A program made the position numbers and the translations under genes. The notes beneath the pieces are model-generated. The model was not told where the DNA came from. It searched no databases and worked only from the letters and a program-made list of their open reading frames with translations. From an uncultured Lachnospiraceae bacterium (GTDB taxonomy: Bacteria > Bacillota > Clostridia > Lachnospirales > Lachnospiraceae): DNA of 64,000 nucleotides. The stretch is from positions 1-64,000 of the forward strand of contig CANRLR010000005.1 of assembly GCA_947631505.1 (NCBI GenBank), read 5' to 3'. Shown here in pieces: positions 1 through 64,000 of this stretch. Every line of letters begins with the position of its first letter. The stretch's first letter is position 1.

Positions 1-309
1 GCCATCCCCAATCACAATCCCGCCCTGATCCTGAAAATGGCAGCCGGAATTGATAAATACATCTTTTCCAATGGTAATATTCTTCCCAAAGTCCGTATAA
101 AATGGTGGAAACATACGAAAAGAATCATCCATCCTTTTCCCTGTCAGCCGCCCCATAATTTCCCGAATTTCCTCAGGTGTATGATACTGGCTGTTTAGTT
201 CCATCCCTATTCTTACCGCCTCCTGAAAAAGAGTATCTGCATAGGCGTTCCGCTCTATATCTTCTTCCACGCCTTCCTTAAAACCGTCTATTACATCCTG
301 TATTGTCAA
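1..309 (-). CDS. Sugar O-acetyltransferase (LacA/maltose acetyltransferase type), N-terminal part
   Basis: The first 103 codons are present; the gene runs off the left edge. They show the maltose-acetyltransferase N-terminal helical cap (RMFPPFYTDFG) followed by the start of the hexapeptide-repeat beta helix (NITIGKDVFINSGCHF, then IVIGDG). Members transfer acetyl from acetyl-CoA to a sugar hydroxyl in the cytoplasm. I chose the TTG at 307-309 because a GGGGAGG ribosome site lies 9 bases upstream and no ATG is suitably placed. It follows the 32-aa ORF by 6 bases, and its ribosome site lies inside that ORF, so the two are probably coupled. The divergent LysR gene may regulate it (inference). 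Confidence 0.85.
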   Translation of the reverse strand, partial: MTIQDVIDGFKEGVEEDIERNAYADTLFQEAVRIGMELNSQYHTPEEIREIMGRLTGKRMDDSFRMFPPFYTDFGKNITIGKDVFINSGCHFQDQGGIVIGDG

Positions 310-315
310 TGTTGT

Positions 316-414
316 CTACCTCCCCGTTTCCAATTGTTTCGCTGTCTGTGTATCAAAACCCGCATCCACTAGATTTTGATAAATACTTCCATGCACATCA
401 TTTATCTCAGCCAT
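316..414 (-). CDS. 32-aa ORF, possibly a shortened member of a small Lachnospiraceae protein family
   Basis: ATG at 412-414 has an AGGAGGGAG ribosome site 3-4 bases upstream and a perfect-spaced promoter (434-462) in front. The product starts MAEINDVHGSIYQNLVDAG and ends QTAKQLETGR. The N-terminal pattern IYQNLVDAGxDxxT resembles, from memory, a family of about 60-70 aa small proteins found next to LysR regulators in Lachnospiraceae; here the protein stops early, so it may be a truncated relic kept as a leader for the acetyltransferase. No function is known to me. Confidence 0.5.
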   Translation of the reverse strand: MAEINDVHGSIYQNLVDAGFDTQTAKQLETGR

Positions 415-433
415 TCTTCTCCCTCCTGTTTTG

Positions 434-462
434 ATTATAAAATGCCATCCATAAAATATCAA
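434..462 (-). promoter_or_regulatory. Promoter of the acetyltransferase operon
   Basis: On the minus strand TTGATA (457-462) is followed after 17 bases by TATAAT (434-439), about 20 bases before the 32-aa ORF start. Confidence 0.65.
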
Positions 463-489
463 ATACATATACGATATGGCATTGTATAC

Positions 490-518
490 TTGAAAGGTAT
501 AGCTATCTCTGATATACT
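490..518 (+). promoter_or_regulatory. Promoter of the LysR gene
   Basis: TTGAAA (490-495), 17-base spacer, TATACT (513-518). It is divergent from the acetyltransferase promoter about 28 bases away, the usual arrangement in which a LysR protein bound in the shared region controls both genes. Confidence 0.65.
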
Positions 519-602
519 GATAACACAAATTTACAAGGAGGAAAATCCTCTCCTCGCCTTGGGGGACTCGGATTTTGCTCCGCAAAACAAGGAGGATTTG
601 AC

Positions 603-1490
603 ATGGATATCCGGGTGTTACAATATTTTCTTGCAGTGGCACGGGATGAGAGCATCTCAAAAGCGGCCCAAACGCTCCATATGACACAACCGCCCCTATC
701 CCGGCAATTAAAAGATTTAGAAAAAGAGTTAGGGAAACAGTTACTAATCCGTGGCAGCAAAAAAATCACTCTGACCGAAGATGGAATGCTGCTGCGTAAA
801 CGTGCAGAGGAATTAGTAGATTTAATGGAAAAAACAAAAGCAGAACTGACCTCTTCTAATGAAAATATCAATGGGGAAATTTATATCGGATGCGGAGAAA
901 CAGAAGCGATTTCTTTTCTGGCGCAAGCAGCAAGAAATTTACAGAAAGACCATCCCCTCATCCACTACCACATTTACAGCGGTGATGCGGAGCGTGTTTT
1001 AGAGAAACTTGATAAAGGACTGATTGATTTTGGTCTTCTCGTGAACCCAGCAGATTTAAACAACTACGATTATATCCGTCTCCCTATGAAGGATATTTGG
1101 GGCGTCCTAATGAAGAAAGACAGCCCTCTTGCTGAAAAGGAGAAAATTGAGGCAGAAGACTTGTGGGACCAGCCATTGATTCTTTCCCATCAAACCTCCA
1201 CTAACAAGGAAATGACCTTCTGGCTAAAAACAGACATTTCCAAACTGAATGTCGTAGCTACTTATGATTTGGTCTACAATGCAGCACAGTTTGCCAAAAA
1301 TGGATTTGGATATGTCATTGCATTAGATAGACTCATCAATACTACCGGAGACAGCGAACTCTGTTTCCGACCACTTTTTCCTGCTTTACAGGCAGAGCTT
1401 TGTATTGTATGGAAAAAATACCAGGTTCTTTCAAGAGCCTCCAATGCATTCTTGCAACAATTACAGCAAGAACTGGACAACCATAGGTAG
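603..1490 (+). CDS. LysR-family transcriptional regulator
   Basis: 295 aa, the normal LysR length. The N-terminal winged helix-turn-helix is plain (MDIRVLQYFLAVARDESI at residues 1-18, then SKAAQTLHMTQPPLSRQLKDLE), followed by a periplasmic-binding-like effector domain from about residue 90. ATG 603 has AGGAGG 7 bases upstream. LysR proteins bind DNA as tetramers and respond to a small ligand; the ligand here cannot be read from sequence. The gene is divergent from the small ORF and acetyltransferase and probably controls them and itself (inference). Confidence 0.9.
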   Translation: MDIRVLQYFLAVARDESISKAAQTLHMTQPPLSRQLKDLEKELGKQLLIRGSKKITLTEDGMLLRKRAEELVDLMEKTKAELTSSNENINGEIYIGCGETEAISFLAQAARNLQKDHPLIHYHIYSGDAERVLEKLDKGLIDFGLLVNPADLNNYDYIRLPMKDIWGVLMKKDSPLAEKEKIEAEDLWDQPLILSHQTSTNKEMTFWLKTDISKLNVVATYDLVYNAAQFAKNGFGYVIALDRLINTTGDSELCFRPLFPALQAELCIVWKKYQVLSRASNAFLQQLQQELDNHR

Positions 1491-1574
1491 GATATATTTT
1501 ATCCCCTACATGCTCTAACTATGTGTTTCCCCCTATCTTATCATGAAACTGGTAATCTTCGTACTCTAGCATTT

Positions 1575-1742
1575 TCAGGCATTGGGCAGCCGTACCGTCA
1601 TGTCTGGTTCTGTCAGCCGGAGAGAGAATGATCCGTCTTGTTTTCGCCATCTCTCCGGTGTAAATGGTTTCTGTTCCAGATACAATTTCAGTGCTGCTGT
1701 CTTTTCCTCATCAAAATTTACAGTTATAGTTGCTTTCTTCAT
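1575..1742 (-). pseudogene. Chimeric remnant of an integrative-element gene (DUF6103-like N terminus)
   Basis: ATG at 1740-1742 has an AGGAGGT ribosome site. The first 20 residues (MKKATITVNFDEEKTAALKL) match, from memory, the start of the small DUF6103 proteins of Firmicutes conjugative elements. After YLEQK the sequence switches to KPFTPERWRKQDGSFSLRL and stops at 55 residues, unlike the family. It therefore looks like a deletion fusion between two genes of a lost integrative element. No integrase or relaxase is nearby. Confidence 0.5.
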
Positions 1743-1758
1743 TACTTTACCTCCTGTC

Positions 1759-1820
1759 AAAAAGAGCGACACATTAATTGTCGCTCAGAAAAAACCGCAC
1801 TGCTATTTTCAGTGCGGTTT
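1759..1820 (-). terminator. Two tandem hairpins with U-runs upstream of the element remnant
   Basis: On the minus strand a stem of 11 bp (1792-1802 with 1810-1820, AAACCGCACTG) is followed by a T run, and a second stem of 8 bp (1764-1771 with 1779-1786, GAGCGACA) is followed by five T just before the ribosome site of the remnant gene. They fit consecutive minus-strand terminators or an attenuator-like leader. I believe they belong to the lost integrative element. Confidence 0.55.
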
Positions 1821-1903
1821 CGTGATATCATGATTCTACATTGTCATTGTTGGTGCAGATAATTCTGTTCCTTTTCCGGCAAGATTCATTTGCGCCAGCC
1901 GGT

Positions 1904-1944
1904 AAAAAAAGCAGTCAAATTACACTTTTCTGTAAAATGACTGC
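1904..1944 (-). terminator. Terminator of the greA-lysS operon
   Basis: GCAGTCA (1911-1917) pairs with TGACTGC (1938-1944), with an inner 5-bp extension after an A-A internal loop, and is followed on the minus strand by seven T (1904-1910). It lies about 150 bases beyond the lysS stop. Between it and lysS I see only the AT-rich palindrome at 2048-2065. Confidence 0.7.
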
Positions 1945-2047
1945 CTTATGTTATTTTAGGAATTACTGTTCTTTCCTGCGTGATTTACATTTTCTTATAT
2001 CATATCCTGCATAGATTGGCTTAATGACTTATAAACCTTTTGCTTTT

Positions 2048-2065
2048 TACACAATATATTGTGTA
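2048..2065. repeat. Perfect 18-bp palindrome TACACAATATATTGTGTA
   Basis: A perfect palindrome 30 bases downstream of lysS; its right half (TATATTGTGT) recurs at 2086-2095 directly before the lysS stop. It could be an operator or a recombination footprint. It has no U-run on the minus strand, so it is not a good lysS terminator. Confidence 0.5.
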
Positions 2066-2095
2066 TTTTTCTAGTTTTTTCTCTATATATTGTGT

Positions 2096-3565
2096 TTACT
2101 TATCAATACTTTTGAGTGTCGGGAACAAAATCACATCGCGTATCGCTGGTGAGTTCGTAAGCAGCATTACCAAACGGTCAATACCGTATCCAATACCTCC
2201 GGTCGGCGGCATACCGATACTTAGGGCATTAAGAAAATCTTCGTCTGTATGGTTCGCTTCCTCATCTCCTGCGGCAAATGCTTTTTCCTGTGCCTCAAAA
2301 CGGGCTCTCTGATCAATCGGATCATTTAGCTCAGAATAGGCATTACACATTTCACGTCCATAAATGAATAGCTCAAACCGCTCTACATAATCTGGATTGT
2401 CCGGTTTTCTCTTCGTCAACGGAGAAACCTCTACCGGATGGTCCATGACAAAGGTCGGCTGAATCAATTTATCTTCCACATATTCTTCAAAAAATAAATT
2501 CAGAATGTCACCCTTGGTATGTCTGTCCTCATATTCAATATGATGTTCATCTGCCAGCTTTTTGGCTGCTTCATCCGAGTCAATTGTGTTAAAATCAATG
2601 TCTGCGTATTTTTTAACAGCATCCAGCATTGTAATTCTTTCAAATGGTTTTCCTAAATCAATCTCTTCTTCCGCATACGGAATCAACGTAGTTCCACATA
2701 CTTCCTCTGCTACATGGCGAAACATATTCTCGGTCAGATCCATCATACCATAATAATCCGTATATGCCTGATACAGCTCCATCAAAGTAAACTCTGGATT
2801 ATGTCTGGTATCCGTTCCCTCATTACGGAATACACGGCCAATTTCATATACACGCTCCATACCACCGACAATTAATCTCTTTAAGTATAATTCCAAAGAA
2901 ATACGAAGTTTTACATCTTCATCCAGTGCGTTATAGTGAGTTTCAAACGGGCGCGCTGCCGCACCGCCGGCATTGGAAACCAGCATCGGTGTTTCTACTT
3001 CCATAAATCCCTGATCATCCAAGAAATTACGAATACTGCGAAGAATCTTCGTACGTTTTACAAAAGTATCCTTCACATCCGGATTCATAATTAAATCGAC
3101 ATAACGCTGGCGATAACGCATGTCCGTGTCAGTCAGTCCATGGAATTTTTCCGGCAGAATCTGCAGGCTTTTTGCAATTAAGGTAACATCTGATGCATGA
3201 ATAGAAATTTCTCCGGTTTTTGTCTTAAAAACTTCACCGGTAATTGTCATCAGATCGCCCACATCATACTTTTTAAAATCTTTGTAGGAGTCTTCTCCAA
3301 TATTATCTCTTGCTACATATGCCTGAATATCACCCTGCAGATCCCTTACATTACAAAAAGAGGCTTTTCCCATGACGCGCTTGAACATCATTCGTCCGGC
3401 AATTGTCACCGTCTTTCCTTCCATCTCTTCGTAATTATTTTTTATGTCCATCGAGTGATGAGTCACTTCACACTTTGTGATCTCAAATGGATTCTTACCC
3501 GCTTCCTGTAAGGCGGCTAACTTTTCATGTCTTACTTTTATCAACTGATTAATATCTTCTGCCAC
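2096..3565 (-). CDS. lysS: Lysyl-tRNA synthetase, class II
   Basis: 489 aa, the usual length. It joins lysine to tRNA-Lys in the cytoplasm. An N-terminal OB-fold anticodon-binding domain (to about residue 150) precedes the class II core: motif 1 ([17 protein letters not shown]), motif 2 ([20 protein letters not shown]) and motif 3 ([17 protein letters not shown]). The start is GTG at 3563-3565 with GAGG about 12 bases upstream. It ends [11 protein letters not shown], slightly unlike the more common LRPMK-type end. It sits 23 bases behind greA in one operon, a very common arrangement in Firmicutes. Confidence 0.97.
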
Positions 3566-3588
3566 TTTTTCTTTTCCTCACTTTATCC

Positions 3589-4074
3589 TTAATTATTCTT
3601 ATGAAAATCCAATATCTCGTATTTAATAAATCCGACCGGAGTTTCCACTTCAACCGTCTCTCCTTTTTGAGCACCGATTAATGCCTTCCCTACCGGTGAC
3701 TCATTGGAAATTTTACCTTTCAGACTATCTGCCTCGGTTGAACCGACAATTTTATATTCCATCTCTTCATTAAATTCCAAATCTTTAATTACAACTGTAC
3801 AACCCACATTAATCACACTGGAATCCACATCTTCATCGACAATTACCTCTGCATTTTTAAGGATTTTGTCAATTTCCTCAATACGAAGCTCAATGTCACG
3901 CTGTTCCTCTTTTGCAGCATCGTACTCAGCATTCTCCGACAAGTCTCCCTGCTCTCTTGCCTCTTTGATCTTCTGAGCAACTTCCTGACGACGGTTTACT
4001 TTCAAATCATGCAATTCATCCTCTAATGTTTTCAATCCCTCATAAGTCAAAATATTTTTCTTTGTTTCAGCCAT
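3589..4074 (-). CDS. greA: Transcription elongation factor GreA
   Basis: 161 aa from the second ATG. It frees backtracked RNA polymerase by stimulating transcript cleavage. The N-terminal coiled coil carries the tip acidic pair within REQGDLSENAEYDAAKE, and the C-terminal FKBP-like domain follows from about residue 85. The ATG at 4072-4074 is preferred over the one at 4080, because the GAGG ribosome site is 7 bases from the former and only 1 base from the latter. It is first in the greA-lysS operon. Confidence 0.96.
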   Translation of the reverse strand: MAETKKNILTYEGLKTLEDELHDLKVNRRQEVAQKIKEAREQGDLSENAEYDAAKEEQRDIELRIEEIDKILKNAEVIVDEDVDSSVINVGCTVVIKDLEFNEEMEYKIVGSTEADSLKGKISNESPVGKALIGAQKGETVEVETPVGFIKYEILDFHKNN

Positions 4075-4120
4075 GCTCATACCTCACTAACATAATAATC
4101 TCAGTTTTTAACATCTTATT

Positions 4121-4149
4121 ATTATATCGTAAGCCGGCCATATTGTCAA
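4121..4149 (-). promoter_or_regulatory. greA-lysS promoter
   Basis: Minus-strand TTGACA (4144-4149), 17-base spacer, TATAAT (4121-4126): a full consensus sigma-A promoter 47 bases before greA. Confidence 0.85.
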
Positions 4150-4159
4150 TTTTTTAGAA

Positions 4160-4223
4160 AAAACAATCCAGACAACCGAACAATTGAAAATCTGTTATTT
4201 TTCTTTGTCCGAATCATCTGGAT
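4160..4223 (-). terminator. Probable nifJ terminator
   Basis: ATCCAGA (4217-4223 read on the minus strand) pairs with TCTGGAT (4166-4172), followed by TGTTTTTT. The loop is long and holds a further partial helix, so the call is moderate. It lies between the nifJ stop and the greA promoter. Confidence 0.5.
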
Positions 4224-4297
4224 CATTCTCTTATATCCTATTTCATTTTAATCTCTCATTTCTGAGCGATTTATCACGAAGAACCGCTATAATGCTC

Positions 4298-7200
4298 TTA
4301 TTTGTAGAGCTCAACCAGCTTCTGCAAATGTTCAAAACGTGCTTTTGCTGCTTCTTCCGATTCTTTGAAGAGTTTCTCTGCACGCTCTGGGAATGGCTTG
4401 ATCAGACGAGTATAACGTGCCTCGTTGTTCAAGAATTCCTGATAAGAACCGTCTCCTTCTTTGGATACCAAAGTAAATGGATTCTGTCCTGCTGCCTTTA
4501 GTGCAGGGTTGAATGTGAAGAGATTCCAATAACCGGCCTTCACTGCTTTCTTCATCTCATCCTGACAATGGTTCATACCACCTTTTGCGATACCGTGGAG
4601 TTCACATGGAGCATAACCGATAATCAAGGACGGTCCGTTATATGCCTCAGCTTCTGCAATTGCTTTTACTGCCTGTACAGGATTTGCACCAAGTGCAATC
4701 TGTGCTACATATACATAACCATAGCTCATAGCAATTTCAGCAAGGCTCTTCTTGCCAATTTCTTTACCGGCAGCGGCAAACTGGCAAACCTCACCGATGT
4801 TAGAAGCCTTAGAAGCCTGACCACCTGTATTGGAGTACATTTCGGTATCGAATACCATTACATTTACATTCTCACCGGAAGCAAGTACATGGTCAAGACC
4901 ACCAAATCCGATATCATATGCCCATCCGTCACCACCGAAGATCCATACGGATTTCTTAGCGAGATAATCTTTCTTAGCAAGCACCTCTTTCGATTTTTCA
5001 CATCCGGCTGCGGCTGCTTTCTCAAGCTCAGCAACCAATGCTTCTGTAGCAGGTGTATTTGCTTTTGTATCGTCTTTTGTTTCCAGATATTTATCCACTG
5101 CTGCTTTGAATTCAGCCGATGCTTTGTCAGATGCTGCAATCTCCTTTACATTTTCAATTGCCTGATCACGGAGATATTTCTGTCCAATATACATTCCAAG
5201 ACCGTGCTCGGCATTATCCTCGAACAAGGAGTTTGACCATGCTGGTCCTTTCTTGGAGTCTTTATTTACTGTATATGGTGATGTTGCTGCCGGATTGCCC
5301 CAGATAGAAGAACATCCGGTTGCATTGGAAATATACATCTGCTCTCCAAACAACTGCGTAACAAGTCTAGCATAAGATGTCTCCGCACATCCTGCACAGC
5401 TTCCTGAGAACTCAAGAAGAGGCTGGTTGAACTGGCTTCCTTTCGGAGTAGTATCTGCAAATCCACTGTCTTTCTTACCAACGTTAGCTACCAGATAATC
5501 AAATACTGGCTGCTCTGCTGCCTGAGATTCCTGAGGTACCATCTTAATTGCCTCATCAGCAGCTTTCGGACATACGGTAATACACTCACCGCATCCCATA
5601 CAGTCAAGAGGAGATACGCTCATTGTGAATTTGAATTCTCCTGCTTTTGGCTTCATATCAGCAACCTTCATATTATCTGGTGCTGCCTTAATCTCATCCT
5701 CTGTCAAAAGGAATGGACGAATCGTTGCATGGGAACATACAAAGGCACAGTTATTACACTGGATACAAGTATCTGGATTCCATACAGGAACCATAACCGC
5801 TGTACCGCGCTTTTCATATGCCGATGCACCAGTCTCGAACTGTCCATCTGGATTATCAACAAAGGCAGATACCGGAAGGCTGTCTCCATCCATCTTGGAA
5901 ATCGGTTCAAGAAGGTCATTTACCATCTTAACGACCTCAGGACGGCCTGTTTTCTCTTTGGCAGGAGCATCTGCTTCCGGATTCTTCCAAGAATCAGGAA
6001 CCTCTACTTTATGAACCGCATCTACACCTGCATCAATTGCTTTGTAGTTCATTTCTACTACTGCATCACCCTTCTTAGAATAGGATTTCTTAGCAGCTTC
6101 TTTCATGAACTGAACGGCATCATCAATTGGCATTACATCTGCCAGTTTAAAGAATGCAGACTGCAGAATCGTGTTAGTACGTTTACCCATACCGATTTCA
6201 ATTGCTTTATCAATCGCATTGATGGTGTAAAGCTGAATGTTATTGTCTGCAATATATTTCTTCGCATCAGCATTCAATTTTTCTGCCAGTTCATCATCCG
6301 ACCACTGACAGTTAATCATAAATACTCCGCCCGGTTTAACATCCTGTACCATCTTGAATCCATTGATTACATAAGATGGGTTGTGACATGCTACAAAGTC
6401 TGCCTGATTGATATAGTATGGGCTCTTAATCGGATTGTCACCAAAACGTAAGTGAGAAATGGTGACACCACCGGTTTTCTTGGAGTCATACTGGAAGTAT
6501 GCCTGAATATATTTATCTGTATGGTCACCGATAATCTTAGTAGAGTTCTTGTTCGCACCTACTGTACCATCGCCGCCAAGTCCCCAGAACTTGCACTCTT
6601 TTGTTCCTGCTGCGGAAGTAATCGGAGCCGGTTTTACTTCTGGCAGGCTCAGATTTGTTACATCATCCACAATACCGATTGTGAAACGTGCTTTTGGAGC
6701 ATCTTTCTCCAATTCTTTGTAAACAGCAAATACAGAAGATGGCGGTGTATCCTTAGAACCAAGACCATAACGTCCGCCGGTAAGGATAACATCGTTCATT
6801 CCTGCCTCACGAAGAGTAGCTGCCACATCCAGATACAGAGGATCACCCAATGCACCTGGTTCTTTTGTACGGTCAAGTACAGCAATCTTCTTAGCAGTCT
6901 TAGGAATCACCTTGAGAATTGCTTCCGGTGACCAAGGACGATACAGACGAACTTTTACAAGACCGACCTTTTCACCCTGAGCAGTCAAATAATCAATTAC
7001 TTCTTCTGCCACATCACAGATGGAGCCCATCGCAATAATTACACGGTCCGCATCCGGAGCACCATAGTAATTGAACAAACCATAATCGGTTCCCAATTTT
7101 TCGTTTACCTTATTCATATACTTCTCAACTACTGCCGGAAGTTCATTATAAGCTTTGTTACAAGCCTCACGATGCTGGAAGAATACGTCACCGTTCTCAT

Positions 7201-7855
7201 GAGAACCACGGGCAGCCGGGTGCTCCGGATTCAAAGCATGTTTGCGGAATTCTTCTACGGCATCCATCGGACACATTTCTTTCAGATCTTCATAATCCCA
7301 TTTTTCAATCTTCTGAATTTCATGGGACGTACGGAATCCATCAAAGAAGTTGATAAATGGAACTTTTCCTTCCAGAGCTGCCAAATGGGCAACCGGACTC
7401 AAATCCATAACCTCCTGTGGGTTTGTTTCAGCAAGCATTGCAAAACCAGTCTGACGGCATGCATAAACGTCACTGTGGTCACCAAAGATATTCAATGCAT
7501 GTGTCGATACGGTACGGGCAGAAACATGGAATACACTCGGTAACATCTCACCCGCAATCTTATACATATTTGGAATCATAAGAAGAAGTCCCTGAGACGC
7601 TGTGAAGGTCGTAGTAAGGGCTCCTGTTGCAAGAGAGCCATGTACAGTACCTGCTGCACCAGCCTCAGACTCCATCTCAACAACTTTAACTTTGCTGCCG
7701 AAAATGTTCTTCTGTCCTGCTGCTGACCACTGGTCAACGGAATCAGCCATCGGACTAGAAGGTGTGATCGGATAGATACCAGCTACCTCTGTATAGGCAT
7801 ATGCCACGTGAGCTGCAGCGGTATTTCCATCCATGGATTGTTTTAATCTAGCCAT
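4298..7855 (-). CDS. nifJ: Pyruvate:ferredoxin (flavodoxin) oxidoreductase
   Basis: 1185 aa, the full length of the single-chain enzyme. It oxidatively decarboxylates pyruvate with CoA to acetyl-CoA and CO2 and reduces ferredoxin, the central step of anaerobic pyruvate catabolism. Visible parts: the pyrimidine-binding TPP domain at the N terminus (YPITPSSPMAD), the gamma domain, a two-cluster ferredoxin domain near residues 685-760 (CIQCNNCAFVC and CMGCGECITVCPK), and the C-terminal TPP domain with the proximal cluster motif GSCAGCAETSYARL and TGCSSIWGNP. The ribosome site AAGGAGG is about 13 bases before ATG 7855. It appears monocistronic. Confidence 0.98.
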   Translation of the reverse strand: MARLKQSMDGNTAAAHVAYAYTEVAGIYPITPSSPMADSVDQWSAAGQKNIFGSKVKVVEMESEAGAAGTVHGSLATGALTTTFTASQGLLLMIPNMYKIAGEMLPSVFHVSARTVSTHALNIFGDHSDVYACRQTGFAMLAETNPQEVMDLSPVAHLAALEGKVPFINFFDGFRTSHEIQKIEKWDYEDLKEMCPMDAVEEFRKHALNPEHPAARGSHENGDVFFQHREACNKAYNELPAVVEKYMNKVNEKLGTDYGLFNYYGAPDADRVIIAMGSICDVAEEVIDYLTAQGEKVGLVKVRLYRPWSPEAILKVIPKTAKKIAVLDRTKEPGALGDPLYLDVAATLREAGMNDVILTGGRYGLGSKDTPPSSVFAVYKELEKDAPKARFTIGIVDDVTNLSLPEVKPAPITSAAGTKECKFWGLGGDGTVGANKNSTKIIGDHTDKYIQAYFQYDSKKTGGVTISHLRFGDNPIKSPYYINQADFVACHNPSYVINGFKMVQDVKPGGVFMINCQWSDDELAEKLNADAKKYIADNNIQLYTINAIDKAIEIGMGKRTNTILQSAFFKLADVMPIDDAVQFMKEAAKKSYSKKGDAVVEMNYKAIDAGVDAVHKVEVPDSWKNPEADAPAKEKTGRPEVVKMVNDLLEPISKMDGDSLPVSAFVDNPDGQFETGASAYEKRGTAVMVPVWNPDTCIQCNNCAFVCSHATIRPFLLTEDEIKAAPDNMKVADMKPKAGEFKFTMSVSPLDCMGCGECITVCPKAADEAIKMVPQESQAAEQPVFDYLVANVGKKDSGFADTTPKGSQFNQPLLEFSGSCAGCAETSYARLVTQLFGEQMYISNATGCSSIWGNPAATSPYTVNKDSKKGPAWSNSLFEDNAEHGLGMYIGQKYLRDQAIENVKEIAASDKASAEFKAAVDKYLETKDDTKANTPATEALVAELEKAAAAGCEKSKEVLAKKDYLAKKSVWIFGGDGWAYDIGFGGLDHVLASGENVNVMVFDTEMYSNTGGQASKASNIGEVCQFAAAGKEIGKKSLAEIAMSYGYVYVAQIALGANPVQAVKAIAEAEAYNGPSLIIGYAPCELHGIAKGGMNHCQDEMKKAVKAGYWNLFTFNPALKAAGQNPFTLVSKEGDGSYQEFLNNEARYTRLIKPFPERAEKLFKESEEAAKARFEHLQKLVELYK

Positions 7856-7896
7856 TTTTTTGAATTATCCTCCTTACTTTATTCATTCGTGCTTAT

Positions 7897-7925
7897 ATTT
7901 TATCACTTTGCATAAAAAAAGTAAA
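7897..7925 (-). promoter_or_regulatory. Likely nifJ promoter
   Basis: Minus-strand TTTACT (7920-7925), 17-base spacer, TAAAAT (7897-7902), 42 bases before nifJ. Confidence 0.5.
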
Positions 7926-7959
7926 GGACGAATACCGAGGGAATTGTCGAAAAAAGTCC

Positions 7960-7988
7960 TTGACAATTAAAAAATTTTTGTGTACTAT
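7960..7988 (+). promoter_or_regulatory. Promoter of the GntR-ABC operon
   Basis: TTGACA (7960-7965), 17-base spacer, TACTAT (7983-7988). The -10 box lies inside the operator palindrome. The -35 box is covered by a second inverted repeat, AATTGTC (7942-7948) with GACAATT (7962-7968). Confidence 0.75.
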
Positions 7989-8016
7989 TGTATTACGCAC
8001 TTAATACAGTGGTACA
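7981..8016. promoter_or_regulatory. GntR operator, 15-bp inverted repeat
   Basis: TGTACTATTGTATTA (7981-7995) and TAATACAGTGGTACA (8002-8016) are inverted repeats matching at 13 of 15 positions across a 6-base centre. The repeat overlaps the -10 box and start region of the operon promoter, the expected place for autorepression by the downstream GntR protein. Confidence 0.75.
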
Positions 8017-8038
8017 CATTTTCAGAAAGGAGGATTAT

Positions 8039-8392
8039 ATGCCTTGGAATTTAACAAGTGACCGACCAATTTACTTACAATTGATTGATCATATTAAATT
8101 ACAAATTCTCTCCGGCACTTACAATCCGGGAGATTCTTTTCCATCCGTCCGGGAACTGGCGGCGGAAGCAGCCGTGAATCCCAATACGATGCAAAAGGCT
8201 CTTGCCGCATTAGAACAAGAAGGATTGTTAATAGGAAGCCGCACCAACGGCCGAAGTGTTACGACCGACCAGTCCTTAATTCGGGATATGAGAGATATTC
8301 TCGCCGAACAGTTCTATGGCAATTTTCATCAGCAGCTGTTATATCTAGGGTATAGTGAAGAGGAAATTAAAGAATATTTATCAAAAAAATAA
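8039..8392 (+). CDS. GntR-family regulator, YtrA subfamily
   Basis: 117 aa. It has a winged helix-turn-helix (residues about 8-75; PIYLQLIDHIKLQILSGTYN, PSVRELAAEAAVNPNTMQKA) and only a short helical tail, which defines the YtrA subgroup. ATG 8039 has AAGGAGG 6 bases upstream; the longer reading from 7988 lacks a ribosome site and would start in the operator. YtrA-type proteins repress the ABC genes that follow them, and the same order is seen here. The inducer is unknown; in Bacillus the relatives respond to cell-wall antibiotics. Confidence 0.92.
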   Translation: MPWNLTSDRPIYLQLIDHIKLQILSGTYNPGDSFPSVRELAAEAAVNPNTMQKALAALEQEGLLIGSRTNGRSVTTDQSLIRDMRDILAEQFYGNFHQQLLYLGYSEEEIKEYLSKK

Positions 8393-8421
8393 CTCGCCGT
8401 AAGGCAGAATTGGAGGAATCT

Positions 8422-9117
8422 ATGATTTTATTGGAAGCAAATAACCTTAGTAAATCCTTCGGCAGCTCCAAGGCACTTCAGAACATCGATCTGAAGCTGG
8501 AATGCGGACGGATTATCGGTCTGTTGGGGCCAAATGGAAGTGGAAAGACCACTTTTCTAAAGCTGATCAACGGACTTCTGACTCCTACCGGAGGAAGTAT
8601 TACAATCGGCGGAGAGAAGCCGGGAGTCATTACCAAACAGCACATTTCCTATTTACCGGACACCAGTTATTTTCCGAAATGGATGAAAATAACAGATCTA
8701 TTTGTGTTCTTCCGTGATTTTTATGCAGATTTTGAACAGAAGAAAGCGGAAGAAATGCTGCAGCGCCTGAACATAAATAAGAAAATGAAGCTGAAGCATA
8801 TGTCAAAAGGTACATTGGAAAAAGTACAATTAATTCTTACGATGAGCCGTGATGCCAGCCTGTACTGTCTGGACGAACCAATCGGCGGCGTTGATCCGGC
8901 AACAAGAGACTACATTTTACAGACAATCATCAATAATTACAGTGAAAATGCTTCCGTCCTGATTTCCACGCACTTGATTGCAGACGTGGAAAGCGTTCTG
9001 GATGATGTCATTTTCCTGCAGAACGGACAAATCCGTCTTCAGTCCTCTGTGGATGATATCCGCGAAAAAGAAGGACAGTCTGTCGATTCATTATTCCGGG
9101 AGGTATTCAGATGTTAA
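8422..9117 (+). CDS. ABC transporter ATPase (YtrB-like)
   Basis: 231 aa. Walker A GLLGPNGSGKTTFLKL, a somewhat degenerate signature (MSKGTLEKVQ), Walker B LYCLDEPIGGVDP and H-loop STH are visible. It powers the membrane partner encoded next. ATG 8422 was chosen because GGAGG lies 5 bases upstream. It overlaps the permease by 7 bases, so the two are translationally coupled. The cargo is not evident; YtrA-type operons usually act in drug or peptide export or envelope stress. Confidence 0.93.
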   Translation: MILLEANNLSKSFGSSKALQNIDLKLECGRIIGLLGPNGSGKTTFLKLINGLLTPTGGSITIGGEKPGVITKQHISYLPDTSYFPKWMKITDLFVFFRDFYADFEQKKAEEMLQRLNINKKMKLKHMSKGTLEKVQLILTMSRDASLYCLDEPIGGVDPATRDYILQTIINNYSENASVLISTHLIADVESVLDDVIFLQNGQIRLQSSVDDIREKEGQSVDSLFREVFRC

Positions 9118-9977
9118 GAAAATTAATGAAACATGAATTTAAGGCACTGGGAAGATATTTCCTGCCAATGTTTGCTTTTATTCTCGTACTCACACCGCTT
9201 TTCAGCATTATGATGCGTTTTGGTTTTGATTCCGATGCAAATGGAATCATCAGTATTATGGCAGTCCTAAGTATGACTTCTTTTATCATCATGCTTTTTG
9301 CCATGTATATCGCCGTATACATCTTTATCATTTTACGTTTTTACCGCACTACGGCAACGTCCGAAGCTTATCTGACCTTTACCCTGCCGGCGAAGCCAAG
9401 CGAAATCCTTTGTTCAAAACTGATAATCGCTGCCATATACCAGATAATTACAGTTATTATTACCATTTTTTCGATTTTTTCCACTTTATTTATTGTCGGT
9501 ATTTTAAAGCCGGTCTATATCCGCGATTTTTTCAGCATGGTCGGCAAAGTTTTGGATATGTATCCGGAAATATGTAATGTTCTGCGGACATCCCTTATTC
9601 TGTTCCTTCTCGCTATGATAATCGGTGCATTTGCGGGCACACTGCAGTTTTATTGCTCCATCATGCTGGGACAGTTATTTAATAATCATCGTATTTTAAT
9701 CAGCATCGGCATGTATATCGGAATTTATATCGTCATGCAGATGGTGAGCTTTATCGCTACGATTCCGATCACTTTGAGCAATATAAGAAGCTCCGTTGCA
9801 GTAGATGATTCTACTATGATTACAGAATATACCGTAGATACCGTAGATCAATTCATAGAAACGATGACAAATATGAATTCTTCTCTCCTTGTCGGTTTTG
9901 CGATCAGTATTGTATTTAGTATTGCATTCTATATCACTACCGTAATGATAATGAAGAAAAAACTGAATGTAAGATGA
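9111..9977 (+). CDS. ABC-2 type membrane permease of the GntR operon
   Basis: 288 aa with about six hydrophobic segments (near residues 18-38, 45-70, 100-130, 155-180, 195-220 and 262-282), the topology of ABC-2 permeases without a nucleotide-binding domain. Its ATG overlaps the ATPase stop. It is the last gene of the GntR-ATPase-permease operon, followed by a terminator at 10009-10058. No substrate can be deduced. Confidence 0.88.
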   Translation: MLRKLMKHEFKALGRYFLPMFAFILVLTPLFSIMMRFGFDSDANGIISIMAVLSMTSFIIMLFAMYIAVYIFIILRFYRTTATSEAYLTFTLPAKPSEILCSKLIIAAIYQIITVIITIFSIFSTLFIVGILKPVYIRDFFSMVGKVLDMYPEICNVLRTSLILFLLAMIIGAFAGTLQFYCSIMLGQLFNNHRILISIGMYIGIYIVMQMVSFIATIPITLSNIRSSVAVDDSTMITEYTVDTVDQFIETMTNMNSSLLVGFAISIVFSIAFYITTVMIMKKKLNVR

Positions 9978-10008
9978 TCCATCAAAAAATTCACTAAAAA
10001 TCAATAGA

Positions 10009-10058
10009 AAGAGGGGTTCCCCTTCATAATAAAATGACGGGGAACACCCTCTTCTTTT
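10009..10058. terminator. Convergent terminator
   Basis: AAGAGGGGTTCCCC pairs with GGGGAACACCCTCTT with a single bulge, followed by CTTTT on the plus strand. On the minus strand the same hairpin is followed by a T-rich stretch, so it may serve both the ABC operon and the convergent acyltransferase. Confidence 0.7.
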
Positions 10059-10083
10059 AAGGACAAAATATTCCGCATTTCAG

Positions 10084-11100
10084 CTACTCAAGCAGCCGAT
10101 GCAGCACAGGAATCTTTTTTCCGGCAAAAACAATCAATATGCTGATGCCAAATACCATTCCTGTCAATAATGGTACCGAAATCCATGGTGTACATATCGA
10201 CACCTTCCAGCCATGATGAATCAGGTAATCCAAAATCATAGCATGAATGAGATAAATTCCTAATGTGTGGTCTGACAGTATTTTCAAAATTTTTTCTGCC
10301 CGGTTCAATTTACCCCTAAAACTGAGCATAAAACAATAAATTGCAACGGATTCCAATACTGTCAGTACAATATAATGACCATGAATCCATGTGACTGCTT
10401 CGCCATGGGACAAGCAATACCATGTATTCAGCCCTGTTGCTCCGAGCACTGACACCACATAAACAAGAATTGCCAACCAACGTTCTGTATTGCCATATTT
10501 TCTTTGTGAGAGATAATATCCCAAAACCATATACCCCAAATATTGTATGTAAGTAATATCAAACTTTCCTACAAGTGTAGAAAGTGCATAAGACCATTCC
10601 GAAAAAAGAAGTACATTCGCTTTCACAAGGGTAATAATCCCAAACACAAAAATAAGATATCGTATATTGATTTTTTTACCATGAATGGCACTCCACACTA
10701 CCGGAAGTGCGAAATAACACAATATCATAGCTGGCATAAACCATAAATGCCCATATCCCTCTGACACTTTTTTAATCAGTCCATGCCAGTCTCCCAGACC
10801 AGATTCCATCCATTGTGTGTAGAAGGCATAAACAAAAAGCCAGCAGCCGTAAAGAAATATAAGGTGTAAAACATTTTTCTTCACAAAACGCTTTCTATCA
10901 AATTCCTCCCGGCCCAGAAATAATGTTCCGCTGATCATAAAAAAAACCGGAACTGCTCCGCGGACAAGCAGAGACATAAAATTGTATACGCCCCATTCCG
11001 CTGTTGTAGGATTGACATACCAGTCTGAACCTGCCACATGTAGAAAAACAACCATGATGCAGGCACAGATCCGGCACAAGTCCAGTTCCAGTCTTCTCAT
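10084..11100 (-). CDS. Membrane acyltransferase 3 family protein
   Basis: 338 aa with about ten transmembrane segments. The N terminus has the family signature of an early Arg cluster followed by a membrane His (MRRLELDLCRI, then MVVFLHVAGSDW). Such proteins O-acetylate surface polysaccharides or other envelope molecules. ATG 11098-11100 is chosen because GGAGG lies 5 bases upstream; the upstream ATG at 11112 would place the ribosome site inside the gene. It starts 21 bases after prfC and is probably co-transcribed with it. The substrate is unknown. Confidence 0.85.
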   Translation of the reverse strand: MRRLELDLCRICACIMVVFLHVAGSDWYVNPTTAEWGVYNFMSLLVRGAVPVFFMISGTLFLGREEFDRKRFVKKNVLHLIFLYGCWLFVYAFYTQWMESGLGDWHGLIKKVSEGYGHLWFMPAMILCYFALPVVWSAIHGKKINIRYLIFVFGIITLVKANVLLFSEWSYALSTLVGKFDITYIQYLGYMVLGYYLSQRKYGNTERWLAILVYVVSVLGATGLNTWYCLSHGEAVTWIHGHYIVLTVLESVAIYCFMLSFRGKLNRAEKILKILSDHTLGIYLIHAMILDYLIHHGWKVSICTPWISVPLLTGMVFGISILIVFAGKKIPVLHRLLE

Positions 11101-11121
11101 AAGTTCCTCCATTCTTTTTCT

Positions 11122-12711
11122 CTAGTTCCTTGAAAATTCACTTAACAGCAAACCGTCGTTCCGCTCTAATGCCGTCTGAATGCTCCATGGATGGGTAAAA
11201 AGAAGCAGCGGACGGTCACGCAGGTCTTTTACTTTCTTTGTATCGGAAGTAACCGACAATGCCGACACATCTATTTCTTCATTTTCAATCCAGCGAACAT
11301 GCTCATACGGCAGCTGTTCCATGCGGATTTCTACATTATATTCACTTTCCAAACGGTATTGTAACACCTCGAACTGAAGCACCCCTACTACCCCTACAAT
11401 AATTTCTTCCATACCAGTATTAAATTCCTGAAAAATCTGAATCGCGCCCTCCTGTGCAATCTGGCTGATTCCTTTCATGAACTGTTTTCTCTTCATTGTA
11501 TCTACCTGACGCACTCTGGCAAAATGCTCTGGTGCAAAAGTTGGAATCCCTTCATATTTTACCGGTTCTTTTCCCTTGTAGAGCGTATCACCAATCGAAA
11601 AAATACCCGGATCAAAAACACCAATAATATCTCCCGCATATGCCTCTTCCACATGTTTCCGCTCCTGAGCCATCATCTGCTGCGGCTGGGAAAGACGGAT
11701 TTTCTTTCCGCCCTGTACATGCATTACCTCCATACCGGCTTCAAACTTACCGGAACAAATCCGCATAAAGGCAATCCGGTCCCGATGTGCCTTGTTCATA
11801 TTCGCCTGAATCTTAAAGACAAAAGCAGAAAATTCTTCGGAAAAGGGATTGACTTCTCCCCCCTCTGATATACGGGGCAGCGGAGAAGTTGTCATATCTA
11901 AAAAATGCTGCAAAAAGGTTTCCACACCGAAATTTGTCAATGCCGAGCCAAAAAATACTGGCGACAGCTGTCCTGCACGAACCTTTTCCAAATCAAATTC
12001 GTCACTGGCCCCATCCAATAACTCAATCTCATCCACTAAAATATCATGATATTCTTTCGTAATCAGGTCATCTAACCCTTCTTCTCCCAATTTTACCTCT
12101 ACTGTATCTACTTTGTGTCCGTTATCTCCGGCAATAAAGCGGGAAATAGTTTTCGTATTACGGTCATATACCCCTTTAAAATTCTTACCGGAACCAATCG
12201 GCCAGTTTATTGGGCATGTGCGAATCCCCAGCACATTCTCAATCTGATCCAACAGCTCAAACGGATCCATTGCCTCCCGGTCCATCTTATTGATAAAGGT
12301 AAAAATCGGAATTCCCCGCATAACACAAACTTTAAATAATTTTATGGTCTGTGCCTCTACACCTTTGGAACCATCAATCACCATAACTGCAGAATCTGCT
12401 GCCATCAACGTACGATATGTGTCTTCCGAAAAGTCCTGATGTCCCGGTGTATCCAAAATATTAATGCAGAATCCATCATAATTAAATTGCAGTACCGAAG
12501 AGGTCACAGAAATACCTCTCTCCTTTTCAATTTCCATCCAGTCTGATACCGCATGCTTCGCTGCTTTTCTTCCTTTGACCGAGCCGGCAAGATTAATCGC
12601 TCCTCCATATAAAAGAAATTTCTCCGTTAAAGTTGTTTTACCGGCATCCGGGTGGGAAATAATCGCAAAAGTACGACGTTTTTCTATCTCTTTCTTTAAA
12701 CTGTCATTCAT
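11122..12711 (-). CDS. prfC: Peptide chain release factor 3
   Basis: 529 aa, standard length. A GTPase that removes RF1/RF2 from the ribosome after peptide release. The G motifs are clear: SHPDAGKTTLTEK (G1), DTPGHQDF (G3) and NKMDRE (G4), followed by the EF-G-like domains. The second ATG (12709-12711) has GGAGGAG 5-6 bases upstream and is preferred to 12726. It precedes the acyltransferase gene. Confidence 0.96.
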   Translation of the reverse strand: MNDSLKKEIEKRRTFAIISHPDAGKTTLTEKFLLYGGAINLAGSVKGRKAAKHAVSDWMEIEKERGISVTSSVLQFNYDGFCINILDTPGHQDFSEDTYRTLMAADSAVMVIDGSKGVEAQTIKLFKVCVMRGIPIFTFINKMDREAMDPFELLDQIENVLGIRTCPINWPIGSGKNFKGVYDRNTKTISRFIAGDNGHKVDTVEVKLGEEGLDDLITKEYHDILVDEIELLDGASDEFDLEKVRAGQLSPVFFGSALTNFGVETFLQHFLDMTTSPLPRISEGGEVNPFSEEFSAFVFKIQANMNKAHRDRIAFMRICSGKFEAGMEVMHVQGGKKIRLSQPQQMMAQERKHVEEAYAGDIIGVFDPGIFSIGDTLYKGKEPVKYEGIPTFAPEHFARVRQVDTMKRKQFMKGISQIAQEGAIQIFQEFNTGMEEIIVGVVGVLQFEVLQYRLESEYNVEIRMEQLPYEHVRWIENEEIDVSALSVTSDTKKVKDLRDRPLLLFTHPWSIQTALERNDGLLLSEFSRN

Positions 12712-12800
12712 GGGTTTCTCCTCCATACTTTGTATACTGTCATATCACCGTTCCTGACACAATGATACGGCGGCATCAGCCACGAAAATATCTGTTATAT

Positions 12801-12832
12801 CAATAAAAGTCCTGATAAATATCAGGACTTTT
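12801..12832 (-). terminator. tRNA-Gln terminator
   Basis: AAAAGTCCTGATA and TATCAGGACTTTT form a near-continuous hairpin just past the tRNA 3' end, followed on the minus strand by TTTTATTG. Confidence 0.7.
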
Positions 12833-12837
12833 ATAAG

Positions 12838-12909
12838 CTGGGCTACAAGGATTCGAACCTTGAAATGCTGGAGTCAGAGTCCAGTGCCTTACCATTTGGC
12901 GATAGCCCA
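12838..12909 (-). tRNA. tRNA-Gln (anticodon CUG)
   Basis: 72 bases that fold as a cloverleaf: acceptor TGGGCTA with TAGCCCA, anticodon arm CTGGA-CTCTGAC-TCCAG with anticodon CUG, and T arm AAGGTTCGAATCCTT. The discriminator is G; CCA is not encoded. CUG reads CAG; a UUG-bearing tRNA-Gln is normally also present elsewhere. Confidence 0.95.
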
Positions 12910-12926
12910 ATTCAATCACAAATGCT

Positions 12927-12955
12927 ATTATACATAAAAGTTATTCCAAATGCAA
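12927..12955 (-). promoter_or_regulatory. tRNA-Gln promoter
   Basis: Minus-strand TTGCAT (12950-12955), 17-base spacer, TATAAT (12927-12932), 18 bases before the tRNA. Confidence 0.75.
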
Positions 12956-13056
12956 GCACTTTTTTCAAATTTTTACAACTTTTTTGTCTATATTCTTGAA
13001 AGGCCGAAAATAGGCACATTCTAACACCTGCCCAAATAAATATTTGATAGCTTATG

Positions 13057-13476
13057 CTACTTTATCACGCTGTTATTAAGCCGTACCGCTGTGCTTTTTT
13101 GTACCGTATACCGATAAATCTGGTCTGAAGTCGGAAATTTCATTCCCAATGCTTTTGCCCTTTTAAAAACCTTAGCATAATCTATCGTCTCACTCTCATA
13201 TTCTTTGGCAAGCACAGTATTCTCATGCTCTAAATTCTCAATCTCTGCCTGAAGTGAGTACACTTTTCTGTCCAGTATCGTCTGAGTATTTTGCAGATTT
13301 ACAATCGTAAAGCAACACCATACGCTGGCACATACAGACAATATAGAAACACAAAGCCTTCTTACTACTTTCTTTTTTTTCTTCTCTTTTTTTACATCAA
13401 TTACTTTTATCCTTTTTCCGGTGTTCACAATCTGAAATGCTGTGTTTCCCACCGTGTATTCCATTGTTGTTTTCAT
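13057..13476 (-). CDS. FtsL-like single-pass membrane protein
   Basis: 139 aa. A basic cytoplasmic segment (EKKKKKVVRR, residues about 31-40) is followed by one transmembrane helix (about 41-62) and a coiled coil (about 65-100), then a short extracytoplasmic tail with the pattern AKALGMKFP typical of FtsL-like proteins. Such proteins act in the divisome, but the gene is not beside ftsI or mraW here, so the role is inferred. Its ATG overlaps the stop of the ribbon-helix-helix gene (ATGA), implying coupled translation. Confidence 0.6.
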   Translation of the reverse strand: MKTTMEYTVGNTAFQIVNTGKRIKVIDVKKEKKKKKVVRRLCVSILSVCASVWCCFTIVNLQNTQTILDRKVYSLQAEIENLEHENTVLAKEYESETIDYAKVFKRAKALGMKFPTSDQIYRYTVQKSTAVRLNNSVIK

Positions 13477-13628
13477 GATTCTTTTGGTGTTCTCTCTTTC
13501 ATTTTACTCGTGGCATCTACAATCAACATCGTAATAGCTCCTGAACGACTGGTATAATGCTGGTCCGCATACCAATCCACCCGCTTAATTACTTCATCCT
13601 CCAGAGTAATATTTACTCTTTTTTTCAT
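13473..13628 (-). CDS. 51-aa ribbon-helix-helix (CopG/Arc type) protein
   Basis: ATG 13626-13628 with GGAGAGGG 5 bases upstream opens a 51-aa frame, MKKRVNITLEDEVIKRVDWY onward. The N terminus is the DNA-binding beta strand (KKRVNITLEDE) followed by two helices with SRSGAITMLI between, as in short RHH repressors. It is coupled by an ATGA overlap to the FtsL-like gene. It could autoregulate the pair; the AT-rich region upstream (13680-13770) holds several alternating TA stretches but I see no clear operator. A toxin-antitoxin role is less likely because the partner is not a toxin-like protein. Confidence 0.75.
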   Translation of the reverse strand: MKKRVNITLEDEVIKRVDWYADQHYTSRSGAITMLIVDATSKMKERTPKES

Positions 13629-13777
13629 TTTTCCCTCTCCATTCTAGAGCGCCAGTGACAAAGACATAGGTAAAATTAACCATGCTATTTTTACTCTTTG
13701 CATAAATTTCTATTTATGTATATGTATTTTATACACACGATATATATCTATTATACATAAAAAGTGTGTATATTGCA

Positions 13778-13844
13778 ACAAAAAAATAGGATAAATCAAT
13801 GCGAACTTTTGAAAATCAAAGTTATTCATTGAATTTATCCTATT
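13778..13844 (-). terminator. Terminator behind the maf-zinc-ribbon genes
   Basis: AATAGGATAAAT (13785-13796) pairs with ATTTATCCTATT (13833-13844), the helix continuing as CAATG/CATTG and AACTTT/AAAGTT with small loops; on the minus strand it is followed by TTTTTTTG. Confidence 0.8.
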
Positions 13845-13872
13845 CTGTTCCGCTATATTGAAAGAAACTTTC

Positions 13873-14046
13873 TTACTGCTGAGCCCTGCTCTTTGTAAAG
13901 ACTTTACGAATACTGGATTCTGAACGAATCGTGTAAGTACCTTTGCCGCACTGGGAGCAGGTTCTGTCTTCCTTTTCTACTATCTCTGCCGCAAATGTAT
14001 GCCCGCAAATCGGACATTTATAAACATAATGCTGCTCTGTTTCCAT
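13873..14046 (-). CDS. Small zinc-ribbon protein
   Basis: 57 aa from METEQHYVYK. Two knuckles, CPICGH (residues about 11-16) and CSQCGK (about 30-35), form a rubredoxin-like zinc ribbon, followed by a basic tail. The ATG at 14046 has a weak ribosome site (GGGAAG); the longer start at 14094 has none. It follows maf in the same direction. Function unknown; such proteins are often nucleic-acid or metal-binding accessory factors. Confidence 0.7.
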   Translation of the reverse strand: METEQHYVYKCPICGHTFAAEIVEKEDRTCSQCGKGTYTIRSESSIRKVFTKSRAQQ

Positions 14047-14160
14047 ACTGTCACTTCCCTTGATTTTTGATTCACTATATTGTAGCACAATCAAAGGATT
14101 TGTTCAACTACACATAATTAAGTTATTCCTCACAAATTATGCGGAACAAAAAGTGAAAAA

Positions 14161-14733
14161 TCATTTGTCACTCAGATGCTTTATCACATCATACAATCGG
14201 TGAACCGGCAATCCTACTACATTAAAGTAATCCCCTTCCATTCCCTCTACATATTTTGCAAAACTGCCCTGAATACCATAACCTCCCGCTTTGTCATAGG
14301 GCTCCGGAAGAGAAATGTATGCCTCAATTTCTTCCTCCGACATCGAAGCAACCTTCACCGTCGTTTTCTCTGAAAAAATATTCCTGCTGCATTCTTTTCC
14401 TGCCCTCTTCTCGATAACCGTCACTCCGGTATACACATTATGGCTTTTTCCCTGTATTTCGTGAATCATTTTTCTGGCTTCTTCTCTATTTTCTGGCTTT
14501 CCAAGAATTTTTCCCTCCAAGGATACAACCGTATCCGCACCAATCACAACTCCCTCCTCTATCGTTTCCGCTGCCGCCTCTGCCTTCTGACAGGAGAGTT
14601 CTTTTGTCACTTCGCCCGGATCCGTACTTGTCATGATTTCCTCCGTATCCGATACTTTTACTTCAAAAGGAAGTCCTAATAGTTCTAAAAGTTCCCTCCG
14701 TCTAGGGGACTGGGAGGCCAATATAATCTTCAT
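14161..14733 (-). CDS. maf: Maf-type nucleoside triphosphate pyrophosphatase
   Basis: 190 aa. The family signature SQSPRRRELL opens the protein and GADTVVSLEGKILGKP is the conserved central motif. Members hydrolyse dTTP/UTP or modified nucleotides to the monophosphate, protecting nucleic acids from altered bases. AGGAG lies 6 bases before ATG 14733. It lies 37 bases after purL and is likely co-transcribed with it. Confidence 0.95.
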   Translation of the reverse strand: MKIILASQSPRRRELLELLGLPFEVKVSDTEEIMTSTDPGEVTKELSCQKAEAAAETIEEGVVIGADTVVSLEGKILGKPENREEARKMIHEIQGKSHNVYTGVTVIEKRAGKECSRNIFSEKTTVKVASMSEEEIEAYISLPEPYDKAGGYGIQGSFAKYVEGMEGDYFNVVGLPVHRLYDVIKHLSDK

Positions 14734-14770
14734 TCTGCTCTCCTTTCTGCAAAAAAGGAAAATCTCTCAA

Positions 14771-17700
14771 TTATTTGAAATATTTAACACCACTTAAAAA
14801 TATCTTCTGGTCCTGTTCTCCATAAATATTCATAGCTACGCCCTCACCTCGGCGCTCAGAGTGAGCCATCTTGCCAAGCACACGGCCATCCGGACTGGTA
14901 ATACCCTCAATTGCCATATAAGAGCCATTTGGGTTGAAGTCCTCATCCATCGTTGGGCTGCCATTGATATCCACATACTGAGTTGCGACCTGTCCATTTT
15001 CAATGAGTTTTCTGATCCACTCATCATTTGCCACAAAACGTCCCTCACCATGAGAGGCCGGTACCGCATACACACCACCAAGCGTTGCTTCCTGTAACCA
15101 AGGAGATTTATTTGTAACTACTTTTGTATATACCGATTTTGAGATATGACGTCCGATACTGTTCGTTGTCAGCGTCGGTGAATCTTCCTTCTGGGTCGTA
15201 ATCTTTCCATAAGGAACTAATCCCAGTTTTACCAGTGCCTGAAATCCGTTACAGATACCAAGTACCAGACCATCTCTCTCATCCAGTAATTTATGAACCG
15301 CTTCCTTAATTCTCTCATTGCGGAATACCGAAGTAATAAACTTCGCAGAACCATCCGGCTCATCACCGGCACTAAATCCACCGGAGAACATAAGAATCTG
15401 AGATTCATGAATTGCTTTCTCAAAGGCAGCAACACTATCGGTAATATTCTGCTCGGTCATATTCTTAAATACAATGCTTTCTGTATCCGCTCCTGCTTCA
15501 CGGAATGAAATAGTTGTATCATATTCGCAATTTGTTCCCGGGAATACAGGAATAAATACTTTCGGTCTCGCAACTTTATGTTTGCAGACATAAACATCTT
15601 TGGTGTCATACAATTTATCTGCAATCTCTTTTTCTTCCACATCCGAACGTGTCGGGAATACTTTTTCCAGCGTGCCTGTCCATGCAGCAAGTGCTTCTTC
15701 CATAGACACTTTTTCATCACCGCATACAAAATCTGCCTGCTCTGTGACCTTACCAAATTTGTCGTAATCCGCACCCACAGCATCCAGCTTCGCAAGGTCA
15801 CTTTCTGCCACCTCTGCAACAATCTCACCATAAGCTGGTGCAAAATAATATTCTTTTTCCCGTTCACCGCATACCGTAACACCGAGCTTATTCCCAAATG
15901 CCATTTTAGCAACCGCATCTGCCACGCCATTTCCATCCAGCGCATAAGCAGATTGTATCACACCATCCCGCATAAGACTGGTAATTTTCTCATACTGTAC
16001 CATAATGGATGCAAAATCAGGCAAATCATATTCATTTTTTTGAATATTAAATTTTACCAGTACATTACCTGCTTTTTTCAACTCGCCGGTCACGACATCC
16101 GATAGTTTTGCCACATCCACAGCAAAGGAGCAAAGTGTAGGTGGAACATCAATATCATTAAAGGTTCCTGACATACTGTCTTTTCCGCCGATTGACGGAA
16201 GTCCCAGCTGAATTTGGGCATCATAGGCACCTAATAAGGCCGCCATAGGCTCACCCCATCGTTTCGGATCTTCTGTCATTCTCTTAAAATATTCCTGAAA
16301 TGTGAAACGAATCTTCTTATAGTCACCACCTGCTGCCACAATTTTAGCAACCGATGTAAGAACAGCATACTCTGCACCATGATATGGGCTCCAGCTCATA
16401 AGATATGGGTCCATTCCATAACTCATCATGGTCACCGTATCACATTTGCCATCTAATACCGGAAGCTTGGCGATCATTGTCTGTACCGGTGTCAGCTGGA
16501 ATTTACCACCATATGGCATTGTTACTGTACAAGCTCCGATGGAACTGTCAAACATTTCCACCAAGCCCTTTTTGGAACAGGCATTTAAACTTGCCAGTTT
16601 CTTTAAAAAGGCATCTTTAAAGCTTGTTACTTTTTCCACTCTATTGATATAATTATCTGCCTTCTTCGGCATAGTAACAACAACATCTGTTTCCTGATGA
16701 GCACCATTCGTATTCAGGAACGCACGGGAAATATTAACAATTTCTTTTCCACGCCATTTTAATACAAGACGAGGAGATTCGGTAACCTCTGCCACACAGA
16801 CAGCCTCTAGGTTTTCCTCTTCTGCATATGCTAACATCTGAGAAACATCTTTTTTATCTACAACAACTGCCATACGCTCTTGAGACTCTGAAATAGCCAG
16901 CTCGGTTCCATCCAGACCTGCATATTTCTTCGGAACCTTATCCAGATCAACCGTTAAGCCATCTGCCAGCTCTCCAATGGCAACCGATACACCTCCGGCA
17001 CCAAAGTCATTACATTTCTTAATCAAGCGGCTCACTTCTTCCCGCCGGAACAAACGCTGTATCTTACGCTCTGTCGGAGCATTTCCTTTCTGCACTTCCG
17101 CACCACAGGTATCAATAGAAGCCGTATTATGTGCTTTCGAGGAACCGGTAGCACCACCACAGCCATCACGGCCGGTACGTCCGCCAAGCAATATGATAAT
17201 ATCACCCGGATCCGAATTTTCACGAATGACATTCTTTCTTGGAGCAGCCCCCATAACGGCACCAATTTCCAAACGTTTTGCCACATAATTCGGATGGTAT
17301 ACTTCATCTACTAGACCTGTTGCCAGACCTATCTGATTTCCATAAGAACTATATCCTTTCGCTGCACCAGTAACAATTTTTCTCTGGGCAAGCTTACCAT
17401 CCATCGTTTCTTTCAGAGATTTCGTAGGATCCGCTGCTCCGGTAACACGCATTGCCTGATATACATAACCACGTCCGGACAATGGATCACGAATGGCTCC
17501 GCCAAGACAGGTAGCAGCTCCACCAAACGGTTCAATTTCCGTTGGATGGTTATGCGTCTCGTTTTTGAAAAACACAAGCCACTCCTCTGTTTCCGGCCCA
17601 TTTCCATGGTCAATTTCTACGGGAACAACAATCGAACAGGCATTAATCTCATCTGACACTTCCATATCCTCAAGTTTGCCCTCTGCACGGAGTTTTTTCA

Positions 17701-18547
17701 TGGCAAGCAGTGCAATATCCATCAACGATACGAATTTATCGTCTCTTCCCTGATACATTTCGGTATGAGCAGCTTTATAAGCATTGAATGTATCCTGAAT
17801 CGGTTTTTTATAATCTCCCTCTTCAAAAGAGATATTTTTCAGTTCTGTCAAAAAGGTCGTATGACGGCAATGGTCAGACCAATAGGTATCTAACACACGG
17901 ATCTCTGTCATAGATGGATCACGGTCTTCTTCCTTTTTAAAATAGTTCTGAATATGAAGAAAATCCTTGAATGTCATAGCAAGTCCCAGAGAATCGTAAA
18001 GAGCTTTTAACTCTGCTTCCGGCATATCTTTGAATCCGGCAAATATTTTTACATCTTCCGGTTCGTCAAATTTTGTAATTAAAGTTTCCGGCACAGCTTC
18101 ATCTGTCTCTCTGGAATCCACCGGATTAATGCAATAGGATTTAATTTTGTCAAAATCTTCAGCAGAAATATCACCCGATAAAACATAAGTCGTAGCAGAA
18201 CGGATTACCGGCTCCTCCTTTTCATTCAGCAGCTTCACACACTGTTCAGCAGAATCAGCACGCTGGTCGAACTGTCCCGGCAAATATTCCACTGAAAATA
18301 CAAAATCCTTTTCGCCCTTTTCAAAGGTTCCTTCATATACTATATCTACCGGCGGTTCTGAAAATACCGTTACAAGTGCTTTCTTATACGTCGCATCTGA
18401 CAATGCCTCCACATCATAACGGACAAGCACACGAACCTCTTCCAGTTTTTTGATGTCAAGGTACTTCTTTAATTCCTGTTTCAACTCCCCTGCACGAACC
18501 GCATAGGGTTTTTTCTTCTCCACATAAATCCTCTTTACGTTTGCCAT
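14771..18547 (-). CDS. purL: Phosphoribosylformylglycinamidine synthase, single-chain
   Basis: 1258 aa. It makes FGAM from FGAR, ATP and glutamine in purine synthesis. This is the long, fused form with the synthase domains followed by a C-terminal class I glutaminase domain (from about residue 1000: FPGTNCEYDT, nucleophile Cys in LGICNGFQAL, and the His in SHGEGRF). The ATP-binding half shows NETHNHPTEIEPFGGAATC. The ATG at 18545-18547 (MANVKR) is chosen because GGAGG lies 5 bases upstream. It follows the PrsA-like gene by 28 bases. Confidence 0.96.
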   Translation of the reverse strand: MANVKRIYVEKKKPYAVRAGELKQELKKYLDIKKLEEVRVLVRYDVEALSDATYKKALVTVFSEPPVDIVYEGTFEKGEKDFVFSVEYLPGQFDQRADSAEQCVKLLNEKEEPVIRSATTYVLSGDISAEDFDKIKSYCINPVDSRETDEAVPETLITKFDEPEDVKIFAGFKDMPEAELKALYDSLGLAMTFKDFLHIQNYFKKEEDRDPSMTEIRVLDTYWSDHCRHTTFLTELKNISFEEGDYKKPIQDTFNAYKAAHTEMYQGRDDKFVSLMDIALLAMKKLRAEGKLEDMEVSDEINACSIVVPVEIDHGNGPETEEWLVFFKNETHNHPTEIEPFGGAATCLGGAIRDPLSGRGYVYQAMRVTGAADPTKSLKETMDGKLAQRKIVTGAAKGYSSYGNQIGLATGLVDEVYHPNYVAKRLEIGAVMGAAPRKNVIRENSDPGDIIILLGGRTGRDGCGGATGSSKAHNTASIDTCGAEVQKGNAPTERKIQRLFRREEVSRLIKKCNDFGAGGVSVAIGELADGLTVDLDKVPKKYAGLDGTELAISESQERMAVVVDKKDVSQMLAYAEEENLEAVCVAEVTESPRLVLKWRGKEIVNISRAFLNTNGAHQETDVVVTMPKKADNYINRVEKVTSFKDAFLKKLASLNACSKKGLVEMFDSSIGACTVTMPYGGKFQLTPVQTMIAKLPVLDGKCDTVTMMSYGMDPYLMSWSPYHGAEYAVLTSVAKIVAAGGDYKKIRFTFQEYFKRMTEDPKRWGEPMAALLGAYDAQIQLGLPSIGGKDSMSGTFNDIDVPPTLCSFAVDVAKLSDVVTGELKKAGNVLVKFNIQKNEYDLPDFASIMVQYEKITSLMRDGVIQSAYALDGNGVADAVAKMAFGNKLGVTVCGEREKEYYFAPAYGEIVAEVAESDLAKLDAVGADYDKFGKVTEQADFVCGDEKVSMEEALAAWTGTLEKVFPTRSDVEEKEIADKLYDTKDVYVCKHKVARPKVFIPVFPGTNCEYDTTISFREAGADTESIVFKNMTEQNITDSVAAFEKAIHESQILMFSGGFSAGDEPDGSAKFITSVFRNERIKEAVHKLLDERDGLVLGICNGFQALVKLGLVPYGKITTQKEDSPTLTTNSIGRHISKSVYTKVVTNKSPWLQEATLGGVYAVPASHGEGRFVANDEWIRKLIENGQVATQYVDINGSPTMDEDFNPNGSYMAIEGITSPDGRVLGKMAHSERRGEGVAMNIYGEQDQKIFLSGVKYFK

Positions 18548-18575
18548 CATATCCTCCATTCTAAAGTATCAGCCT

Positions 18576-19751
18576 TTAGTTGCCACTTGTAATACCGCCC
18601 AAAGTTACACGGCCTTTCCAGTAACTCTGAATCTCTGTTTTGTAGTTTGGTTTGATATCCTTTTTATATTTTTCACTGAACTTACTTTCCTTTTCCTGAC
18701 TGACAACGGTGTCGCACTGATTGTCGTATGCTTCTGTATCATTATTATTGACCATTTTGATTACATAAAAAGCTTCATCTGTTTCCAGAACAGCAGATAC
18801 TTCATCGTTCTTCATTTTTTTCACTAGCTTACGTGTCTTTTCATCCATGAAGTCTGTATCCGTTTCAATCAGGTCTTCTGTTCCATATTCTACACCAGTG
18901 GAATCATCTATACTATCATCATTTTTATCTGTAATAATATTTTTGGAGAAATCCTCTGCCTTAACTGCCTTCTTCTGAACCTCTTCAATCGCCTTTTTAT
19001 TTTTAGCAAGGTCTTCTTTGCTAAGTGCCTTTTTACCATTATTTCCATCATCTTGTGTCTTGGTAATGGTGTAATACTGCAAGGTGTACTGGCGGTAATC
19101 CGTCTTACTTACCGATGCTTTCAATGCATTTTCATCAATACCTAGATCCTTAATGATTTTTTCTTTATATTTTTCTGAAATTGTTCTCTTCTCAATGTTC
19201 GCACGAATCGAATCTTCGTCCAATCCTTTCATTTTCTTTTGGGAATCTGACATAGCTTTTATTGCCTGTGTCACTTCCTCATCTACCTTCTTCTTCTCCT
19301 CATCGGTCAGAGTTATATTGTTTTTCTGTGCTTCCATATATAAAATTTCACGCTGTTTCAAACTGTCCATCAATTCTTTTTTCGCAGCGGATGCCCCATT
19401 TCTACCAGCAGAATCCACATTTTCTGCCTCCCAGAAACTGCTGCCATAAATCTGCTGATACAGCTGTTCCATATTATTATACTGTGCCTCCGTTCCATAA
19501 ATATCATAAAGGACATCTTTGTAATTCACGGTGTTCGTAACTGCTTTTCCCTCAGAATCAGTTCCCGATACTGTTAAAACTGGACGTGGACGCAAATTGA
19601 TAAATAATACAATTCCACAAAGTCCCACGGCAGCAAGAATTCCAAGAATCAGAAGAACTTTCGTCTTTAATTCCATACCACTACTTACTTTTTTAGGAGA
19701 AACTGCTGTTTTTACTCCCTGATTTTTCATGATTTTTTTCGCACTGTTCAT
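18576..19751 (-). CDS. PrsA/SurA-like peptidyl-prolyl isomerase, membrane anchored
   Basis: 391 aa. A cytoplasmic basic N terminus, one transmembrane segment (about residues 29-52, VLLILGILAAVGLCGIVLF), then a helical SurA-N-like chaperone region and a parvulin-like segment (about 225-365). It probably folds exported proteins outside the membrane. GGAGG lies 7 bases before the ATG. There is no lipobox, unlike classical PrsA, so anchoring is by the signal anchor. It leads the run with purL and maf, though the link looks positional rather than functional. Confidence 0.75.
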   Translation of the reverse strand: MNSAKKIMKNQGVKTAVSPKKVSSGMELKTKVLLILGILAAVGLCGIVLFINLRPRPVLTVSGTDSEGKAVTNTVNYKDVLYDIYGTEAQYNNMEQLYQQIYGSSFWEAENVDSAGRNGASAAKKELMDSLKQREILYMEAQKNNITLTDEEKKKVDEEVTQAIKAMSDSQKKMKGLDEDSIRANIEKRTISEKYKEKIIKDLGIDENALKASVSKTDYRQYTLQYYTITKTQDDGNNGKKALSKEDLAKNKKAIEEVQKKAVKAEDFSKNIITDKNDDSIDDSTGVEYGTEDLIETDTDFMDEKTRKLVKKMKNDEVSAVLETDEAFYVIKMVNNNDTEAYDNQCDTVVSQEKESKFSEKYKKDIKPNYKTEIQSYWKGRVTLGGITSGN

Positions 19752-19791
19752 TTTTTGCCTCCAAGTAAATAAATTCTAAAAATACGAAAAT

Positions 19792-19820
19792 ATTTTATCA
19801 TAAAAAAAAGTTCCCCGCAA
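19792..19820 (-). promoter_or_regulatory. Possible promoter of the PrsA-like gene
   Basis: Minus-strand TTGCGG (19815-19820), 17-base spacer, TAAAAT (19792-19797). It overlaps the terminator hairpin of the upstream element, so transcription would have to start as the previous transcript ends. Confidence 0.3.
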
Positions 19821-19838
19821 TACAAAGAGGAACTTTTT
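19802..19838. terminator. Terminator closing the DUF262 operon
   Basis: AAAAAGTTCC (19805-19814) pairs with GGAACTTTTT (19829-19838), with long A and T runs on both sides. On the minus strand it follows the DUF262 gene by 30 bases and has an eight-T tail. It marks the left limit of the phage-derived element. Confidence 0.8.
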
Positions 19839-19867
19839 CATGAAATTATCATACTTTGTGTTCTGTC

Positions 19868-21295
19868 TTAAAAATTTTGTCCCCCATACCTGTGCCTCAC
19901 AGCCTTTTCTAAATCTGTTACCATTTTTAAATAGTTTTTTTTCTGATTTTTTATATACGTATTATGTGCCTCAAAATAATCAATCAACCATTTATCTAAG
20001 TCGATATCATTTTCGCAGGCATACGCTATCAGGGCAATGAGTGACACTCTATTCGACTTATCCAGCAGCTTTGTATGATCGTTTACCTCTAGTGTTAGAT
20101 CCTCCAGCATATCACAATAAAAATCAATATCTTCCTGTGTCGTATCTTTCTTTACGTTTTCCCTGACAAAGTCCAAGAAATCCATTTCTTCACACTCCTC
20201 CTGTCTGATTCCGATAAATTCATACATAAATTCTTCCAGCAGCTGTAATTTTTCAACTATACAGCTTTTTTTCTTTGTGCTTACTTGATTCATCTCATCA
20301 AATGATGTTCCATTCCATTTCTTTTTATGAAGAGCTGTTTGAAATGTTTCCATAAATTCAATAAATCTACTGGACGATAGACCGGTTTTGCAAAACTTAT
20401 GATAGGTCACGAACCATAAAAATGAATTTTTAGAATTGAACATCTCTGAAACGCAATCGGTCATTACCTCTGATATCGAATCCAGTTCCATTTTAAAATC
20501 AATAATCATATCCTCTTCCATATGTTCATTCAGATAAGTACATATATCTTTTAAGGGACTTTTCCAGTCGCACAAAAAATAGGTTGCCATAATACTTTCC
20601 AATACAACTCGGTTCAGCGTGTCATTATTTCTTTCTGCTGGTTTAAAATTCCCCAGATCTTTAAAAAAAGGATGAGTTGCTGTAATATTTTTAACCTGCA
20701 TCGCTATCTTTTTGTCTAAATATGTAATACCGTTTTGGCTTGCCCCCATCTTTTTGGCATGATTATATCTTCGTAAGTGATACCCGATTTGATTATCGGA
20801 ACAATTCAAATGTTTTACTTCCATAAGTTGATATTCATCAAATATTTCTCTCAGTTCTTCTGGTAGATCCCGATACCCTTTTCCTCGAATATCACAAACT
20901 ACGGTGTCATGCACCAAATTTCCCTCTTCATCCCGCACTGGTTTCCCATTTTCATCTAATCGGTTTACTTGATATTCAATCAATGGTTCCTCCACTTTAT
21001 TTCCTAATTTAAAGGCACCCACCCTGTAATTGAAAATCGTGGTTATTCTTTGTATCCCATCAATAATATAATTGTCCACTCCCTTTTTTGTCACCTGCTC
21101 ACAAAGTACAATATAGGGAATATCTTCATTTTTTAAAACTGTTCCAATCAGACCGTCACGATATTCCGATGTCCATTGACCTGATTCCCTCTGCTGAGGA
21201 TGGTCGGTTCTCACGGTCTCTTTCTTTACTGCATTTACATAATATTTCGTAGAGTGAAAATCTCTTTTTGTTTTTTCCATTCCAATTTGCTGCAT
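19868..21295 (-). CDS. DUF262 (GmrSD/ParB-like) domain protein
   Basis: 475 aa. The N-terminal DUF262 domain (about residues 20-200) has the nucleotide-binding motif YIIDGIQRITTIFNYR (DGIQR in place of the usual DGQQR) and RGKGYRDLPEELREIF. The C-terminal half is helical with no HNH nuclease (DUF1524) motif visible. DUF262 proteins bind and hydrolyse NTPs and occur in GmrSD restriction enzymes and many phage-defence or regulatory genes. It is 15 bases behind the sigma-factor gene and shares its SOS promoter, so a regulatory or particle-release role for the tail element is more likely than restriction (inference). Confidence 0.7.
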   Translation of the reverse strand: MQQIGMEKTKRDFHSTKYYVNAVKKETVRTDHPQQRESGQWTSEYRDGLIGTVLKNEDIPYIVLCEQVTKKGVDNYIIDGIQRITTIFNYRVGAFKLGNKVEEPLIEYQVNRLDENGKPVRDEEGNLVHDTVVCDIRGKGYRDLPEELREIFDEYQLMEVKHLNCSDNQIGYHLRRYNHAKKMGASQNGITYLDKKIAMQVKNITATHPFFKDLGNFKPAERNNDTLNRVVLESIMATYFLCDWKSPLKDICTYLNEHMEEDMIIDFKMELDSISEVMTDCVSEMFNSKNSFLWFVTYHKFCKTGLSSSRFIEFMETFQTALHKKKWNGTSFDEMNQVSTKKKSCIVEKLQLLEEFMYEFIGIRQEECEEMDFLDFVRENVKKDTTQEDIDFYCDMLEDLTLEVNDHTKLLDKSNRVSLIALIAYACENDIDLDKWLIDYFEAHNTYIKNQKKNYLKMVTDLEKAVRHRYGGQNF

Positions 21296-21310
21296 TGATA
21301 CCCCTCCTTT

Positions 21311-21871
21311 TTAAATATGTAATAATCGAATATGCTCATACTGAGTAATCTGCCTCATGTGGAATGAGTATTGTTTATCGGTAAGTTTCAATTTCTTTTT
21401 TATCGTGAATACTTCTATATTCTGCATTTTCATTTCTATAATTTTTCTTTGTATCTGGGAAAGACTGTCTAAATATCCTTCCATTTTTTCATTTTTTGAC
21501 TCTGCCATTCCTTCTAAAACCTCTTTTTCAATATCGATATTAGAAGCAATTTTATCTGCTAATGTTATACCATCATTGTCACTCATGGGCATATCAATGG
21601 GCACCGTCATTCGTTCTGCTTTCCGCTTATAGCGGTTCCTTCGCGTCATTTCTGTTTTTACTTTATTGAAAAGACACAAATACAAAAATGGTGCAAAGGA
21701 CTGTTCCCTATTATATCTTCTCATGACATCTACAAATACCTCATTTGCCAAAGAATAAAAATCATCTCTATCCTTTTCCGATATGCCTCCAAATTTTAAT
21801 AGCAGCTTATCCACTATTCCATGAAGTTTTTTTGCATTATCTGAATAATACTCCAATAAAATCTGTTCCAA
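21311..21871 (-). CDS. SOS-controlled alternative sigma factor
   Basis: 186 aa. Sigma region 2 is seen at about residues 30-85 (DRDDFYSLANEVFVDVMRRY, PFLYLCLFNKVKTEMTRRN) and region 4 at about 135-180 (LSQIQRKIIEMKMQN, TIKKKLKLTDKQYSF). Size and domain plan match the TcdR/UviA/BotR group, in which UviA is an SOS-inducible sigma factor driving bacteriocin genes in Clostridium perfringens. TTG start at 21869-21871 with GGGGGA 6 bases upstream. The promoter carries two LexA boxes. I infer that it switches on the divergent tail operon. Confidence 0.75.
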   Translation of the reverse strand: MEQILLEYYSDNAKKLHGIVDKLLLKFGGISEKDRDDFYSLANEVFVDVMRRYNREQSFAPFLYLCLFNKVKTEMTRRNRYKRKAERMTVPIDMPMSDNDGITLADKIASNIDIEKEVLEGMAESKNEKMEGYLDSLSQIQRKIIEMKMQNIEVFTIKKKLKLTDKQYSFHMRQITQYEHIRLLHI

Positions 21872-21923
21872 TACGAATCCCCCATTTCATTTGTATACAA
21901 TATTCTTCTTGTCTTGCAACACA

Positions 21924-21952
21924 AGTATAGAACAAATGTTCTATTTTGTCAA
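21924..21952 (-). promoter_or_regulatory. Promoter of the sigma-DUF262 operon
   Basis: Minus-strand TTGACA (21947-21952), exactly 17 bases, TATACT (21924-21929). The spacer contains a complete LexA box. Confidence 0.85.
21930..21941. promoter_or_regulatory. LexA (SOS) box 1, inside the promoter spacer
   Basis: GAACAAATGTTC fits the Gram-positive LexA/DinR core GAAC-N4-GTTC (extended palindrome AGAACAAATGTTCT). Lying between -35 and -10, a bound LexA would block RNA polymerase directly. Confidence 0.8.
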
Positions 21953-21961
21953 TATAATTGT

Positions 21962-21975
21962 CGAACGTTTGTTCG
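21962..21975. promoter_or_regulatory. LexA (SOS) box 2, upstream of -35
   Basis: CGAACGTTTGTTCG is a full Firmicutes LexA box (CGAAC-N4-GTTCG), centred 32-33 bases from box 1, about three helical turns, so two dimers would bind the same DNA face. Confidence 0.8.
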
Positions 21976-22108
21976 TTTTTTTGTTGCACTAACGGTAAAA
22001 TATTGATGTTTTGTCAAAGTTCTAATAATACTACGATTTTGTTTCCCAAAATGTTGCACTTCGTGGATTTTTTCTGATTGAACTACTCTATGCCAAAAAA
22101 ACGCAACA

Positions 22109-22456
22109 TTATCGACGAGCATATTGATTGTTTTTTAACGTACTTTTTAATGCTCTTATCAGCACCAGAATCATATTCATTTCGCTCTCGGTACAAGAAT
22201 TGATTTCCTGTATCAAAACATTCTTTATCTCAAAATTTTCTGACATTTCAGGATAAAATAACTGATACAGCGGCAGATCTAGTTCTTTGACTAATCGGCA
22301 CAATATTTGGAACTTAGGATTGCCTGCATTATTCTCAATATCAATGATTGTCCTTTTGCATACCTTAACTCTGTCTGCTAATATCTCCTGCGATAAGTTT
22401 TTACTTTTTCTTGCTTTGCGTACAACTCTTCCTAATGTTTTTACTGATTGGTTCAT
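22109..22456 (-). CDS. XRE-family helix-turn-helix regulator
   Basis: 115 aa from MNQSVKTLGR. The N-terminal HTH is clear (LGRVVRKARKSKNLSQEILA, VKVCKRTIIDIENNAGNPK); the C-terminal 45 residues are helical. GAGGTG lies 6 bases before ATG 22456. It sits between the sigma operon and the divergent polymerase-tail operon, the usual place for a phage-type repressor or a late-gene switch. The region 21976-22108 downstream holds only a repeated GTTGCACT and no gene. Confidence 0.85.
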   Translation of the reverse strand: MNQSVKTLGRVVRKARKSKNLSQEILADRVKVCKRTIIDIENNAGNPKFQILCRLVKELDLPLYQLFYPEMSENFEIKNVLIQEINSCTESEMNMILVLIRALKSTLKNNQYARR

Positions 22457-22625
22457 TTTTTTCACCTCATTTTTAAAATCAACACAATTAACACAACTAC
22501 AATTCACCATTTTACGAGTTTTTTCTCACTTTTTCGATTTTATCGCTAATGTAGCAAAAATCTTTGATAATGTCGTGTTTTTAAATCATACAACAGCGAA
22601 AAATGTCTCTCCTTCCAAAAGGGTA

Positions 22626-22654
22626 TTGTCAAAAAATTTATGGAGAAGTAGTAA
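22626..22654 (+). promoter_or_regulatory. Possible promoter of the polymerase-tail operon
   Basis: TTGTCA (22626-22631), 17-base spacer, TAGTAA (22649-22654). The -10 box is poor, as might be expected if the dedicated sigma factor rather than sigma-A reads this region. Tentative. Confidence 0.3.
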
Positions 22655-22694
22655 GTGTGACAAAAATTAAATCATAAAAGGAGGATAAAACTCA

Positions 22695-22907
22695 ATGACA
22701 GCACAAAAGTTTACCACAAAAACATATCAGACCGATCATTCTACCTTTGGCGGAAAAATTTACGACTATGATTACAACGGAAAGACCTCAATGTGTGATA
22801 TTGCTTCTCGGATTGAATCAGACTGGAAATTTGATAAGAAATGCAGACACTCTTTTGAAAGGAGGAATCAGCATGGAACAGAACGACATTTACATACCAT
22901 CCATTGA
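22695..22907 (+). CDS. Small ORF overlapping the polymerase start
   Basis: 70 aa, MTAQKFTTKTYQTDHSTFGG onward. AAAGGAGG lies 11-12 bases before the ATG. It overlaps the polymerase start (22873) by 35 bases in another frame, so it could be a leader gene that couples translation. No family is recognised; the C-terminal part read in the overlap (ERRNQHGTERH) looks unlike a selected sequence. Confidence 0.45.
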   Translation: MTAQKFTTKTYQTDHSTFGGKIYDYDYNGKTSMCDIASRIESDWKFDKKCRHSFERRNQHGTERHLHTIH

Positions 22908-25659
22908 TGCAAAGGATATTTATCTGGCATCCCATTATATTCACGACAATCCTGACGGGTATCATTTAAAACTGAAAGATGGACAGTATAATTTGCACAA
23001 ATTCGTGAACAGTCTGGATTTTAGCTTGGATTTAGTTGAATTAATAGATATCTATCACAAAATATACAGGCGAAAAGATTTTACGTTTAAGAGGAAGAAA
23101 CATTCCTATACAGCAAATGTCATAAACCTTACCTTCAAATATTCAGTAAAGGAATGGAACCAAATGAACAGAAACACCTTTGTAAAATTTGGATATGATG
23201 CTAAAAGCCTTACATTTACTGACTGTATCGCTAAGAACAGTTGTGGGGAAATTGTTGGTATACGAGTAGGAGAGAGGGTTCTCTCTCCCGTAGAAGAACT
23301 TCCTGACTATTTTTGTATCAAAGAAAAACAGTATCAAAAGAAAAAAGAACCTAAAACAAAGAAAACCAGTGCTGAACTGCGTAGAGAGCTATACACAAAC
23401 GGTTTTGTCTGTGACGGAAACCACTATTGCAGAATGAAACGCTCCTCTGGCTCTGCCCGCGTTGGTAAATGTTTGTTCATTCGTAAAGAATTATTTCAGC
23501 CTCTCCTAAAATTTAGTTCAGGAAATATATCCCTTCAAAAAGGTCAGCAGGTAGACTTAGCTGCTTATGAAAGCTATATATCTCTTCCCTCCAGCAGTAT
23601 TATTGATACGATAACGATATCTCCTGAAAACATTTTGCTGATTGATGATTACAATAGCATATTTCGGGAAGATGTGATTGAAACACATAATGAAAAGGGA
23701 TGGCTCACCACATCGGAAAAAAATTGCGAAATTTCAAACAACATCTGGGATGGCCAATCCCTTATTGATATATCACTTCTAGGCAGCTATTCCTGCTATG
23801 GTATGGTTCTTCTGCGAAATTTGATGTTTAAATCATGCTGTTTTAATTGTAATATCCAGCAATGGTTCAAAGACAACCACATTACCGATATATCACAATT
23901 AAATGGAAAAACATGGGCAAAACGAATTGAAGATGTCAAGCTGATTACTACCCCGAGCAGTATCAAGTACCTGAAGTTCGATTCTCTGGACAATTGGCTC
24001 CGCCATATTTACCCCCATTTCGGAGTCGTAAAGCATGTTAAGAAAACTCCTTTTTTCGGAGGAAAGCTGGTACAGACCCATTATCAGCTCATTAATACGT
24101 TACAGCTTTCTAAGGAAGAAATGAAGGAATTTTTACAAGAATCCTTAGATTTTGCACAACAACTGAGAGACAATCCTGCTGTTGTCCGATATTATATTAA
24201 ATATCCTGACATTGACAAGCTTGAGCCTCTGTCAAAACCTATGTTAAATAAAACGGATGTTGTCTACAACTTGATGTGTATCAATGATAATTTTACAAAA
24301 ACAAAATACTATCAGTCCTTTTTACACGATTTACTTGCTTCCTATTATAAGAATCTCAAAAATGGTCATGTATATGTAAACGGCAACTACTCCACACTTC
24401 TCGGAAACCCAATCGAAATGCTGCAGCAGGCAATTGGACAATTTCAAGGAGAAAGTCAGATTGGCGTTGGCAATATTCATAACATACGATTTGAGTATAA
24501 CAAGACACTACTTGGCTCGAGAAGTCCTCATGTCACAATGGGGAATCTATGGTTAGCCACCAATCAGGAAAACAAATTAATTGACCATTATTTCAATCTG
24601 ACCGAGGAGATCGTCTGTATTAATTCAATCGGCGAAAATATTCTGCAACGGCTTTCCGGGGCAGATTTTGACAGTGACACGGTACTATTGACTGATAATC
24701 CCATTTTAATCAAAGCTGCCAAACGGAATTATCAACAATTTAAAACGCCAACTTCCTTTGTATCAGCAAAACGAATAACCCGATATTATACACCTGAGGA
24801 ACAAGCAGATCTGGATATACGAACATCCGTAAATAAAATCGGAGAAATTATCAATTTATCCCAAGAACTGAATTCTCTTTTATGGGATAAATTGTATGCT
24901 GGAAGTTCCTATGAGGATATAAAGGAACTGTATTATGATATCTGCCAATTAGATGTCATGTCTGGTATTGAGATTGACAAGGCAAAAAAAGAATTTGACA
25001 TTGACAACGGAAAAGAACTGAATAAAATGCGGGAAAAGTATAAGCATGAGCTTATTGATGATTACGGCAGAAAGAAAACACCACATTTTTTCTCCCATAT
25101 TTCAAAGCAGAAGGGATATTATAATCCAGAAAAGAAAAATTATTGTAAATACAACACTTCCATGGATTATCTACAGACCATTGTAAATGGATTCCGAATC
25201 CGAAATCCATACAAAAAGGACTGGCTTCCATTTGCTGCTATATTAAATAAATCCAAATTCCGCACCTCAGATGTAAATCAAAAACAGATTAATCGTATAT
25301 ACGGCATCTTGAAAAAATATGTCAGTGGAAGAAAGAATATTTTTCAATCAGAAATGGAAAAGGAAGATAAACAGACAAAGCATCATTTACTATATGAAAA
25401 TTTACTTACCGATATCGAAGAAGAATCGATTGGCTTCTCGACTCTTTTCCGATTATTGAGTTCTTTAGAATCCAAAGAAAATACGGCGATAAAAAACATC
25501 CTGTTACAGGTTCTGTATTTAGGGAGAAACAAAAGCTTTCATAAAGCAATTATAAACTCATCTTCTGTTCTGGAACAATTAGAACCAGACGGTGACGATA
25601 TTAAGCTTTTTCATTTGGGCTTTAAAATCACAAAAAAAAGAATAAATTCCGAAATCTGA
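22873..25659 (+). CDS. Single-chain DNA-dependent RNA polymerase of the YonO / RNAi-polymerase type
   Basis: 928 aa from ATG 22873 (AAAGGAGG, 7 bases upstream). The catalytic double-psi barrel motif is LSGADFDSDTVLL, with metal-binding Asp 598, 600 and 602, the equivalent of NADFDGD in cellular beta-prime with Gly replaced by Ser. Ahead of it GSRSPHVTMGN (about 548) corresponds to the R-N/S-P motif, and RMKRSSGSARVGKCLFI (about 187-203) resembles the first-barrel motif of RNAi polymerases (SSSQLREHxxWF). SPbeta YonO, a one-subunit polymerase that transcribes phage late genes, has the same plan and is also followed by an HU-like gene (yonN). I infer that it transcribes the tail genes downstream. 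Confidence 0.8.
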   Translation: MEQNDIYIPSIDAKDIYLASHYIHDNPDGYHLKLKDGQYNLHKFVNSLDFSLDLVELIDIYHKIYRRKDFTFKRKKHSYTANVINLTFKYSVKEWNQMNRNTFVKFGYDAKSLTFTDCIAKNSCGEIVGIRVGERVLSPVEELPDYFCIKEKQYQKKKEPKTKKTSAELRRELYTNGFVCDGNHYCRMKRSSGSARVGKCLFIRKELFQPLLKFSSGNISLQKGQQVDLAAYESYISLPSSSIIDTITISPENILLIDDYNSIFREDVIETHNEKGWLTTSEKNCEISNNIWDGQSLIDISLLGSYSCYGMVLLRNLMFKSCCFNCNIQQWFKDNHITDISQLNGKTWAKRIEDVKLITTPSSIKYLKFDSLDNWLRHIYPHFGVVKHVKKTPFFGGKLVQTHYQLINTLQLSKEEMKEFLQESLDFAQQLRDNPAVVRYYIKYPDIDKLEPLSKPMLNKTDVVYNLMCINDNFTKTKYYQSFLHDLLASYYKNLKNGHVYVNGNYSTLLGNPIEMLQQAIGQFQGESQIGVGNIHNIRFEYNKTLLGSRSPHVTMGNLWLATNQENKLIDHYFNLTEEIVCINSIGENILQRLSGADFDSDTVLLTDNPILIKAAKRNYQQFKTPTSFVSAKRITRYYTPEEQADLDIRTSVNKIGEIINLSQELNSLLWDKLYAGSSYEDIKELYYDICQLDVMSGIEIDKAKKEFDIDNGKELNKMREKYKHELIDDYGRKKTPHFFSHISKQKGYYNPEKKNYCKYNTSMDYLQTIVNGFRIRNPYKKDWLPFAAILNKSKFRTSDVNQKQINRIYGILKKYVSGRKNIFQSEMEKEDKQTKHHLLYENLLTDIEEESIGFSTLFRLLSSLESKENTAIKNILLQVLYLGRNKSFHKAIINSSSVLEQLEPDGDDIKLFHLGFKITKKRINSEI

Positions 25660-25733
25660 AATCCATTTCACCACTCATATGAACGCGTTATTTATTCTGC
25701 TTAGGAAAGGGAAAGGAGGTTTTGCTATACAAG

Positions 25734-26054
25734 ATGAAATATAATCAAAAAGATGTTATTTCTGAAATACACAAAAGAACCGGCTGCTCAACAAGTGAGA
25801 TTTCCACCATTCTGAATACGTTAGGTGATGTAGTAAAGCATAAGCTCAGCAATGACAGCCATTATGTTGAAATTAAATTATTCCCGGGACTAAAAATAAC
25901 AGCAGACTACATTTCACCAGAGCAATCCAAATCGAATCTCCCCCTTTCCCAATTCGGTTTTGTGTTACGCTTACATGCTGATTTAAGCGACTATTTCAAA
26001 AAAGAAGTCAGAAATCTGCATCATGCGATTGAAAACAACCTTCAGTCAGGCTGA
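25734..26054 (+). CDS. HU/IHF-like DNA-binding protein (YonN-like)
   Basis: 106 aa. KYNQKDVISEIHKRTGCSTS, then STILNTLGDVVKHKLSND and EIKLFPGLKITADYI follow the HU fold (two helices then the beta arm), with a longer C-terminal tail. The ATG 25734 lies 14 bases after GGAGG; a TTG at 25722 is closer but only 2 bases from it, so the exact start is open. In SPbeta the yonO polymerase gene is likewise paired with an HU-like gene. It may organise the promoter DNA for the polymerase. Confidence 0.75.
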   Translation: MKYNQKDVISEIHKRTGCSTSEISTILNTLGDVVKHKLSNDSHYVEIKLFPGLKITADYISPEQSKSNLPLSQFGFVLRLHADLSDYFKKEVRNLHHAIENNLQSG

Positions 26055-26151
26055 AAAATCATTACATTCCTTTTTTCTACAGGTGGCGGTGCTTTTGTTC
26101 TGAAAGTATGGTCACCTGTTTTCTTATATAGAAAGAGTCAGGAGGTGAAAT

Positions 26152-26676
26152 GTGTCTAATTTGTATTATGCTGCTCTATACAAAAATAAGATTATCGATC
26201 TTCTGCTTCGCAGCAAAAATCTTATTCCATTAATCAATCCGTCTGAAAACATATATCATCATATCTTTGATTATGATTTTACGGATGATTCCACAGCGGA
26301 GCAAAAAACTTTTATTATTGTTGACACGGACATCGATACCGTAAAAAACAACATATACACGGATTATAATCTTTATATCTATATTTTTACAGCAAAAGAA
26401 TTAGTCCAATTAACAATTGATACTTCTCCTACTGTGGATGAAGTAAAAAATATGGGATACTTTGCAGGTCAAAATGCAAACCGCATTGATATATTATGTG
26501 CGATTGTTGATGAAATTTTAAACGGCACAGATGAAATGGAAGGAATCGGAACGGTAGAGCCCGCTCCATCGGGATATATTACATCCTATAAACCGAATAA
26601 AAATTATTATGGAAAATGCTTAAAGTATCATATTTCTAATCTCAATATGAGTGGAGATACGAATGGAAATCAGTAA
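26152..26676 (+). CDS. Unknown phage-type protein, first tail-region gene (tail completion candidate)
   Basis: 174 aa from a GTG with GGAGG 6 bases upstream. It has an acidic alpha/beta composition with TFIIVDTDIDTVKNN and a gpXX-like NRIDILCAIVDEILNG. I do not recognise a characterised family; position before the tube gene and size fit a tail terminator or completion protein. It overlaps the next gene by 14 bases. Confidence 0.55.
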   Translation: MSNLYYAALYKNKIIDLLLRSKNLIPLINPSENIYHHIFDYDFTDDSTAEQKTFIIVDTDIDTVKNNIYTDYNLYIYIFTAKELVQLTIDTSPTVDEVKNMGYFAGQNANRIDILCAIVDEILNGTDEMEGIGTVEPAPSGYITSYKPNKNYYGKCLKYHISNLNMSGDTNGNQ

Positions 26677-27436
26677 ACAAGCTCTTTTTCCATACTTAAT
26701 TTTTAATAAGGAAGTAATATATAACGAAGCAATCTCCCTGCATCCGATTCAGATGAAAAATATCATTGAATTCCAGCAATACGAAAAAGCTCTGACACTA
26801 CGTAAGGATTCCATCTTTCAAGAAAAGGAATTTATTAAAATGGACTACTTAGATTTTATTAAATATTCTTTTCGCAATAAAAAGCTGTCCGACCACTACC
26901 ATATTCCGCTTTTGCCATTCTATTTTGATTTTATCATCCAGATTCTTCAACTGGCATGCGGAGAGGATACAAAAATACAATATAGCACTTCCTCTCTTGC
27001 CTTTTCGATTAATGGTTTTGAAATAACAAATTCTGTATTTGATGATTTAAGAAAAATTATTATTATCCAGAATGATATTGATTTTAATATGGACGAATTT
27101 GTAAATATTGACACCATTCAGGCATTGGAAAAAGCAAGAGAATTTGAAGCAAAAAAAAGCAAGGAAAAGTCAGATATTGAAGACTATATTGATTCTCTCA
27201 TTATTGAAATGAAGGTCTCAGAAGAATTTGTTTCCAATCTAACAATAAGAAAGTTCTGGAGATATATTAATCGAATTAATAAACATGATGAGTACAATGC
27301 ATGTCGTTCTGGTCAAATGAGCGGAATGGTTACATTCAAAGAACCAATTAAACATTGGATGACAAGTATTGAAGTAACCGACAAATATGAGAACCTCAAA
27401 ACAGATGAGGGCGAATTAAGAAGTAAAATAGAATAG
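26663..27436 (+). CDS. Unknown phage-type protein (possible tail chaperone/adaptor)
   Basis: 257 aa from MEISKQALFPYL; GTGGAG 6 bases upstream decides this ATG over GTG 26651. Mixed helical protein with an EAKKSKEKSDIEDYIDSLII helical stretch and a conserved-looking C terminus (QMSGMVTFKEPIKHWMTS). From memory such proteins occur uncharacterised in Clostridia siphophages ahead of the major tail protein. No catalytic motif is visible. Confidence 0.5.
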   Translation: MEISKQALFPYLIFNKEVIYNEAISLHPIQMKNIIEFQQYEKALTLRKDSIFQEKEFIKMDYLDFIKYSFRNKKLSDHYHIPLLPFYFDFIIQILQLACGEDTKIQYSTSSLAFSINGFEITNSVFDDLRKIIIIQNDIDFNMDEFVNIDTIQALEKAREFEAKKSKEKSDIEDYIDSLIIEMKVSEEFVSNLTIRKFWRYINRINKHDEYNACRSGQMSGMVTFKEPIKHWMTSIEVTDKYENLKTDEGELRSKIE

Positions 27437-27495
27437 CTTTACTTCTTATTTTTATAAATAAAACAAGCAAATAAAGAAAGCGAGGAAATTAAATT

Positions 27496-28497
27496 ATGAA
27501 AAATACTGTAAATAATTATTCAAAGGACTTTTTGGTATCAACGGCTGATGTAGCATTTTTTGTCAATGATGTATTGGCTTTTACTGGTACTACTTCATTA
27601 AACACTTCTATTTCTGTTTCCATGGAAGATCAGGAGATTACAGGCGGTAAAGGAAATAAAACCCTTTACAAATTCAAATATGGCAGAAAATTAGCTCCTT
27701 CGATTGAAATGGCACAGTGGAATCTGGCATATATCGCTGCCAATGTCGGCTCTACTATTTTTGAGGGCTTAAAGGATGTATTTGTAGTAGCAGAACCGGT
27801 AACTCTGACAAAAGGTATCGGAACTTTAAAAAGAGAACCGGTCGGAAAAGTATTTGTTGAATACTCGGATGGTTCCACTGAAGAAATCGCACCAGCTGGT
27901 TCTACAATTACAGTCGGTGACGCAGATGGCAAGATATTGGCTACCTATCAGTATAGTACAAACGTAAAAAGAGTAACCGTAGACGCCGAATCTACACCAT
28001 TTGTCGGTCGTCTGGTTATGAGTGCTGATAAGCACAATAACAGAAAAGGTAAGGTGGGAGAAGTACAGATTGAAGTACCTTCCTTCCAGTTAAATGGTAC
28101 CTTTGATATTACTCTCGAAGCCAGCGGAAACACAACAACCAAGCTGGAGGGTGATGCTTTGGCAGTTGATGATGATTCTTGTACAGACGGCTCTGTTTAC
28201 GCTTATATTACCGAGATTCCGTCTGAAGACTCTGCTGTTGCCGTATCAGATCTGGCAGTAACACCTAGTGTTATTACCCTTGCCGTCAATGAGACAAAAC
28301 CTCTTAATGTCATCGGTATCCGAGGCGGATTGTACAGTAATGTCAGCATTGATATTGCAGAATGTGAGATTACTTCCAGTGATTCCTCTGTTGCTTCTGT
28401 GGAAAACGGAATTGTTACCGCTGTAAGCACGGGTACAGCATATATCAGCGTAGTTCATAACGACGTTGAAGATGTTGTTAAGGTCATTATTTCTTAA
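27496..28497 (+). CDS. Probable major tail tube protein with C-terminal BIG2 Ig-like domain
   Basis: 333 aa. A beta-rich N-terminal domain (to about 240) is followed by a bacterial Ig-like (BIG2) domain (about 247-333: VTPSVITLAVNETKPLNV, then SSDSSVASVENGIVTAVSTG). Many siphophage tube proteins carry such a decoration, e.g. lambda gpV. It is followed by an 11-bp hairpin, as often seen behind genes needed in large amounts. Assignment as the tube protein rests on context and domain plan. Confidence 0.65.
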   Translation: MKNTVNNYSKDFLVSTADVAFFVNDVLAFTGTTSLNTSISVSMEDQEITGGKGNKTLYKFKYGRKLAPSIEMAQWNLAYIAANVGSTIFEGLKDVFVVAEPVTLTKGIGTLKREPVGKVFVEYSDGSTEEIAPAGSTITVGDADGKILATYQYSTNVKRVTVDAESTPFVGRLVMSADKHNNRKGKVGEVQIEVPSFQLNGTFDITLEASGNTTTKLEGDALAVDDDSCTDGSVYAYITEIPSEDSAVAVSDLAVTPSVITLAVNETKPLNVIGIRGGLYSNVSIDIAECEITSSDSSVASVENGIVTAVSTGTAYISVVHNDVEDVVKVIIS

Positions 28498-28526
28498 GTA
28501 AAGCGGTGTGATAATCCGATGTTCTG

Positions 28527-28560
28527 GGAGAGTGGCATTTATACTGCCACTCTCCTATAT
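28527..28560 (+). terminator. Hairpin behind the tail tube gene
   Basis: GGAGAGTGGCA pairs with TGCCACTCTCC, 11 bp, loop of 7, followed by TATATTGTATT. The weak U-run suggests partial termination or mRNA stabilisation, setting high tube output relative to downstream genes. Confidence 0.55.
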
Positions 28561-28639
28561 TGTATTAACTGATGTCCACGGATTGCTCCATTGCTTCGCA
28601 ATTCCCGCAATCCTGCAAACATTAGAAATGGGGACTATT

Positions 28640-28960
28640 ATGATTGAAATACTAAATTTACTGCCTGTCCTTGCCGTTGCCATCGCAATGAACATAGGAA
28701 CAGGCATTTATTATAATATAGGGACGAAAAGAATTCATTTTAGCTTTCAGACTCTTTTTTACGGAATGGGAAAGGCAGGTATTATATCCGCAGCTTTTAT
28801 CGGATTAGCTTTCTGCTTTGAAGCAACCGACCTGTCTTCCATCGGTGTAACCCCAAAATTTATCATGACATCTGCCATCGCTATCTATGTAACAAAAGCA
28901 ATGAACTCCTTATCAAAAATTTTAGGAATTGACATTGTAGATAAACAGAATGGGGATTGA
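28640..28960 (+). CDS. Small membrane protein (holin candidate)
   Basis: 106 aa from MIEILNLLPV with three hydrophobic segments (about residues 5-22, 40-60 and 70-88) and a short charged C terminus, the size and topology of a holin. ATG 28640 has GGGGA 7 bases upstream. It lies between tube and tape measure, unusual for a holin, so it may instead be a tail-associated membrane protein. Confidence 0.5.
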   Translation: MIEILNLLPVLAVAIAMNIGTGIYYNIGTKRIHFSFQTLFYGMGKAGIISAAFIGLAFCFEATDLSSIGVTPKFIMTSAIAIYVTKAMNSLSKILGIDIVDKQNGD

Positions 28961-28963
28961 TAC

Positions 28964-29485
28964 GTGGAAATAATAAGAGAATTATTCGTCCTAGACTTTC
29001 CTGTATTCATCATTACTGCTTTTATCATTATTTCAAGCGTCATTTTTATATATGAAACGATCGGAAGGTTTTCCAAAATTATCGGACGGCCTGTAAAATG
29101 GGTTCGTAATAAAGAAAATGACCACAAATTACTTATAAACACGATAGAGGAAGTGACGGAACTCAAAAAACAGCACGAGGAATCTGTTACACAATCCATA
29201 AAACACGATACCGCTATCAAAAATGATCTGCAGCGTCTAACGGAAATGTTTATTGATAAGCAGATTGATGATATGCGATATGAAATATTGGATTTTGCCT
29301 CTTCTCTGTCAAACGGCAGGGATTTTAGCAAAGAACAATTTGACCACATTCTTCAAATCTATCAAAAGTATGAGAAAACATTAGAAGAAAATCATATGAG
29401 TAATGGACAAGTAAGGATGAGCATGGAAGTCATTGACGACATTTATAAAGAGAAACTCAAAAACGGATTTAATACAGAAATGTGA
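28964..29485 (+). CDS. Membrane-anchored coiled-coil phage protein
   Basis: 173 aa from GTG 28964. One N-terminal transmembrane helix (about 11-31, VFIITAFIIISSVIFIY) precedes a coiled coil (about 55-105) and a helical C terminus (DDMRYEILDFASSL, QIYQKYEKTLEEN). From memory, similar proteins occur near holin/lysin genes in Clostridia phages. It starts 3 bases after the previous gene. A lysis-accessory role is possible. Confidence 0.55.
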   Translation: MEIIRELFVLDFPVFIITAFIIISSVIFIYETIGRFSKIIGRPVKWVRNKENDHKLLINTIEEVTELKKQHEESVTQSIKHDTAIKNDLQRLTEMFIDKQIDDMRYEILDFASSLSNGRDFSKEQFDHILQIYQKYEKTLEENHMSNGQVRMSMEVIDDIYKEKLKNGFNTEM

Positions 29486-29496
29486 GGGATAAAATA

Positions 29497-29871
29497 TTGA
29501 AAATCAAATTAGGTGAAGTAATGAATCTGAATCAGACATTGAAATCCTTGATCGATGATAACAACACAAAAATAGATTCATTATTTAAATTTAAATTACT
29601 TGGAATCATGAAATCCTTAGAAAATCATGTTTCTAATTTTGAAATTATACGAAATGAAAAAATTATGGAGTACGGAACTGAAACAGAAAATGGTAACGTT
29701 CAGATTCCAAAGGAGGACACAGAGGCAGTCAAAAAATTTAACGCCAGCTTAGTGGAAGTGTTAAACAGCGACGTTGATATAACCATTGAGAAATTGAAAT
29801 CATCCGATGTGTTCAATAAAGGCGTTAAGGCAGAGTATCTCATGGGATTATACCCTATTATGGAAGAATGA
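29497..29871 (+). CDS. Small helical phage protein (DUF1617-like)
   Basis: 124 aa from TTG 29497 (MKIKLGEVMN), chosen because GAGGG lies 8 bases upstream and overlaps the previous stop. Long helices with FEIIRNEKIMEYG resemble the DUF1617 proteins of siphophage tail regions. Function unknown; it immediately precedes the tape-measure gene. Confidence 0.5.
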   Translation: MKIKLGEVMNLNQTLKSLIDDNNTKIDSLFKFKLLGIMKSLENHVSNFEIIRNEKIMEYGTETENGNVQIPKEDTEAVKKFNASLVEVLNSDVDITIEKLKSSDVFNKGVKAEYLMGLYPIMEE

Positions 29872-29893
29872 AAAAAGAAAGGAGGTATGAGAA

Positions 29894-30146
29894 ATGGCCG
29901 ATAAGAAAGATGATTTATCCAAGTTACTTACTGACGTGATTATGAAATTAGTTCAAATCAATAATAAAAAAGCGGATTCGGGAAACAGTTCAAACCAAAT
30001 TGAATCTGTTACAACACGGCCATCCCAACTACATTCTAGTAATACAGAAATTTCTTCTGAAATCAGAAAAGCTGCAAACAAAATAGTTTCCTCCATAGAA
30101 AAAACAAATAAATCAGGTATTGGTGAATGTACAATATTCCAGTGGT
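29894..30146 (+). CDS. Tape-measure protein, exon 1
   Basis: 84 codons plus one base. ATG 29894 follows GGAGG by 8 bases. The frame reads to TTC-CAG-TGG-T at 30146 and then enters the group I intron; unspliced, it ends at once with UGA spanning the splice site. Joined to exon 2 at 32052 the broken codon becomes UCA (Ser85) and the frame stays open for 1806 aa (253 + 5168 = 5421 bases, 1807 codons with stop). The N-terminal segment is polar and helical. It could alternatively be a separate 84-aa gene, but the splice signals argue against that. Confidence 0.7.
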
Positions 30147-30512
30147 GAATTGTACTGCGCCCACCCCTCTAAGATTACATAATAATGCCATGCAATTAAC
30201 GGACGGGAGCGTAGCCACTATAAATAAGCGGATACCTTTAATGAAAATTATAAAAACCGAATATGCTGGAAACCCTAAAGACTATATATAATCCAAAACG
30301 GAATCGGAAACGATAAACGGCAACGGTGTCGAAAGACAGAAAAAAACATATATAGTATGCATATGGCGAGAACCTACGTGTAATTTATGCTTTTGTACTT
30401 TCATAGTCTTCTGATTTTATCTCATAGCAGATAATTTCTATGAAAAACAAAAAGGAATGGGTAATCAATAGGTAAGTATAAGACCCCTTTTCTTATACTG
30501 AAAGCAGGGAAG

Positions 30513-30628
30513 TCCCTAAGTCTACAGTTTTGATATGGGAATGCCCCCAACGACTGACAAGGTTTGACTACATACAGGCGTAATTGTATGCAGTTGTGAT
30601 ATACAGTCTGAACCTCATGAAAGTGAGT
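30513..30628 (+). repeat. Ribozyme 3' half, copy A
   Basis: 116 bases from TCCCTAAGTCTACAG to GTGAGT, containing the R and S elements and thus P7. It is identical to copy B except for one base (G30590 against A31377). Confidence 0.95.
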
Positions 30629-30683
30629 TAGCATTATAAATTATATTTTTAATCAAGTGATAATAAAAGTTAGAGAGTGCAAA

Positions 30684-31166
30684 TTAATATATAACCACCT
30701 GTTTATTTTCTTGTTCTTCTAATGCCCCTTTGTAATTTTCATATTTGTTTTTAAAGTGTTTATATAAACTTATTGAAATTACAAACAAAATGATAAATAC
30801 AGGTGTGATTACTGAACTAACATTTTTTAATTTTTTTATATTGTTGCCCTCTTTTATTAAATCCTCATCAAATGTTTTGTAAGGATAAGTACCTAACATT
30901 TCATTGGCAAGTGTAGTTGTATATTTGTTAGATTTTTCAAATTCATATTTTTCTCCTTTGGTCCAAAACCAATTAGCTAAAAACAACAAACATAATAAAT
31001 TTGCAAACATAATAAATCCCAAAATAGTGGATAATACTTTAAATCGAGACATTGTATTTTGGGCTTTTATTACATGTTCTCTTTTAGTGGGACATCCGCA
31101 ATTTGGGCACTTTATTGCCTCATTACTAATTTCTTTACCACATTCTGTACAAATAATCACTGCCAT
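30684..31166 (-). CDS. Zinc-ribbon membrane protein, antisense cargo gene 1 of the intron
   Basis: 160 aa from MAVIICTECG (AAAGGAGG upstream; an in-frame GTG 6 bases earlier is possible). An N-terminal zinc ribbon (CTECGK ... CPNCGCPTK) is followed by a transmembrane segment (about 45-67), a polar middle and a second transmembrane segment (about 122-141). It is antisense to the tape-measure gene and has its own possible promoter (TATAAT near 31230). Not a homing endonuclease. Similar zinc-ribbon membrane proteins occur widely in Clostridia; role unknown, perhaps superinfection immunity (inference). Confidence 0.75.
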   Translation of the reverse strand: MAVIICTECGKEISNEAIKCPNCGCPTKREHVIKAQNTMSRFKVLSTILGFIMFANLLCLLFLANWFWTKGEKYEFEKSNKYTTTLANEMLGTYPYKTFDEDLIKEGNNIKKLKNVSSVITPVFIILFVISISLYKHFKNKYENYKGALEEQENKQVVIY

Positions 31167-31299
31167 AATCACTAGTCCTCCTTTTTTAATGTCATAAGTA
31201 AATGGAAGTATTTTCTTATATTATGAATTATAAAATAGCAAATGTCATTGAAAAATGTATTATTTATTGACTTTAATAGTATCTCAACATTATTATATC

Positions 31300-31415
31300 T
31301 CCCTAAGTCTACAGTTTTGATATGGGAATGCCCCCAACGACTGACAAGGTTTGACTACATACAGGCGTAATTGTATACAGTTGTGATATACAGTCTGAAC
31401 CTCATGAAAGTGAGT
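31300..31415 (+). repeat. Ribozyme 3' half, copy B
   Basis: Second copy of the 116-base 3' core (R, P7, P3, P8 region and S), 99 % identical to copy A, without any copy of the 5' half (P and Q elements). It lies between the two cargo genes and nearer to the 3' splice site. Confidence 0.95.
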
Positions 31416-31428
31416 AAGCAAAAGAAAA

Positions 31429-31953
31429 TTACCATCTATATCCGCAATTATAACAACGCATTGTCCTCCTTACATTTGAACTATAAAAACCAAACAATAT
31501 AGCACTCAATACTTTCTTTTTATAAAGAATCCGTCCTACATTCGTTGAATTACAAGTTGGGCAACGTGGAACATCTATATTTTCTATTTCTTCCATCTTT
31601 TTCCTAAATGATTGCATCTTTACTTCAAATTCAATAACATCTTTTTTACGTAATTCAATCATAGCAAGGAATAATTCTCTGTTGTAATTTGAACACTCAG
31701 CAATTGCATGACAATCTTCTGGAGAAATTAAAGTGTCTACCAACTCATTTTTGCAAAAAGGACATATATTATTGATCAGATTTTCTTTCCATGAACTATA
31801 TGAAATAACTTTATTTAATTGCTGTTCTTCATTTGGGTCTATCATGTCAATATAATAATCATAAAAATCTTTACCTTCTGGAAACTGGTCATAACCTTTA
31901 TTTATTTTTTCTCCCGGTTTACAATGAATGCATTGTTTCATTGTATCATACAT
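31429..31953 (-). CDS. Multi-zinc-ribbon protein, antisense cargo gene 2 of the intron
   Basis: 174 aa from MYDTMKQCIH (GGGGGTGA 5 bases before ATG 31953). Cys pairs at CIHC, CPFC, CPTC and CYNC; the last two (CPTCNSTNVGRI ... MRCYNCGYRW) form a C-terminal zinc ribbon with a short hydrophobic stretch (LSAILFGFY) between. The middle is a charged coiled coil. It is soluble or weakly membrane-associated, antisense to the host gene, and unrelated to known intron-encoded nucleases. Function unknown. Confidence 0.75.
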   Translation of the reverse strand: MYDTMKQCIHCKPGEKINKGYDQFPEGKDFYDYYIDMIDPNEEQQLNKVISYSSWKENLINNICPFCKNELVDTLISPEDCHAIAECSNYNRELFLAMIELRKKDVIEFEVKMQSFRKKMEEIENIDVPRCPTCNSTNVGRILYKKKVLSAILFGFYSSNVRRTMRCYNCGYRW

Positions 31954-32030
31954 AAAAATCACCCCCAATTTAACATATTAATAAATCATAATCAAACTAC
32001 TGTTTTATTGACAGAAGCAATACAAAATAT

Positions 32031-32059
32031 ATTATATCAGATTTATTTTGGCAGTACAA
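32031..32059 (-). promoter_or_regulatory. Promoter of cargo gene 2, spanning the 3' splice site
   Basis: Minus-strand TTGTAC (32054-32059) in exon 2, 17-base spacer across the intron end, TATAAT (32031-32036). Confidence 0.5.
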
Positions 32060-35000
32060 TATAATTCTGAGATTAATAAGCAGGGCAGTCTTATTAATAA
32101 TGGCTATAATACCAAAAAGGAAACGGTGGGTGTTAGTTCAGAAGCTAATCAATTCTTTAATAAGTATGAAAAAAAAGGGGGAGATTTGTCCAAAAAAATT
32201 ATCAATGTTTCAAATATCAAAGGTGGTTTTGATAACTTTATAAAACAATCAAATCTTACAGATGAATCTCTAATTGAATTTCTAAAAAATACTAATTACT
32301 CAGCTAAAGACCTTACTTCGTATCAACAATATATATCCACCGAATATTCATCAATTACAAAGAACACAGGTAATATTCTTGGCTCTTTCAATAAGGGCTT
32401 ATCTACTGTTATTAAACCAGTAATTGAAAAAATATTTAACAGCATAATCGAGGAAGTATATGATAAAGTAAATGAATATATTAACAATCAAGTCTATGCC
32501 GATAAAATACTTGAACAAAAGTCAAAAGAATCATTCGATAAAAGTAGTGCAAAATCAGAAAAATATAATCAAAATATAGAATCATTAAATAATTTAGAAG
32601 AAAAATATAAATCTATAAAGCAAAGCGAAAGTACTAACACTGATAAAAAAAAGGAACTTCTTAACTTACAAAAAGAAATAAACACACTGCATGGAACTCA
32701 AAGCGAAGATCTAGACTTAGTAAATGGTAATTTTGACGAACAGTTATCTAATATAAAAAAAATAGTAAAAAAAGAGAAAAAGAGTGCTTATTACAATTCT
32801 GTTGGAAATTATTATAATGCTGAAAAAGTATCAAATACAATAAGAAACCAAGAAGATGACGGCGTTCATGATTATGTATATTCAGAAAGATATATGAATG
32901 AAGATACTTTAGATGTATTAGAAAATTCAGGATTTCACATAACGAAATCCGACCCTAACATATTTATGCAATTAATTCATGGTGCATTTAATACAAGACA
33001 TTATGCTGAAGTAAATACCGAATATGATGAAAATGACAATCCATTAAAAACACTAGAAGAAAAAATTGCATACCTAAAAAGAATACAAGAAGCATTAAAC
33101 AAAGGGGGAAAGAAAAATTCAGGCTTATATTTTTCTGTAACTTCTCAAATAGAATCATGGGAGGAAGTTTTAGGTAATCAGAAATCAGCAGCAATAGATT
33201 TAGTTGATAACTTTATATCATATAATGCAGATAATTCAAAAGTAAATTCCGTATACTCTTTTGAAAAATATAGAAATGAATTATTTGAAAAAGCTAAAAA
33301 TGATCCCGATATAGCTAAAACAATTGCTGATGGTATGCTCGATGATGAAACTTTACAAGCACAGATTGACATTTATATGTCAACATGTACAGGATTCTCA
33401 TCATGGTATGAAAAATGGAAAAACAATATATCTAGTACCTCTAAAACTAATAAATTAACTAGTACGAATATGCTAACCTTCTCCAAAGCATGGGATTCTC
33501 TTGGCACAACAGGCAATGACGATGTAAAGAATGCTTCACAAGAGACAAAAGAACAACTTCTTGAACTAGCAGAAGCAGGAAAACTTACAGTTAAGGCATT
33601 TGAAGATTCTACAATTGCAGAACAGTTTATGAAAGATACCGGACTTTCTGCCGAAGAAGCAACACAGAAAATAAACGCATTAGTTGATGAAACAAAACAG
33701 TTGTCTGTAATGAGAACCGGAATTACTGCAATTACATCCAGCTACGATGAGAAAAAGGAGTCAAAGGATAATCGTGTAAGTACAACTACATTATCTTCTT
33801 TGTATGACAATCTTGGCGTTGAAAGCTGGTCGGATAAAAATGATATCAGTAACTGGGAAAAATATAAGGATATTGCCTCTAGCAGCAAATCAACATTAAA
33901 AGAATTAAAAGAAGCACAAGATGATCTGGCTTCATCCTTTGTAAACAGCAATAATTTTCTTTCCAATTTAGATGAAACCAACGAAGGTTACTATAAAAAT
34001 CTTCTTAAAGAAATGGGTGTCGCAAATGCAGATGTTGTAGTAAATGAAATGCTGGCTTCCCAAAAAGAATTTCATGCTCTGAAAGCTGAAGCATTAGCAG
34101 CAGCACAGAGTGATGTAGGTGACAAAACAAATGACGCTTCTACAAAATTTCTAGAGGAAGCAGGCTGCAGTTATGCAGCCCAGATTGCTCTTGCTGATTA
34201 TGTTGCACAGGAAACAATCTTTAACAACTCAAATTTGAATGTCGATGATAAAGTAACTGCTCTTGAAGATTTGATTGAAAGTTATTATGGAGCCGCCGCT
34301 GCCGCATCATTCAAGAATAAAGTTGAAACAAGTGCGGAAGGTGCTCTATACGGCGGCGGAACAATATCTCCAGAAGAAGCATTTAAGCAAATTCAGGAAG
34401 AATATGGTAAAATTAAACCTGTAAAAGTAAAAATAAAAACAACAAAAGGTAACAAGTCCGATGACAAAAAAGAAGATGCGAATAAAACAAAAGAATCAAA
34501 ACAGGAAATCGACTGGCTTGAACGCCGTCTTACTCGTATGCAGTCGATTATTGACCTGACCGCATCTAAGTTGCAGAATCTTTTCTCTGTGAAAAAGAAA
34601 AATAATAACCTTGACAAACAGATTAAACAGTCAACAACTCTCATGAAGCAGTACGGTATTGCTGCTGATACCTATACGAAGAAAGCCAACAAAGTAGCAA
34701 AGGCTTCCGGCAAAGGGAAAAATAAAGTTCCTGCTTTATCCAAGGATATTATCAGCAAAGTAAAATCAGGCAAGATCACAAAAGCAAGCTATAGCAAACT
34801 GATTAAAAAGTATGGTCAAAGCTACGCAGATAAAATTAACAGCTACATCAATTATTATGACAAGGCACAGGACGCAAAGAAAAATAAAGAAGAGCAAATT
34901 GCTAAAATTCGTTCACTCGAGGAAGAAAAACTCCAAAATCAAGTGGACGATTACAATGCCAAAGCAACCCTTGCGGAAACAAGAGCTGGAAACGCTGTTG

Positions 35001-37219
35001 GTTATGCAGAGAAAAATTCTTACATCAAAACTCAGCTTTCTTATCTTGAAAAATCTTATAAGAAACAGATTGATATTGCAAAATTAACAGATGATACAAC
35101 TGAGCAAGAACGTTTACAAGTCGAACTCGAGGAGAAAAAGGTAGAATTAAAGCAGCAACAAATTGACAATCTGAAAAAGGAATATGAAAATAAAATCGGT
35201 GTCATTGACAATGGGAAGCAAAATATGGATAATCAAGTATCCAAAGTAGAAGCCCGTGGTCAGATCGTCCAGTCTTCTTATTATTCCAGTCTGAATCAGT
35301 ATGAAAATCAGAAACTTTCAACGCTAAATGATGAGCTTGCTAAATTACAGGCACAACAGAACACCTTTGTCAAAAATTCACAGGAATGGTATGACCTTCA
35401 ATCTGATATCCAATCGACTAAGAACGCTATTAATGATGCTGAGATTGCTATTATTGAGAACAATAAGAAAATCGGTGAACTACGACAGGCAATGTATGAT
35501 GATATTGCGTCCCGTAATTCTGATGTAAGTACAGAAGCGAACTTCTTAGCTGGACTTCTTGGTGACAATCTTACAAATGAAAAAACAGGAGATCTTACCA
35601 AAGAGGGACTTGCGGTTCTCGGTACATATGGTATTGATATGGAAGCCAATGCAAGCACTGCTCTCTCCTATAAGAAAGAACGTGAAGAAATTGAAAAGGC
35701 AATTGCTTCTTATAAGAAAGGCAATGCTCACGCTTTAGATAGTTATGGTTCTTTGGAAGCAGCAGAGAAAAAACTTTCTGAAGTAATTCAAAAGCAACAG
35801 GACGCTATTTCTGCCGAATATGCCAACGAAAAGCAGATCTATGACCTGATGACGCAGAAGTATGAAACACAGCTCTCCTATCTTAAATCCATTATTGATG
35901 CCAAAAAACAGGTGTTGGATATGGAGAAGGATTTGTATGATTACCAAAAGAACATTGCCAGTCAGACAAAGAATATTGCAACCTTAGAAAAGCAATTGGC
36001 TGCTCTTCAAGGTGATGATTCTGAAGAAGGTCGTGCAAGAAAAGCAAAAATTCAGCTCCAATTGGATGAAGCGAACGAAGAATTACAAGATACCGAGTAT
36101 GAACGATATATCTCTGACCAGCAGAATATGTTGGATAATCTGTATTCACAATATGAAGATTTGATTCAAGAATTGGAGAAGAACTTTGAGGCGGTTGTAA
36201 AAGAAGGTGTAAATTTAATCAATGGCAAATCAAATGAAATTTCTGTGATTCTTCGTAATTACGCTACTGATTATGGATACAATCCTTCTACTGATATGTC
36301 ATATGTCCTTACCAGCCTTTTAAGAATTGATGAAAACGGTTCTGCTATAAGAACACTACCTGAGACAACTAAAACCGGATTTTCCAAGTTAGGACAGACA
36401 TTCAATAATTTCTCACAGGAAGTTATTAAACTGTATAATAATGGCTTTAATAGCGGTAATGACGGTTCTGGAAGTAACATACCAAAAGAAGCTAAAGATG
36501 CAGGTGCAAGGCCTAGCCCAGATGGTAGTTATGGAACGCCTAATAGAAATAGTGGCTCTAGTAATAGCAATTTAACGGATGATGATCTTACAAAATTTTT
36601 AAGCAAATTCTCTGGTACTAAAGATGACATAAATAAACCTTTGATTGAAGCAGAAGAAGGGAAATCATATAAGAGTGCTTTAAACAAACGATTGTCAAAT
36701 TATGGATATGTTGTAAAAACAGGGACTGGTTCTGGTGGAATGTCTTATATTAATTTGTTCGCTAGAAATTTAGGATTGGCAAACGGTGATGGAAGTTTTG
36801 ACGAAAACGGCAAAGTATACAATGAATTAAGACATAAGTATCCTGGCTTTCAAACAGGTGGTATTGTTCGTTCAAATGCACCTGAAACTGGTGATAATGT
36901 GTGGGTACGTGTGAATCCAAACGAAACAGTATTAACACAGAAATTTACAGATATGCTTCCATATACGGTAGACATTATGGATAATCTCACAAAAGCAATT
37001 AATCTTCCTGATTATTCAAAGATTGTGCCGAATCATATTGGAAACTCTCAATCATTTGGCGATATTAATTTACAGTTAGATTTACCAAATGTACAGAACG
37101 CACAGGATTTTGTATCAGCTCTGCAAAATGATAAAAAAGTACAACAGGCATTTACTATCGCAACAAAAGATTTAGTGACGAAAGGACGGATTACAAATAA
37201 TATTAAGAGTGTAAGGTAG
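32052..37219 (+). CDS. Tape-measure protein, exon 2
   Basis: 1722 codons plus stop after the shared codon, giving with exon 1 a protein of 1806 aa. Long coiled coils alternate with Lys/Glu-rich helices (residues about 230-330 and 930-1500 of the spliced protein). The C terminus FQTGGIVRSNAPETGDNVWV, then NPNETVLTQKFTDML, is typical of siphophage tape measures. It sets tail length and travels through the tail; at the usual 0.15 nm per residue it predicts a tail near 270 nm. Read alone the frame would start at TTG 32048 without a ribosome site, which supports splicing as the source of its translation. Confidence 0.85.
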
Positions 37220-37616
37220 ACTTAGCATATTGTATGGAGGGTCTGCTCATAGGCAGGCTTTCCTATATGTGTGAAATCATTGTGATGTTTAATATAATCA
37301 AATGCTCTTATTATGAATTAATCTGCACGTAGAATTTTGTTGATTATTGTTATATAATGATGTTTATTGCATCTCCTCAATTTTATGAAAAGATGACGGA
37401 TGAAAATAAAATTAAAGTATGCAACGCATTAGAAAGAAACTATAAAAATTATGAATCGACTCAAACGAAAGAAGGTTGATTTTGAACATTGTTTAGAATG
37501 TTTGTACCATAAATACTCAAAATAAATATAGTTTTTACATTGTGCAAGAGAATAGTTGTTAATACTCTTGCACTTTTATTATATTGAAAAATCAGAATTA
37601 TAAGGGAGAATGAAAA
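37220..37616 (+). other. 397-base gap behind the tape measure
   Basis: It holds a weak hairpin (37251-37265, CTGCTCATAGGCAG), a 40-codon frame MMFIASPQFYEKMTDENKIK (about 37358-37480) without a good ribosome site, possibly a relic, and the strong terminator at 37542-37578. A poor promoter-like TTGAAC-N17-TACCAT lies just before it. Confidence 0.5.
37542..37578 (+). terminator. Terminator within the tail cluster
   Basis: GTGCAAGAG (37542-37550) pairs with CTCTTGCAC (37565-37573), 9 bp, followed by TTTTATT. It splits the tube-to-tape-measure block from the Dit-Tal-BppU block unless read through. Confidence 0.75.
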
Positions 37617-37862
37617 ATGAGTATATTTAATAAAAATAAAGACAAAGATACAATTACACTATGGAAAAAGGAAGCAGAACGGTTAGAGAGAGAAAGAAAT
37701 GATTTACTGGATGAATTAAATGCAATCAGACAATACAAACAGCAATATGAAAATTTGATTACTGAGGTGACAAGACTAAAAAACAACTATGAAGTTTTGA
37801 TTACACAAACAAAATCCATTAGCAATGAATATAAAAAGAAACTACAAAATGCAATAAAATAA
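37617..37862 (+). CDS. Small coiled-coil protein between tape measure and Dit
   Basis: 81 aa, AAGGGAG 8 bases before the ATG. Nearly all of it (residues 12-78) is charged heptad-like helix (KKEAERLERERNDLLDELNA). It is 14 bases before the Dit gene. It may be a tail-tip or assembly factor; no family is recognised. Confidence 0.65.
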   Translation: MSIFNKNKDKDTITLWKKEAERLERERNDLLDELNAIRQYKQQYENLITEVTRLKNNYEVLITQTKSISNEYKKKLQNAIK

Positions 37863-37876
37863 CAGGAAGGAAGTGA

Positions 37877-38710
37877 ATGCCATTGTATTGTACAGAGTTT
37901 GTTTTTGATGGAAAATCAAGCAAAGAATATGACTTGATAATTGGTTCGTTTGATGGTGGTCAAAATGGGGAGGCAACTGCCGGTAATAATATAGAATTCA
38001 CCACATTTAAAGCACCTAATTCGAACCAATGGGTGAAAACAAGTGCTGCATATAATGAGCCATTGTCATTCACCTTTCAAATTTGTAAAAATCCATATGT
38101 CAGCAAAGAGCCATTCTCTGAAAGAGAACTGGCTTTTCTAATGCGTTGGCTTGTCCAAAAAGATTATAAATACCTACAATTCATCCAACAAGGTTTTGAA
38201 CATATATTTTACCGTTGCCAATTGAATGCAGAACGATATTTAATTGGTGGAGAATGTTATGGTCTGACATTAACAGCAGCATGTGACGCACCCTATGGCT
38301 GGTCAGATCGGAATACTACTACTATCTCCTCTCTCACTGACACAACCGTAAGATTGTATGACAGTTCAGATGAAATCGGTATTATTTACCCTGCAATGAA
38401 AATTGTTTCTAATGCCGGACCACAAGATATTATTATCAGCAATGCATTAACCAGTGATGTGATGAAAATTAATAACTGCATTGCAGGCGAAGAAATTACG
38501 ATTCAAGATATGAAAATAAAATCATCGGAATGCTATAAGGCTTCTGATAATAAAGGTTATGCTGGCAATCATCTTACATTTTTTGATGATTTTAACTGGA
38601 AATGGTTTTCAATTGGAAATACCTTTGAAAATAGGATAAATGAAATTACTGTAACAGGGAACTGCACTGTCAATATGAACTGGAGGGTTCCAAGAAAGGC
38701 GGTGGTATAA
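37877..38710 (+). CDS. Distal tail protein (Dit)
   Basis: 277 aa. The siphovirus tail-component N-terminal beta domain is visible (FDGKSSKEYDLIIGSFDGG, then EPLSFTFQICKNP and YLQFIQQGFEHIFYRCQLN), followed by a galectin-like C-terminal half with GECYGLTLTAACDAPYGWS. Dit forms the hexameric hub joining tube and tip. GGAAG precedes ATG 37877. The next gene starts directly at its stop. Confidence 0.85.
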   Translation: MPLYCTEFVFDGKSSKEYDLIIGSFDGGQNGEATAGNNIEFTTFKAPNSNQWVKTSAAYNEPLSFTFQICKNPYVSKEPFSERELAFLMRWLVQKDYKYLQFIQQGFEHIFYRCQLNAERYLIGGECYGLTLTAACDAPYGWSDRNTTTISSLTDTTVRLYDSSDEIGIIYPAMKIVSNAGPQDIIISNALTSDVMKINNCIAGEEITIQDMKIKSSECYKASDNKGYAGNHLTFFDDFNWKWFSIGNTFENRINEITVTGNCTVNMNWRVPRKAVV

Positions 38711-41700
38711 TTGGCAATCCCATTTAAGAAATACGGATACTCAATGAATCCGATTACGGATGAGATAAAAACACCTCAGGTATTTCTTGTAAATAAACAA
38801 CTAAAAAAAATTGGTGAGTTATATCCGATTGAAAATCTTTCTGTTAGCATTCATGAAGTCAATCAACCGGATGAAGTCAGTTTTACTTATTATAAAGAAA
38901 CTAACGATAGAAAATCTCCCTATTTTGACCAATTCGATGATTTATCGGTGATTCAGGTCGGTGATTTTGGATTTTTTGAGTGTTCTATCAGTAAAAATCA
39001 GAACACTTCCATTGTTAAATCAGTAACCGCCCAGTCTCTTGGATACTCAGAACTATCCCAGATTTTACATACATTAGAAGTAAATACCGATGATGATATG
39101 AATCGTGGTGATTATAATGAAGAATATCCTACCGTGTTCTACCGGAATATTCCGATTGATTCCGATGAGGAACAAGCAAAGAAATTAAAGGAATCCTCTC
39201 TCTTGCATCGTATTCTGACCGCTGCACCGCATTATAAAATCGGAGATGTGTCACCTACGCTGAAATATGTTCAGCGCACTTTTTCATGGAGCGACAGGGA
39301 TATTATAAGTATCCTGCATGACATTGAACAAGAAGTTACCTGCATTTTCGATATACAAGTACGGATTGGTGAGGACGGAAATGTAGAACGTATCATCAAC
39401 GCTTACGATATGCAATACTGCGAAAGATGCTGGAAGGAAGCACAAAAATCAGGGACAACAGCCACTTCCAATACTTCCACATTCCGTAACATCATAAACG
39501 GTATATGTCAGAATTGTAATGAATCTGCACATGTTGTGGATATTGGCTGCGAAAGCGGAATTTATATTTCTACTGACAATCTCTCGGATGATATTTCCAT
39601 ATGCGGTGACAAAGACTCCATTAAAAACTGTTTCAGGATTACCGGAGGGGATGACCTCATGACCAATACGGTACAGGGACTTAACCTATCTGCCTCCGGC
39701 AAGATTATGGCATTTTCGGACTTTCAGAAAAAAATGATGAGCAAGGAATTAATTGCGAAGCTGGAACAGTATGCCGATGATTATAATACTAATATTGGAT
39801 CTTATGAAAAACTTCTTGAAACAGAATACAATGCGTATGACATACGTTTATACCTGCAGAGCGGTAAAATGCCGGATATTGAAAAGGAAATCAAAACGAC
39901 AGACGAAGCATTATACTTTGTACTTGATCATATTTATAAGTATTTTAATAACCAATTCTATATAAGTTCTTATGATAATTATTATAAATATCCGTCTTCT
40001 TCTGCAAAGACTTCTATTTCTAATCTGTTCACTACGTTCATGCCGGAGGGATTCTCTATGACGATTGATAAGTCAGATAATGAGGATGATATACCAGAGA
40101 AAGATTATGATTCAAATCATATCTATCGCTGGTATGGGACAATTAAGTTTTATAATACCGGCAACCGGGATGATTCTTATACACTCCATATTACAAAGAG
40201 TGAAGGAACATATATCACAAGCGGCACATCAACAGAAAAATATCTATCTGGTGATACGGCAGAACAAAATTTAGTTGACAATTTTATCGTACAGTTTTAT
40301 TTTGCTGACCAATCACAACAAGAGTACAAAAAGTATATAGAACAGTATTCGGCTTATCTATTGTCTACTGTTGATTTATCTTATGAAAATGAGAGGAAAA
40401 AGGAATGGGAAAAATACGGATACAATCTCTTAAAATCTTATGCTGACGGATATCAGAAATGTATTGAGACAATTGATGATCTGCTTCGGACTACAGAGAA
40501 AGATTCTGAACAATATACAATCCTAATGGACACACGAAGCAACTATGTTGAAATACAGAATGATATTCTTTTACAGATGAATGTACTGGAAGACCAGATT
40601 TTTGCTGTCTGTAGTTATCTCGGCGGTGATTATGATGACGACTATCTAAATGATAAAGGTGAAATTTCATATAGCTTCAAATATTATAAAGGAGAAAACA
40701 AAGCAAGTATACAAGAAATCTTTGAACATATGATAAGTTCAGTCTATGCAGGTGGATATGATACGAACCAGACAGTATACACCCCCAATGAATTTATTGG
40801 AACAAAACCATGTCTTTGTCTGAAGTGCAACAGTACCAATGTCGCTGTCAGCGCAGAAGGAAATATTTGCAGGAATCCGGGATGTGGTGCTGCAGGAGAT
40901 GATATTTACACCTATTGCGATATCATGAAGAACATTTCTGATAGTTATGAACAACATGAAGGACAGACTCTTGTTAAGTTAAGAAGTCAATATCAGGACA
41001 AGTTTGAAACAAGAACTTATTTTGGTGATACGTTATATACCGAACTTCTCTCACATATCAGAGAGGATATCTATGACAATAGCAATTTTACTTCGGATAG
41101 ATTAAGCAACGCACAGATTATCCAACAGGCAAAGGAACTGAAAGCAAAAGCAGAACAGGAATTGGCAAAGGCTTGTACACCACAGTACGAGATTACAACA
41201 CCTCTCTCTTCTATTGTCGCACAAAAGAGTTTTATGTATCAAGGAATTTTGGTCAATGATGACTATTCACAGTTTAAAATCAACAACTATGTGCGTGTTA
41301 AAATTGATAATGATTTGTACAAAATGCGGATTACTTCGATAAATCTTCAATTTCCTGTTACGGATAAGATTGATGTTACTTTCAGCAATGTTACAAACTG
41401 CAAGACCAATACGGCAATGAGTGTAAAAGAGATTCTTGATCATGCATCCAGTATGGCAACCTCATATGATTATGTGGCAGCACAGGCAGATAAGGGAGCC
41501 GTTGCAAATGACCAGTTCGTACAGATCAAAAACGAAGGTCTAAATGCTTCTCTTATGAATGTGATAAACAGCCGTGACCAAGATGTTGTCATTGATAGTC
41601 ATGGTATTTTGTTACGAAAAAAGATACCGGAAACCGGTGAATATTCCCAATATCAGACAAAATTGATTGACCGGAATATTGTCATGACGGATGACAATTG

Positions 41701-43504
41701 GAATACACCTAAACTGGCAATCGGACTTGGGATGTATAATGGAGCATTACAGTATGGTGTATGGGCAGACGTTATTTGTGGTGATCTGTTAGCGGGGAAT
41801 CAATTAAAAATTTACGGTGGTGGAGATGGAACAGCGGATAATGCTACTGTAATAATAGATGGGAAAGGGATCACGCTTGATGGTGGTGCGATTACTTGGA
41901 TAAATAAAGGCGTTACCGATACAATAGAGGTTTATTATGCTGTATCTTCCAGTAATACAACACACCCGGCAGAGTCAAGCACTGAATGGAACAAAATATT
42001 TACTGGCACACTGAATAACAATTATCTGTGGAGCAAAACAGTTGCTATAGATACTGTTGGGAAAAAAACTATCACATACAATTGTTTGGGTAATTCACCA
42101 GATGGCATTAAAACAACCAAAAAGCAATACTATCTGTCAATATCAGAAACATCTGCGACTGGTGGTTCTTGGACAGATTATCAACCAACATGGGCTGGCA
42201 GCGGTTATGTATGGACAAGAACATATATTGAATACATCTCTGGAAAAACAGAAATTGTAGGTCTGGTATATGATAGTGGATTAACAAAGTCTCTGCGTGA
42301 TTTTTCCACGTTTAAATCAAATGTAGATACAGCACTGGGGAAAAGTATACCTACTACTGAAATTGGTTCTGATTATGTTATTTCGCCTAAAATTGGTGGC
42401 GGGTATTTATATATAGCAAGTGGAGATTATTCAGTGGAAATTGACCCTAATCATAAAGCCGGTAATAATACACTTGATAACTGGTTATTTGTTATTAGAA
42501 ATAAAAATGTTAATGGCAATGATTCTGTTGTCATGGGTGTTAATACAGATGGGGATGGATATTTTAACGGTGAAATTTATTCTACCAGTGGAAATTTTGG
42601 TGGATGGCAAATTGATAATGGACGGATATATAGTACAGACAAGAGCAAAAAACTTTCAACAATTCTTTATGCAGAAGGAAGATTGTATATTAATTCAGAA
42701 GTAACTGATATAGTAAAAGAGGGTTCAATATATATACAAAACAAAAAATTGGGTAGCTATTTGAATATTAGCTCTTCGTTGATTACACTAGATGATGATT
42801 ATACATATAGCGGAGACACTTCCTTGTTAGATATAAGTATAAACAATCCAACCACAAATTCACCACGTTTTTATATAAATAGTAGGATGAAAACATATAT
42901 TGGTAATTGTGAACATCTTAATATGTCAGGGGAAATAACCTTGCCAAATAATAATTATATCAGAACATATAAACCTGGCAGTTCTAATAAAACAGCACTA
43001 ATTGGCTGGTCTAATGGCGATAATATATGGATTGGCTATTGGAATAATTCCCCGGTCTATGCACCGAATTCTATATATCTTAATGCAAGAAATATATACT
43101 ATACTGGAAATGCTCCTCATGCAACTTCATCTGATAAACGTATAAAATCGGATATTGATTATATAGAAAAGGCAAAAGAATTTATTTTAAATCTTGAACC
43201 TAAACAATATAAATTAGCTGATAGTACAAGTAATCGTAAGCATATGGGATTTATTGCTCAAGATGTAGAAAAGGTAATGCTAAAAACGATTGGTGATACT
43301 GGTCTTGTTGTAAAACAAACTTTTAATGAGGATGTTCCGATTAATTTTGATGATGACAACACGTACACCTACGCTCTTAGATATGAAGAATTTATTGCTC
43401 CCATAGTTGCAACGATACAAAGTCAACATATCGATATTAATGAACTTAAAGAAATTGTTGCTAATCAAACAAATATAATAAATAAATTGAAAAATAAAAT
43501 ATAA
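38711..43504 (+). CDS. Tail-associated baseplate hub / receptor-binding protein (Tal type) with C-terminal S74 chaperone
   Basis: 1597 aa from TTG 38711. The N-terminal about 400 residues are Tal-like hub (TPQVFLVNKQLKKIGELYPI, QRTFSWSDRDIISILHDIE). Two zinc-ribbon-like inserts are present: Cys 237/240 with 266/269, and Cys 703/706 with 720/725. The middle is beta-rich. The C terminus is an intramolecular chaperone: SSDKRIKSDI with Ser1474 and Lys1479 as the autocleavage pair, then HMGFIAQDVEKV and YEEFIAPIVATIQSQ. Self-cleavage would release about 124 residues after trimerisation. Confidence 0.8.
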   Translation: MAIPFKKYGYSMNPITDEIKTPQVFLVNKQLKKIGELYPIENLSVSIHEVNQPDEVSFTYYKETNDRKSPYFDQFDDLSVIQVGDFGFFECSISKNQNTSIVKSVTAQSLGYSELSQILHTLEVNTDDDMNRGDYNEEYPTVFYRNIPIDSDEEQAKKLKESSLLHRILTAAPHYKIGDVSPTLKYVQRTFSWSDRDIISILHDIEQEVTCIFDIQVRIGEDGNVERIINAYDMQYCERCWKEAQKSGTTATSNTSTFRNIINGICQNCNESAHVVDIGCESGIYISTDNLSDDISICGDKDSIKNCFRITGGDDLMTNTVQGLNLSASGKIMAFSDFQKKMMSKELIAKLEQYADDYNTNIGSYEKLLETEYNAYDIRLYLQSGKMPDIEKEIKTTDEALYFVLDHIYKYFNNQFYISSYDNYYKYPSSSAKTSISNLFTTFMPEGFSMTIDKSDNEDDIPEKDYDSNHIYRWYGTIKFYNTGNRDDSYTLHITKSEGTYITSGTSTEKYLSGDTAEQNLVDNFIVQFYFADQSQQEYKKYIEQYSAYLLSTVDLSYENERKKEWEKYGYNLLKSYADGYQKCIETIDDLLRTTEKDSEQYTILMDTRSNYVEIQNDILLQMNVLEDQIFAVCSYLGGDYDDDYLNDKGEISYSFKYYKGENKASIQEIFEHMISSVYAGGYDTNQTVYTPNEFIGTKPCLCLKCNSTNVAVSAEGNICRNPGCGAAGDDIYTYCDIMKNISDSYEQHEGQTLVKLRSQYQDKFETRTYFGDTLYTELLSHIREDIYDNSNFTSDRLSNAQIIQQAKELKAKAEQELAKACTPQYEITTPLSSIVAQKSFMYQGILVNDDYSQFKINNYVRVKIDNDLYKMRITSINLQFPVTDKIDVTFSNVTNCKTNTAMSVKEILDHASSMATSYDYVAAQADKGAVANDQFVQIKNEGLNASLMNVINSRDQDVVIDSHGILLRKKIPETGEYSQYQTKLIDRNIVMTDDNWNTPKLAIGLGMYNGALQYGVWADVICGDLLAGNQLKIYGGGDGTADNATVIIDGKGITLDGGAITWINKGVTDTIEVYYAVSSSNTTHPAESSTEWNKIFTGTLNNNYLWSKTVAIDTVGKKTITYNCLGNSPDGIKTTKKQYYLSISETSATGGSWTDYQPTWAGSGYVWTRTYIEYISGKTEIVGLVYDSGLTKSLRDFSTFKSNVDTALGKSIPTTEIGSDYVISPKIGGGYLYIASGDYSVEIDPNHKAGNNTLDNWLFVIRNKNVNGNDSVVMGVNTDGDGYFNGEIYSTSGNFGGWQIDNGRIYSTDKSKKLSTILYAEGRLYINSEVTDIVKEGSIYIQNKKLGSYLNISSSLITLDDDYTYSGDTSLLDISINNPTTNSPRFYINSRMKTYIGNCEHLNMSGEITLPNNNYIRTYKPGSSNKTALIGWSNGDNIWIGYWNNSPVYAPNSIYLNARNIYYTGNAPHATSSDKRIKSDIDYIEKAKEFILNLEPKQYKLADSTSNRKHMGFIAQDVEKVMLKTIGDTGLVVKQTFNEDVPINFDDDNTYTYALRYEEFIAPIVATIQSQHIDINELKEIVANQTNIINKLKNKI

Positions 43505-43560
43505 TACAAAATCAAAGACCCTGACCAAGCCGATGGTTATGATTATTTCAAAAAAGGACG

Positions 43561-46500
43561 GTGATTAAAATTAATCCTATAAATCACAATATACAATTAA
43601 ACCTTGGTTCGTCCGATGTCAAACGAACCGTAATTAAGCAAAATTCAAACAAAACCCATATTCTTCAGATAAAATTATATGACCAAAATAATGAAATAGA
43701 CATTCATTCAAATTGGAGTATTCATATATCCGCTTTAAAAGGCGATCACACACATGTTATCAATACCAATAATATCTCTGTCGCGAATAATACAATTGAA
43801 GTGATAATGACAAAACAAATGCTGGCGGCACCGGGAACAGAAAAATGCGAGTTAATCATACAAGAGGATGATAAAATATTATTTTCTGATACATTTTTTA
43901 TCTATGTAGAGCCAAATGTGCAGGACGGTACCTTTATCGAAAGCAGCAACGAATATGATTCAATTGTTGATACACTAAATCATGTCAAAGGAAAAAAAGA
44001 ACAAGTGGATCAAATGACAGAAGAAATTGAAGGAACAAAAGTTGACATCAATAATACTTATGAAGAATTAAAAGATGCTGTTGTAGAAACAAATGATTTA
44101 ATCGAGAAAAATCAAGTCATTAAGACAAATGAAGAAGCAAGAATCGCAGCAGAAAATACTCGTAGTAAAAATGAAGAAAAACGTCAGAAAGATACTGCTG
44201 CTGCTATTTCAAATGCAGAAAATGCAACAAAAAGAGCAAATGATGCAACGGATGATTTACAGAATAAGCTAGATTCTCATTATTTTATTTTAACAGAAGA
44301 TAAAAATGTAGCTGGCGGTGTACTAAGTCTTGATTCAAACACCAAAGTATCTAATACAGAATTATATGAGGCTACCATCTCAAACAAAGGTATTACACAA
44401 TTAACGGATAGCATCACAAGTACATCTACTACTACCGCAGCAACTCCAAATAGTGTAAAAACTTCTTATGACAAAGCTGTCTCTGTCGAAAATGACATGA
44501 ATGCTAACAAAGAAATTTGGAATGATAAATATACAAGAAATGAAATAGATAATAAATTTTCAACATTAGAAACCAATATTGACTGGAAAGAATCTGTTGA
44601 AACATTTGATGACATTGCCACTACTTATCCAGATCCTAAAGACGGATGGACGGTCAACGTCAAAGACACGGATTACACCTATCGTTATAATGGTACAGAA
44701 TGGGTTACTATCTCTGCAAATGCCATTCCGAAAGCAACCAATCGTATCGATGGCTTATTAAGTAAAGAAGACCATGAAAAATATGAGGATTCTAATAACA
44801 AAAAGCATACGCATGATAACAAATCTGTTATTGACAAGATTTCTCAAACCCTATTTGATGCCTGGAATACTGCTTATGAACATATAACGGATACCGTTAA
44901 ACATATTACAGGACAGGAACGCAATAACTGGGACTCAGCATATACTCATTCGCAATCTGCACATGCACCAAGTAATGCAGAGGCAAACCAAAATGCTTTC
45001 AGCAACGTTGTGGTAGACTCTGCCACTATTTCAGCAGATAATGCCACTGATACCTTAACTCTTGCAGCTGGTTCAAACGTGACATTGACTCCTGATTCAA
45101 CAAGTGGAAAAATTACTATTTCCTCCAATGAAAATTCATCATTGAGCACAAATAATGTAGAGGTTGGTTTAAATAAATTAACTTATTTCTTATCAACTGG
45201 AAATCAAAATCCGTCTTATATTGTTACAGAAAGTGCTGAGGATACAATGTATATAAATGGCCGGGGAGCTCAGAGAACCAGTTCGGAAAAGGCATTGTTT
45301 GTAAAAGTTAATAGTGCTAGTGGTTATTGTGGATATGCCCTTGTCGGACTTACTTCTGACAGTGTTGGAACAAAATCGCTGACTGATTATGGAAATACAA
45401 TCTTAAAGAGCAGAACAACTCCTTCCGGAATAACATATTATATATCGCAAATGGCTAACCTTTGGTCTGGCGGTGGAAGCTCTGGTGGAGAACTTCCTGT
45501 AAATGCAACTGTTTCTGGTAAATCTTTTAATATTGTCAAAGCAATGTATAATTTATATCCGGGGCAGGAAAATTCTGCATTAGCATTAGATGTATTAGTT
45601 GATATTGTTCTGGTATCAGGATATTCAATCGAAACTGAGTTCAATGGTAATGCTTCTACTGCAACAGCACTTTATTTATGCCCTATAGATAACACATCCA
45701 TTACAGATTTCAATAATTTCACAGATGGAATATGGAAAATAGATAGAAATTCAGCGATGACACATTCACCAACAGGAAACAGTACAGAGCATGGATATCT
45801 GATTCAGCATTCAAATACGGTTAGTAATATGAAAATGGTAAGTCAGATTTTTATACAAGCTGACGCTTGTTCTATATACACAAGAAATTGTTGGTATGAT
45901 ACATGGAAAGATTGGGTAATGTGTTTAGATACCAAAAACTATTCTAAGCTTGCACTGCCTTTAAGTGGAGGGACAGTTACAGGAACTCTTACTCTATCAA
46001 AAGCAACAGATTTATCTGGTACTGCAAATAATTCTCCTGCACTTATTGTAGGTGGAAACGCTGCCACAGAACATATAGAAATGGATTCAAATGAAATTCA
46101 GGCAAAAGCAAGTGGTACAGCAGTATCTCCTCTTTATCTTAATAATGACGGTGGAATTGTCCAAGTAGGTGGTGGCGGTTTGAGAGCCTTAGGACATATA
46201 TATACAATGTACGATAATGCTAATTGTGCAATACAGGCTGGAAGTAAAATAGCTATGTGGACAGACAATGAAGGCGGAAATATACAAATGACACGACATG
46301 ACAATGCAGGATTTTGGCAGATAGATACACAATCAGGAGATCTTAGAGTATATTATCATGATAATAGTACAAATAGTAATTATTTTCCATTTTACTTAAA
46401 TTCTAAGAAGCTCACTACTAACGATTTAAATGTTAGTAGTGACTTAACTGTTGCAAATTCTGCTAGAATCGCTAAGGCAAGTGGTGATGCAAATTATCAA

Positions 46501-47118
46501 TTCAATATTGGGACTGCGGCAAATAAGACATCGTCATATCCACAATTACTGCTTCGCCAGTATTCAAATGTGTTTCAGTTTTTTCCAAGTAAAAGTTTTG
46601 CAAATGATATAGGTGTTCATATTGGTCACAGTGCTTACCGGTTCGGGGATGCTTACTTTACTAATGTTTATAATTCGTCTGGTGTGATTACAACATCAGA
46701 CAGGAACAAAAAACATGACATTGAGGACATGCAGTCGGATATTATTGAGAAAATAATTGACGGTCTGTTACCAAAATCCTTCAAATTCAATGATGGTTCA
46801 AGCGGAAGAACGCACTATGGAATCATAGCACAGGAACTCGAGGAACTGCTTGTTGAACTTGGAATTGACGCTGATTCATTCGCACCTTTAGTAAAAGAAT
46901 ATCCGGATAAATCAGTAAAAGTTGGCGAAGACGATGAAGGCAAAGCAATCTATGAATTACAAAAAGATTATGACGCAGAACCAACCTACAATGTTAGATA
47001 CGAAGAGTTTATCATGATACTTGTAAAGTATTGTCAAGATATCAAAAAGAGAAATTTAAAAATTCAAGAAAATTTAAATAACATAGAAAAACGATTAGAA
47101 TTATTAGAAAAAGCATAA
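43561..47118 (+). CDS. BppU-like upper baseplate/fibre protein with C-terminal S74 chaperone
   Basis: 1185 aa from GTG 43561 (the ribosome site AAAGGA is unusually close). The first 120 residues are BppU-N like ([40 protein letters not shown]), followed by a coiled-coil stalk (about 140-240), repeats of fibre type, and a C-terminal S74 domain ([14 protein letters not shown], Ser1046/Lys1051; [31 protein letters not shown]). It probably carries the host-binding tip. Self-cleavage would release about 140 residues. Confidence 0.8.
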
Positions 47119-47174
47119 GAAAAATCATTAATCTGGTTGTTCGTTTTTATAAACAAAAGAAAGAAGGATAACAA

Positions 47175-48071
47175 ATGAAAAAAGTATATGCAAGTACAAT
47201 TGTAAATCTAGCCAAAAAGGAAGTTGGAACAGTAGAAAAAAACTCCAATGATGTTAAATACAATACTTGGTATTATGGTCATTCCGTTAATGATAAGAAT
47301 AAAGGTGGATGTGTCTATCCATGGTGTATGGCATTTATAAGCTGGCTATTTAATCAATCGGATGCATTAAATCTTATAGGCGGGAAAAGTGCTTCCTGCT
47401 CGCAAACAATTAATTGGTTCCAAAAACACAAGCAATGGTATACATCAAATCCCCAGATTGGTGATTTAGTATTCTTTACATACAGCCATGTTGGATTAGT
47501 CATTGCCGTGAATGGTAAAACAATCACAACGATTGAAGGAAATACATCAAGTAATGATAGTGGCTCACAAAGAAACGGTGGAATGGTTGCGAAAAGAACC
47601 AGAACATCTAACATCAAAGGATATGGCAGACCTCAATATGATAAAAAACCTAGTACAGAAATTTCTACAAAGTGTCGTTTGTACAAGAAAGCCAATATTG
47701 TGTCTGGAAGCTATGGTAATTTACCAGTTGGCAAAGAAATCAACTATATAAAGGATTGTAATAATGGGTGGAGTAATGTGAGAACTACTATCAATAACAG
47801 CACATATAATGGATTTGTAAAAAATAGCTGTATCAGAGGCAGGACCAATTTATCGAAATATAGAACAGGAACCATTAATGTTAAAACTGCACCACTTCAT
47901 AAAAAGAATAAAAAAGCTTCTAAGATATTAGTAAAAGTGCCAAAAAATACAAAGGTCAAAGTGATTTCAATCGGAAAATTCTGGAGCAATGTAAAAGTTT
48001 CTGTTGATAATAAAAAATATGATGGTTTTATTTGGAATAAGAAAATAGAAAATGCAGGAAAAGGGACTTGA
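47175..48071 (+). CDS. CHAP-domain endolysin with SH3-like cell-wall binding repeats
   Basis: 298 aa. The CHAP amidase/endopeptidase domain occupies about residues 5-150 with catalytic Cys51 (VYPWCMAFISW) and His105 (YSHVGLVIAV). Two SH3-like repeats follow (about 160-225 and 228-292). No signal peptide, so release needs a holin. AAGGA precedes ATG 47175. The last seven codons and stop lie inside the antisense tRNA-Leu gene, the right limit of the element. Confidence 0.88.
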   Translation: MKKVYASTIVNLAKKEVGTVEKNSNDVKYNTWYYGHSVNDKNKGGCVYPWCMAFISWLFNQSDALNLIGGKSASCSQTINWFQKHKQWYTSNPQIGDLVFFTYSHVGLVIAVNGKTITTIEGNTSSNDSGSQRNGGMVAKRTRTSNIKGYGRPQYDKKPSTEISTKCRLYKKANIVSGSYGNLPVGKEINYIKDCNNGWSNVRTTINNSTYNGFVKNSCIRGRTNLSKYRTGTINVKTAPLHKKNKKASKILVKVPKNTKVKVISIGKFWSNVKVSVDNKKYDGFIWNKKIENAGKGT

Positions 48072-48136
48072 ACCCTCATGGTATTGCTACCACACGGACC
48101 TGAACCGTGCGCGTCTGCCAATTCCGCCATTCCTGC
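48053..48136 (-). tRNA. tRNA-Leu (anticodon CAG)
   Basis: 84 bases with the long variable arm of a class II tRNA. Acceptor GCAGGAA with TTCCTGC, anticodon arm CACGG-TTCAGGT-CCGTG with anticodon CAG, T arm AGGGTTCAAGTCCCT, discriminator A; CCA is not encoded. Its 3' end overlaps the endolysin 3' end on the opposite strand. Confidence 0.95.
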
Positions 48137-48147
48137 ATGCAAAAAAT

Positions 48148-48176
48148 ATTTTATCATCTTGATATACAAATGTCAA
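48148..48176 (-). promoter_or_regulatory. tRNA-Leu promoter
   Basis: Minus-strand TTGACA (48171-48176), 17-base spacer, TAAAAT (48148-48153), 12 bases before the tRNA. Confidence 0.8.
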
Positions 48177-48187
48177 TGCCAAATTTC

Positions 48188-48217
48188 TTTACAGAATACA
48201 TTTTTTTGTGCTATACT
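48188..48217 (+). promoter_or_regulatory. Promoter of the small membrane protein gene
   Basis: TTTACA (48188-48193), 18-base spacer, TATACT (48212-48217), 83 bases before the ATG; divergent from the tRNA-Leu promoter. Confidence 0.6.
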
Positions 48218-48299
48218 TATATAGTTATAAAAAATATTCTTTTGTAAAGAAGTATTATATGAACGCAGTTTGCGTAAACGCTTCAGATTGGAGGTTTTT

Positions 48300-48650
48300 A
48301 TGATTATGAATCCCGGAATGCTTTTGTTTGGGCTTTTTGATTCCGCATTAGCATTTTTCCTTGTCTTTCAAGTGACAAAAGCCAAATTAGGTGGAAACCA
48401 GCGAAGCATTGCCCGTATCATTGCTTCCATTCTTGGAACAATTGTTTTCATAATATACTTCGGAGTGATCGTTTGGTTCAACACGGATATTTATACGGTT
48501 TCCCCTGCGGCGAAAATGGTGGTCTACCTTGCACCGATTGTACTAAGTCTGTTAATGACAGCACTTGTTCTGTTATCTCTGCCACCGAAGGCAAAGGAAG
48601 AAAACACAGAATCCGATTTGGAAGAATCCGAAACAGAGGAATCCGATTAA
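48300..48650 (+). CDS. Small three-pass membrane protein with acidic tail
   Basis: 116 aa from MIMNPGMLLFG; GGAGG 5 bases upstream decides this ATG. Three hydrophobic segments (about 6-24, 40-62 and 73-97) and a C terminus rich in Glu/Asp/Ser (EESETEESD). No family is recognised. It is flanked by its own promoter and a strong terminator. Confidence 0.7.
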   Translation: MIMNPGMLLFGLFDSALAFFLVFQVTKAKLGGNQRSIARIIASILGTIVFIIYFGVIVWFNTDIYTVSPAAKMVVYLAPIVLSLLMTALVLLSLPPKAKEENTESDLEESETEESD

Positions 48651-48654
48651 TTTC

Positions 48655-48706
48655 AAAAAAGGGGACTTCTAAGAGTGACAATACTCTTAGAAGTCCCCTT
48701 TTTTTA
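48655..48706. terminator. Strong bidirectional terminator
   Basis: AAAAAAGGGGACTTCTAAGAG pairs perfectly with CTCTTAGAAGTCCCCTTTTTT around a short loop, with A and T runs on both sides. Confidence 0.9.
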
Positions 48707-48737
48707 CTTTATCGGAAAGTCCGGCATTTGCGGAGCA

Positions 48738-48790
48738 AAGTTTGCCACAGGCAAACTTTAAGAGCGTCGGGTTTTCACGACGCTTTTTTT
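48738..48790 (+). terminator. Two further hairpins, the second with a T-run
   Basis: AAGTTTGCC-ACA-GGCAAACTT (48738-48758 region) is followed by AGCGTCG-GGTTTTCA-CGACGCTTTTTTT. The second is a plus-strand terminator whose T-run touches the end of the convergent BIG2 gene. Confidence 0.65.
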
Positions 48791-49568
48791 ACATATATTT
48801 TTTCAAAGCTTTCTTTTTAATTTTACCAATATTACAAGCCAAAATAATAGCAACTACTTTTTTCTTACTATTGAAGTAGAATCGAATGCGATATTTACCG
48901 TAAGTGACATCTGCATAGGTTTTTACTTTGTTTTTCTTCAACCCTTTCATCTTAGTAAATGGATCTTTGGAAGTACACTTCTTCACCTTCAGCTCCCCGT
49001 ATTTTTTCTGCACGGTCGAAAGCGAATTCCCAATTTTCACTTTACGGTATGTAGATTTCTTTTTACTTTTTCCTTTCCACTGACCAACCCACGACCAGCC
49101 ACGGTTATAACCTTTTCTCTTGCAAAAACTAACAAAATTCTCCGAATTGAATTTGCCAAAATCTTTCTTTGACATCTTAGCGACTACAGTAATCGTACAG
49201 CTCAAAGTAATACCATCCATACTGGCTGTAATAATCGTTTTTCCCTTTTTTACACCTTTTACAACACCATTTTCAACTGTTGCCACTGTCGGATACTGAC
49301 TTGTCCACGTAATCGGAGATGTAGTTCCCGTAATAGTAAGTGTCGTTTTCTTACCAGCCATAATTACATTTTTTGTCTTACTAATCTTTATTTTACTAGT
49401 ATCTACAGGAGTAGTAGACGGTGGCGCCTGATTGATTGCTGCACCACTTGTTGTATCGGATACAGTTTCTGCCGCTTTTACCGGATACTGTACTCCTCCT
49501 GCTGCCCCTAACACCAATGCTGTACTTAATGTAACACTTAGAATCATTTTACCAAATCTACTATACAT
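48789..49568 (-). CDS. Secreted BIG2-domain protein
   Basis: 259 aa from MYSRFGKMIL, chosen for the AAGGAGAG ribosome site. A signal peptide (cleavage likely after about residue 32, PVKA-AE) is followed by a Thr/Ser/Pro linker, one BIG2 Ig-like domain (about 60-135, KISKTKNVIMAGKKTTLTIT, TVATVENGVVKGVKKGKTII) and a very basic C-terminal domain (about 140-259) that may bind the wall. No sortase motif. Probably an extracellular or wall-bound protein of unknown role. Confidence 0.8.
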   Translation of the reverse strand: MYSRFGKMILSVTLSTALVLGAAGGVQYPVKAAETVSDTTSGAAINQAPPSTTPVDTSKIKISKTKNVIMAGKKTTLTITGTTSPITWTSQYPTVATVENGVVKGVKKGKTIITASMDGITLSCTITVVAKMSKKDFGKFNSENFVSFCKRKGYNRGWSWVGQWKGKSKKKSTYRKVKIGNSLSTVQKKYGELKVKKCTSKDPFTKMKGLKKNKVKTYADVTYGKYRIRFYFNSKKKVVAIILACNIGKIKKKALKKYM

Positions 49569-49622
49569 ATCAATTTCTCTCCTTCCTCTTTTCAAAAATG
49601 ACTTTTCGACTCTAGTATTATC

Positions 49623-49651
49623 ATATTAAAACATTTTTCTTCATTTGTCTA
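49623..49651 (-). promoter_or_regulatory. Promoter of the BIG2 gene
   Basis: Minus-strand TAGACA (49646-49651), 17-base spacer, TAATAT (49623-49628). Confidence 0.5.
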
Positions 49652-49691
49652 GTAATTTTCATGCCTTGTTTATGCCATAACTGTAGATTGG

Positions 49692-51575
49692 TCACGCTAA
49701 TTCAATTGCACCTGTATAGAGCTGGTAATATCTTCCCTTTTTCTGTAGCAGCTCGTCATGTGTTCCACGCTCAATTATTTCACCCTGATCCAATACCATA
49801 ATACAGTCTGCATTACGGACTGTTGACAGACGATGGGCGATTACAAATGTAGTACGGTTTTTCATTAGGCGTTCCATACCGTGGTCAATATGCATTTCTG
49901 TACGGGTATCCACCGAACTTGTTGCCTCATCCAGCACAAGAATAGGAGCCACAGAAATTGCCGCTCTTGCAATATTAAGAAGCTGTCTCTGTCCCTGACT
50001 CAGATTTGTTCCGTCTCCTTCTAACATCGTATCATATCCATCTTCTAACCGCATAATGAACGAATGGGCACTGGCAGTTTTTGCTGCCTGTTCTACCTCT
50101 TCATCCGTAGCATCGGGACGGCCATAACGAATATTTTCTCTCACCGTACCACTGAACAAATGGGTATCCTGTAAAACCATGGCAATATGGGAACGAAGGC
50201 TATCTCTTTTATAAGCCTTAATATCAAGACCATCAATGGTAATGTTTCCTTCATCAATGTCATAGAAACGATTCAGCAAATTTGTAATTGTAGTCTTTCC
50301 CGCACCAGTGGAACCAACAAAGGCAACCTTTTGTCCGGCATGTGCATAAAGATTAATATCTTTCAAAATAATCTTATCCGGATTATAACCAAAGGTCACA
50401 TGTTCCATAATCACCTCACCTTTGACATCTTCCATTTCCACTGCATTTGGCTGGTCTCCTTCTTCCTCTTCTGCGTCCATAACCGTAAATACGCGTTCGG
50501 CACCGGCAAGAGCAGAGAAAATCGTATTCACCTGCATAGACAATTCATTAATTGGACGGCTGAACTGCCTAGAGTAATTGACAAATACGGTTAAAGAACC
50601 AATTGACAAATTACCCATAAAGCAGAAAATCGCTCCAATGGTAGCGGTCAAACCATAGCAGACCTGCCCGATATTTCCCATGACCGGTCCCATAATACCG
50701 CCAAAAAATTGTGCATATATCTGCTTTTTCCGTAAATCATCATTCAATTCCGAAAATTCTTCTACAGCTGTATCCTCATGACAAAATACCTTAATTACTT
50801 TTTGTCCTGTCACAGTTTCCTCAATATAGCCATTCAGCATACCCAATGCTTCCTGCTGCTCCCGGTAATATCGGGAGCTTCTCTTTGCAATGCTTCCACC
50901 GGCTTTAATCATAACAGGGGTCATAACAATGGTAAGAAGCGCAAGCCAAAAATTCATCGAAATCATAATAGCAAGAGTTCCCACAATACTGATTGTTCCG
51001 GATACAAGCTGAATTACTGTATTATTGAGAAGTTCACCGATCATATCAATATCATTTGTAAATCGGCTCATAATATCACCAGTCGCATTTGTGTCAAAGT
51101 ACCGTACCGGCATTTGCTGTAAATGGTCAAATAAGTCCTTACGGATACGAATTAAAGCCCTTTGGGATACCTGAATCATAATCCGCTGCTGCATATAATT
51201 GGCAACGATGCCTAAACCATATACAAGCAGCATAACGAATATACCCTTTATCAAAGTCAAGGAGCCTTGTGTAATTAACGCAGGCCTTGATTCGGCACTT
51301 GCCGCAGCCACTACCTTTGCCGTGTCAGACAGGTTATTCACAATCGGAGCCAGCAGGTAAGAACCTGCCAGAGTTGCACCGCTAAAAATAATAACGCAAA
51401 AAAGAGCAGCCACAATCCGTCCGGCGTCTTCCTTCATATAGCGAAATAATCTCTTTAAGACAGCACCTACATTTTTCGGTTTTCCGCCATGCATTCCTCT
51501 CGGGCCCTTTGGACCCGGTCCCATTTGAGGTCCTCCCTTCGGAGTACTTTGAGATTGATTCTGTGTCTGACTCAT
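49692..51575 (-). CDS. ABC exporter half-transporter B (catalytic)
   Basis: 627 aa: a Gly/Pro/Gln-rich N-terminal tail, six transmembrane helices (about 50-350) and a nucleotide-binding domain with Walker A FVGSTGAGKTTIT, signature LSQGQRQLL and a canonical Walker B with Glu (PILVLDEATSSVDT). It pairs with the preceding gene's product as a heterodimeric multidrug or lipid exporter of the BmrCD/LmrCD kind. The start overlaps the upstream stop (ATGA) and AGGAGG lies 7 bases before it. Confidence 0.93.
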   Translation of the reverse strand: MSQTQNQSQSTPKGGPQMGPGPKGPRGMHGGKPKNVGAVLKRLFRYMKEDAGRIVAALFCVIIFSGATLAGSYLLAPIVNNLSDTAKVVAAASAESRPALITQGSLTLIKGIFVMLLVYGLGIVANYMQQRIMIQVSQRALIRIRKDLFDHLQQMPVRYFDTNATGDIMSRFTNDIDMIGELLNNTVIQLVSGTISIVGTLAIMISMNFWLALLTIVMTPVMIKAGGSIAKRSSRYYREQQEALGMLNGYIEETVTGQKVIKVFCHEDTAVEEFSELNDDLRKKQIYAQFFGGIMGPVMGNIGQVCYGLTATIGAIFCFMGNLSIGSLTVFVNYSRQFSRPINELSMQVNTIFSALAGAERVFTVMDAEEEEGDQPNAVEMEDVKGEVIMEHVTFGYNPDKIILKDINLYAHAGQKVAFVGSTGAGKTTITNLLNRFYDIDEGNITIDGLDIKAYKRDSLRSHIAMVLQDTHLFSGTVRENIRYGRPDATDEEVEQAAKTASAHSFIMRLEDGYDTMLEGDGTNLSQGQRQLLNIARAAISVAPILVLDEATSSVDTRTEMHIDHGMERLMKNRTTFVIAHRLSTVRNADCIMVLDQGEIIERGTHDELLQKKGRYYQLYTGAIELA

Positions 51576-53332
51576 CCTGCCACCTCCTCATTTTCTTTAT
51601 CTTTCTGAGAATAATAAATCTCCTGATAGGTTTCACAAGTCTGAATTAATTCTTCATGCGTTCCCTGTCCTACAATACGTCCTTCTTCCATAACAAGAAT
51701 ACAATCTGCATTTTCAACAGAAGTAATACGCTGTGCAATGATTAATTTCGTTGTATCTTTTAAAGTAGTAGAAAAACTCTGACGGATTTTTGCTTCTGTC
51801 GCTGTATCCACTGCACTGGTACTATCATCCAAAATCAAAATTCTCGGCTTTTTCAATAATGCCCTTGCAATACAAAGACGCTGCTTTTGTCCACCGGATA
51901 CATTGACACCGCCCTGACCTAATTCCATATCATATCCTTCGGTAAAATCTCGAACAAACAGATCTGCCTGAGCAGCCTCCGCTGCCTGATATACCTCATC
52001 CTCTGTAGCATTTTCATCCCCCCAGCGGAGATTCTCCATAATGCTTCCTGAAAATAATGTATTTTTCTGTAATACCATGGCAACGCCATTTCTGAGGTTT
52101 TTCAAAGAGTATTCCTTTACATTTACACCATCGACCAGAACTTCTCCTTCATCACAGTCATACAGACGCGGAATCAACTGTACCAGAGAACTTTTTCCTG
52201 AGCCAGTTGAGCCGATAATGCCGATTGTTTCTCCCGGATTCGCTGTAAAATTAATATCTTGTAACACATTTGTCTTGTGTTTTTTATAATAGCGGAATCC
52301 CACATTCCGAAATTCAATTTTACCGCTTGTAACTAAGTGCTCTTTTTCCGATGCATTATCATCATTCAAATCTATTTTCGTATTCAGAACTTCTAATATA
52401 CGGTCGGAAGATGCCATAGCACGGGAACCTTGAATCATAATCATTGACACCATCATGAGTGACATGAGAATCTGTGTTACATAAGTCGTAAAGGCACTCA
52501 GATCACCAACCGGCATATCTCCTGTAATAATCTGCTGTCCGCCAAACCATACAACTGCCATGATTGTAACATTCATTGCCAGCGTCATAATCGGCATAAT
52601 TAAGATTACCACTTTCATCGCACGAAGTGTCTTGTCCCTTAAATCATTATTGGCCCGGTCAAATGTTTCCCGTTCAAAATCATCCCGGACAAAAGACTTG
52701 ACCACCCGCTGATTCGTAATATTTTCCTGAATTCTCGCATTTAATCCGTCAATCTTGGTCTGCATAATATTGAACCGCGGAAACGCTGTTTTCATAACCA
52801 ATATAAGTGCCGTCACCAGAATCGGAATGATAACGCAAAAAACAAGTGCCAAGCGCCAGTTCATAATAAATGCCATAATCAGTCCGCCAATTAACATTCC
52901 CGGTGCACGAAGCAGCATCCGCAGTCCCATTGAGATAACATTCTGTATATTCGTAATGTCATTGGTCAGACGCGTTACTAAAGAACCGGTTGAAAATTTC
53001 TCAATATTTGCAAATGAGAATTTCTGTACTTTGCTAAATACATCTTTTCGTAAATCAGCCGCAAAATTGACAGAAGCTTTCACAGCAAAATAAGCTCCCA
53101 GAACACCGCCAAGCATCATCAAAAAGGCCGTCACAATCATAGCCACACCAATCATAATGATGAATTTTGTTCCCTTTGCCTCAACGCCGATTTCCTGACC
53201 GCAGCCATAGTTAATAATAATTGACATGAGTTTGGGAAGAATTACCTCTCCCAGAACCTCCACTATCATAAAAATAGGTCCAAGAATAAATGCCGACATA
53301 TACGGTTTTACATACTTTTTATATCGTCCCAT
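51572..53332 (-). CDS. ABC exporter half-transporter A (degenerate ATP site)
   Basis: 586 aa: six transmembrane helices, Walker A IIGSTGSGKSSLVQ, signature VSGGQKQRL and Walker B RILILDDSTSAVDT with Asp where the catalytic Glu is expected. One degenerate site per pair is characteristic of heterodimeric exporters. It follows the MarR gene by 16 bases and is coupled to the second half-transporter, so the three form one operon, very likely controlled by MarR. Confidence 0.93.
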   Translation of the reverse strand: MGRYKKYVKPYMSAFILGPIFMIVEVLGEVILPKLMSIIINYGCGQEIGVEAKGTKFIIMIGVAMIVTAFLMMLGGVLGAYFAVKASVNFAADLRKDVFSKVQKFSFANIEKFSTGSLVTRLTNDITNIQNVISMGLRMLLRAPGMLIGGLIMAFIMNWRLALVFCVIIPILVTALILVMKTAFPRFNIMQTKIDGLNARIQENITNQRVVKSFVRDDFERETFDRANNDLRDKTLRAMKVVILIMPIMTLAMNVTIMAVVWFGGQQIITGDMPVGDLSAFTTYVTQILMSLMMVSMIMIQGSRAMASSDRILEVLNTKIDLNDDNASEKEHLVTSGKIEFRNVGFRYYKKHKTNVLQDINFTANPGETIGIIGSTGSGKSSLVQLIPRLYDCDEGEVLVDGVNVKEYSLKNLRNGVAMVLQKNTLFSGSIMENLRWGDENATEDEVYQAAEAAQADLFVRDFTEGYDMELGQGGVNVSGGQKQRLCIARALLKKPRILILDDSTSAVDTATEAKIRQSFSTTLKDTTKLIIAQRITSVENADCILVMEEGRIVGQGTHEELIQTCETYQEIYYSQKDKENEEVAG

Positions 53333-53348
53333 TGTTGTCCTCCATTCC

Positions 53349-53822
53349 TTACTTTGTATGTCTTATTCTTTTTTCCATTTGAACTATATTATCATAAATA
53401 CGGTCCAAATAATTACAGAGTTCCCTCCGTTCTTCTTCCGAAAACCCCTGATACATCTCTTTATCCAAATTGTCGAAGAACTCCCGGCTCTCTTCCACTA
53501 GTTTTCGCCCTTTATCTGTCAGCTCCACAAAATTAATGCGGTTATCCTCCTTTTTAGCTGTTTTCTTAATATAACCTGTTTTTTCCAGATTTTTCAAAGT
53601 AACCGCTATAGATGCCGGCGATACCTCCATACGCCTTGCCAGATCCACTTGGGATGCGAACTGATTACGGGCAAGCGTCATCAGCACCCGATGGCTGGCA
53701 CGATGAATACCAATACTTTCCAAATTCTTTTCTAATACACGGTAATGCAACCGGTTTGTAATTATCATACGATGCGTTATTGCATTACATTCTGTAGAAT
53801 GTTTCCACTCATCCTCCTGCAT
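53349..53822 (-). CDS. MarR-family repressor of the ABC exporter operon
   Basis: 157 aa. The MarR winged helix is visible (HRVLMTLARNQFASQVDLAR, MEVSPASIAVTLKNLEKTGY, DNRINFVELTDKG). ATG 53822 has GAGGTGA upstream. MarR proteins release DNA on binding phenolic or drug-like ligands; here it probably represses itself and the exporter. Repeats in its leader are likely binding sites. Confidence 0.92.
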   Translation of the reverse strand: MQEDEWKHSTECNAITHRMIITNRLHYRVLEKNLESIGIHRASHRVLMTLARNQFASQVDLARRMEVSPASIAVTLKNLEKTGYIKKTAKKEDNRINFVELTDKGRKLVEESREFFDNLDKEMYQGFSEEERRELCNYLDRIYDNIVQMEKRIRHTK

Positions 53823-53839
53823 TCCATCACCTCACTTTT

Positions 53840-53866
53840 TTAATAATTAACCAATTAATAATTAAC
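53840..53866. promoter_or_regulatory. Probable MarR operator, tandem 12-bp repeat
   Basis: TTAATAATTAAC occurs at 53840-53851 and again at 53855-53866; each unit is itself nearly palindromic. It lies between the promoter and the marR start. Confidence 0.55.
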
Positions 53867-53887
53867 ATTTAAATCATTCGTATTCTA

Positions 53888-53915
53888 ATTATACCCACGG
53901 CAATAAAATTGTCAA
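53888..53915 (-). promoter_or_regulatory. Promoter of the MarR-ABC operon
   Basis: Minus-strand TTGACA (53910-53915), 16-base spacer, TATAAT (53888-53893). Confidence 0.7.
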
Positions 53916-53983
53916 TAGGCATTGGAACATTTTCACAAACTGTTCATAAATTGAAGTAAAATGACCATGGAACGGAACAAACT

Positions 53984-54853
53984 ATGGAATATGGAAAATT
54001 AAACATACGAGTACTTTCCGATAATGACAACCGCCCCATTCCCGGTGCGACGGTAAGAGTTGTCTCACAGAACGAACCGGAACGCGTACTGGAAGAATCC
54101 GTCACCGATAATTCCGGACAATTAAATGATATTGAATTAGAAGCACCACCATTGGAGTACAGCATGGAGCCAGGAGGAAATAAACCTTATTCGGAATACA
54201 CAATTTTTATCAGTGCTCCCGGCTTTGAAACCGTTGAAGTGAGCGGGGCTGAAATCATGTCCGGCGAGACTGCCATTCAAAATGCCAGTTTACTTCCGGT
54301 CTCAGAAAGTGAACCGGACAGCGCAGAGCTTTTTGTCATTCCTGACCACACTTTATGGGGAGATTACCCGCCAAAAATACCGGAAAGTGAAATCAAAACA
54401 GTGGAAGAAACGGGTGAAATCGTTCTCAGCCGTGTTGTCATTCCCGAATATGTTGTCGTCCACAATGGTCCTCCTTCCGACCGGAATGCCAAAAATTATT
54501 ATGTAAAATATCGGGATTATATAAAAAATGTTGCCAGCAGTGAAATTTACTCAACCTGGCCGACGTCTACTATTCAGGCCAATGTCCTTGCTATCCAGTC
54601 CTTTACCTTAAACCGGGTCTATACCGAATGGTATCGAAATAAGGGCTATGAATTTACGATAACAACCTCCACTGCCTATGACCACAAATGGATTCCGAAC
54701 CGGAATGTCTTTGACAGCATTTCTCAAGTCGTGGATGAAATTTTCTCTAATTTTCTATCCCGTCCTAATGTAGAGCAGCCAATTCTTACTCAATATTGCG
54801 ACGGAAAAAATGTATCCTGCCCAAACTGGATGTCTGTATTCTGTAGGGTATAA
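53984..54853 (+). pseudogene. SpoIID/LytB-type gene, 3' part cut off by a phage-derived element
   Basis: 289 aa remain. An N-terminal Ig-like segment (residues about 1-95) is followed by a SpoIID-type domain (RDYIKNVASSEIYSTWPTST, IQSFTLNRVYTEWY, TQYCDGKNVSCPNWMS). In intact relatives as I recall them CPNWMS continues QWGSK and then a peptidoglycan-binding domain; here it changes to VFCRV and stops. The change coincides with the start of the minus-strand phage module, so integration split the gene. The rest should lie beyond the right edge of the window. Confidence 0.7.
54829..54853. mobile_element. Likely attachment-site junction of the contractile-tail element
   Basis: The SpoIID-like reading frame loses its family sequence right after the codons for Trp-Met-Ser (TGGATGTCT, about 54828-54836). 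Phage sequence, the amidase gene on the minus strand, begins at 54860. The core of the att site is therefore probably within or near TGGATGTC. Confidence 0.55.
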
Positions 54854-54859
54854 TTTTTC

Positions 54860-55570
54860 TTATATCTCTTTCACTTTTTTAAGAAAAATCCACTGCCATT
54901 TTCCATTTTTCTTTCCCAGTAGCCGTCCCCAGTTTCCAACTACCTTAGATATTTTAACAATATCCCCTACCTTTGCGGTACCAATCTTATTCTTTGCAGT
55001 TACCTTGCCGGAAGAGCGGATAGCAGCTTTTTTGCTAACTTTTGCCTTATACTGGTAGTTGTACACTATCTTATTATGTAAGTGTTTCCACTTTTTATTA
55101 TTTGTTCCACACATTGGTGCAGGACACTCTTTGCCATTAACGTCCCAATGCCGGATAATTGTCTTTGCGTTCGGACACTTCTTTTGGATATACTTTACAA
55201 GTTCATGGACCGTAAGCATCTGTTCCCAGCTTACATTCTTTTGGCAATCACAAAGTTCGATGGAAACGGAATTTGCATTCGTACATTTTCCATAGTAGGA
55301 ACCTGCACCGTTCTTTCTAGAATACAAATTACCTACTGCCCATGCAATCCGTTCTAGTGGAACAGATTCCCATGCTTCTCCCTGCTTGTCCACAAAGAAA
55401 TGTGCTCCGGCCTTTCTCGTATTTGTAGTAGCAAAATACTTCGCATTATTTTCCGCTGTGTCTCCTTTATTCCCGGTATAGTGTATTGGTATATATTTTA
55501 CATCTTTTAAAGATCTTTTCCCTCCAAAACTTATACTTTTCGCAGGAAGTTTATTGATTTTTATTGCCAT
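54860..55570 (-). CDS. N-acetylmuramoyl-L-alanine amidase with SH3 domain (phage endolysin)
   Basis: 236 aa. Amidase_2 domain (about 15-160) with zinc ligands in IPIHYTGNKGD (His), the second His in IIRHWDVNGKECP and Cys after it; a C-terminal SH3-like wall-binding domain (about 170-236). AAGGAGG precedes the ATG. It is the last gene of the tail/lysis module and lies tail-to-tail with the disrupted SpoIID-like gene, 6 bases apart. Confidence 0.92.
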   Translation of the reverse strand: MAIKINKLPAKSISFGGKRSLKDVKYIPIHYTGNKGDTAENNAKYFATTNTRKAGAHFFVDKQGEAWESVPLERIAWAVGNLYSRKNGAGSYYGKCTNANSVSIELCDCQKNVSWEQMLTVHELVKYIQKKCPNAKTIIRHWDVNGKECPAPMCGTNNKKWKHLHNKIVYNYQYKAKVSKKAAIRSSGKVTAKNKIGTAKVGDIVKISKVVGNWGRLLGKKNGKWQWIFLKKVKEI

Positions 55571-55574
55571 ATTG

Positions 55575-55784
55575 TTATTCCTCCTTATCCGCTTTTCGGT
55601 TCATAACCGCCGCTATTCCAGCGGATATTGCAGAACCGGATAGTGTTATAATCCAAGTTTTCCATTCTGCCACTTGGTATTCTCCACTACCTATCGCTGT
55701 AACAAATACACCAACTGCCGCTTGTAGAAAAGTGCGACCTGTTCGTTTTATACATTCCTTGTGCTTTTTAATCCATTCTCTCAT
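55575..55784 (-). CDS. Phage holin
   Basis: 69 aa: basic N terminus, two hydrophobic segments (about 17-33, FLQAAVGVFVTAIGSG, and 43-61, TWIITLSGSAISAGIAAVM) and a charged C terminus. This is the short r1t-like holin plan. AAGGAG before ATG. It stands 4 bases upstream of the amidase, the standard lysis pair. Confidence 0.85.
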   Translation of the reverse strand: MREWIKKHKECIKRTGRTFLQAAVGVFVTAIGSGEYQVAEWKTWIITLSGSAISAGIAAVMNRKADKEE

Positions 55785-55799
55785 TTTATGTCTCCTTTC

Positions 55800-56120
55800 T
55801 TAATATAAAGCATCAATGCCCTGTTTCCTAATAAAATCCCGATATTTGTTTTTCACTTCAATGGCATAATCAAGGGCAGAACTCATATCTCCATTGCAAT
55901 TTGCGTCCGGGATTCGTTGTACCGCCTTTGCCGTTGCTACACATAACACTATCGCAGCGTTTACACCCTCTGCTACCATTGCTTCATTTTCCCTGCGTGC
56001 TTTTTCTTTTTCTTCCTCGGCTTTCTGCCTCTTTGTAATTTTCCTTTGCAAAAGTCCAAAGCAAAATGTTGTTACAGCAGACGGAATTCCCATCGCTATA
56101 ACTAGGGTCGTTATATCCAC
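55800..56120 (-). CDS. Small membrane-anchored phage protein
   Basis: 106 aa from GTG 56118-56120 (GGAGGG 7 bases upstream; the frame extends further up without a ribosome site). A transmembrane N terminus (about 3-22) is followed by a charged coiled coil and a helical C terminus. Probably a lysis or tail accessory protein; no family recognised. Confidence 0.6.
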   Translation of the reverse strand: MDITTLVIAMGIPSAVTTFCFGLLQRKITKRQKAEEEKEKARRENEAMVAEGVNAAIVLCVATAKAVQRIPDANCNGDMSSALDYAIEVKNKYRDFIRKQGIDALY

Positions 56121-56187
56121 TGTTTTCCCTCCTTCCTTTTTTATATAAATAAAAAACAATTGCTCTTATACCAAAAGCAATTGTTCT

Positions 56188-57696
56188 CTATTTTGCATAA
56201 ATTTTCATTATCGCTTGACTTCCTGTGTAGGAAGTGTTTCCAACATATAACGCATTAAGCTTTATATATGGTTTAGCAATAGCAATCTCACATCGGCCAG
56301 TAAAACCACTAGCGGAATATCCTTGTATTATAGTAGTAGTTCCACCACTGCCGACAAAATCGTTGTATGCCGTAATGGATAGTATATAAGTATAAACATA
56401 CCGAGTGCCGCTCGAAGCTATTGCCTCACATATTATGTTAAATTCTGTAATATTTGGATGAGTAGACATATATTGGCCGACATTAAATCCACTACCTTGG
56501 TTTGACATTACGCCTGAATACGCTAATTTCCAAGATTTCTTAGACCCAATCCATGTTTCATTTTCGTTTATCATTTTGAGCAAAGTGTCAATTTCCTGTG
56601 TAATGGCTTTTCTTGTCATGGTACCGTCTGTGCTTTCTCCCGTATCGGTGTACAGCTTTACCAGCCCTAACATACTTGCCGTTGCCTGTGCATATGTCGT
56701 ATTTGTCGTTGGAGGTGTATAACCTAATGCCGTAGTTACATTAGCCTTTGTTAGTTCGCTTCTAATCGTTGCAGAGGTTTTATTTTCTACATTACCAAGT
56801 CCTATCTGTGCCTTTGTAACGCTATGCGGATTAGATTTATTTCCCGTATGACTATCAAATTCTGTTTGGTTTGCCTTTTTCCCAATAGCAGCATCTAAAG
56901 ATTCGACTATGCTCTTATTAGCTGCAATGGCGTCTGCTATCTCTTTTAGCGTATTCAATGTTTCCGGTGCTCCGTTAATCAGTTCTGCTATTTTATTTAG
57001 GGTAAATTGGTTTGCATTTGCATATATTAAATCCAAAGCTGCTTGTACAGCAGTAGATACAGGCTTATCTTTATCGGCTGTATTTTCCACATTACCTAGT
57101 CCGATTTCCTCTTTTGTATAAGATGGCTTCTCCGGCTGTTTTGCCCAATCGGATATATCATCTTTATTCAACTTTTTATCATCCAGTTCTGCCATTTCCT
57201 GTGCTGCATTCTCTTCATATTCATGCAGCTCTTCCGCTGTAGCATACACATTACTGGAATAAACAATATTAAAATTCCCATCTCCAGAATGTGCAATATA
57301 ATTTGTAATAGGAATCTCAATTGGCATTGTATCAAATTTTTGTAAAAGTGTAGGATTATCTTGGCAAATAGAAATCGCAACTAATTTCTCCTCTCCGCCA
57401 TTTTCCTTAGCATACACACCAATTTCTTTAATATAATACGGTTCATTCAAATTTTTATTGGATATAGTTGCCTTTATGCGAATTGTCTCCTGATCTGTTT
57501 TTATGGAACTTATACCAAAAGATTGTTTTTCATCTTTTAGGGATGCTGCTTCCTTTAAAACAGCAATCTCTTTTACGGAATATTCACCGTCCCCGGTTTT
57601 CATTTTTGTAAATATAATCTGGGATTGTCCAGCAATTCCACGAGACATCATTGCCAGTCCTTCATCTGTTATTATTTGTGTGTTAAAATATCCCAT
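56188..57696 (-). CDS. Phage tail fibre protein
   Basis: 502 aa from MGYFNTQIIT (AAGGAGG, 7 bases). The N terminus is the P2 gpH-type attachment domain (DEGLAMMSRGIAGQSQIIFT, KTGDGEYSVKEI). Two collagen-like or phage-fibre repeats KAQIGLGNVEN/KEEIGLGNVEN (about 245 and 320) and ALDLIYANANQ are typical fibre modules. The C-terminal tip is beta-rich and would recognise the host. Confidence 0.85.
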   Translation of the reverse strand: MGYFNTQIITDEGLAMMSRGIAGQSQIIFTKMKTGDGEYSVKEIAVLKEAASLKDEKQSFGISSIKTDQETIRIKATISNKNLNEPYYIKEIGVYAKENGGEEKLVAISICQDNPTLLQKFDTMPIEIPITNYIAHSGDGNFNIVYSSNVYATAEELHEYEENAAQEMAELDDKKLNKDDISDWAKQPEKPSYTKEEIGLGNVENTADKDKPVSTAVQAALDLIYANANQFTLNKIAELINGAPETLNTLKEIADAIAANKSIVESLDAAIGKKANQTEFDSHTGNKSNPHSVTKAQIGLGNVENKTSATIRSELTKANVTTALGYTPPTTNTTYAQATASMLGLVKLYTDTGESTDGTMTRKAITQEIDTLLKMINENETWIGSKKSWKLAYSGVMSNQGSGFNVGQYMSTHPNITEFNIICEAIASSGTRYVYTYILSITAYNDFVGSGGTTTIIQGYSASGFTGRCEIAIAKPYIKLNALYVGNTSYTGSQAIMKIYAK

Positions 57697-57706
57697 ACAA
57701 TCCTCC

Positions 57707-58291
57707 TTATCGAATAATAATATTGTCTGCCAAGCTAAAATTAGATATAGCACTAAGGCCATACTTGCTATCATAATTAACTCGAACTTGTCGAAGGTGA
57801 CGGCTAACATTTTTTGCATTCCGAAGGATGCGTGAAAACTTTTCATACGATTCTTCCGTTACATTTTCACTGTTAATGTTAATATCAAACTGCCCCGGTA
57901 TTCTTTCCCCGTCCGAAAAATCGAACCACTCTTGTATTTTGCCGGTACCGAAAAGAATCTGAATCAGGGATTCTATTCCGCCAACCGTGCCGGCCATCAT
58001 GTTCCATTTATACCCATTGCTTAGAAGTTCTCTTTTCTTTTCAATGGGGAAGTCACTGTCGTAGTAGGGGAGATTTTTTTCGATTGCCAAATAATCCAAA
58101 ATTTCTTCCGGCAGATTCTCTATATTCCCAGACAAAAATAAACGCTCCGTATACTTTTTAATGTCCTGCATTGCCATATAAACAGCATAGGACAGACATA
58201 CGGTTTCTGTGCTCTGCTCTGGAAACATATCCGTAAGTTGTACATCCCACAAGCCAACCATACCCTTTTCAAATTGTTCATTGTTAATCAT
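57707..58291 (-). CDS. Baseplate protein, P2 gpI-like (DUF2313 type)
   Basis: 194 aa from MINNEQFEKG (GGGGGA 8 bases upstream). The order J-I-fibre is that of P2-like baseplates. The sequence LPEEILDYLAIEKNLPYYDS, SNGYKWNMMAGTVGGIESLI is the gpI pattern of a wedge protein connecting the fibre. It overlaps the J gene by 8 bases. Confidence 0.8.
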   Translation of the reverse strand: MINNEQFEKGMVGLWDVQLTDMFPEQSTETVCLSYAVYMAMQDIKKYTERLFLSGNIENLPEEILDYLAIEKNLPYYDSDFPIEKKRELLSNGYKWNMMAGTVGGIESLIQILFGTGKIQEWFDFSDGERIPGQFDININSENVTEESYEKFSRILRNAKNVSRHLRQVRVNYDSKYGLSAISNFSLADNIIIR

Positions 58292-59435
58292 TTTCAATTC
58301 CCCCGTATATCACTTTTGTAGTTACGCAGCATGGTATTTTAAACTCTTCCACCACTTGGAATTCAGGTTCAATAATATTAAGTCTTTTTGCTCCTGCTTT
58401 CATAACATTATAAAAAAGCTGGGCCGGATTAATATCCCGCCCAAACTTTTCTGTCTGCCATACTCTATAGTTTTCGATTGCCAATTCAATATCTTGCCGT
58501 ATCTTAGAAGCATTTTTCCGATTCGATTCATTAATGAAATACTCCAGCTCAATTTTAAATTCCTGCATATCCGGCTGTTTTACTGTAATAATATCCCCTA
58601 GTTCTCGTCGGCATTTTTCATCTAAATATTTCTGTGCATTTATAATTATATTCTCATCCGGAATTGAACCATCCTTTAGGATAAATGCTATATCTGTATA
58701 ACACGGTTTTGGAGAACTGGTTACTATATCCCCTATATCTGCCGAAAACTCTCTTAAATACCATGCATAATAAGGCTCGCCGCCCCAGCCATTAAGAGCA
58801 GACGGGGCATAGAAAAATCGTTCCGCTAGATCTTCGTCCGATTCTTCATCTTCACCGCCGGAAGATGCTGTTACATTACATACACTTTGAATATAAGGAA
58901 GCAAATCTACTAATGTATTAATCTGCCCCGGAGAATAATTATTTCCCTCCTCTCCAAGCGTAGTACATATACACGCTACATCTGCGTATGTTTCACCAAT
59001 CGGGATCTCTACATTTCCAAGCGATTGAAAGAAAATATCATCCTCTGTTGCACATCGGGTTCCCTCCGGAATCGTATAGATACTTTCCTGTGCAACCGAC
59101 AAATGAAAACGAATCGTAACCGTTGCAGCCTTGCCCGGCTTTCGTAAAACATGTAAATTCGCAGATAAAACATCTAAAAATGCTCCTGTCGAATACTTAA
59201 TAAGGTTTTGCTTTCCAACAAAATCAACGTACAGCATAATTTGGAATAAGATCTGCCCAATCGAATCTAGTTTTAATTTGTCCGGGTCAGCATCCGATAG
59301 TTCTAATTTATCCCCTGTTATTTCCTCATATTTCGATTCATAGTTTGTTTTTAGTTTTACCAGTACGTTTTCAAGTGTTTCATTGTCAATAAAACTTATA
59401 TCCGGCAATGCTTTTAACTGGTCAATCACACTCAT
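58284..59435 (-). CDS. Baseplate J-like protein
   Basis: 383 aa from MSVIDQLKAL. The gpJ/gp6-type wedge core is visible (GKAATVTIRFHLSVAQESIY, IPEGTRCATEDDIFF, SSGGEDEESDEDLAERFF, GGEPYYAWYLREFS). It builds the baseplate wedges of contractile tails. It overlaps the upstream gp25 gene by 14 bases. Confidence 0.9.
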   Translation of the reverse strand: MSVIDQLKALPDISFIDNETLENVLVKLKTNYESKYEEITGDKLELSDADPDKLKLDSIGQILFQIMLYVDFVGKQNLIKYSTGAFLDVLSANLHVLRKPGKAATVTIRFHLSVAQESIYTIPEGTRCATEDDIFFQSLGNVEIPIGETYADVACICTTLGEEGNNYSPGQINTLVDLLPYIQSVCNVTASSGGEDEESDEDLAERFFYAPSALNGWGGEPYYAWYLREFSADIGDIVTSSPKPCYTDIAFILKDGSIPDENIIINAQKYLDEKCRRELGDIITVKQPDMQEFKIELEYFINESNRKNASKIRQDIELAIENYRVWQTEKFGRDINPAQLFYNVMKAGAKRLNIIEPEFQVVEEFKIPCCVTTKVIYGGIEND

Positions 59436-59787
59436 AATCTTCATCATCCTCACTTTCATAGTCTTCATCATCGAAAGATTCATCATCTCCCAATTCAAAG
59501 GAAATAATCGGAATCAATGCATCATTTTCTTCATCATATTGAAAATCAATGGATTCGATTTCACATTGCGGAACATAAGTTTCTGTTTTATTATAAATCT
59601 CCTCTGCCAGCATTGTTTGTGCTACCGGTAATGGATAATCTAAAGGTTCTTGGCTTAACCCATACGCACGATTCATTGGATATGTACCTTCCATTGAAGA
59701 ATATAGTGCAGATAATAACCGCTTTACCTTTTCCTTTTTAGAATCTACATCACTCAAATTGATAAATTTTACATTTCCAAGTACCAT
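59422..59787 (-). CDS. Baseplate wedge protein, gpW/gp25-like
   Basis: 121 aa. RLLSALYSSMEGTYPMNRAY, then QTMLAEEIYNKTETYVPQCE is the GPW_gp25 lysozyme-like fold common to all contractile baseplates. A strongly acidic C-terminal tail (DDESFDDEDYESEDDEDYE) is unusual for the family. AAAGGAGG 5 bases before ATG. Confidence 0.85.
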   Translation of the reverse strand: MVLGNVKFINLSDVDSKKEKVKRLLSALYSSMEGTYPMNRAYGLSQEPLDYPLPVAQTMLAEEIYNKTETYVPQCEIESIDFQYDEENDALIPIISFELGDDESFDDEDYESEDDEDYECD

Positions 59788-59797
59788 GTTGCCTCCT

Positions 59798-60328
59798 TTA
59801 AAAATATTCGCTTAAAGTAAGAGTTATATTAGCTCTTACAAGTTTCCCATTCGCATAGATTAGAGCAAATTCTTCAGACACTTTTTCCAACTTCCATTTT
59901 CCTGTGCCGATTTTATGCGTACCAATAAACAGCTTAGAAACCTTTCCTTTTTCCACCATTTTATTTAATTTTTTCATAATGGAATGAGGCTTATAACCAA
60001 GTTGTGCATCTACAATAATATCGAAATCAAAGTTACGATTCGAAGAACCCGTAAATTCAGATTTAGGTTTTCCACCAATAACAGAATGGCTCGACCACTC
60101 CCCGGAAACATCTTGCTTAATATTATTCATGGCCAGTATTTTCATATTTTTATCCGTCATGGCCACTTGAAATATAAGCCCGCCAAAGGAAGCGATTTTC
60201 TTTTGGCTGCTTACACTTGTTGTTCCGGCAGCTACAGGTTTCAATTCGTTGGAACTTGACTTTTTTACTACTCCTTTTAATTCAACGGTTTTGCTCCGGC
60301 TTACCTTTATTTTTTTCTTTTTAGCCAT
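59798..60328 (-). CDS. Tail protein, P2 gpU-like
   Basis: 176 aa from MAKKKKIKVS. A Lys/Ser-rich leader is followed by the gpU-like domain (about 55-176): FGGLIFQVAMTDKNM, EFTGSSNRNFDFDIIVDAQL, FIGTHKIGTGKWKL. In contractile tails it sits near the hub with gpX and gpD. The start overlaps the upstream gene by 8 bases. Confidence 0.75.
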   Translation of the reverse strand: MAKKKKIKVSRSKTVELKGVVKKSSSNELKPVAAGTTSVSSQKKIASFGGLIFQVAMTDKNMKILAMNNIKQDVSGEWSSHSVIGGKPKSEFTGSSNRNFDFDIIVDAQLGYKPHSIMKKLNKMVEKGKVSKLFIGTHKIGTGKWKLEKVSEEFALIYANGKLVRANITLTLSEYF

Positions 60329-60713
60329 CTGATTCACCGCCTTGTAAACAATCTAAAATATTAATTTTCTTTCCTCCAACATCGAAAACTATATTAGGTG
60401 CCTTTATCGTTAGTACATTCCCTGCAAATTCCATAGAAACATTTTCCTCGATCTGTTTTTTCCAAATGGTATCTTCCGTAATAGGCGGAAGATTCTTTTT
60501 ATTCCAAAATCCCCCAATTACAATCGAACCGGATACAGCCGAGGACAGCCCTACAACAAGTACCATAGTATTAATTTTAGGAACATGGTATTCTTCCCCA
60601 TACGTTAAATATGGTAAATAGTCCGATGTTGCCCCTGTGTCTGCATAAGTAACCTGCACCATGCCGCTCTCCGCTTCTATGGCAGATACAATTCCTAATT
60701 GAATTCGCTCCAT
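60321..60713 (-). CDS. Baseplate spike/assembly protein, gpV-like
   Basis: 130 aa from MERIQLGIVS (AGGAG 7 bases upstream). An OB-fold domain (VSAIEAESGMVQVTYADTGA, VPKINTMVLVVGLSSAV, GSIVIGGFWNKKN) is followed by a short spike segment (SMEFAGNVLTIKAPNIVFDV). It forms the central spike at the tail tip. Confidence 0.8.
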   Translation of the reverse strand: MERIQLGIVSAIEAESGMVQVTYADTGATSDYLPYLTYGEEYHVPKINTMVLVVGLSSAVSGSIVIGGFWNKKNLPPITEDTIWKKQIEENVSMEFAGNVLTIKAPNIVFDVGGKKINILDCLQGGESDG

Positions 60714-60723
60714 AACCAATCTC

Positions 60724-61731
60724 CTAACTTATTCTTGGACTTACTTTATGTACGGTTAGCGTCTGCGTATATCCACTGGAGGATACATTATGCTCCACCT
60801 TGTCCACATAATATTTTCCGGAAAGCTTGTAAAATCCTTTTAAGCGTATGGTGTCTGTTGCAATAATCGGCTTATTGGGAGGAAATAAAGTAAGTGTGGC
60901 TGTCGTTCTCTTCTTATTTTCTTCCGCTAGTTTTGCCTTTGCTTTTAAAATAGCATCCATTTTAGAAAAAGCCGTCACATCCACTTCCAACATACGTCCC
61001 TTTTTACCAATCGTAACATGATGTGTCTTACTGTTATTTGGAACGGTATAGCTTACTTTTGCACCTGTATATGTGCCCTGCAATGTAGTATTCCAGTTCC
61101 AAGATTCCACCATTTTCCTGTTTCTCCAAATTGTAGTCTTTACCGCTTTCTTTTCATACTTTTCTTCATCAAAAATAACGATTTTCCCATTGTATATTTT
61201 AATTCCAAGTCCATATTCGCTGCATAAAGACAAGAGGAACTCCGAATCCGGAGTCTTGCTCTGCTCAATTTCTTTAATATGTACCCGTGGAGCATCGTAA
61301 TGTAATGTCACTCCGGCATGCCGGGAAATCGTTTTAGCAATCTCCCGAATCGTTATATTCTTATACGTTTTTGTCCGCTTGCGTGATTTAAACTCTCCCT
61401 TTGCCGGAATGGATACAGCTCCTATCATACAGGTGCGGGGAGGTTCGCTATAACTTAAATCATCTAGAATAAATTTCCCGCATTTTAGAGTTTTGCTTGT
61501 ACCGGATTTTATCCAGTTGTGCCTTGTAATATTAGCAATAATCTTATCTCCCTTTTTTGGCATACTTTTCATGAATCGTAAATCTCTGTTATTTAAAGTC
61601 AATTCAATTGAATCACTTTCACCGGAAGCCACATCTATATATTGGAAATTCTCGACAAAAGATTTTGTAGTATTCGACAGAACGTTTTCCTTATGCTTTA
61701 GATACAAACTGGTTTTTCTCGCTGTTTCCAA
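60724..61731 (-). CDS. Baseplate hub protein, P2 gpD-like
   Basis: 335 aa from TTG 61731, decided by GGAGG 7 bases upstream. The hub domain is recognised by IDVASGESDSIELTLNNRD, RTCMIGAVSIPAKGEFKSRK, EFLLSLCSEYGLGIKIYNG and the C-terminal GFYKLSGKYYVDKVEHNVSS. It caps the tube and holds the spike. The gene order X-D-V-U-25-J-I-fibre is a normal contractile set. Confidence 0.85.
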   Translation of the reverse strand: METARKTSLYLKHKENVLSNTTKSFVENFQYIDVASGESDSIELTLNNRDLRFMKSMPKKGDKIIANITRHNWIKSGTSKTLKCGKFILDDLSYSEPPRTCMIGAVSIPAKGEFKSRKRTKTYKNITIREIAKTISRHAGVTLHYDAPRVHIKEIEQSKTPDSEFLLSLCSEYGLGIKIYNGKIVIFDEEKYEKKAVKTTIWRNRKMVESWNWNTTLQGTYTGAKVSYTVPNNSKTHHVTIGKKGRMLEVDVTAFSKMDAILKAKAKLAEENKKRTTATLTLFPPNKPIIATDTIRLKGFYKLSGKYYVDKVEHNVSSSGYTQTLTVHKVSPRIS

Positions 61732-61732
61732 A

Positions 61733-61927
61733 TTAATCCCTCCATTCTGGCATATCATCTTCATCAGTGGTTGGTGGATTCGGTGTATAGACATAGACTC
61801 CAGCTGGAAAAATGCAAATACCAAGCAGAAACGGATTATTCTTCATCAGCCACCCGGCATACATTTCGTTGTTATAAATAAAATAAGCGATACTGTCCCA
61901 AGTATCACCTGCACATGTTTCATACAA
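61733..61927 (-). CDS. Tail protein X (LysM type)
   Basis: 64 aa from TTG 61927 with GGGAGG 7 bases upstream. CAGDTWDSIAYFIYNNEMY and NPFLLGICIFPAGVYVYTP give the gpX/LysM-like fold that links hub and tube proteins. Confidence 0.85.
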   Translation of the reverse strand: MYETCAGDTWDSIAYFIYNNEMYAGWLMKNNPFLLGICIFPAGVYVYTPNPPTTDEDDMPEWRD

Positions 61928-61940
61928 AATAAATCCTCCC

Positions 61941-64000
61941 TTATGATAAAGACACTCTTCGTTTTTTATTCACGTACTGATTCAATAGTTGTTCAAATCT
62001 ATGATATTCATTCGTCATAGCATTGTGAATTACCTTTTTATCGGCATTACCTTGAATCGTAATTTGCGGTGCGAACGAAATTTGAATGGATTGTTGTTGT
62101 CCGGCACCGGACAAACCACCTGATTGAGATTGATTTACGCTGAAATTGCTCATTTTTTTTCTTAACTCGGTGAATGTTGGAACCGATGAAATCTGAACTC
62201 CTAACAACTTACCGGTTTGTTCCCATAAATCCATTGAATGCTGCGTACGTTCGATGGGAATAACGGATTCCGGTATACCAGCTTCCGCAACAAGGATAGT
62301 TGGTTCTGTCGCAATTCCTCCCTTGGCATATGGTTTTGCCTTTCCAAAAATATTATTATTGTTTCCTTTGGAACTGCCTTTTGGAACTCCGTCAAGGCCT
62401 TTTGTTTCCATCGTGTAATTTCCAAAAAGCTTAATTGGCAGATTTGCCGTAACTCCCGATTCCATATTAGTTTTAATATTTTGTTTGATCTCTTTTGTGG
62501 CTTTGCTACTTGCCTCCTTTGCCGGTATTGTTATGGAATTTTCAAAATTTAATGGGGTTTTATCCAAGAGATTTTGAGTTGCCCTTTGCATATCTTCTAT
62601 TTCCGTTACATTTTCCCCTGTGCTTTGTTTATTATACTCATTTGCCATTTTTTTAACTTTTTGATTAGCATTATAAAATGTACCGGATTTATTATTCGCT
62701 AAGTCTCCTAATAAATACCAACCTCTAGTATCAATCCAACCATCTGCTCCAACTCTTTTATACATAATATCCCATTGGTCAGTCATTTCTTTTATTTTGC
62801 CTTCTGGGTTCATTTCTTTAATTATGCCCATCATATCATTAATGGCATTAATGTCACCGGATTCATACCCGCCGTTGGCCAACTTATCCCCATAAGTATC
62901 CATCATGGTGTTATACATAAATGTGACGCCACGGTCCTTTGCATTAGCTTTCGTTTGTTTATAAGCGTCCTCATATTCTTTTTTCTTTTTTTCGTATTCT
63001 TCATCCGTAATATATCCTAACTTTTTTTGTCCCAAAAGATTAGTTACGGATTCTTTATACGCAGAATCTGCCCCGGAATTTAATTCATCTACATTTTCCT
63101 GTACTTCCTTAGCAAGATTTTTAAAGGAATCGGCATCCAAGTCTTTTCCACTCCACTCAGATTCCATCATCTCCCAAGAAGCTTCATTTTCAGCTTCCGT
63201 CATGGCATTCGTTATCTCTCCTATCTGTCCAAGAAGGGAATTGATTTCCTTCTGTAAATCCGGAGTAAAACCATCTTTTACCGCCTTCTCCAGTTTCTTA
63301 TTAACCTTTTTAGAAAGTTTACTTGTTTCTGTATCAAGGTTTTTATAAAAAACATTATTCTCGTCAATTAACTTGTTTGCTTTGGACGAATCATTAAATA
63401 AAAGGTTTGTTGCTACATTAATTTCATAACCTTTTTTCTCAACCAGTTCTTGGGCAGATTCTATATATTCATGGACACTACTTTCGTAATCCGTTTTGTC
63501 AGATTCTGACATTTTCATGCCAACAGACACTTTCCAATCGAGAGCCGAAATCTCTTTATTGGCAGATTTCATCTCATCTGCTACCTTTTCAATATCTTCC
63601 ATGGAGGAAAAAAGTTCTCCGACAGCTTTTAACTTCTTACTGCCAACAATATTTTCTGCTGCCGTCTCTATATCTTCCATAGAAAGAGCAATATCTCCAA
63701 AATGCTTATCCAGCGAAGCTGTTTTCGCTTCCTTTCTTATTGTTTCTACAGCTGCACAAGCACCGCCGATTACTCCAACTGCCGCCGTAACACCAAGAGC
63801 AGCAATTCCACCCGTTCCAAGTCCTTTTAGGGAACTTGCCAGCTTCGATACACCGCTTGCCACCTTATGGCCGGCAACTGCTGTACCAATTCCACCAATC
63901 GTACCGGCAATAACTTCCGGGTTATCCATACACCATTCACCGACATTTAATAATGGCTCTGCAAAGTCACCGATTGCTTCACCTGCCTCCTGTATTTCCC
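61941..64000 (-). CDS. Contractile tail tape-measure protein, C-terminal part
   Basis: The frame stays open to the right edge, so at least 686 aa; the internal ATG at 63929 has no ribosome site and is not the start. A hydrophobic stretch (GGIAALGVTAAVGVIGGACA) near the left of the fragment, long helical coiled coils, and a C terminus with AKGGIATEPTILVAEAGIPE and SVIPIERT are typical of tape-measure proteins. It precedes gpX as expected. Confidence 0.88.
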   Translation of the reverse strand, partial: EIQEAGEAIGDFAEPLLNVGEWCMDNPEVIAGTIGGIGTAVAGHKVASGVSKLASSLKGLGTGGIAALGVTAAVGVIGGACAAVETIRKEAKTASLDKHFGDIALSMEDIETAAENIVGSKKLKAVGELFSSMEDIEKVADEMKSANKEISALDWKVSVGMKMSESDKTDYESSVHEYIESAQELVEKKGYEINVATNLLFNDSSKANKLIDENNVFYKNLDTETSKLSKKVNKKLEKAVKDGFTPDLQKEINSLLGQIGEITNAMTEAENEASWEMMESEWSGKDLDADSFKNLAKEVQENVDELNSGADSAYKESVTNLLGQKKLGYITDEEYEKKKKEYEDAYKQTKANAKDRGVTFMYNTMMDTYGDKLANGGYESGDINAINDMMGIIKEMNPEGKIKEMTDQWDIMYKRVGADGWIDTRGWYLLGDLANNKSGTFYNANQKVKKMANEYNKQSTGENVTEIEDMQRATQNLLDKTPLNFENSITIPAKEASSKATKEIKQNIKTNMESGVTANLPIKLFGNYTMETKGLDGVPKGSSKGNNNNIFGKAKPYAKGGIATEPTILVAEAGIPESVIPIERTQHSMDLWEQTGKLLGVQISSVPTFTELRKKMSNFSVNQSQSGGLSGAGQQQSIQISFAPQITIQGNADKKVIHNAMTNEYHRFEQLLNQYVNKKRRVSLS

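What the first reader, a model, noticed from the sequence alone, without database searches (positions are those of the whole stretch)
19868..48071. Headless, SOS-inducible flexible-tail element (F-type tailocin candidate) with its own RNA polymerase
Between two terminated chromosomal segments lies a 28-kb AT-rich block with all parts of a siphovirus tail (tube, tape measure, Dit, Tal, BppU, endolysin), a LexA-controlled sigma factor, an XRE regulator, and a YonO-like polymerase plus HU pair. I find no terminase, portal, protease, capsid, integrase or replication gene. Known F-type tailocins (R/F pyocins, Listeria monocins) do not carry a dedicated single-chain RNA polymerase. The pairing of a phage-type polymerase with a headless tail would be a new kind of bacteriocin-like or gene-regulated particle.
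Basis: partly seen in the sequence, partly recalled or inferred. Interest (0 to 1): 0.92.

Follow-up and report, generated by a model that had tools for sequence, protein, structure and literature searches.

The report
Headless phage tail with own polymerase
A gut bacterium carries a gene block, apparently switched on by DNA damage, that looks built to make phage tails without heads and brings its own virus-type RNA-copying enzyme; similar blocks occur in many related bacteria, giving a likely job to a polymerase whose role outside phages was unknown.

Summary

Of 89 polymerase loci, 31 are headless, 18 headed, 40 undecided. The classes interleave on the polymerase tree (AU p 5.6e-8 against one headless clade). 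A LexA box inside a near-consensus promoter precedes a sigma factor-DUF262 pair, seen at 16 of 31 headless and 0 of 18 headed loci. A conserved 24-nt motif behind the polymerase gene is a candidate promoter for it.

Best reading: an F-type tailocin-like particle made by an SOS, sigma, YonO-type polymerase cascade. Induction, killing and promoter are untested. The paper searches named found no tailocin with its own RNA polymerase. New variant of a known kind; it partly answers what chromosomal YonO-like polymerases do.

The parts
19868..21295 (-). DUF262/GmrSD_N-like gene, partner of the sigma factor; fused to it in L097, L098, L133, L140
   Evidence: PF03235 E 2.2e-6, below curated cut-off; fusions
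21311..21871 (-). sigma-70/ECF-like factor, 186 aa
21924..21952 (-). promoter of the sigma gene, TTGACA-N17-TATACT, with LexA box 21930-21941 in the spacer
21963..21974 (.). second exact LexA-type box
22109..22510 (-). XRE/HTH_3 regulator
   Evidence: PF01381 E 1.6e-8
22695..22907 (+). conserved small gene (70 aa) in front of the polymerase; matches at 11 further headless, 1 undecided and 2 headed loci of 89 upstream stretches
   Evidence: tblastn, E under 1e-3
22873..25659 (+). single-chain YonO-type RNA polymerase, 928 aa from the likely ATG; catalytic loop GADFDSD
25687..25710 (+). candidate promoter of the polymerase (late promoter), conserved 24-nt motif 28 nt after the polymerase stop
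25722..26054 (+). HU-like DNA-binding protein
   Evidence: PF00216 E 1e-4, just above cut-off
26055..26151 (.). 97-bp joint where headed relatives carry the terminase-portal-capsid part
26152..26676 (+). T174: first gene of the tail module; sequence homologue lies between capsid and tube genes in MT835469 and in the Robinsoniella prophage
26651..27436 (+). T261: tail-module gene; close kin in L140 and L148; at other loci the gene at this place belongs to other sequence groups that I seeded by position
27496..28497 (+). major tail (tube) protein with Ig-like domain
   Evidence: 30% to PMBT24 'major tail protein', E 2e-14
28508..28960 (+). hydrophobic protein, candidate holin (inferred, no profile match)
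   Evidence: sequence; relatives in L102, G250, G310
28964..30148 (+). three small tail-operon genes (28964-29485, 29482-29871, 29894-30148), function unknown; relatives of the first two at other headless loci
30684..31968 (-). two zinc-ribbon genes on the other strand (30684-31172, 31429-31968), moron-like; kin of the second also before the tape measure of the headed Robinsoniella prophage
32048..37219 (+). tape measure protein, 1723 aa
   Evidence: phrog_4211 E 2.1e-20
37617..37862 (+). 81-aa gene, unknown
37877..38710 (+). distal tail (Dit-like) protein
   Evidence: PF20195 E 5e-38
38711..43504 (+). Tal-like tail tip/fibre with S74 chaperone (Tal by place and kin, not by profile)
43561..47118 (+).
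47175..48071 (+). CHAP endolysin; last codons lie in tRNA-Leu antisense
48052..48137 (-). host tRNA-Leu(CAG), right border; prsA (18576-19751) is the left neighbour

Best explanation
It is a domesticated, headless siphovirus late operon: an F-type tailocin-like element. Proposed mechanism: (1) LexA sits on the operator inside the promoter of the sigma-DUF262 pair; DNA damage clears it (operator shown by sequence, control inferred). (2) The sigma factor, probably together with the adjacent or fused DUF262 protein, lets host RNA polymerase transcribe the small gene and the YonO-type polymerase (inferred; in compact relatives the LexA boxes also lie directly in front of the polymerase). (3) The single-chain polymerase starts at the motif 28 nt behind its own stop codon and transcribes HU, the tail genes and the endolysin as one run (inferred from YonO, from the place of the motif and from gene order). 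(4) Flexible tails with receptor-binding fibres assemble without heads, the cell lyses, and the tails bind and probably kill related bacteria (inferred from F-type tailocins). It descends from phages in which such a polymerase drives a late operon, by absence of the terminase-to-capsid part.
For: Late operons of headed relatives run polymerase - terminase - portal - capsid - tail (PMBT24 annotation; by sequence in MT835469 and the Robinsoniella prophage). In the window 97 bp separate HU from the first tail gene; first tail gene within 3.5 kb behind the polymerase at 31 of 31 headless loci and no head label in the stretch held at any. Searches for heads negative in the whole of G000. TerL profile hits G179 (part of the profile) and 4 of 5 virus records, and G255 weakly, but none of G152, G250, G310, G013, G247, G392, G339, G379, G349. 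LexA boxes: 18 of 28 headless against 1 of 18 headed; operator-in-promoter pattern 13 of 31 headless, 4 of 40 undecided, 0 of 18 headed; the 21930 12-mer recurs at uvrB, and recA has the same kind of box; a LexA-type S24 protein is encoded. Polymerase. Motif best or joint-best site at 20 of 24 loci tested. Purifying selection, e.g. tube protein dN/dS 0.11 (against L140), HU 0.15-0.25. YonO transcribes the SPbeta late genes as one operon after mitomycin C (PMC5467207, sections 7 and 8 read).
Against: No particle, induction or killing has been seen. The sigma assignment is below curated cut-offs and its model is weak (pLDDT 70). The motif was first picked by eye at this place, so leave-one-out is not fully independent; four more distant loci of the 24 lack it and L108 and L109 score low (13.7, 10.6 against 7.6, 7.8 elsewhere); in phages a strong hairpin follows it, so it could act in RNA. 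The operator pattern was also written after seeing examples. Of 31 headless loci 13 have no exact box, 15 no sigma gene and 9 neither in the stretch held (three of the nine have under 1 kb upstream). Portal and MCP profiles found nothing in one and two, respectively, of the four virus records in which TerL was found, so head searches are not fully sensitive. G131 holds a second, headed polymerase locus. Many headless loci are metagenome bins with short flanks; at six of 31 under 5 kb downstream is held.
Confidence: 0.76

Rival explanations
1. A decaying prophage remnant: an SPbeta-like phage integrated at tRNA-Leu, lost its head part and other modules, and has no present function.
For: Sits at a tRNA 3' end like a former integration site; no copy of 11 nt or more of the tRNA in 17-26 kb; no integrase in the block.
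Against: Reading frames open; dN below dS (0.11-0.39) wherever dS is measurable and pN below pS elsewhere; the same head-less layout, LexA promoter and sigma pair recur at other loci beside different host genes.
Confidence: 0.1
2. A satellite or helper-dependent element: it makes tails and borrows heads from a co-resident phage, so that DNA is packaged after all.
For: The polymerase is close to those of phages (80% to L034) and modules are exchanged with them.
Against: No replication, packaging or integration family in the block; no head genes found in the host genome; none of the 18 headed loci carries the sigma gene, though MT835469 and L032 carry a DUF262 gene alone.
Confidence: 0.05
3. A tail-like device used for something other than killing, for example phage exclusion, lysis for gene release, or contact with the animal host or protists.
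For: Killing is not shown; the fibres are poorly conserved between loci and do not name the target.
Against: SOS-type control, lysis gene and receptor-binding fibres match F-type tailocins (PMC7076858 and PMC10811719, passages read).
Confidence: 0.12

Closest known systems
Listeria monocin (ftb cluster) and other F-type tailocins (F-pyocin, rhizoviticin)
   Same: Flexible-tail genes with lysis genes, no head genes, SOS-linked; rhizoviticin also has a sigma-type gene in its regulatory region (PMC10811719, passages; PMC7076858, passages)
   Different: In PMC10811719 the term RNA polymerase occurs once, for that sigma factor; the monocin paper was not searched for it. Paper searches found no tailocin with its own polymerase. 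Here a YonO-type polymerase and a sigma-DUF262 pair behind a LexA operator
SPbeta prophage with YonO and the HU-type protein YonN
   Same: YonO-type polymerase next to a DNA-binding (HU-type) gene, transcribing a late operon after mitomycin C (PMC5467207; gene order)
   Different: SPbeta has terminase and integrase genes and forms plaques (PMC5467207); YonO is ~21% identical over 423 columns; no sigma gene annotated in the 45 kb seen
Enterocloster phage PMBT24, Robinsoniella peoriensis prophage (G179/L132), MT835469
   Same: Polymerase ahead of the late genes and the same tail order
   Different: Terminase, portal and capsid genes present between polymerase and tail; PMBT24 seen with an icosahedral head and long non-contractile tail (PMC11035940, abstract start in search listing)
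Diffocin (Clostridioides difficile)
   Same: SOS-induced phage tail bacteriocin of Clostridia (PMC6088184, abstract start in listing)
   Different: R-type, contractile

Membership tests
F-type tailocin | Siphovirus tail genes without head genes | tested here: met
F-type tailocin | Non-contractile tail (no sheath) | tested here: inconclusive
   no sheath family in Pfam/PHROG scans of the block; tube homologue of PMBT24; no electron microscopy
F-type tailocin | SOS-controlled production | tested here: inconclusive
   LexA-type operator in the promoter of the sigma gene; same boxes at recA and uvrB; induction not measured
F-type tailocin | Own lysis gene(s) | tested here: met
   CHAP endolysin (PF05257 E 1e-11); holin only inferred
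F-type tailocin | No working phage life cycle (integration, replication, packaging absent or broken) | tested here: met
   no such family found in the block; not strictly defining, as rhizoviticin keeps remnants
F-type tailocin | Bactericidal particle | not testable with these tools
   needs induction and a killing assay
YonO-type two-barrel RNA polymerase | Homology to YonO and to two-barrel polymerases | tested here: met
YonO-type two-barrel RNA polymerase | Catalytic aspartates DxDxD | tested here: met
   DFDSD; the three Asp (598, 600, 602) invariant in 52 aligned rows
YonO-type two-barrel RNA polymerase | DNA-dependent RNA synthesis | not testable with these tools
   biochemistry needed
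Complete temperate phage / SPbeta-like prophage | Head, packaging and integration genes | tested here: not met

The most novel reading that the evidence does not exclude
Chromosomal YonO-like polymerases of Lachnospiraceae are largely the dedicated engines of a widespread family of domesticated headless tails: SOS releases a sigma-DUF262 pair, which starts a private single-chain RNA polymerase that reads one promoter behind its own gene. Cells thus run a whole weapon operon on a non-host transcription system that can be swapped as a module with phages, and headless forms have arisen, or re-acquired polymerases, many times.
Probability: 0.6. Interest if true: 0.88.

Novelty: new variant of a known kind. 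Interest (0 to 1): 0.8.

Why it matters
Forrest et al. 2017 (PMC5467207, Discussion read) left open what YonO-like polymerases in bacterial chromosomes do, guessing at gene sets transcribed under stress. This locus and 30 with the same layout give a concrete answer for part of the Clostridia: SOS-linked headless tails. It also offers a candidate sequence for the promoter of this polymerase type, which that paper says remains to be determined, and suggests that F-type tailocins, called rare in PMC10811719 (passage), are common in Lachnospiraceae. Cultured carriers exist in the collection searched: Cuneatibacter sp. NSJ-177, bacterium 1XD42-54, and Murimonas intestini DSM 26524, whose record is however flagged UNVERIFIED_CONTAM.

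Tried and rejected

Rows dropped or set before counts: nine loci held twice (G and L copies) and loci whose polymerase piece was under 780 aa (for example G302, L107, L141, L142, L145, L165) are not among the 89; L032-L035 were set to 'headed' by hand because TerL lies in their records; 40 of 89 stay undecided. The T261 profile was seeded by position from sequence groups that do not match each other at E 1e-5, and the tube profile partly so; T174 and the window's tube were extended by sequence.
Full report
WHAT IS THERE. The window is the first 64 kb of contig C5 (130,863 bp) of a 2.74-Mb, 49-contig draft genome. Its family (f1) is shared with genomes whose contigs match named Lachnospiraceae in length and place (G250 = Murimonas intestini DSM 26524, G310 = Cuneatibacter sp. 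NSJ-177, G179 = Robinsoniella peoriensis). From 19,868 to 48,071 runs an AT-rich block; its genes are under parts. Pfam and PHROG profiles give tape measure, Dit-like DUF6558, fibre proteins with S74 chaperones, CHAP endolysin, HU, XRE and a DUF262/GmrSD_N-like protein. Same-genus genomes show the empty site: of 19 relatives whose prsA locus was fetched, 8 have tRNA-Leu(CAG) on the same strand within about 260 bp upstream of prsA, 3 have it upstream on the other strand, and 8 show no complete tRNA in the stretch held, several because the contig ends there. In the window the block lies between these two genes, and the endolysin frame runs into the 3' end of the tRNA gene.

WHERE THE HEADS WENT. 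Enterocloster phage PMBT24 is annotated polymerase, HU, terminase, portal, capsid, genes of 189 and 266 aa, major tail protein, tape measure, hubs, lysin; in the window genes of 174 and 261 aa stand at that place directly behind HU. For PMBT24 the match of those two genes is by place and size; the tube protein matches by sequence. In MT835469 and in the Robinsoniella prophage, sequence homologues of T174 and of the tube lie behind terminase, portal and capsid. So the block is the late operon of this phage kind without its terminase-to-capsid part. The rest of the genome shows no heads by four Pfam families or three lineage profiles. Those profiles do hit portal and capsid in G131, at a second, headed polymerase locus, and weakly terminase and portal in G255.

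HOW COMMON. 31 of 397 genomes of the family, the window's own included, have a polymerase relative. A scan of public genomes found 129 and returned the best, 78 distinct loci. Of 89 loci with a polymerase of at least 780 aa, 31 are headless by rule (a tail gene within 8 kb behind the polymerase and no head gene before it), 18 headed, 40 undecided. No head label occurs in the stretch held at any of the 31, but under 5 kb downstream is held at six, and G131 rests on tape-measure and zinc-ribbon matches alone. On the polymerase tree headed and headless rows interleave, at least 11 changes. In a tree of 21 chosen rows, holding the 12 headless together is rejected (AU p 5.6e-8), as is holding 5 phages together (p 1.5e-4; groups named after the first tree was seen). 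At T261 the window groups with L140 and L148 (tube proteins 65% and 73% alike), which are far from it on the polymerase tree, so polymerase and tail modules reassort. Neighbouring host genes differ between loci. Codons show constraint: dN/dS 0.11-0.39 where dS can be measured.

SWITCH. The only two perfect GAACN4GTTC boxes of the window lie before the sigma-like gene; one sits in the spacer of TTGACA-N17-TATACT. The same operator-promoter occurs at 13 of 31 headless, 4 of 40 undecided and 0 of 18 headed loci; exact boxes near the polymerase at 18 of 28 headless loci with 1 kb or more upstream held, at 7 of 33 such undecided loci and at 1 of 18 headed. Rows are related, so these are not independent draws; the pattern was written after seeing examples; and L035, L134 and PMBT24, all headed, have under 4.3 kb upstream held. 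As control, in this genome the same type of box precedes recA and uvrB (identical 12-mer at uvrB), and a one-mismatch box precedes lexA (these gene names are my reading of the sequence; the LexA-type domain is PF00717). Over the whole genome the bare box is not enriched. The sigma gene matches sigma factors by profile and weakly by fold. By phmmer it is at 16 of 31 headless and 0 of 18 headed loci; at all 22 distinct loci with it a DUF262 gene is adjacent or, at L097, L098, L133 and L140, fused to it. At the undecided compact loci L103 and L105 two boxes lie just in front of the polymerase, in the region shared with the divergent sigma gene.

A CANDIDATE PROMOTER. Behind the polymerase stop a 24-nt motif (form GAAATTTATTTTACATAGGAGAGG) is kept in headless and headed loci of the close clade. 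A weight matrix with the tested locus left out finds it as best or joint-best site of the whole stretch at 20 of 24 loci, between -7 and +40 nt of the stop, except L100 (+362, behind HU); L110, L130, L132 and L115, more distant, lack it. Seven of the 20 were not among the 13 seeds; two of these, L108 and L109, score low. In the window it scores 20.0, the next site 7.8, and no other match within 3 mismatches exists. In three phage loci a strong hairpin follows (z -4.6 to -5.3), not in the window (z -1.4), so a role in RNA is possible. That it is the polymerase's promoter is inference; PMC5467207 states that the YonO promoter sequence remains to be determined.

READING. Damage, LexA off, sigma-DUF262 on, polymerase on, tail and lysin operon on, headless tails out: the operator and the parts are read from sequence, the rest is inferred. 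The nearest known kind is the F-type tailocin (monocin, F-pyocin, rhizoviticin: passages of PMC7076858 and PMC10811719). Membership lacks the killing test. Paper searches combining tailocin with RNA polymerase and YonO, Lachnospiraceae, Clostridia or phage-encoded RNA polymerase, headless with Lachnospiraceae, and YonO-like with phage showed no report of such an element among the rows listed (some lists were cut, e.g. 20 of 71); the library holds open-licence papers and no preprints.

Noticed in passing
L113: 34 and 1947 nt after the polymerase stop: Two identical copies of the candidate promoter motif behind a polymerase gene split over three frames.
   Followed up: no
L031 (IMGVR_UViG_3300006213_002501, 13.6 kb): A contig filed as viral that has the headless layout with LexA promoter and sigma pair; probably a chromosomal element, not a virus.
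   Followed up: partly
L118, L147: YonO-type polymerase contigs in bins named WWE3 and Alistipes senegalensis; the tree places them among Clostridia sequences, so probably binning errors.
   Followed up: no
window 30684-31968: Zinc-ribbon genes lying against the tail operon before the tape measure; zinc-ribbon matches at 16 of 31 headless loci and in the headed Robinsoniella prophage.
   Followed up: partly
L175 (SPbeta), about 5735-5760 on the minus strand, behind yonN: A stretch GTTATGGAGGAAATTG resembles the clade motifs; whether it is the mapped YonO start is not tested.
   Followed up: no
downstream of polymerases in part of the undecided loci among the 87: A second stretch, GCGTAATAGGA-like, recurs behind the polymerase gene (seven-mers CGTAATA, GTAATAG); which clade carries it was not worked out.
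   Followed up: no
OQ326496, PQ571309, PQ571310: YonO-type polymerases annotated as RNA-dependent RNA polymerase in phage records.
   Followed up: no
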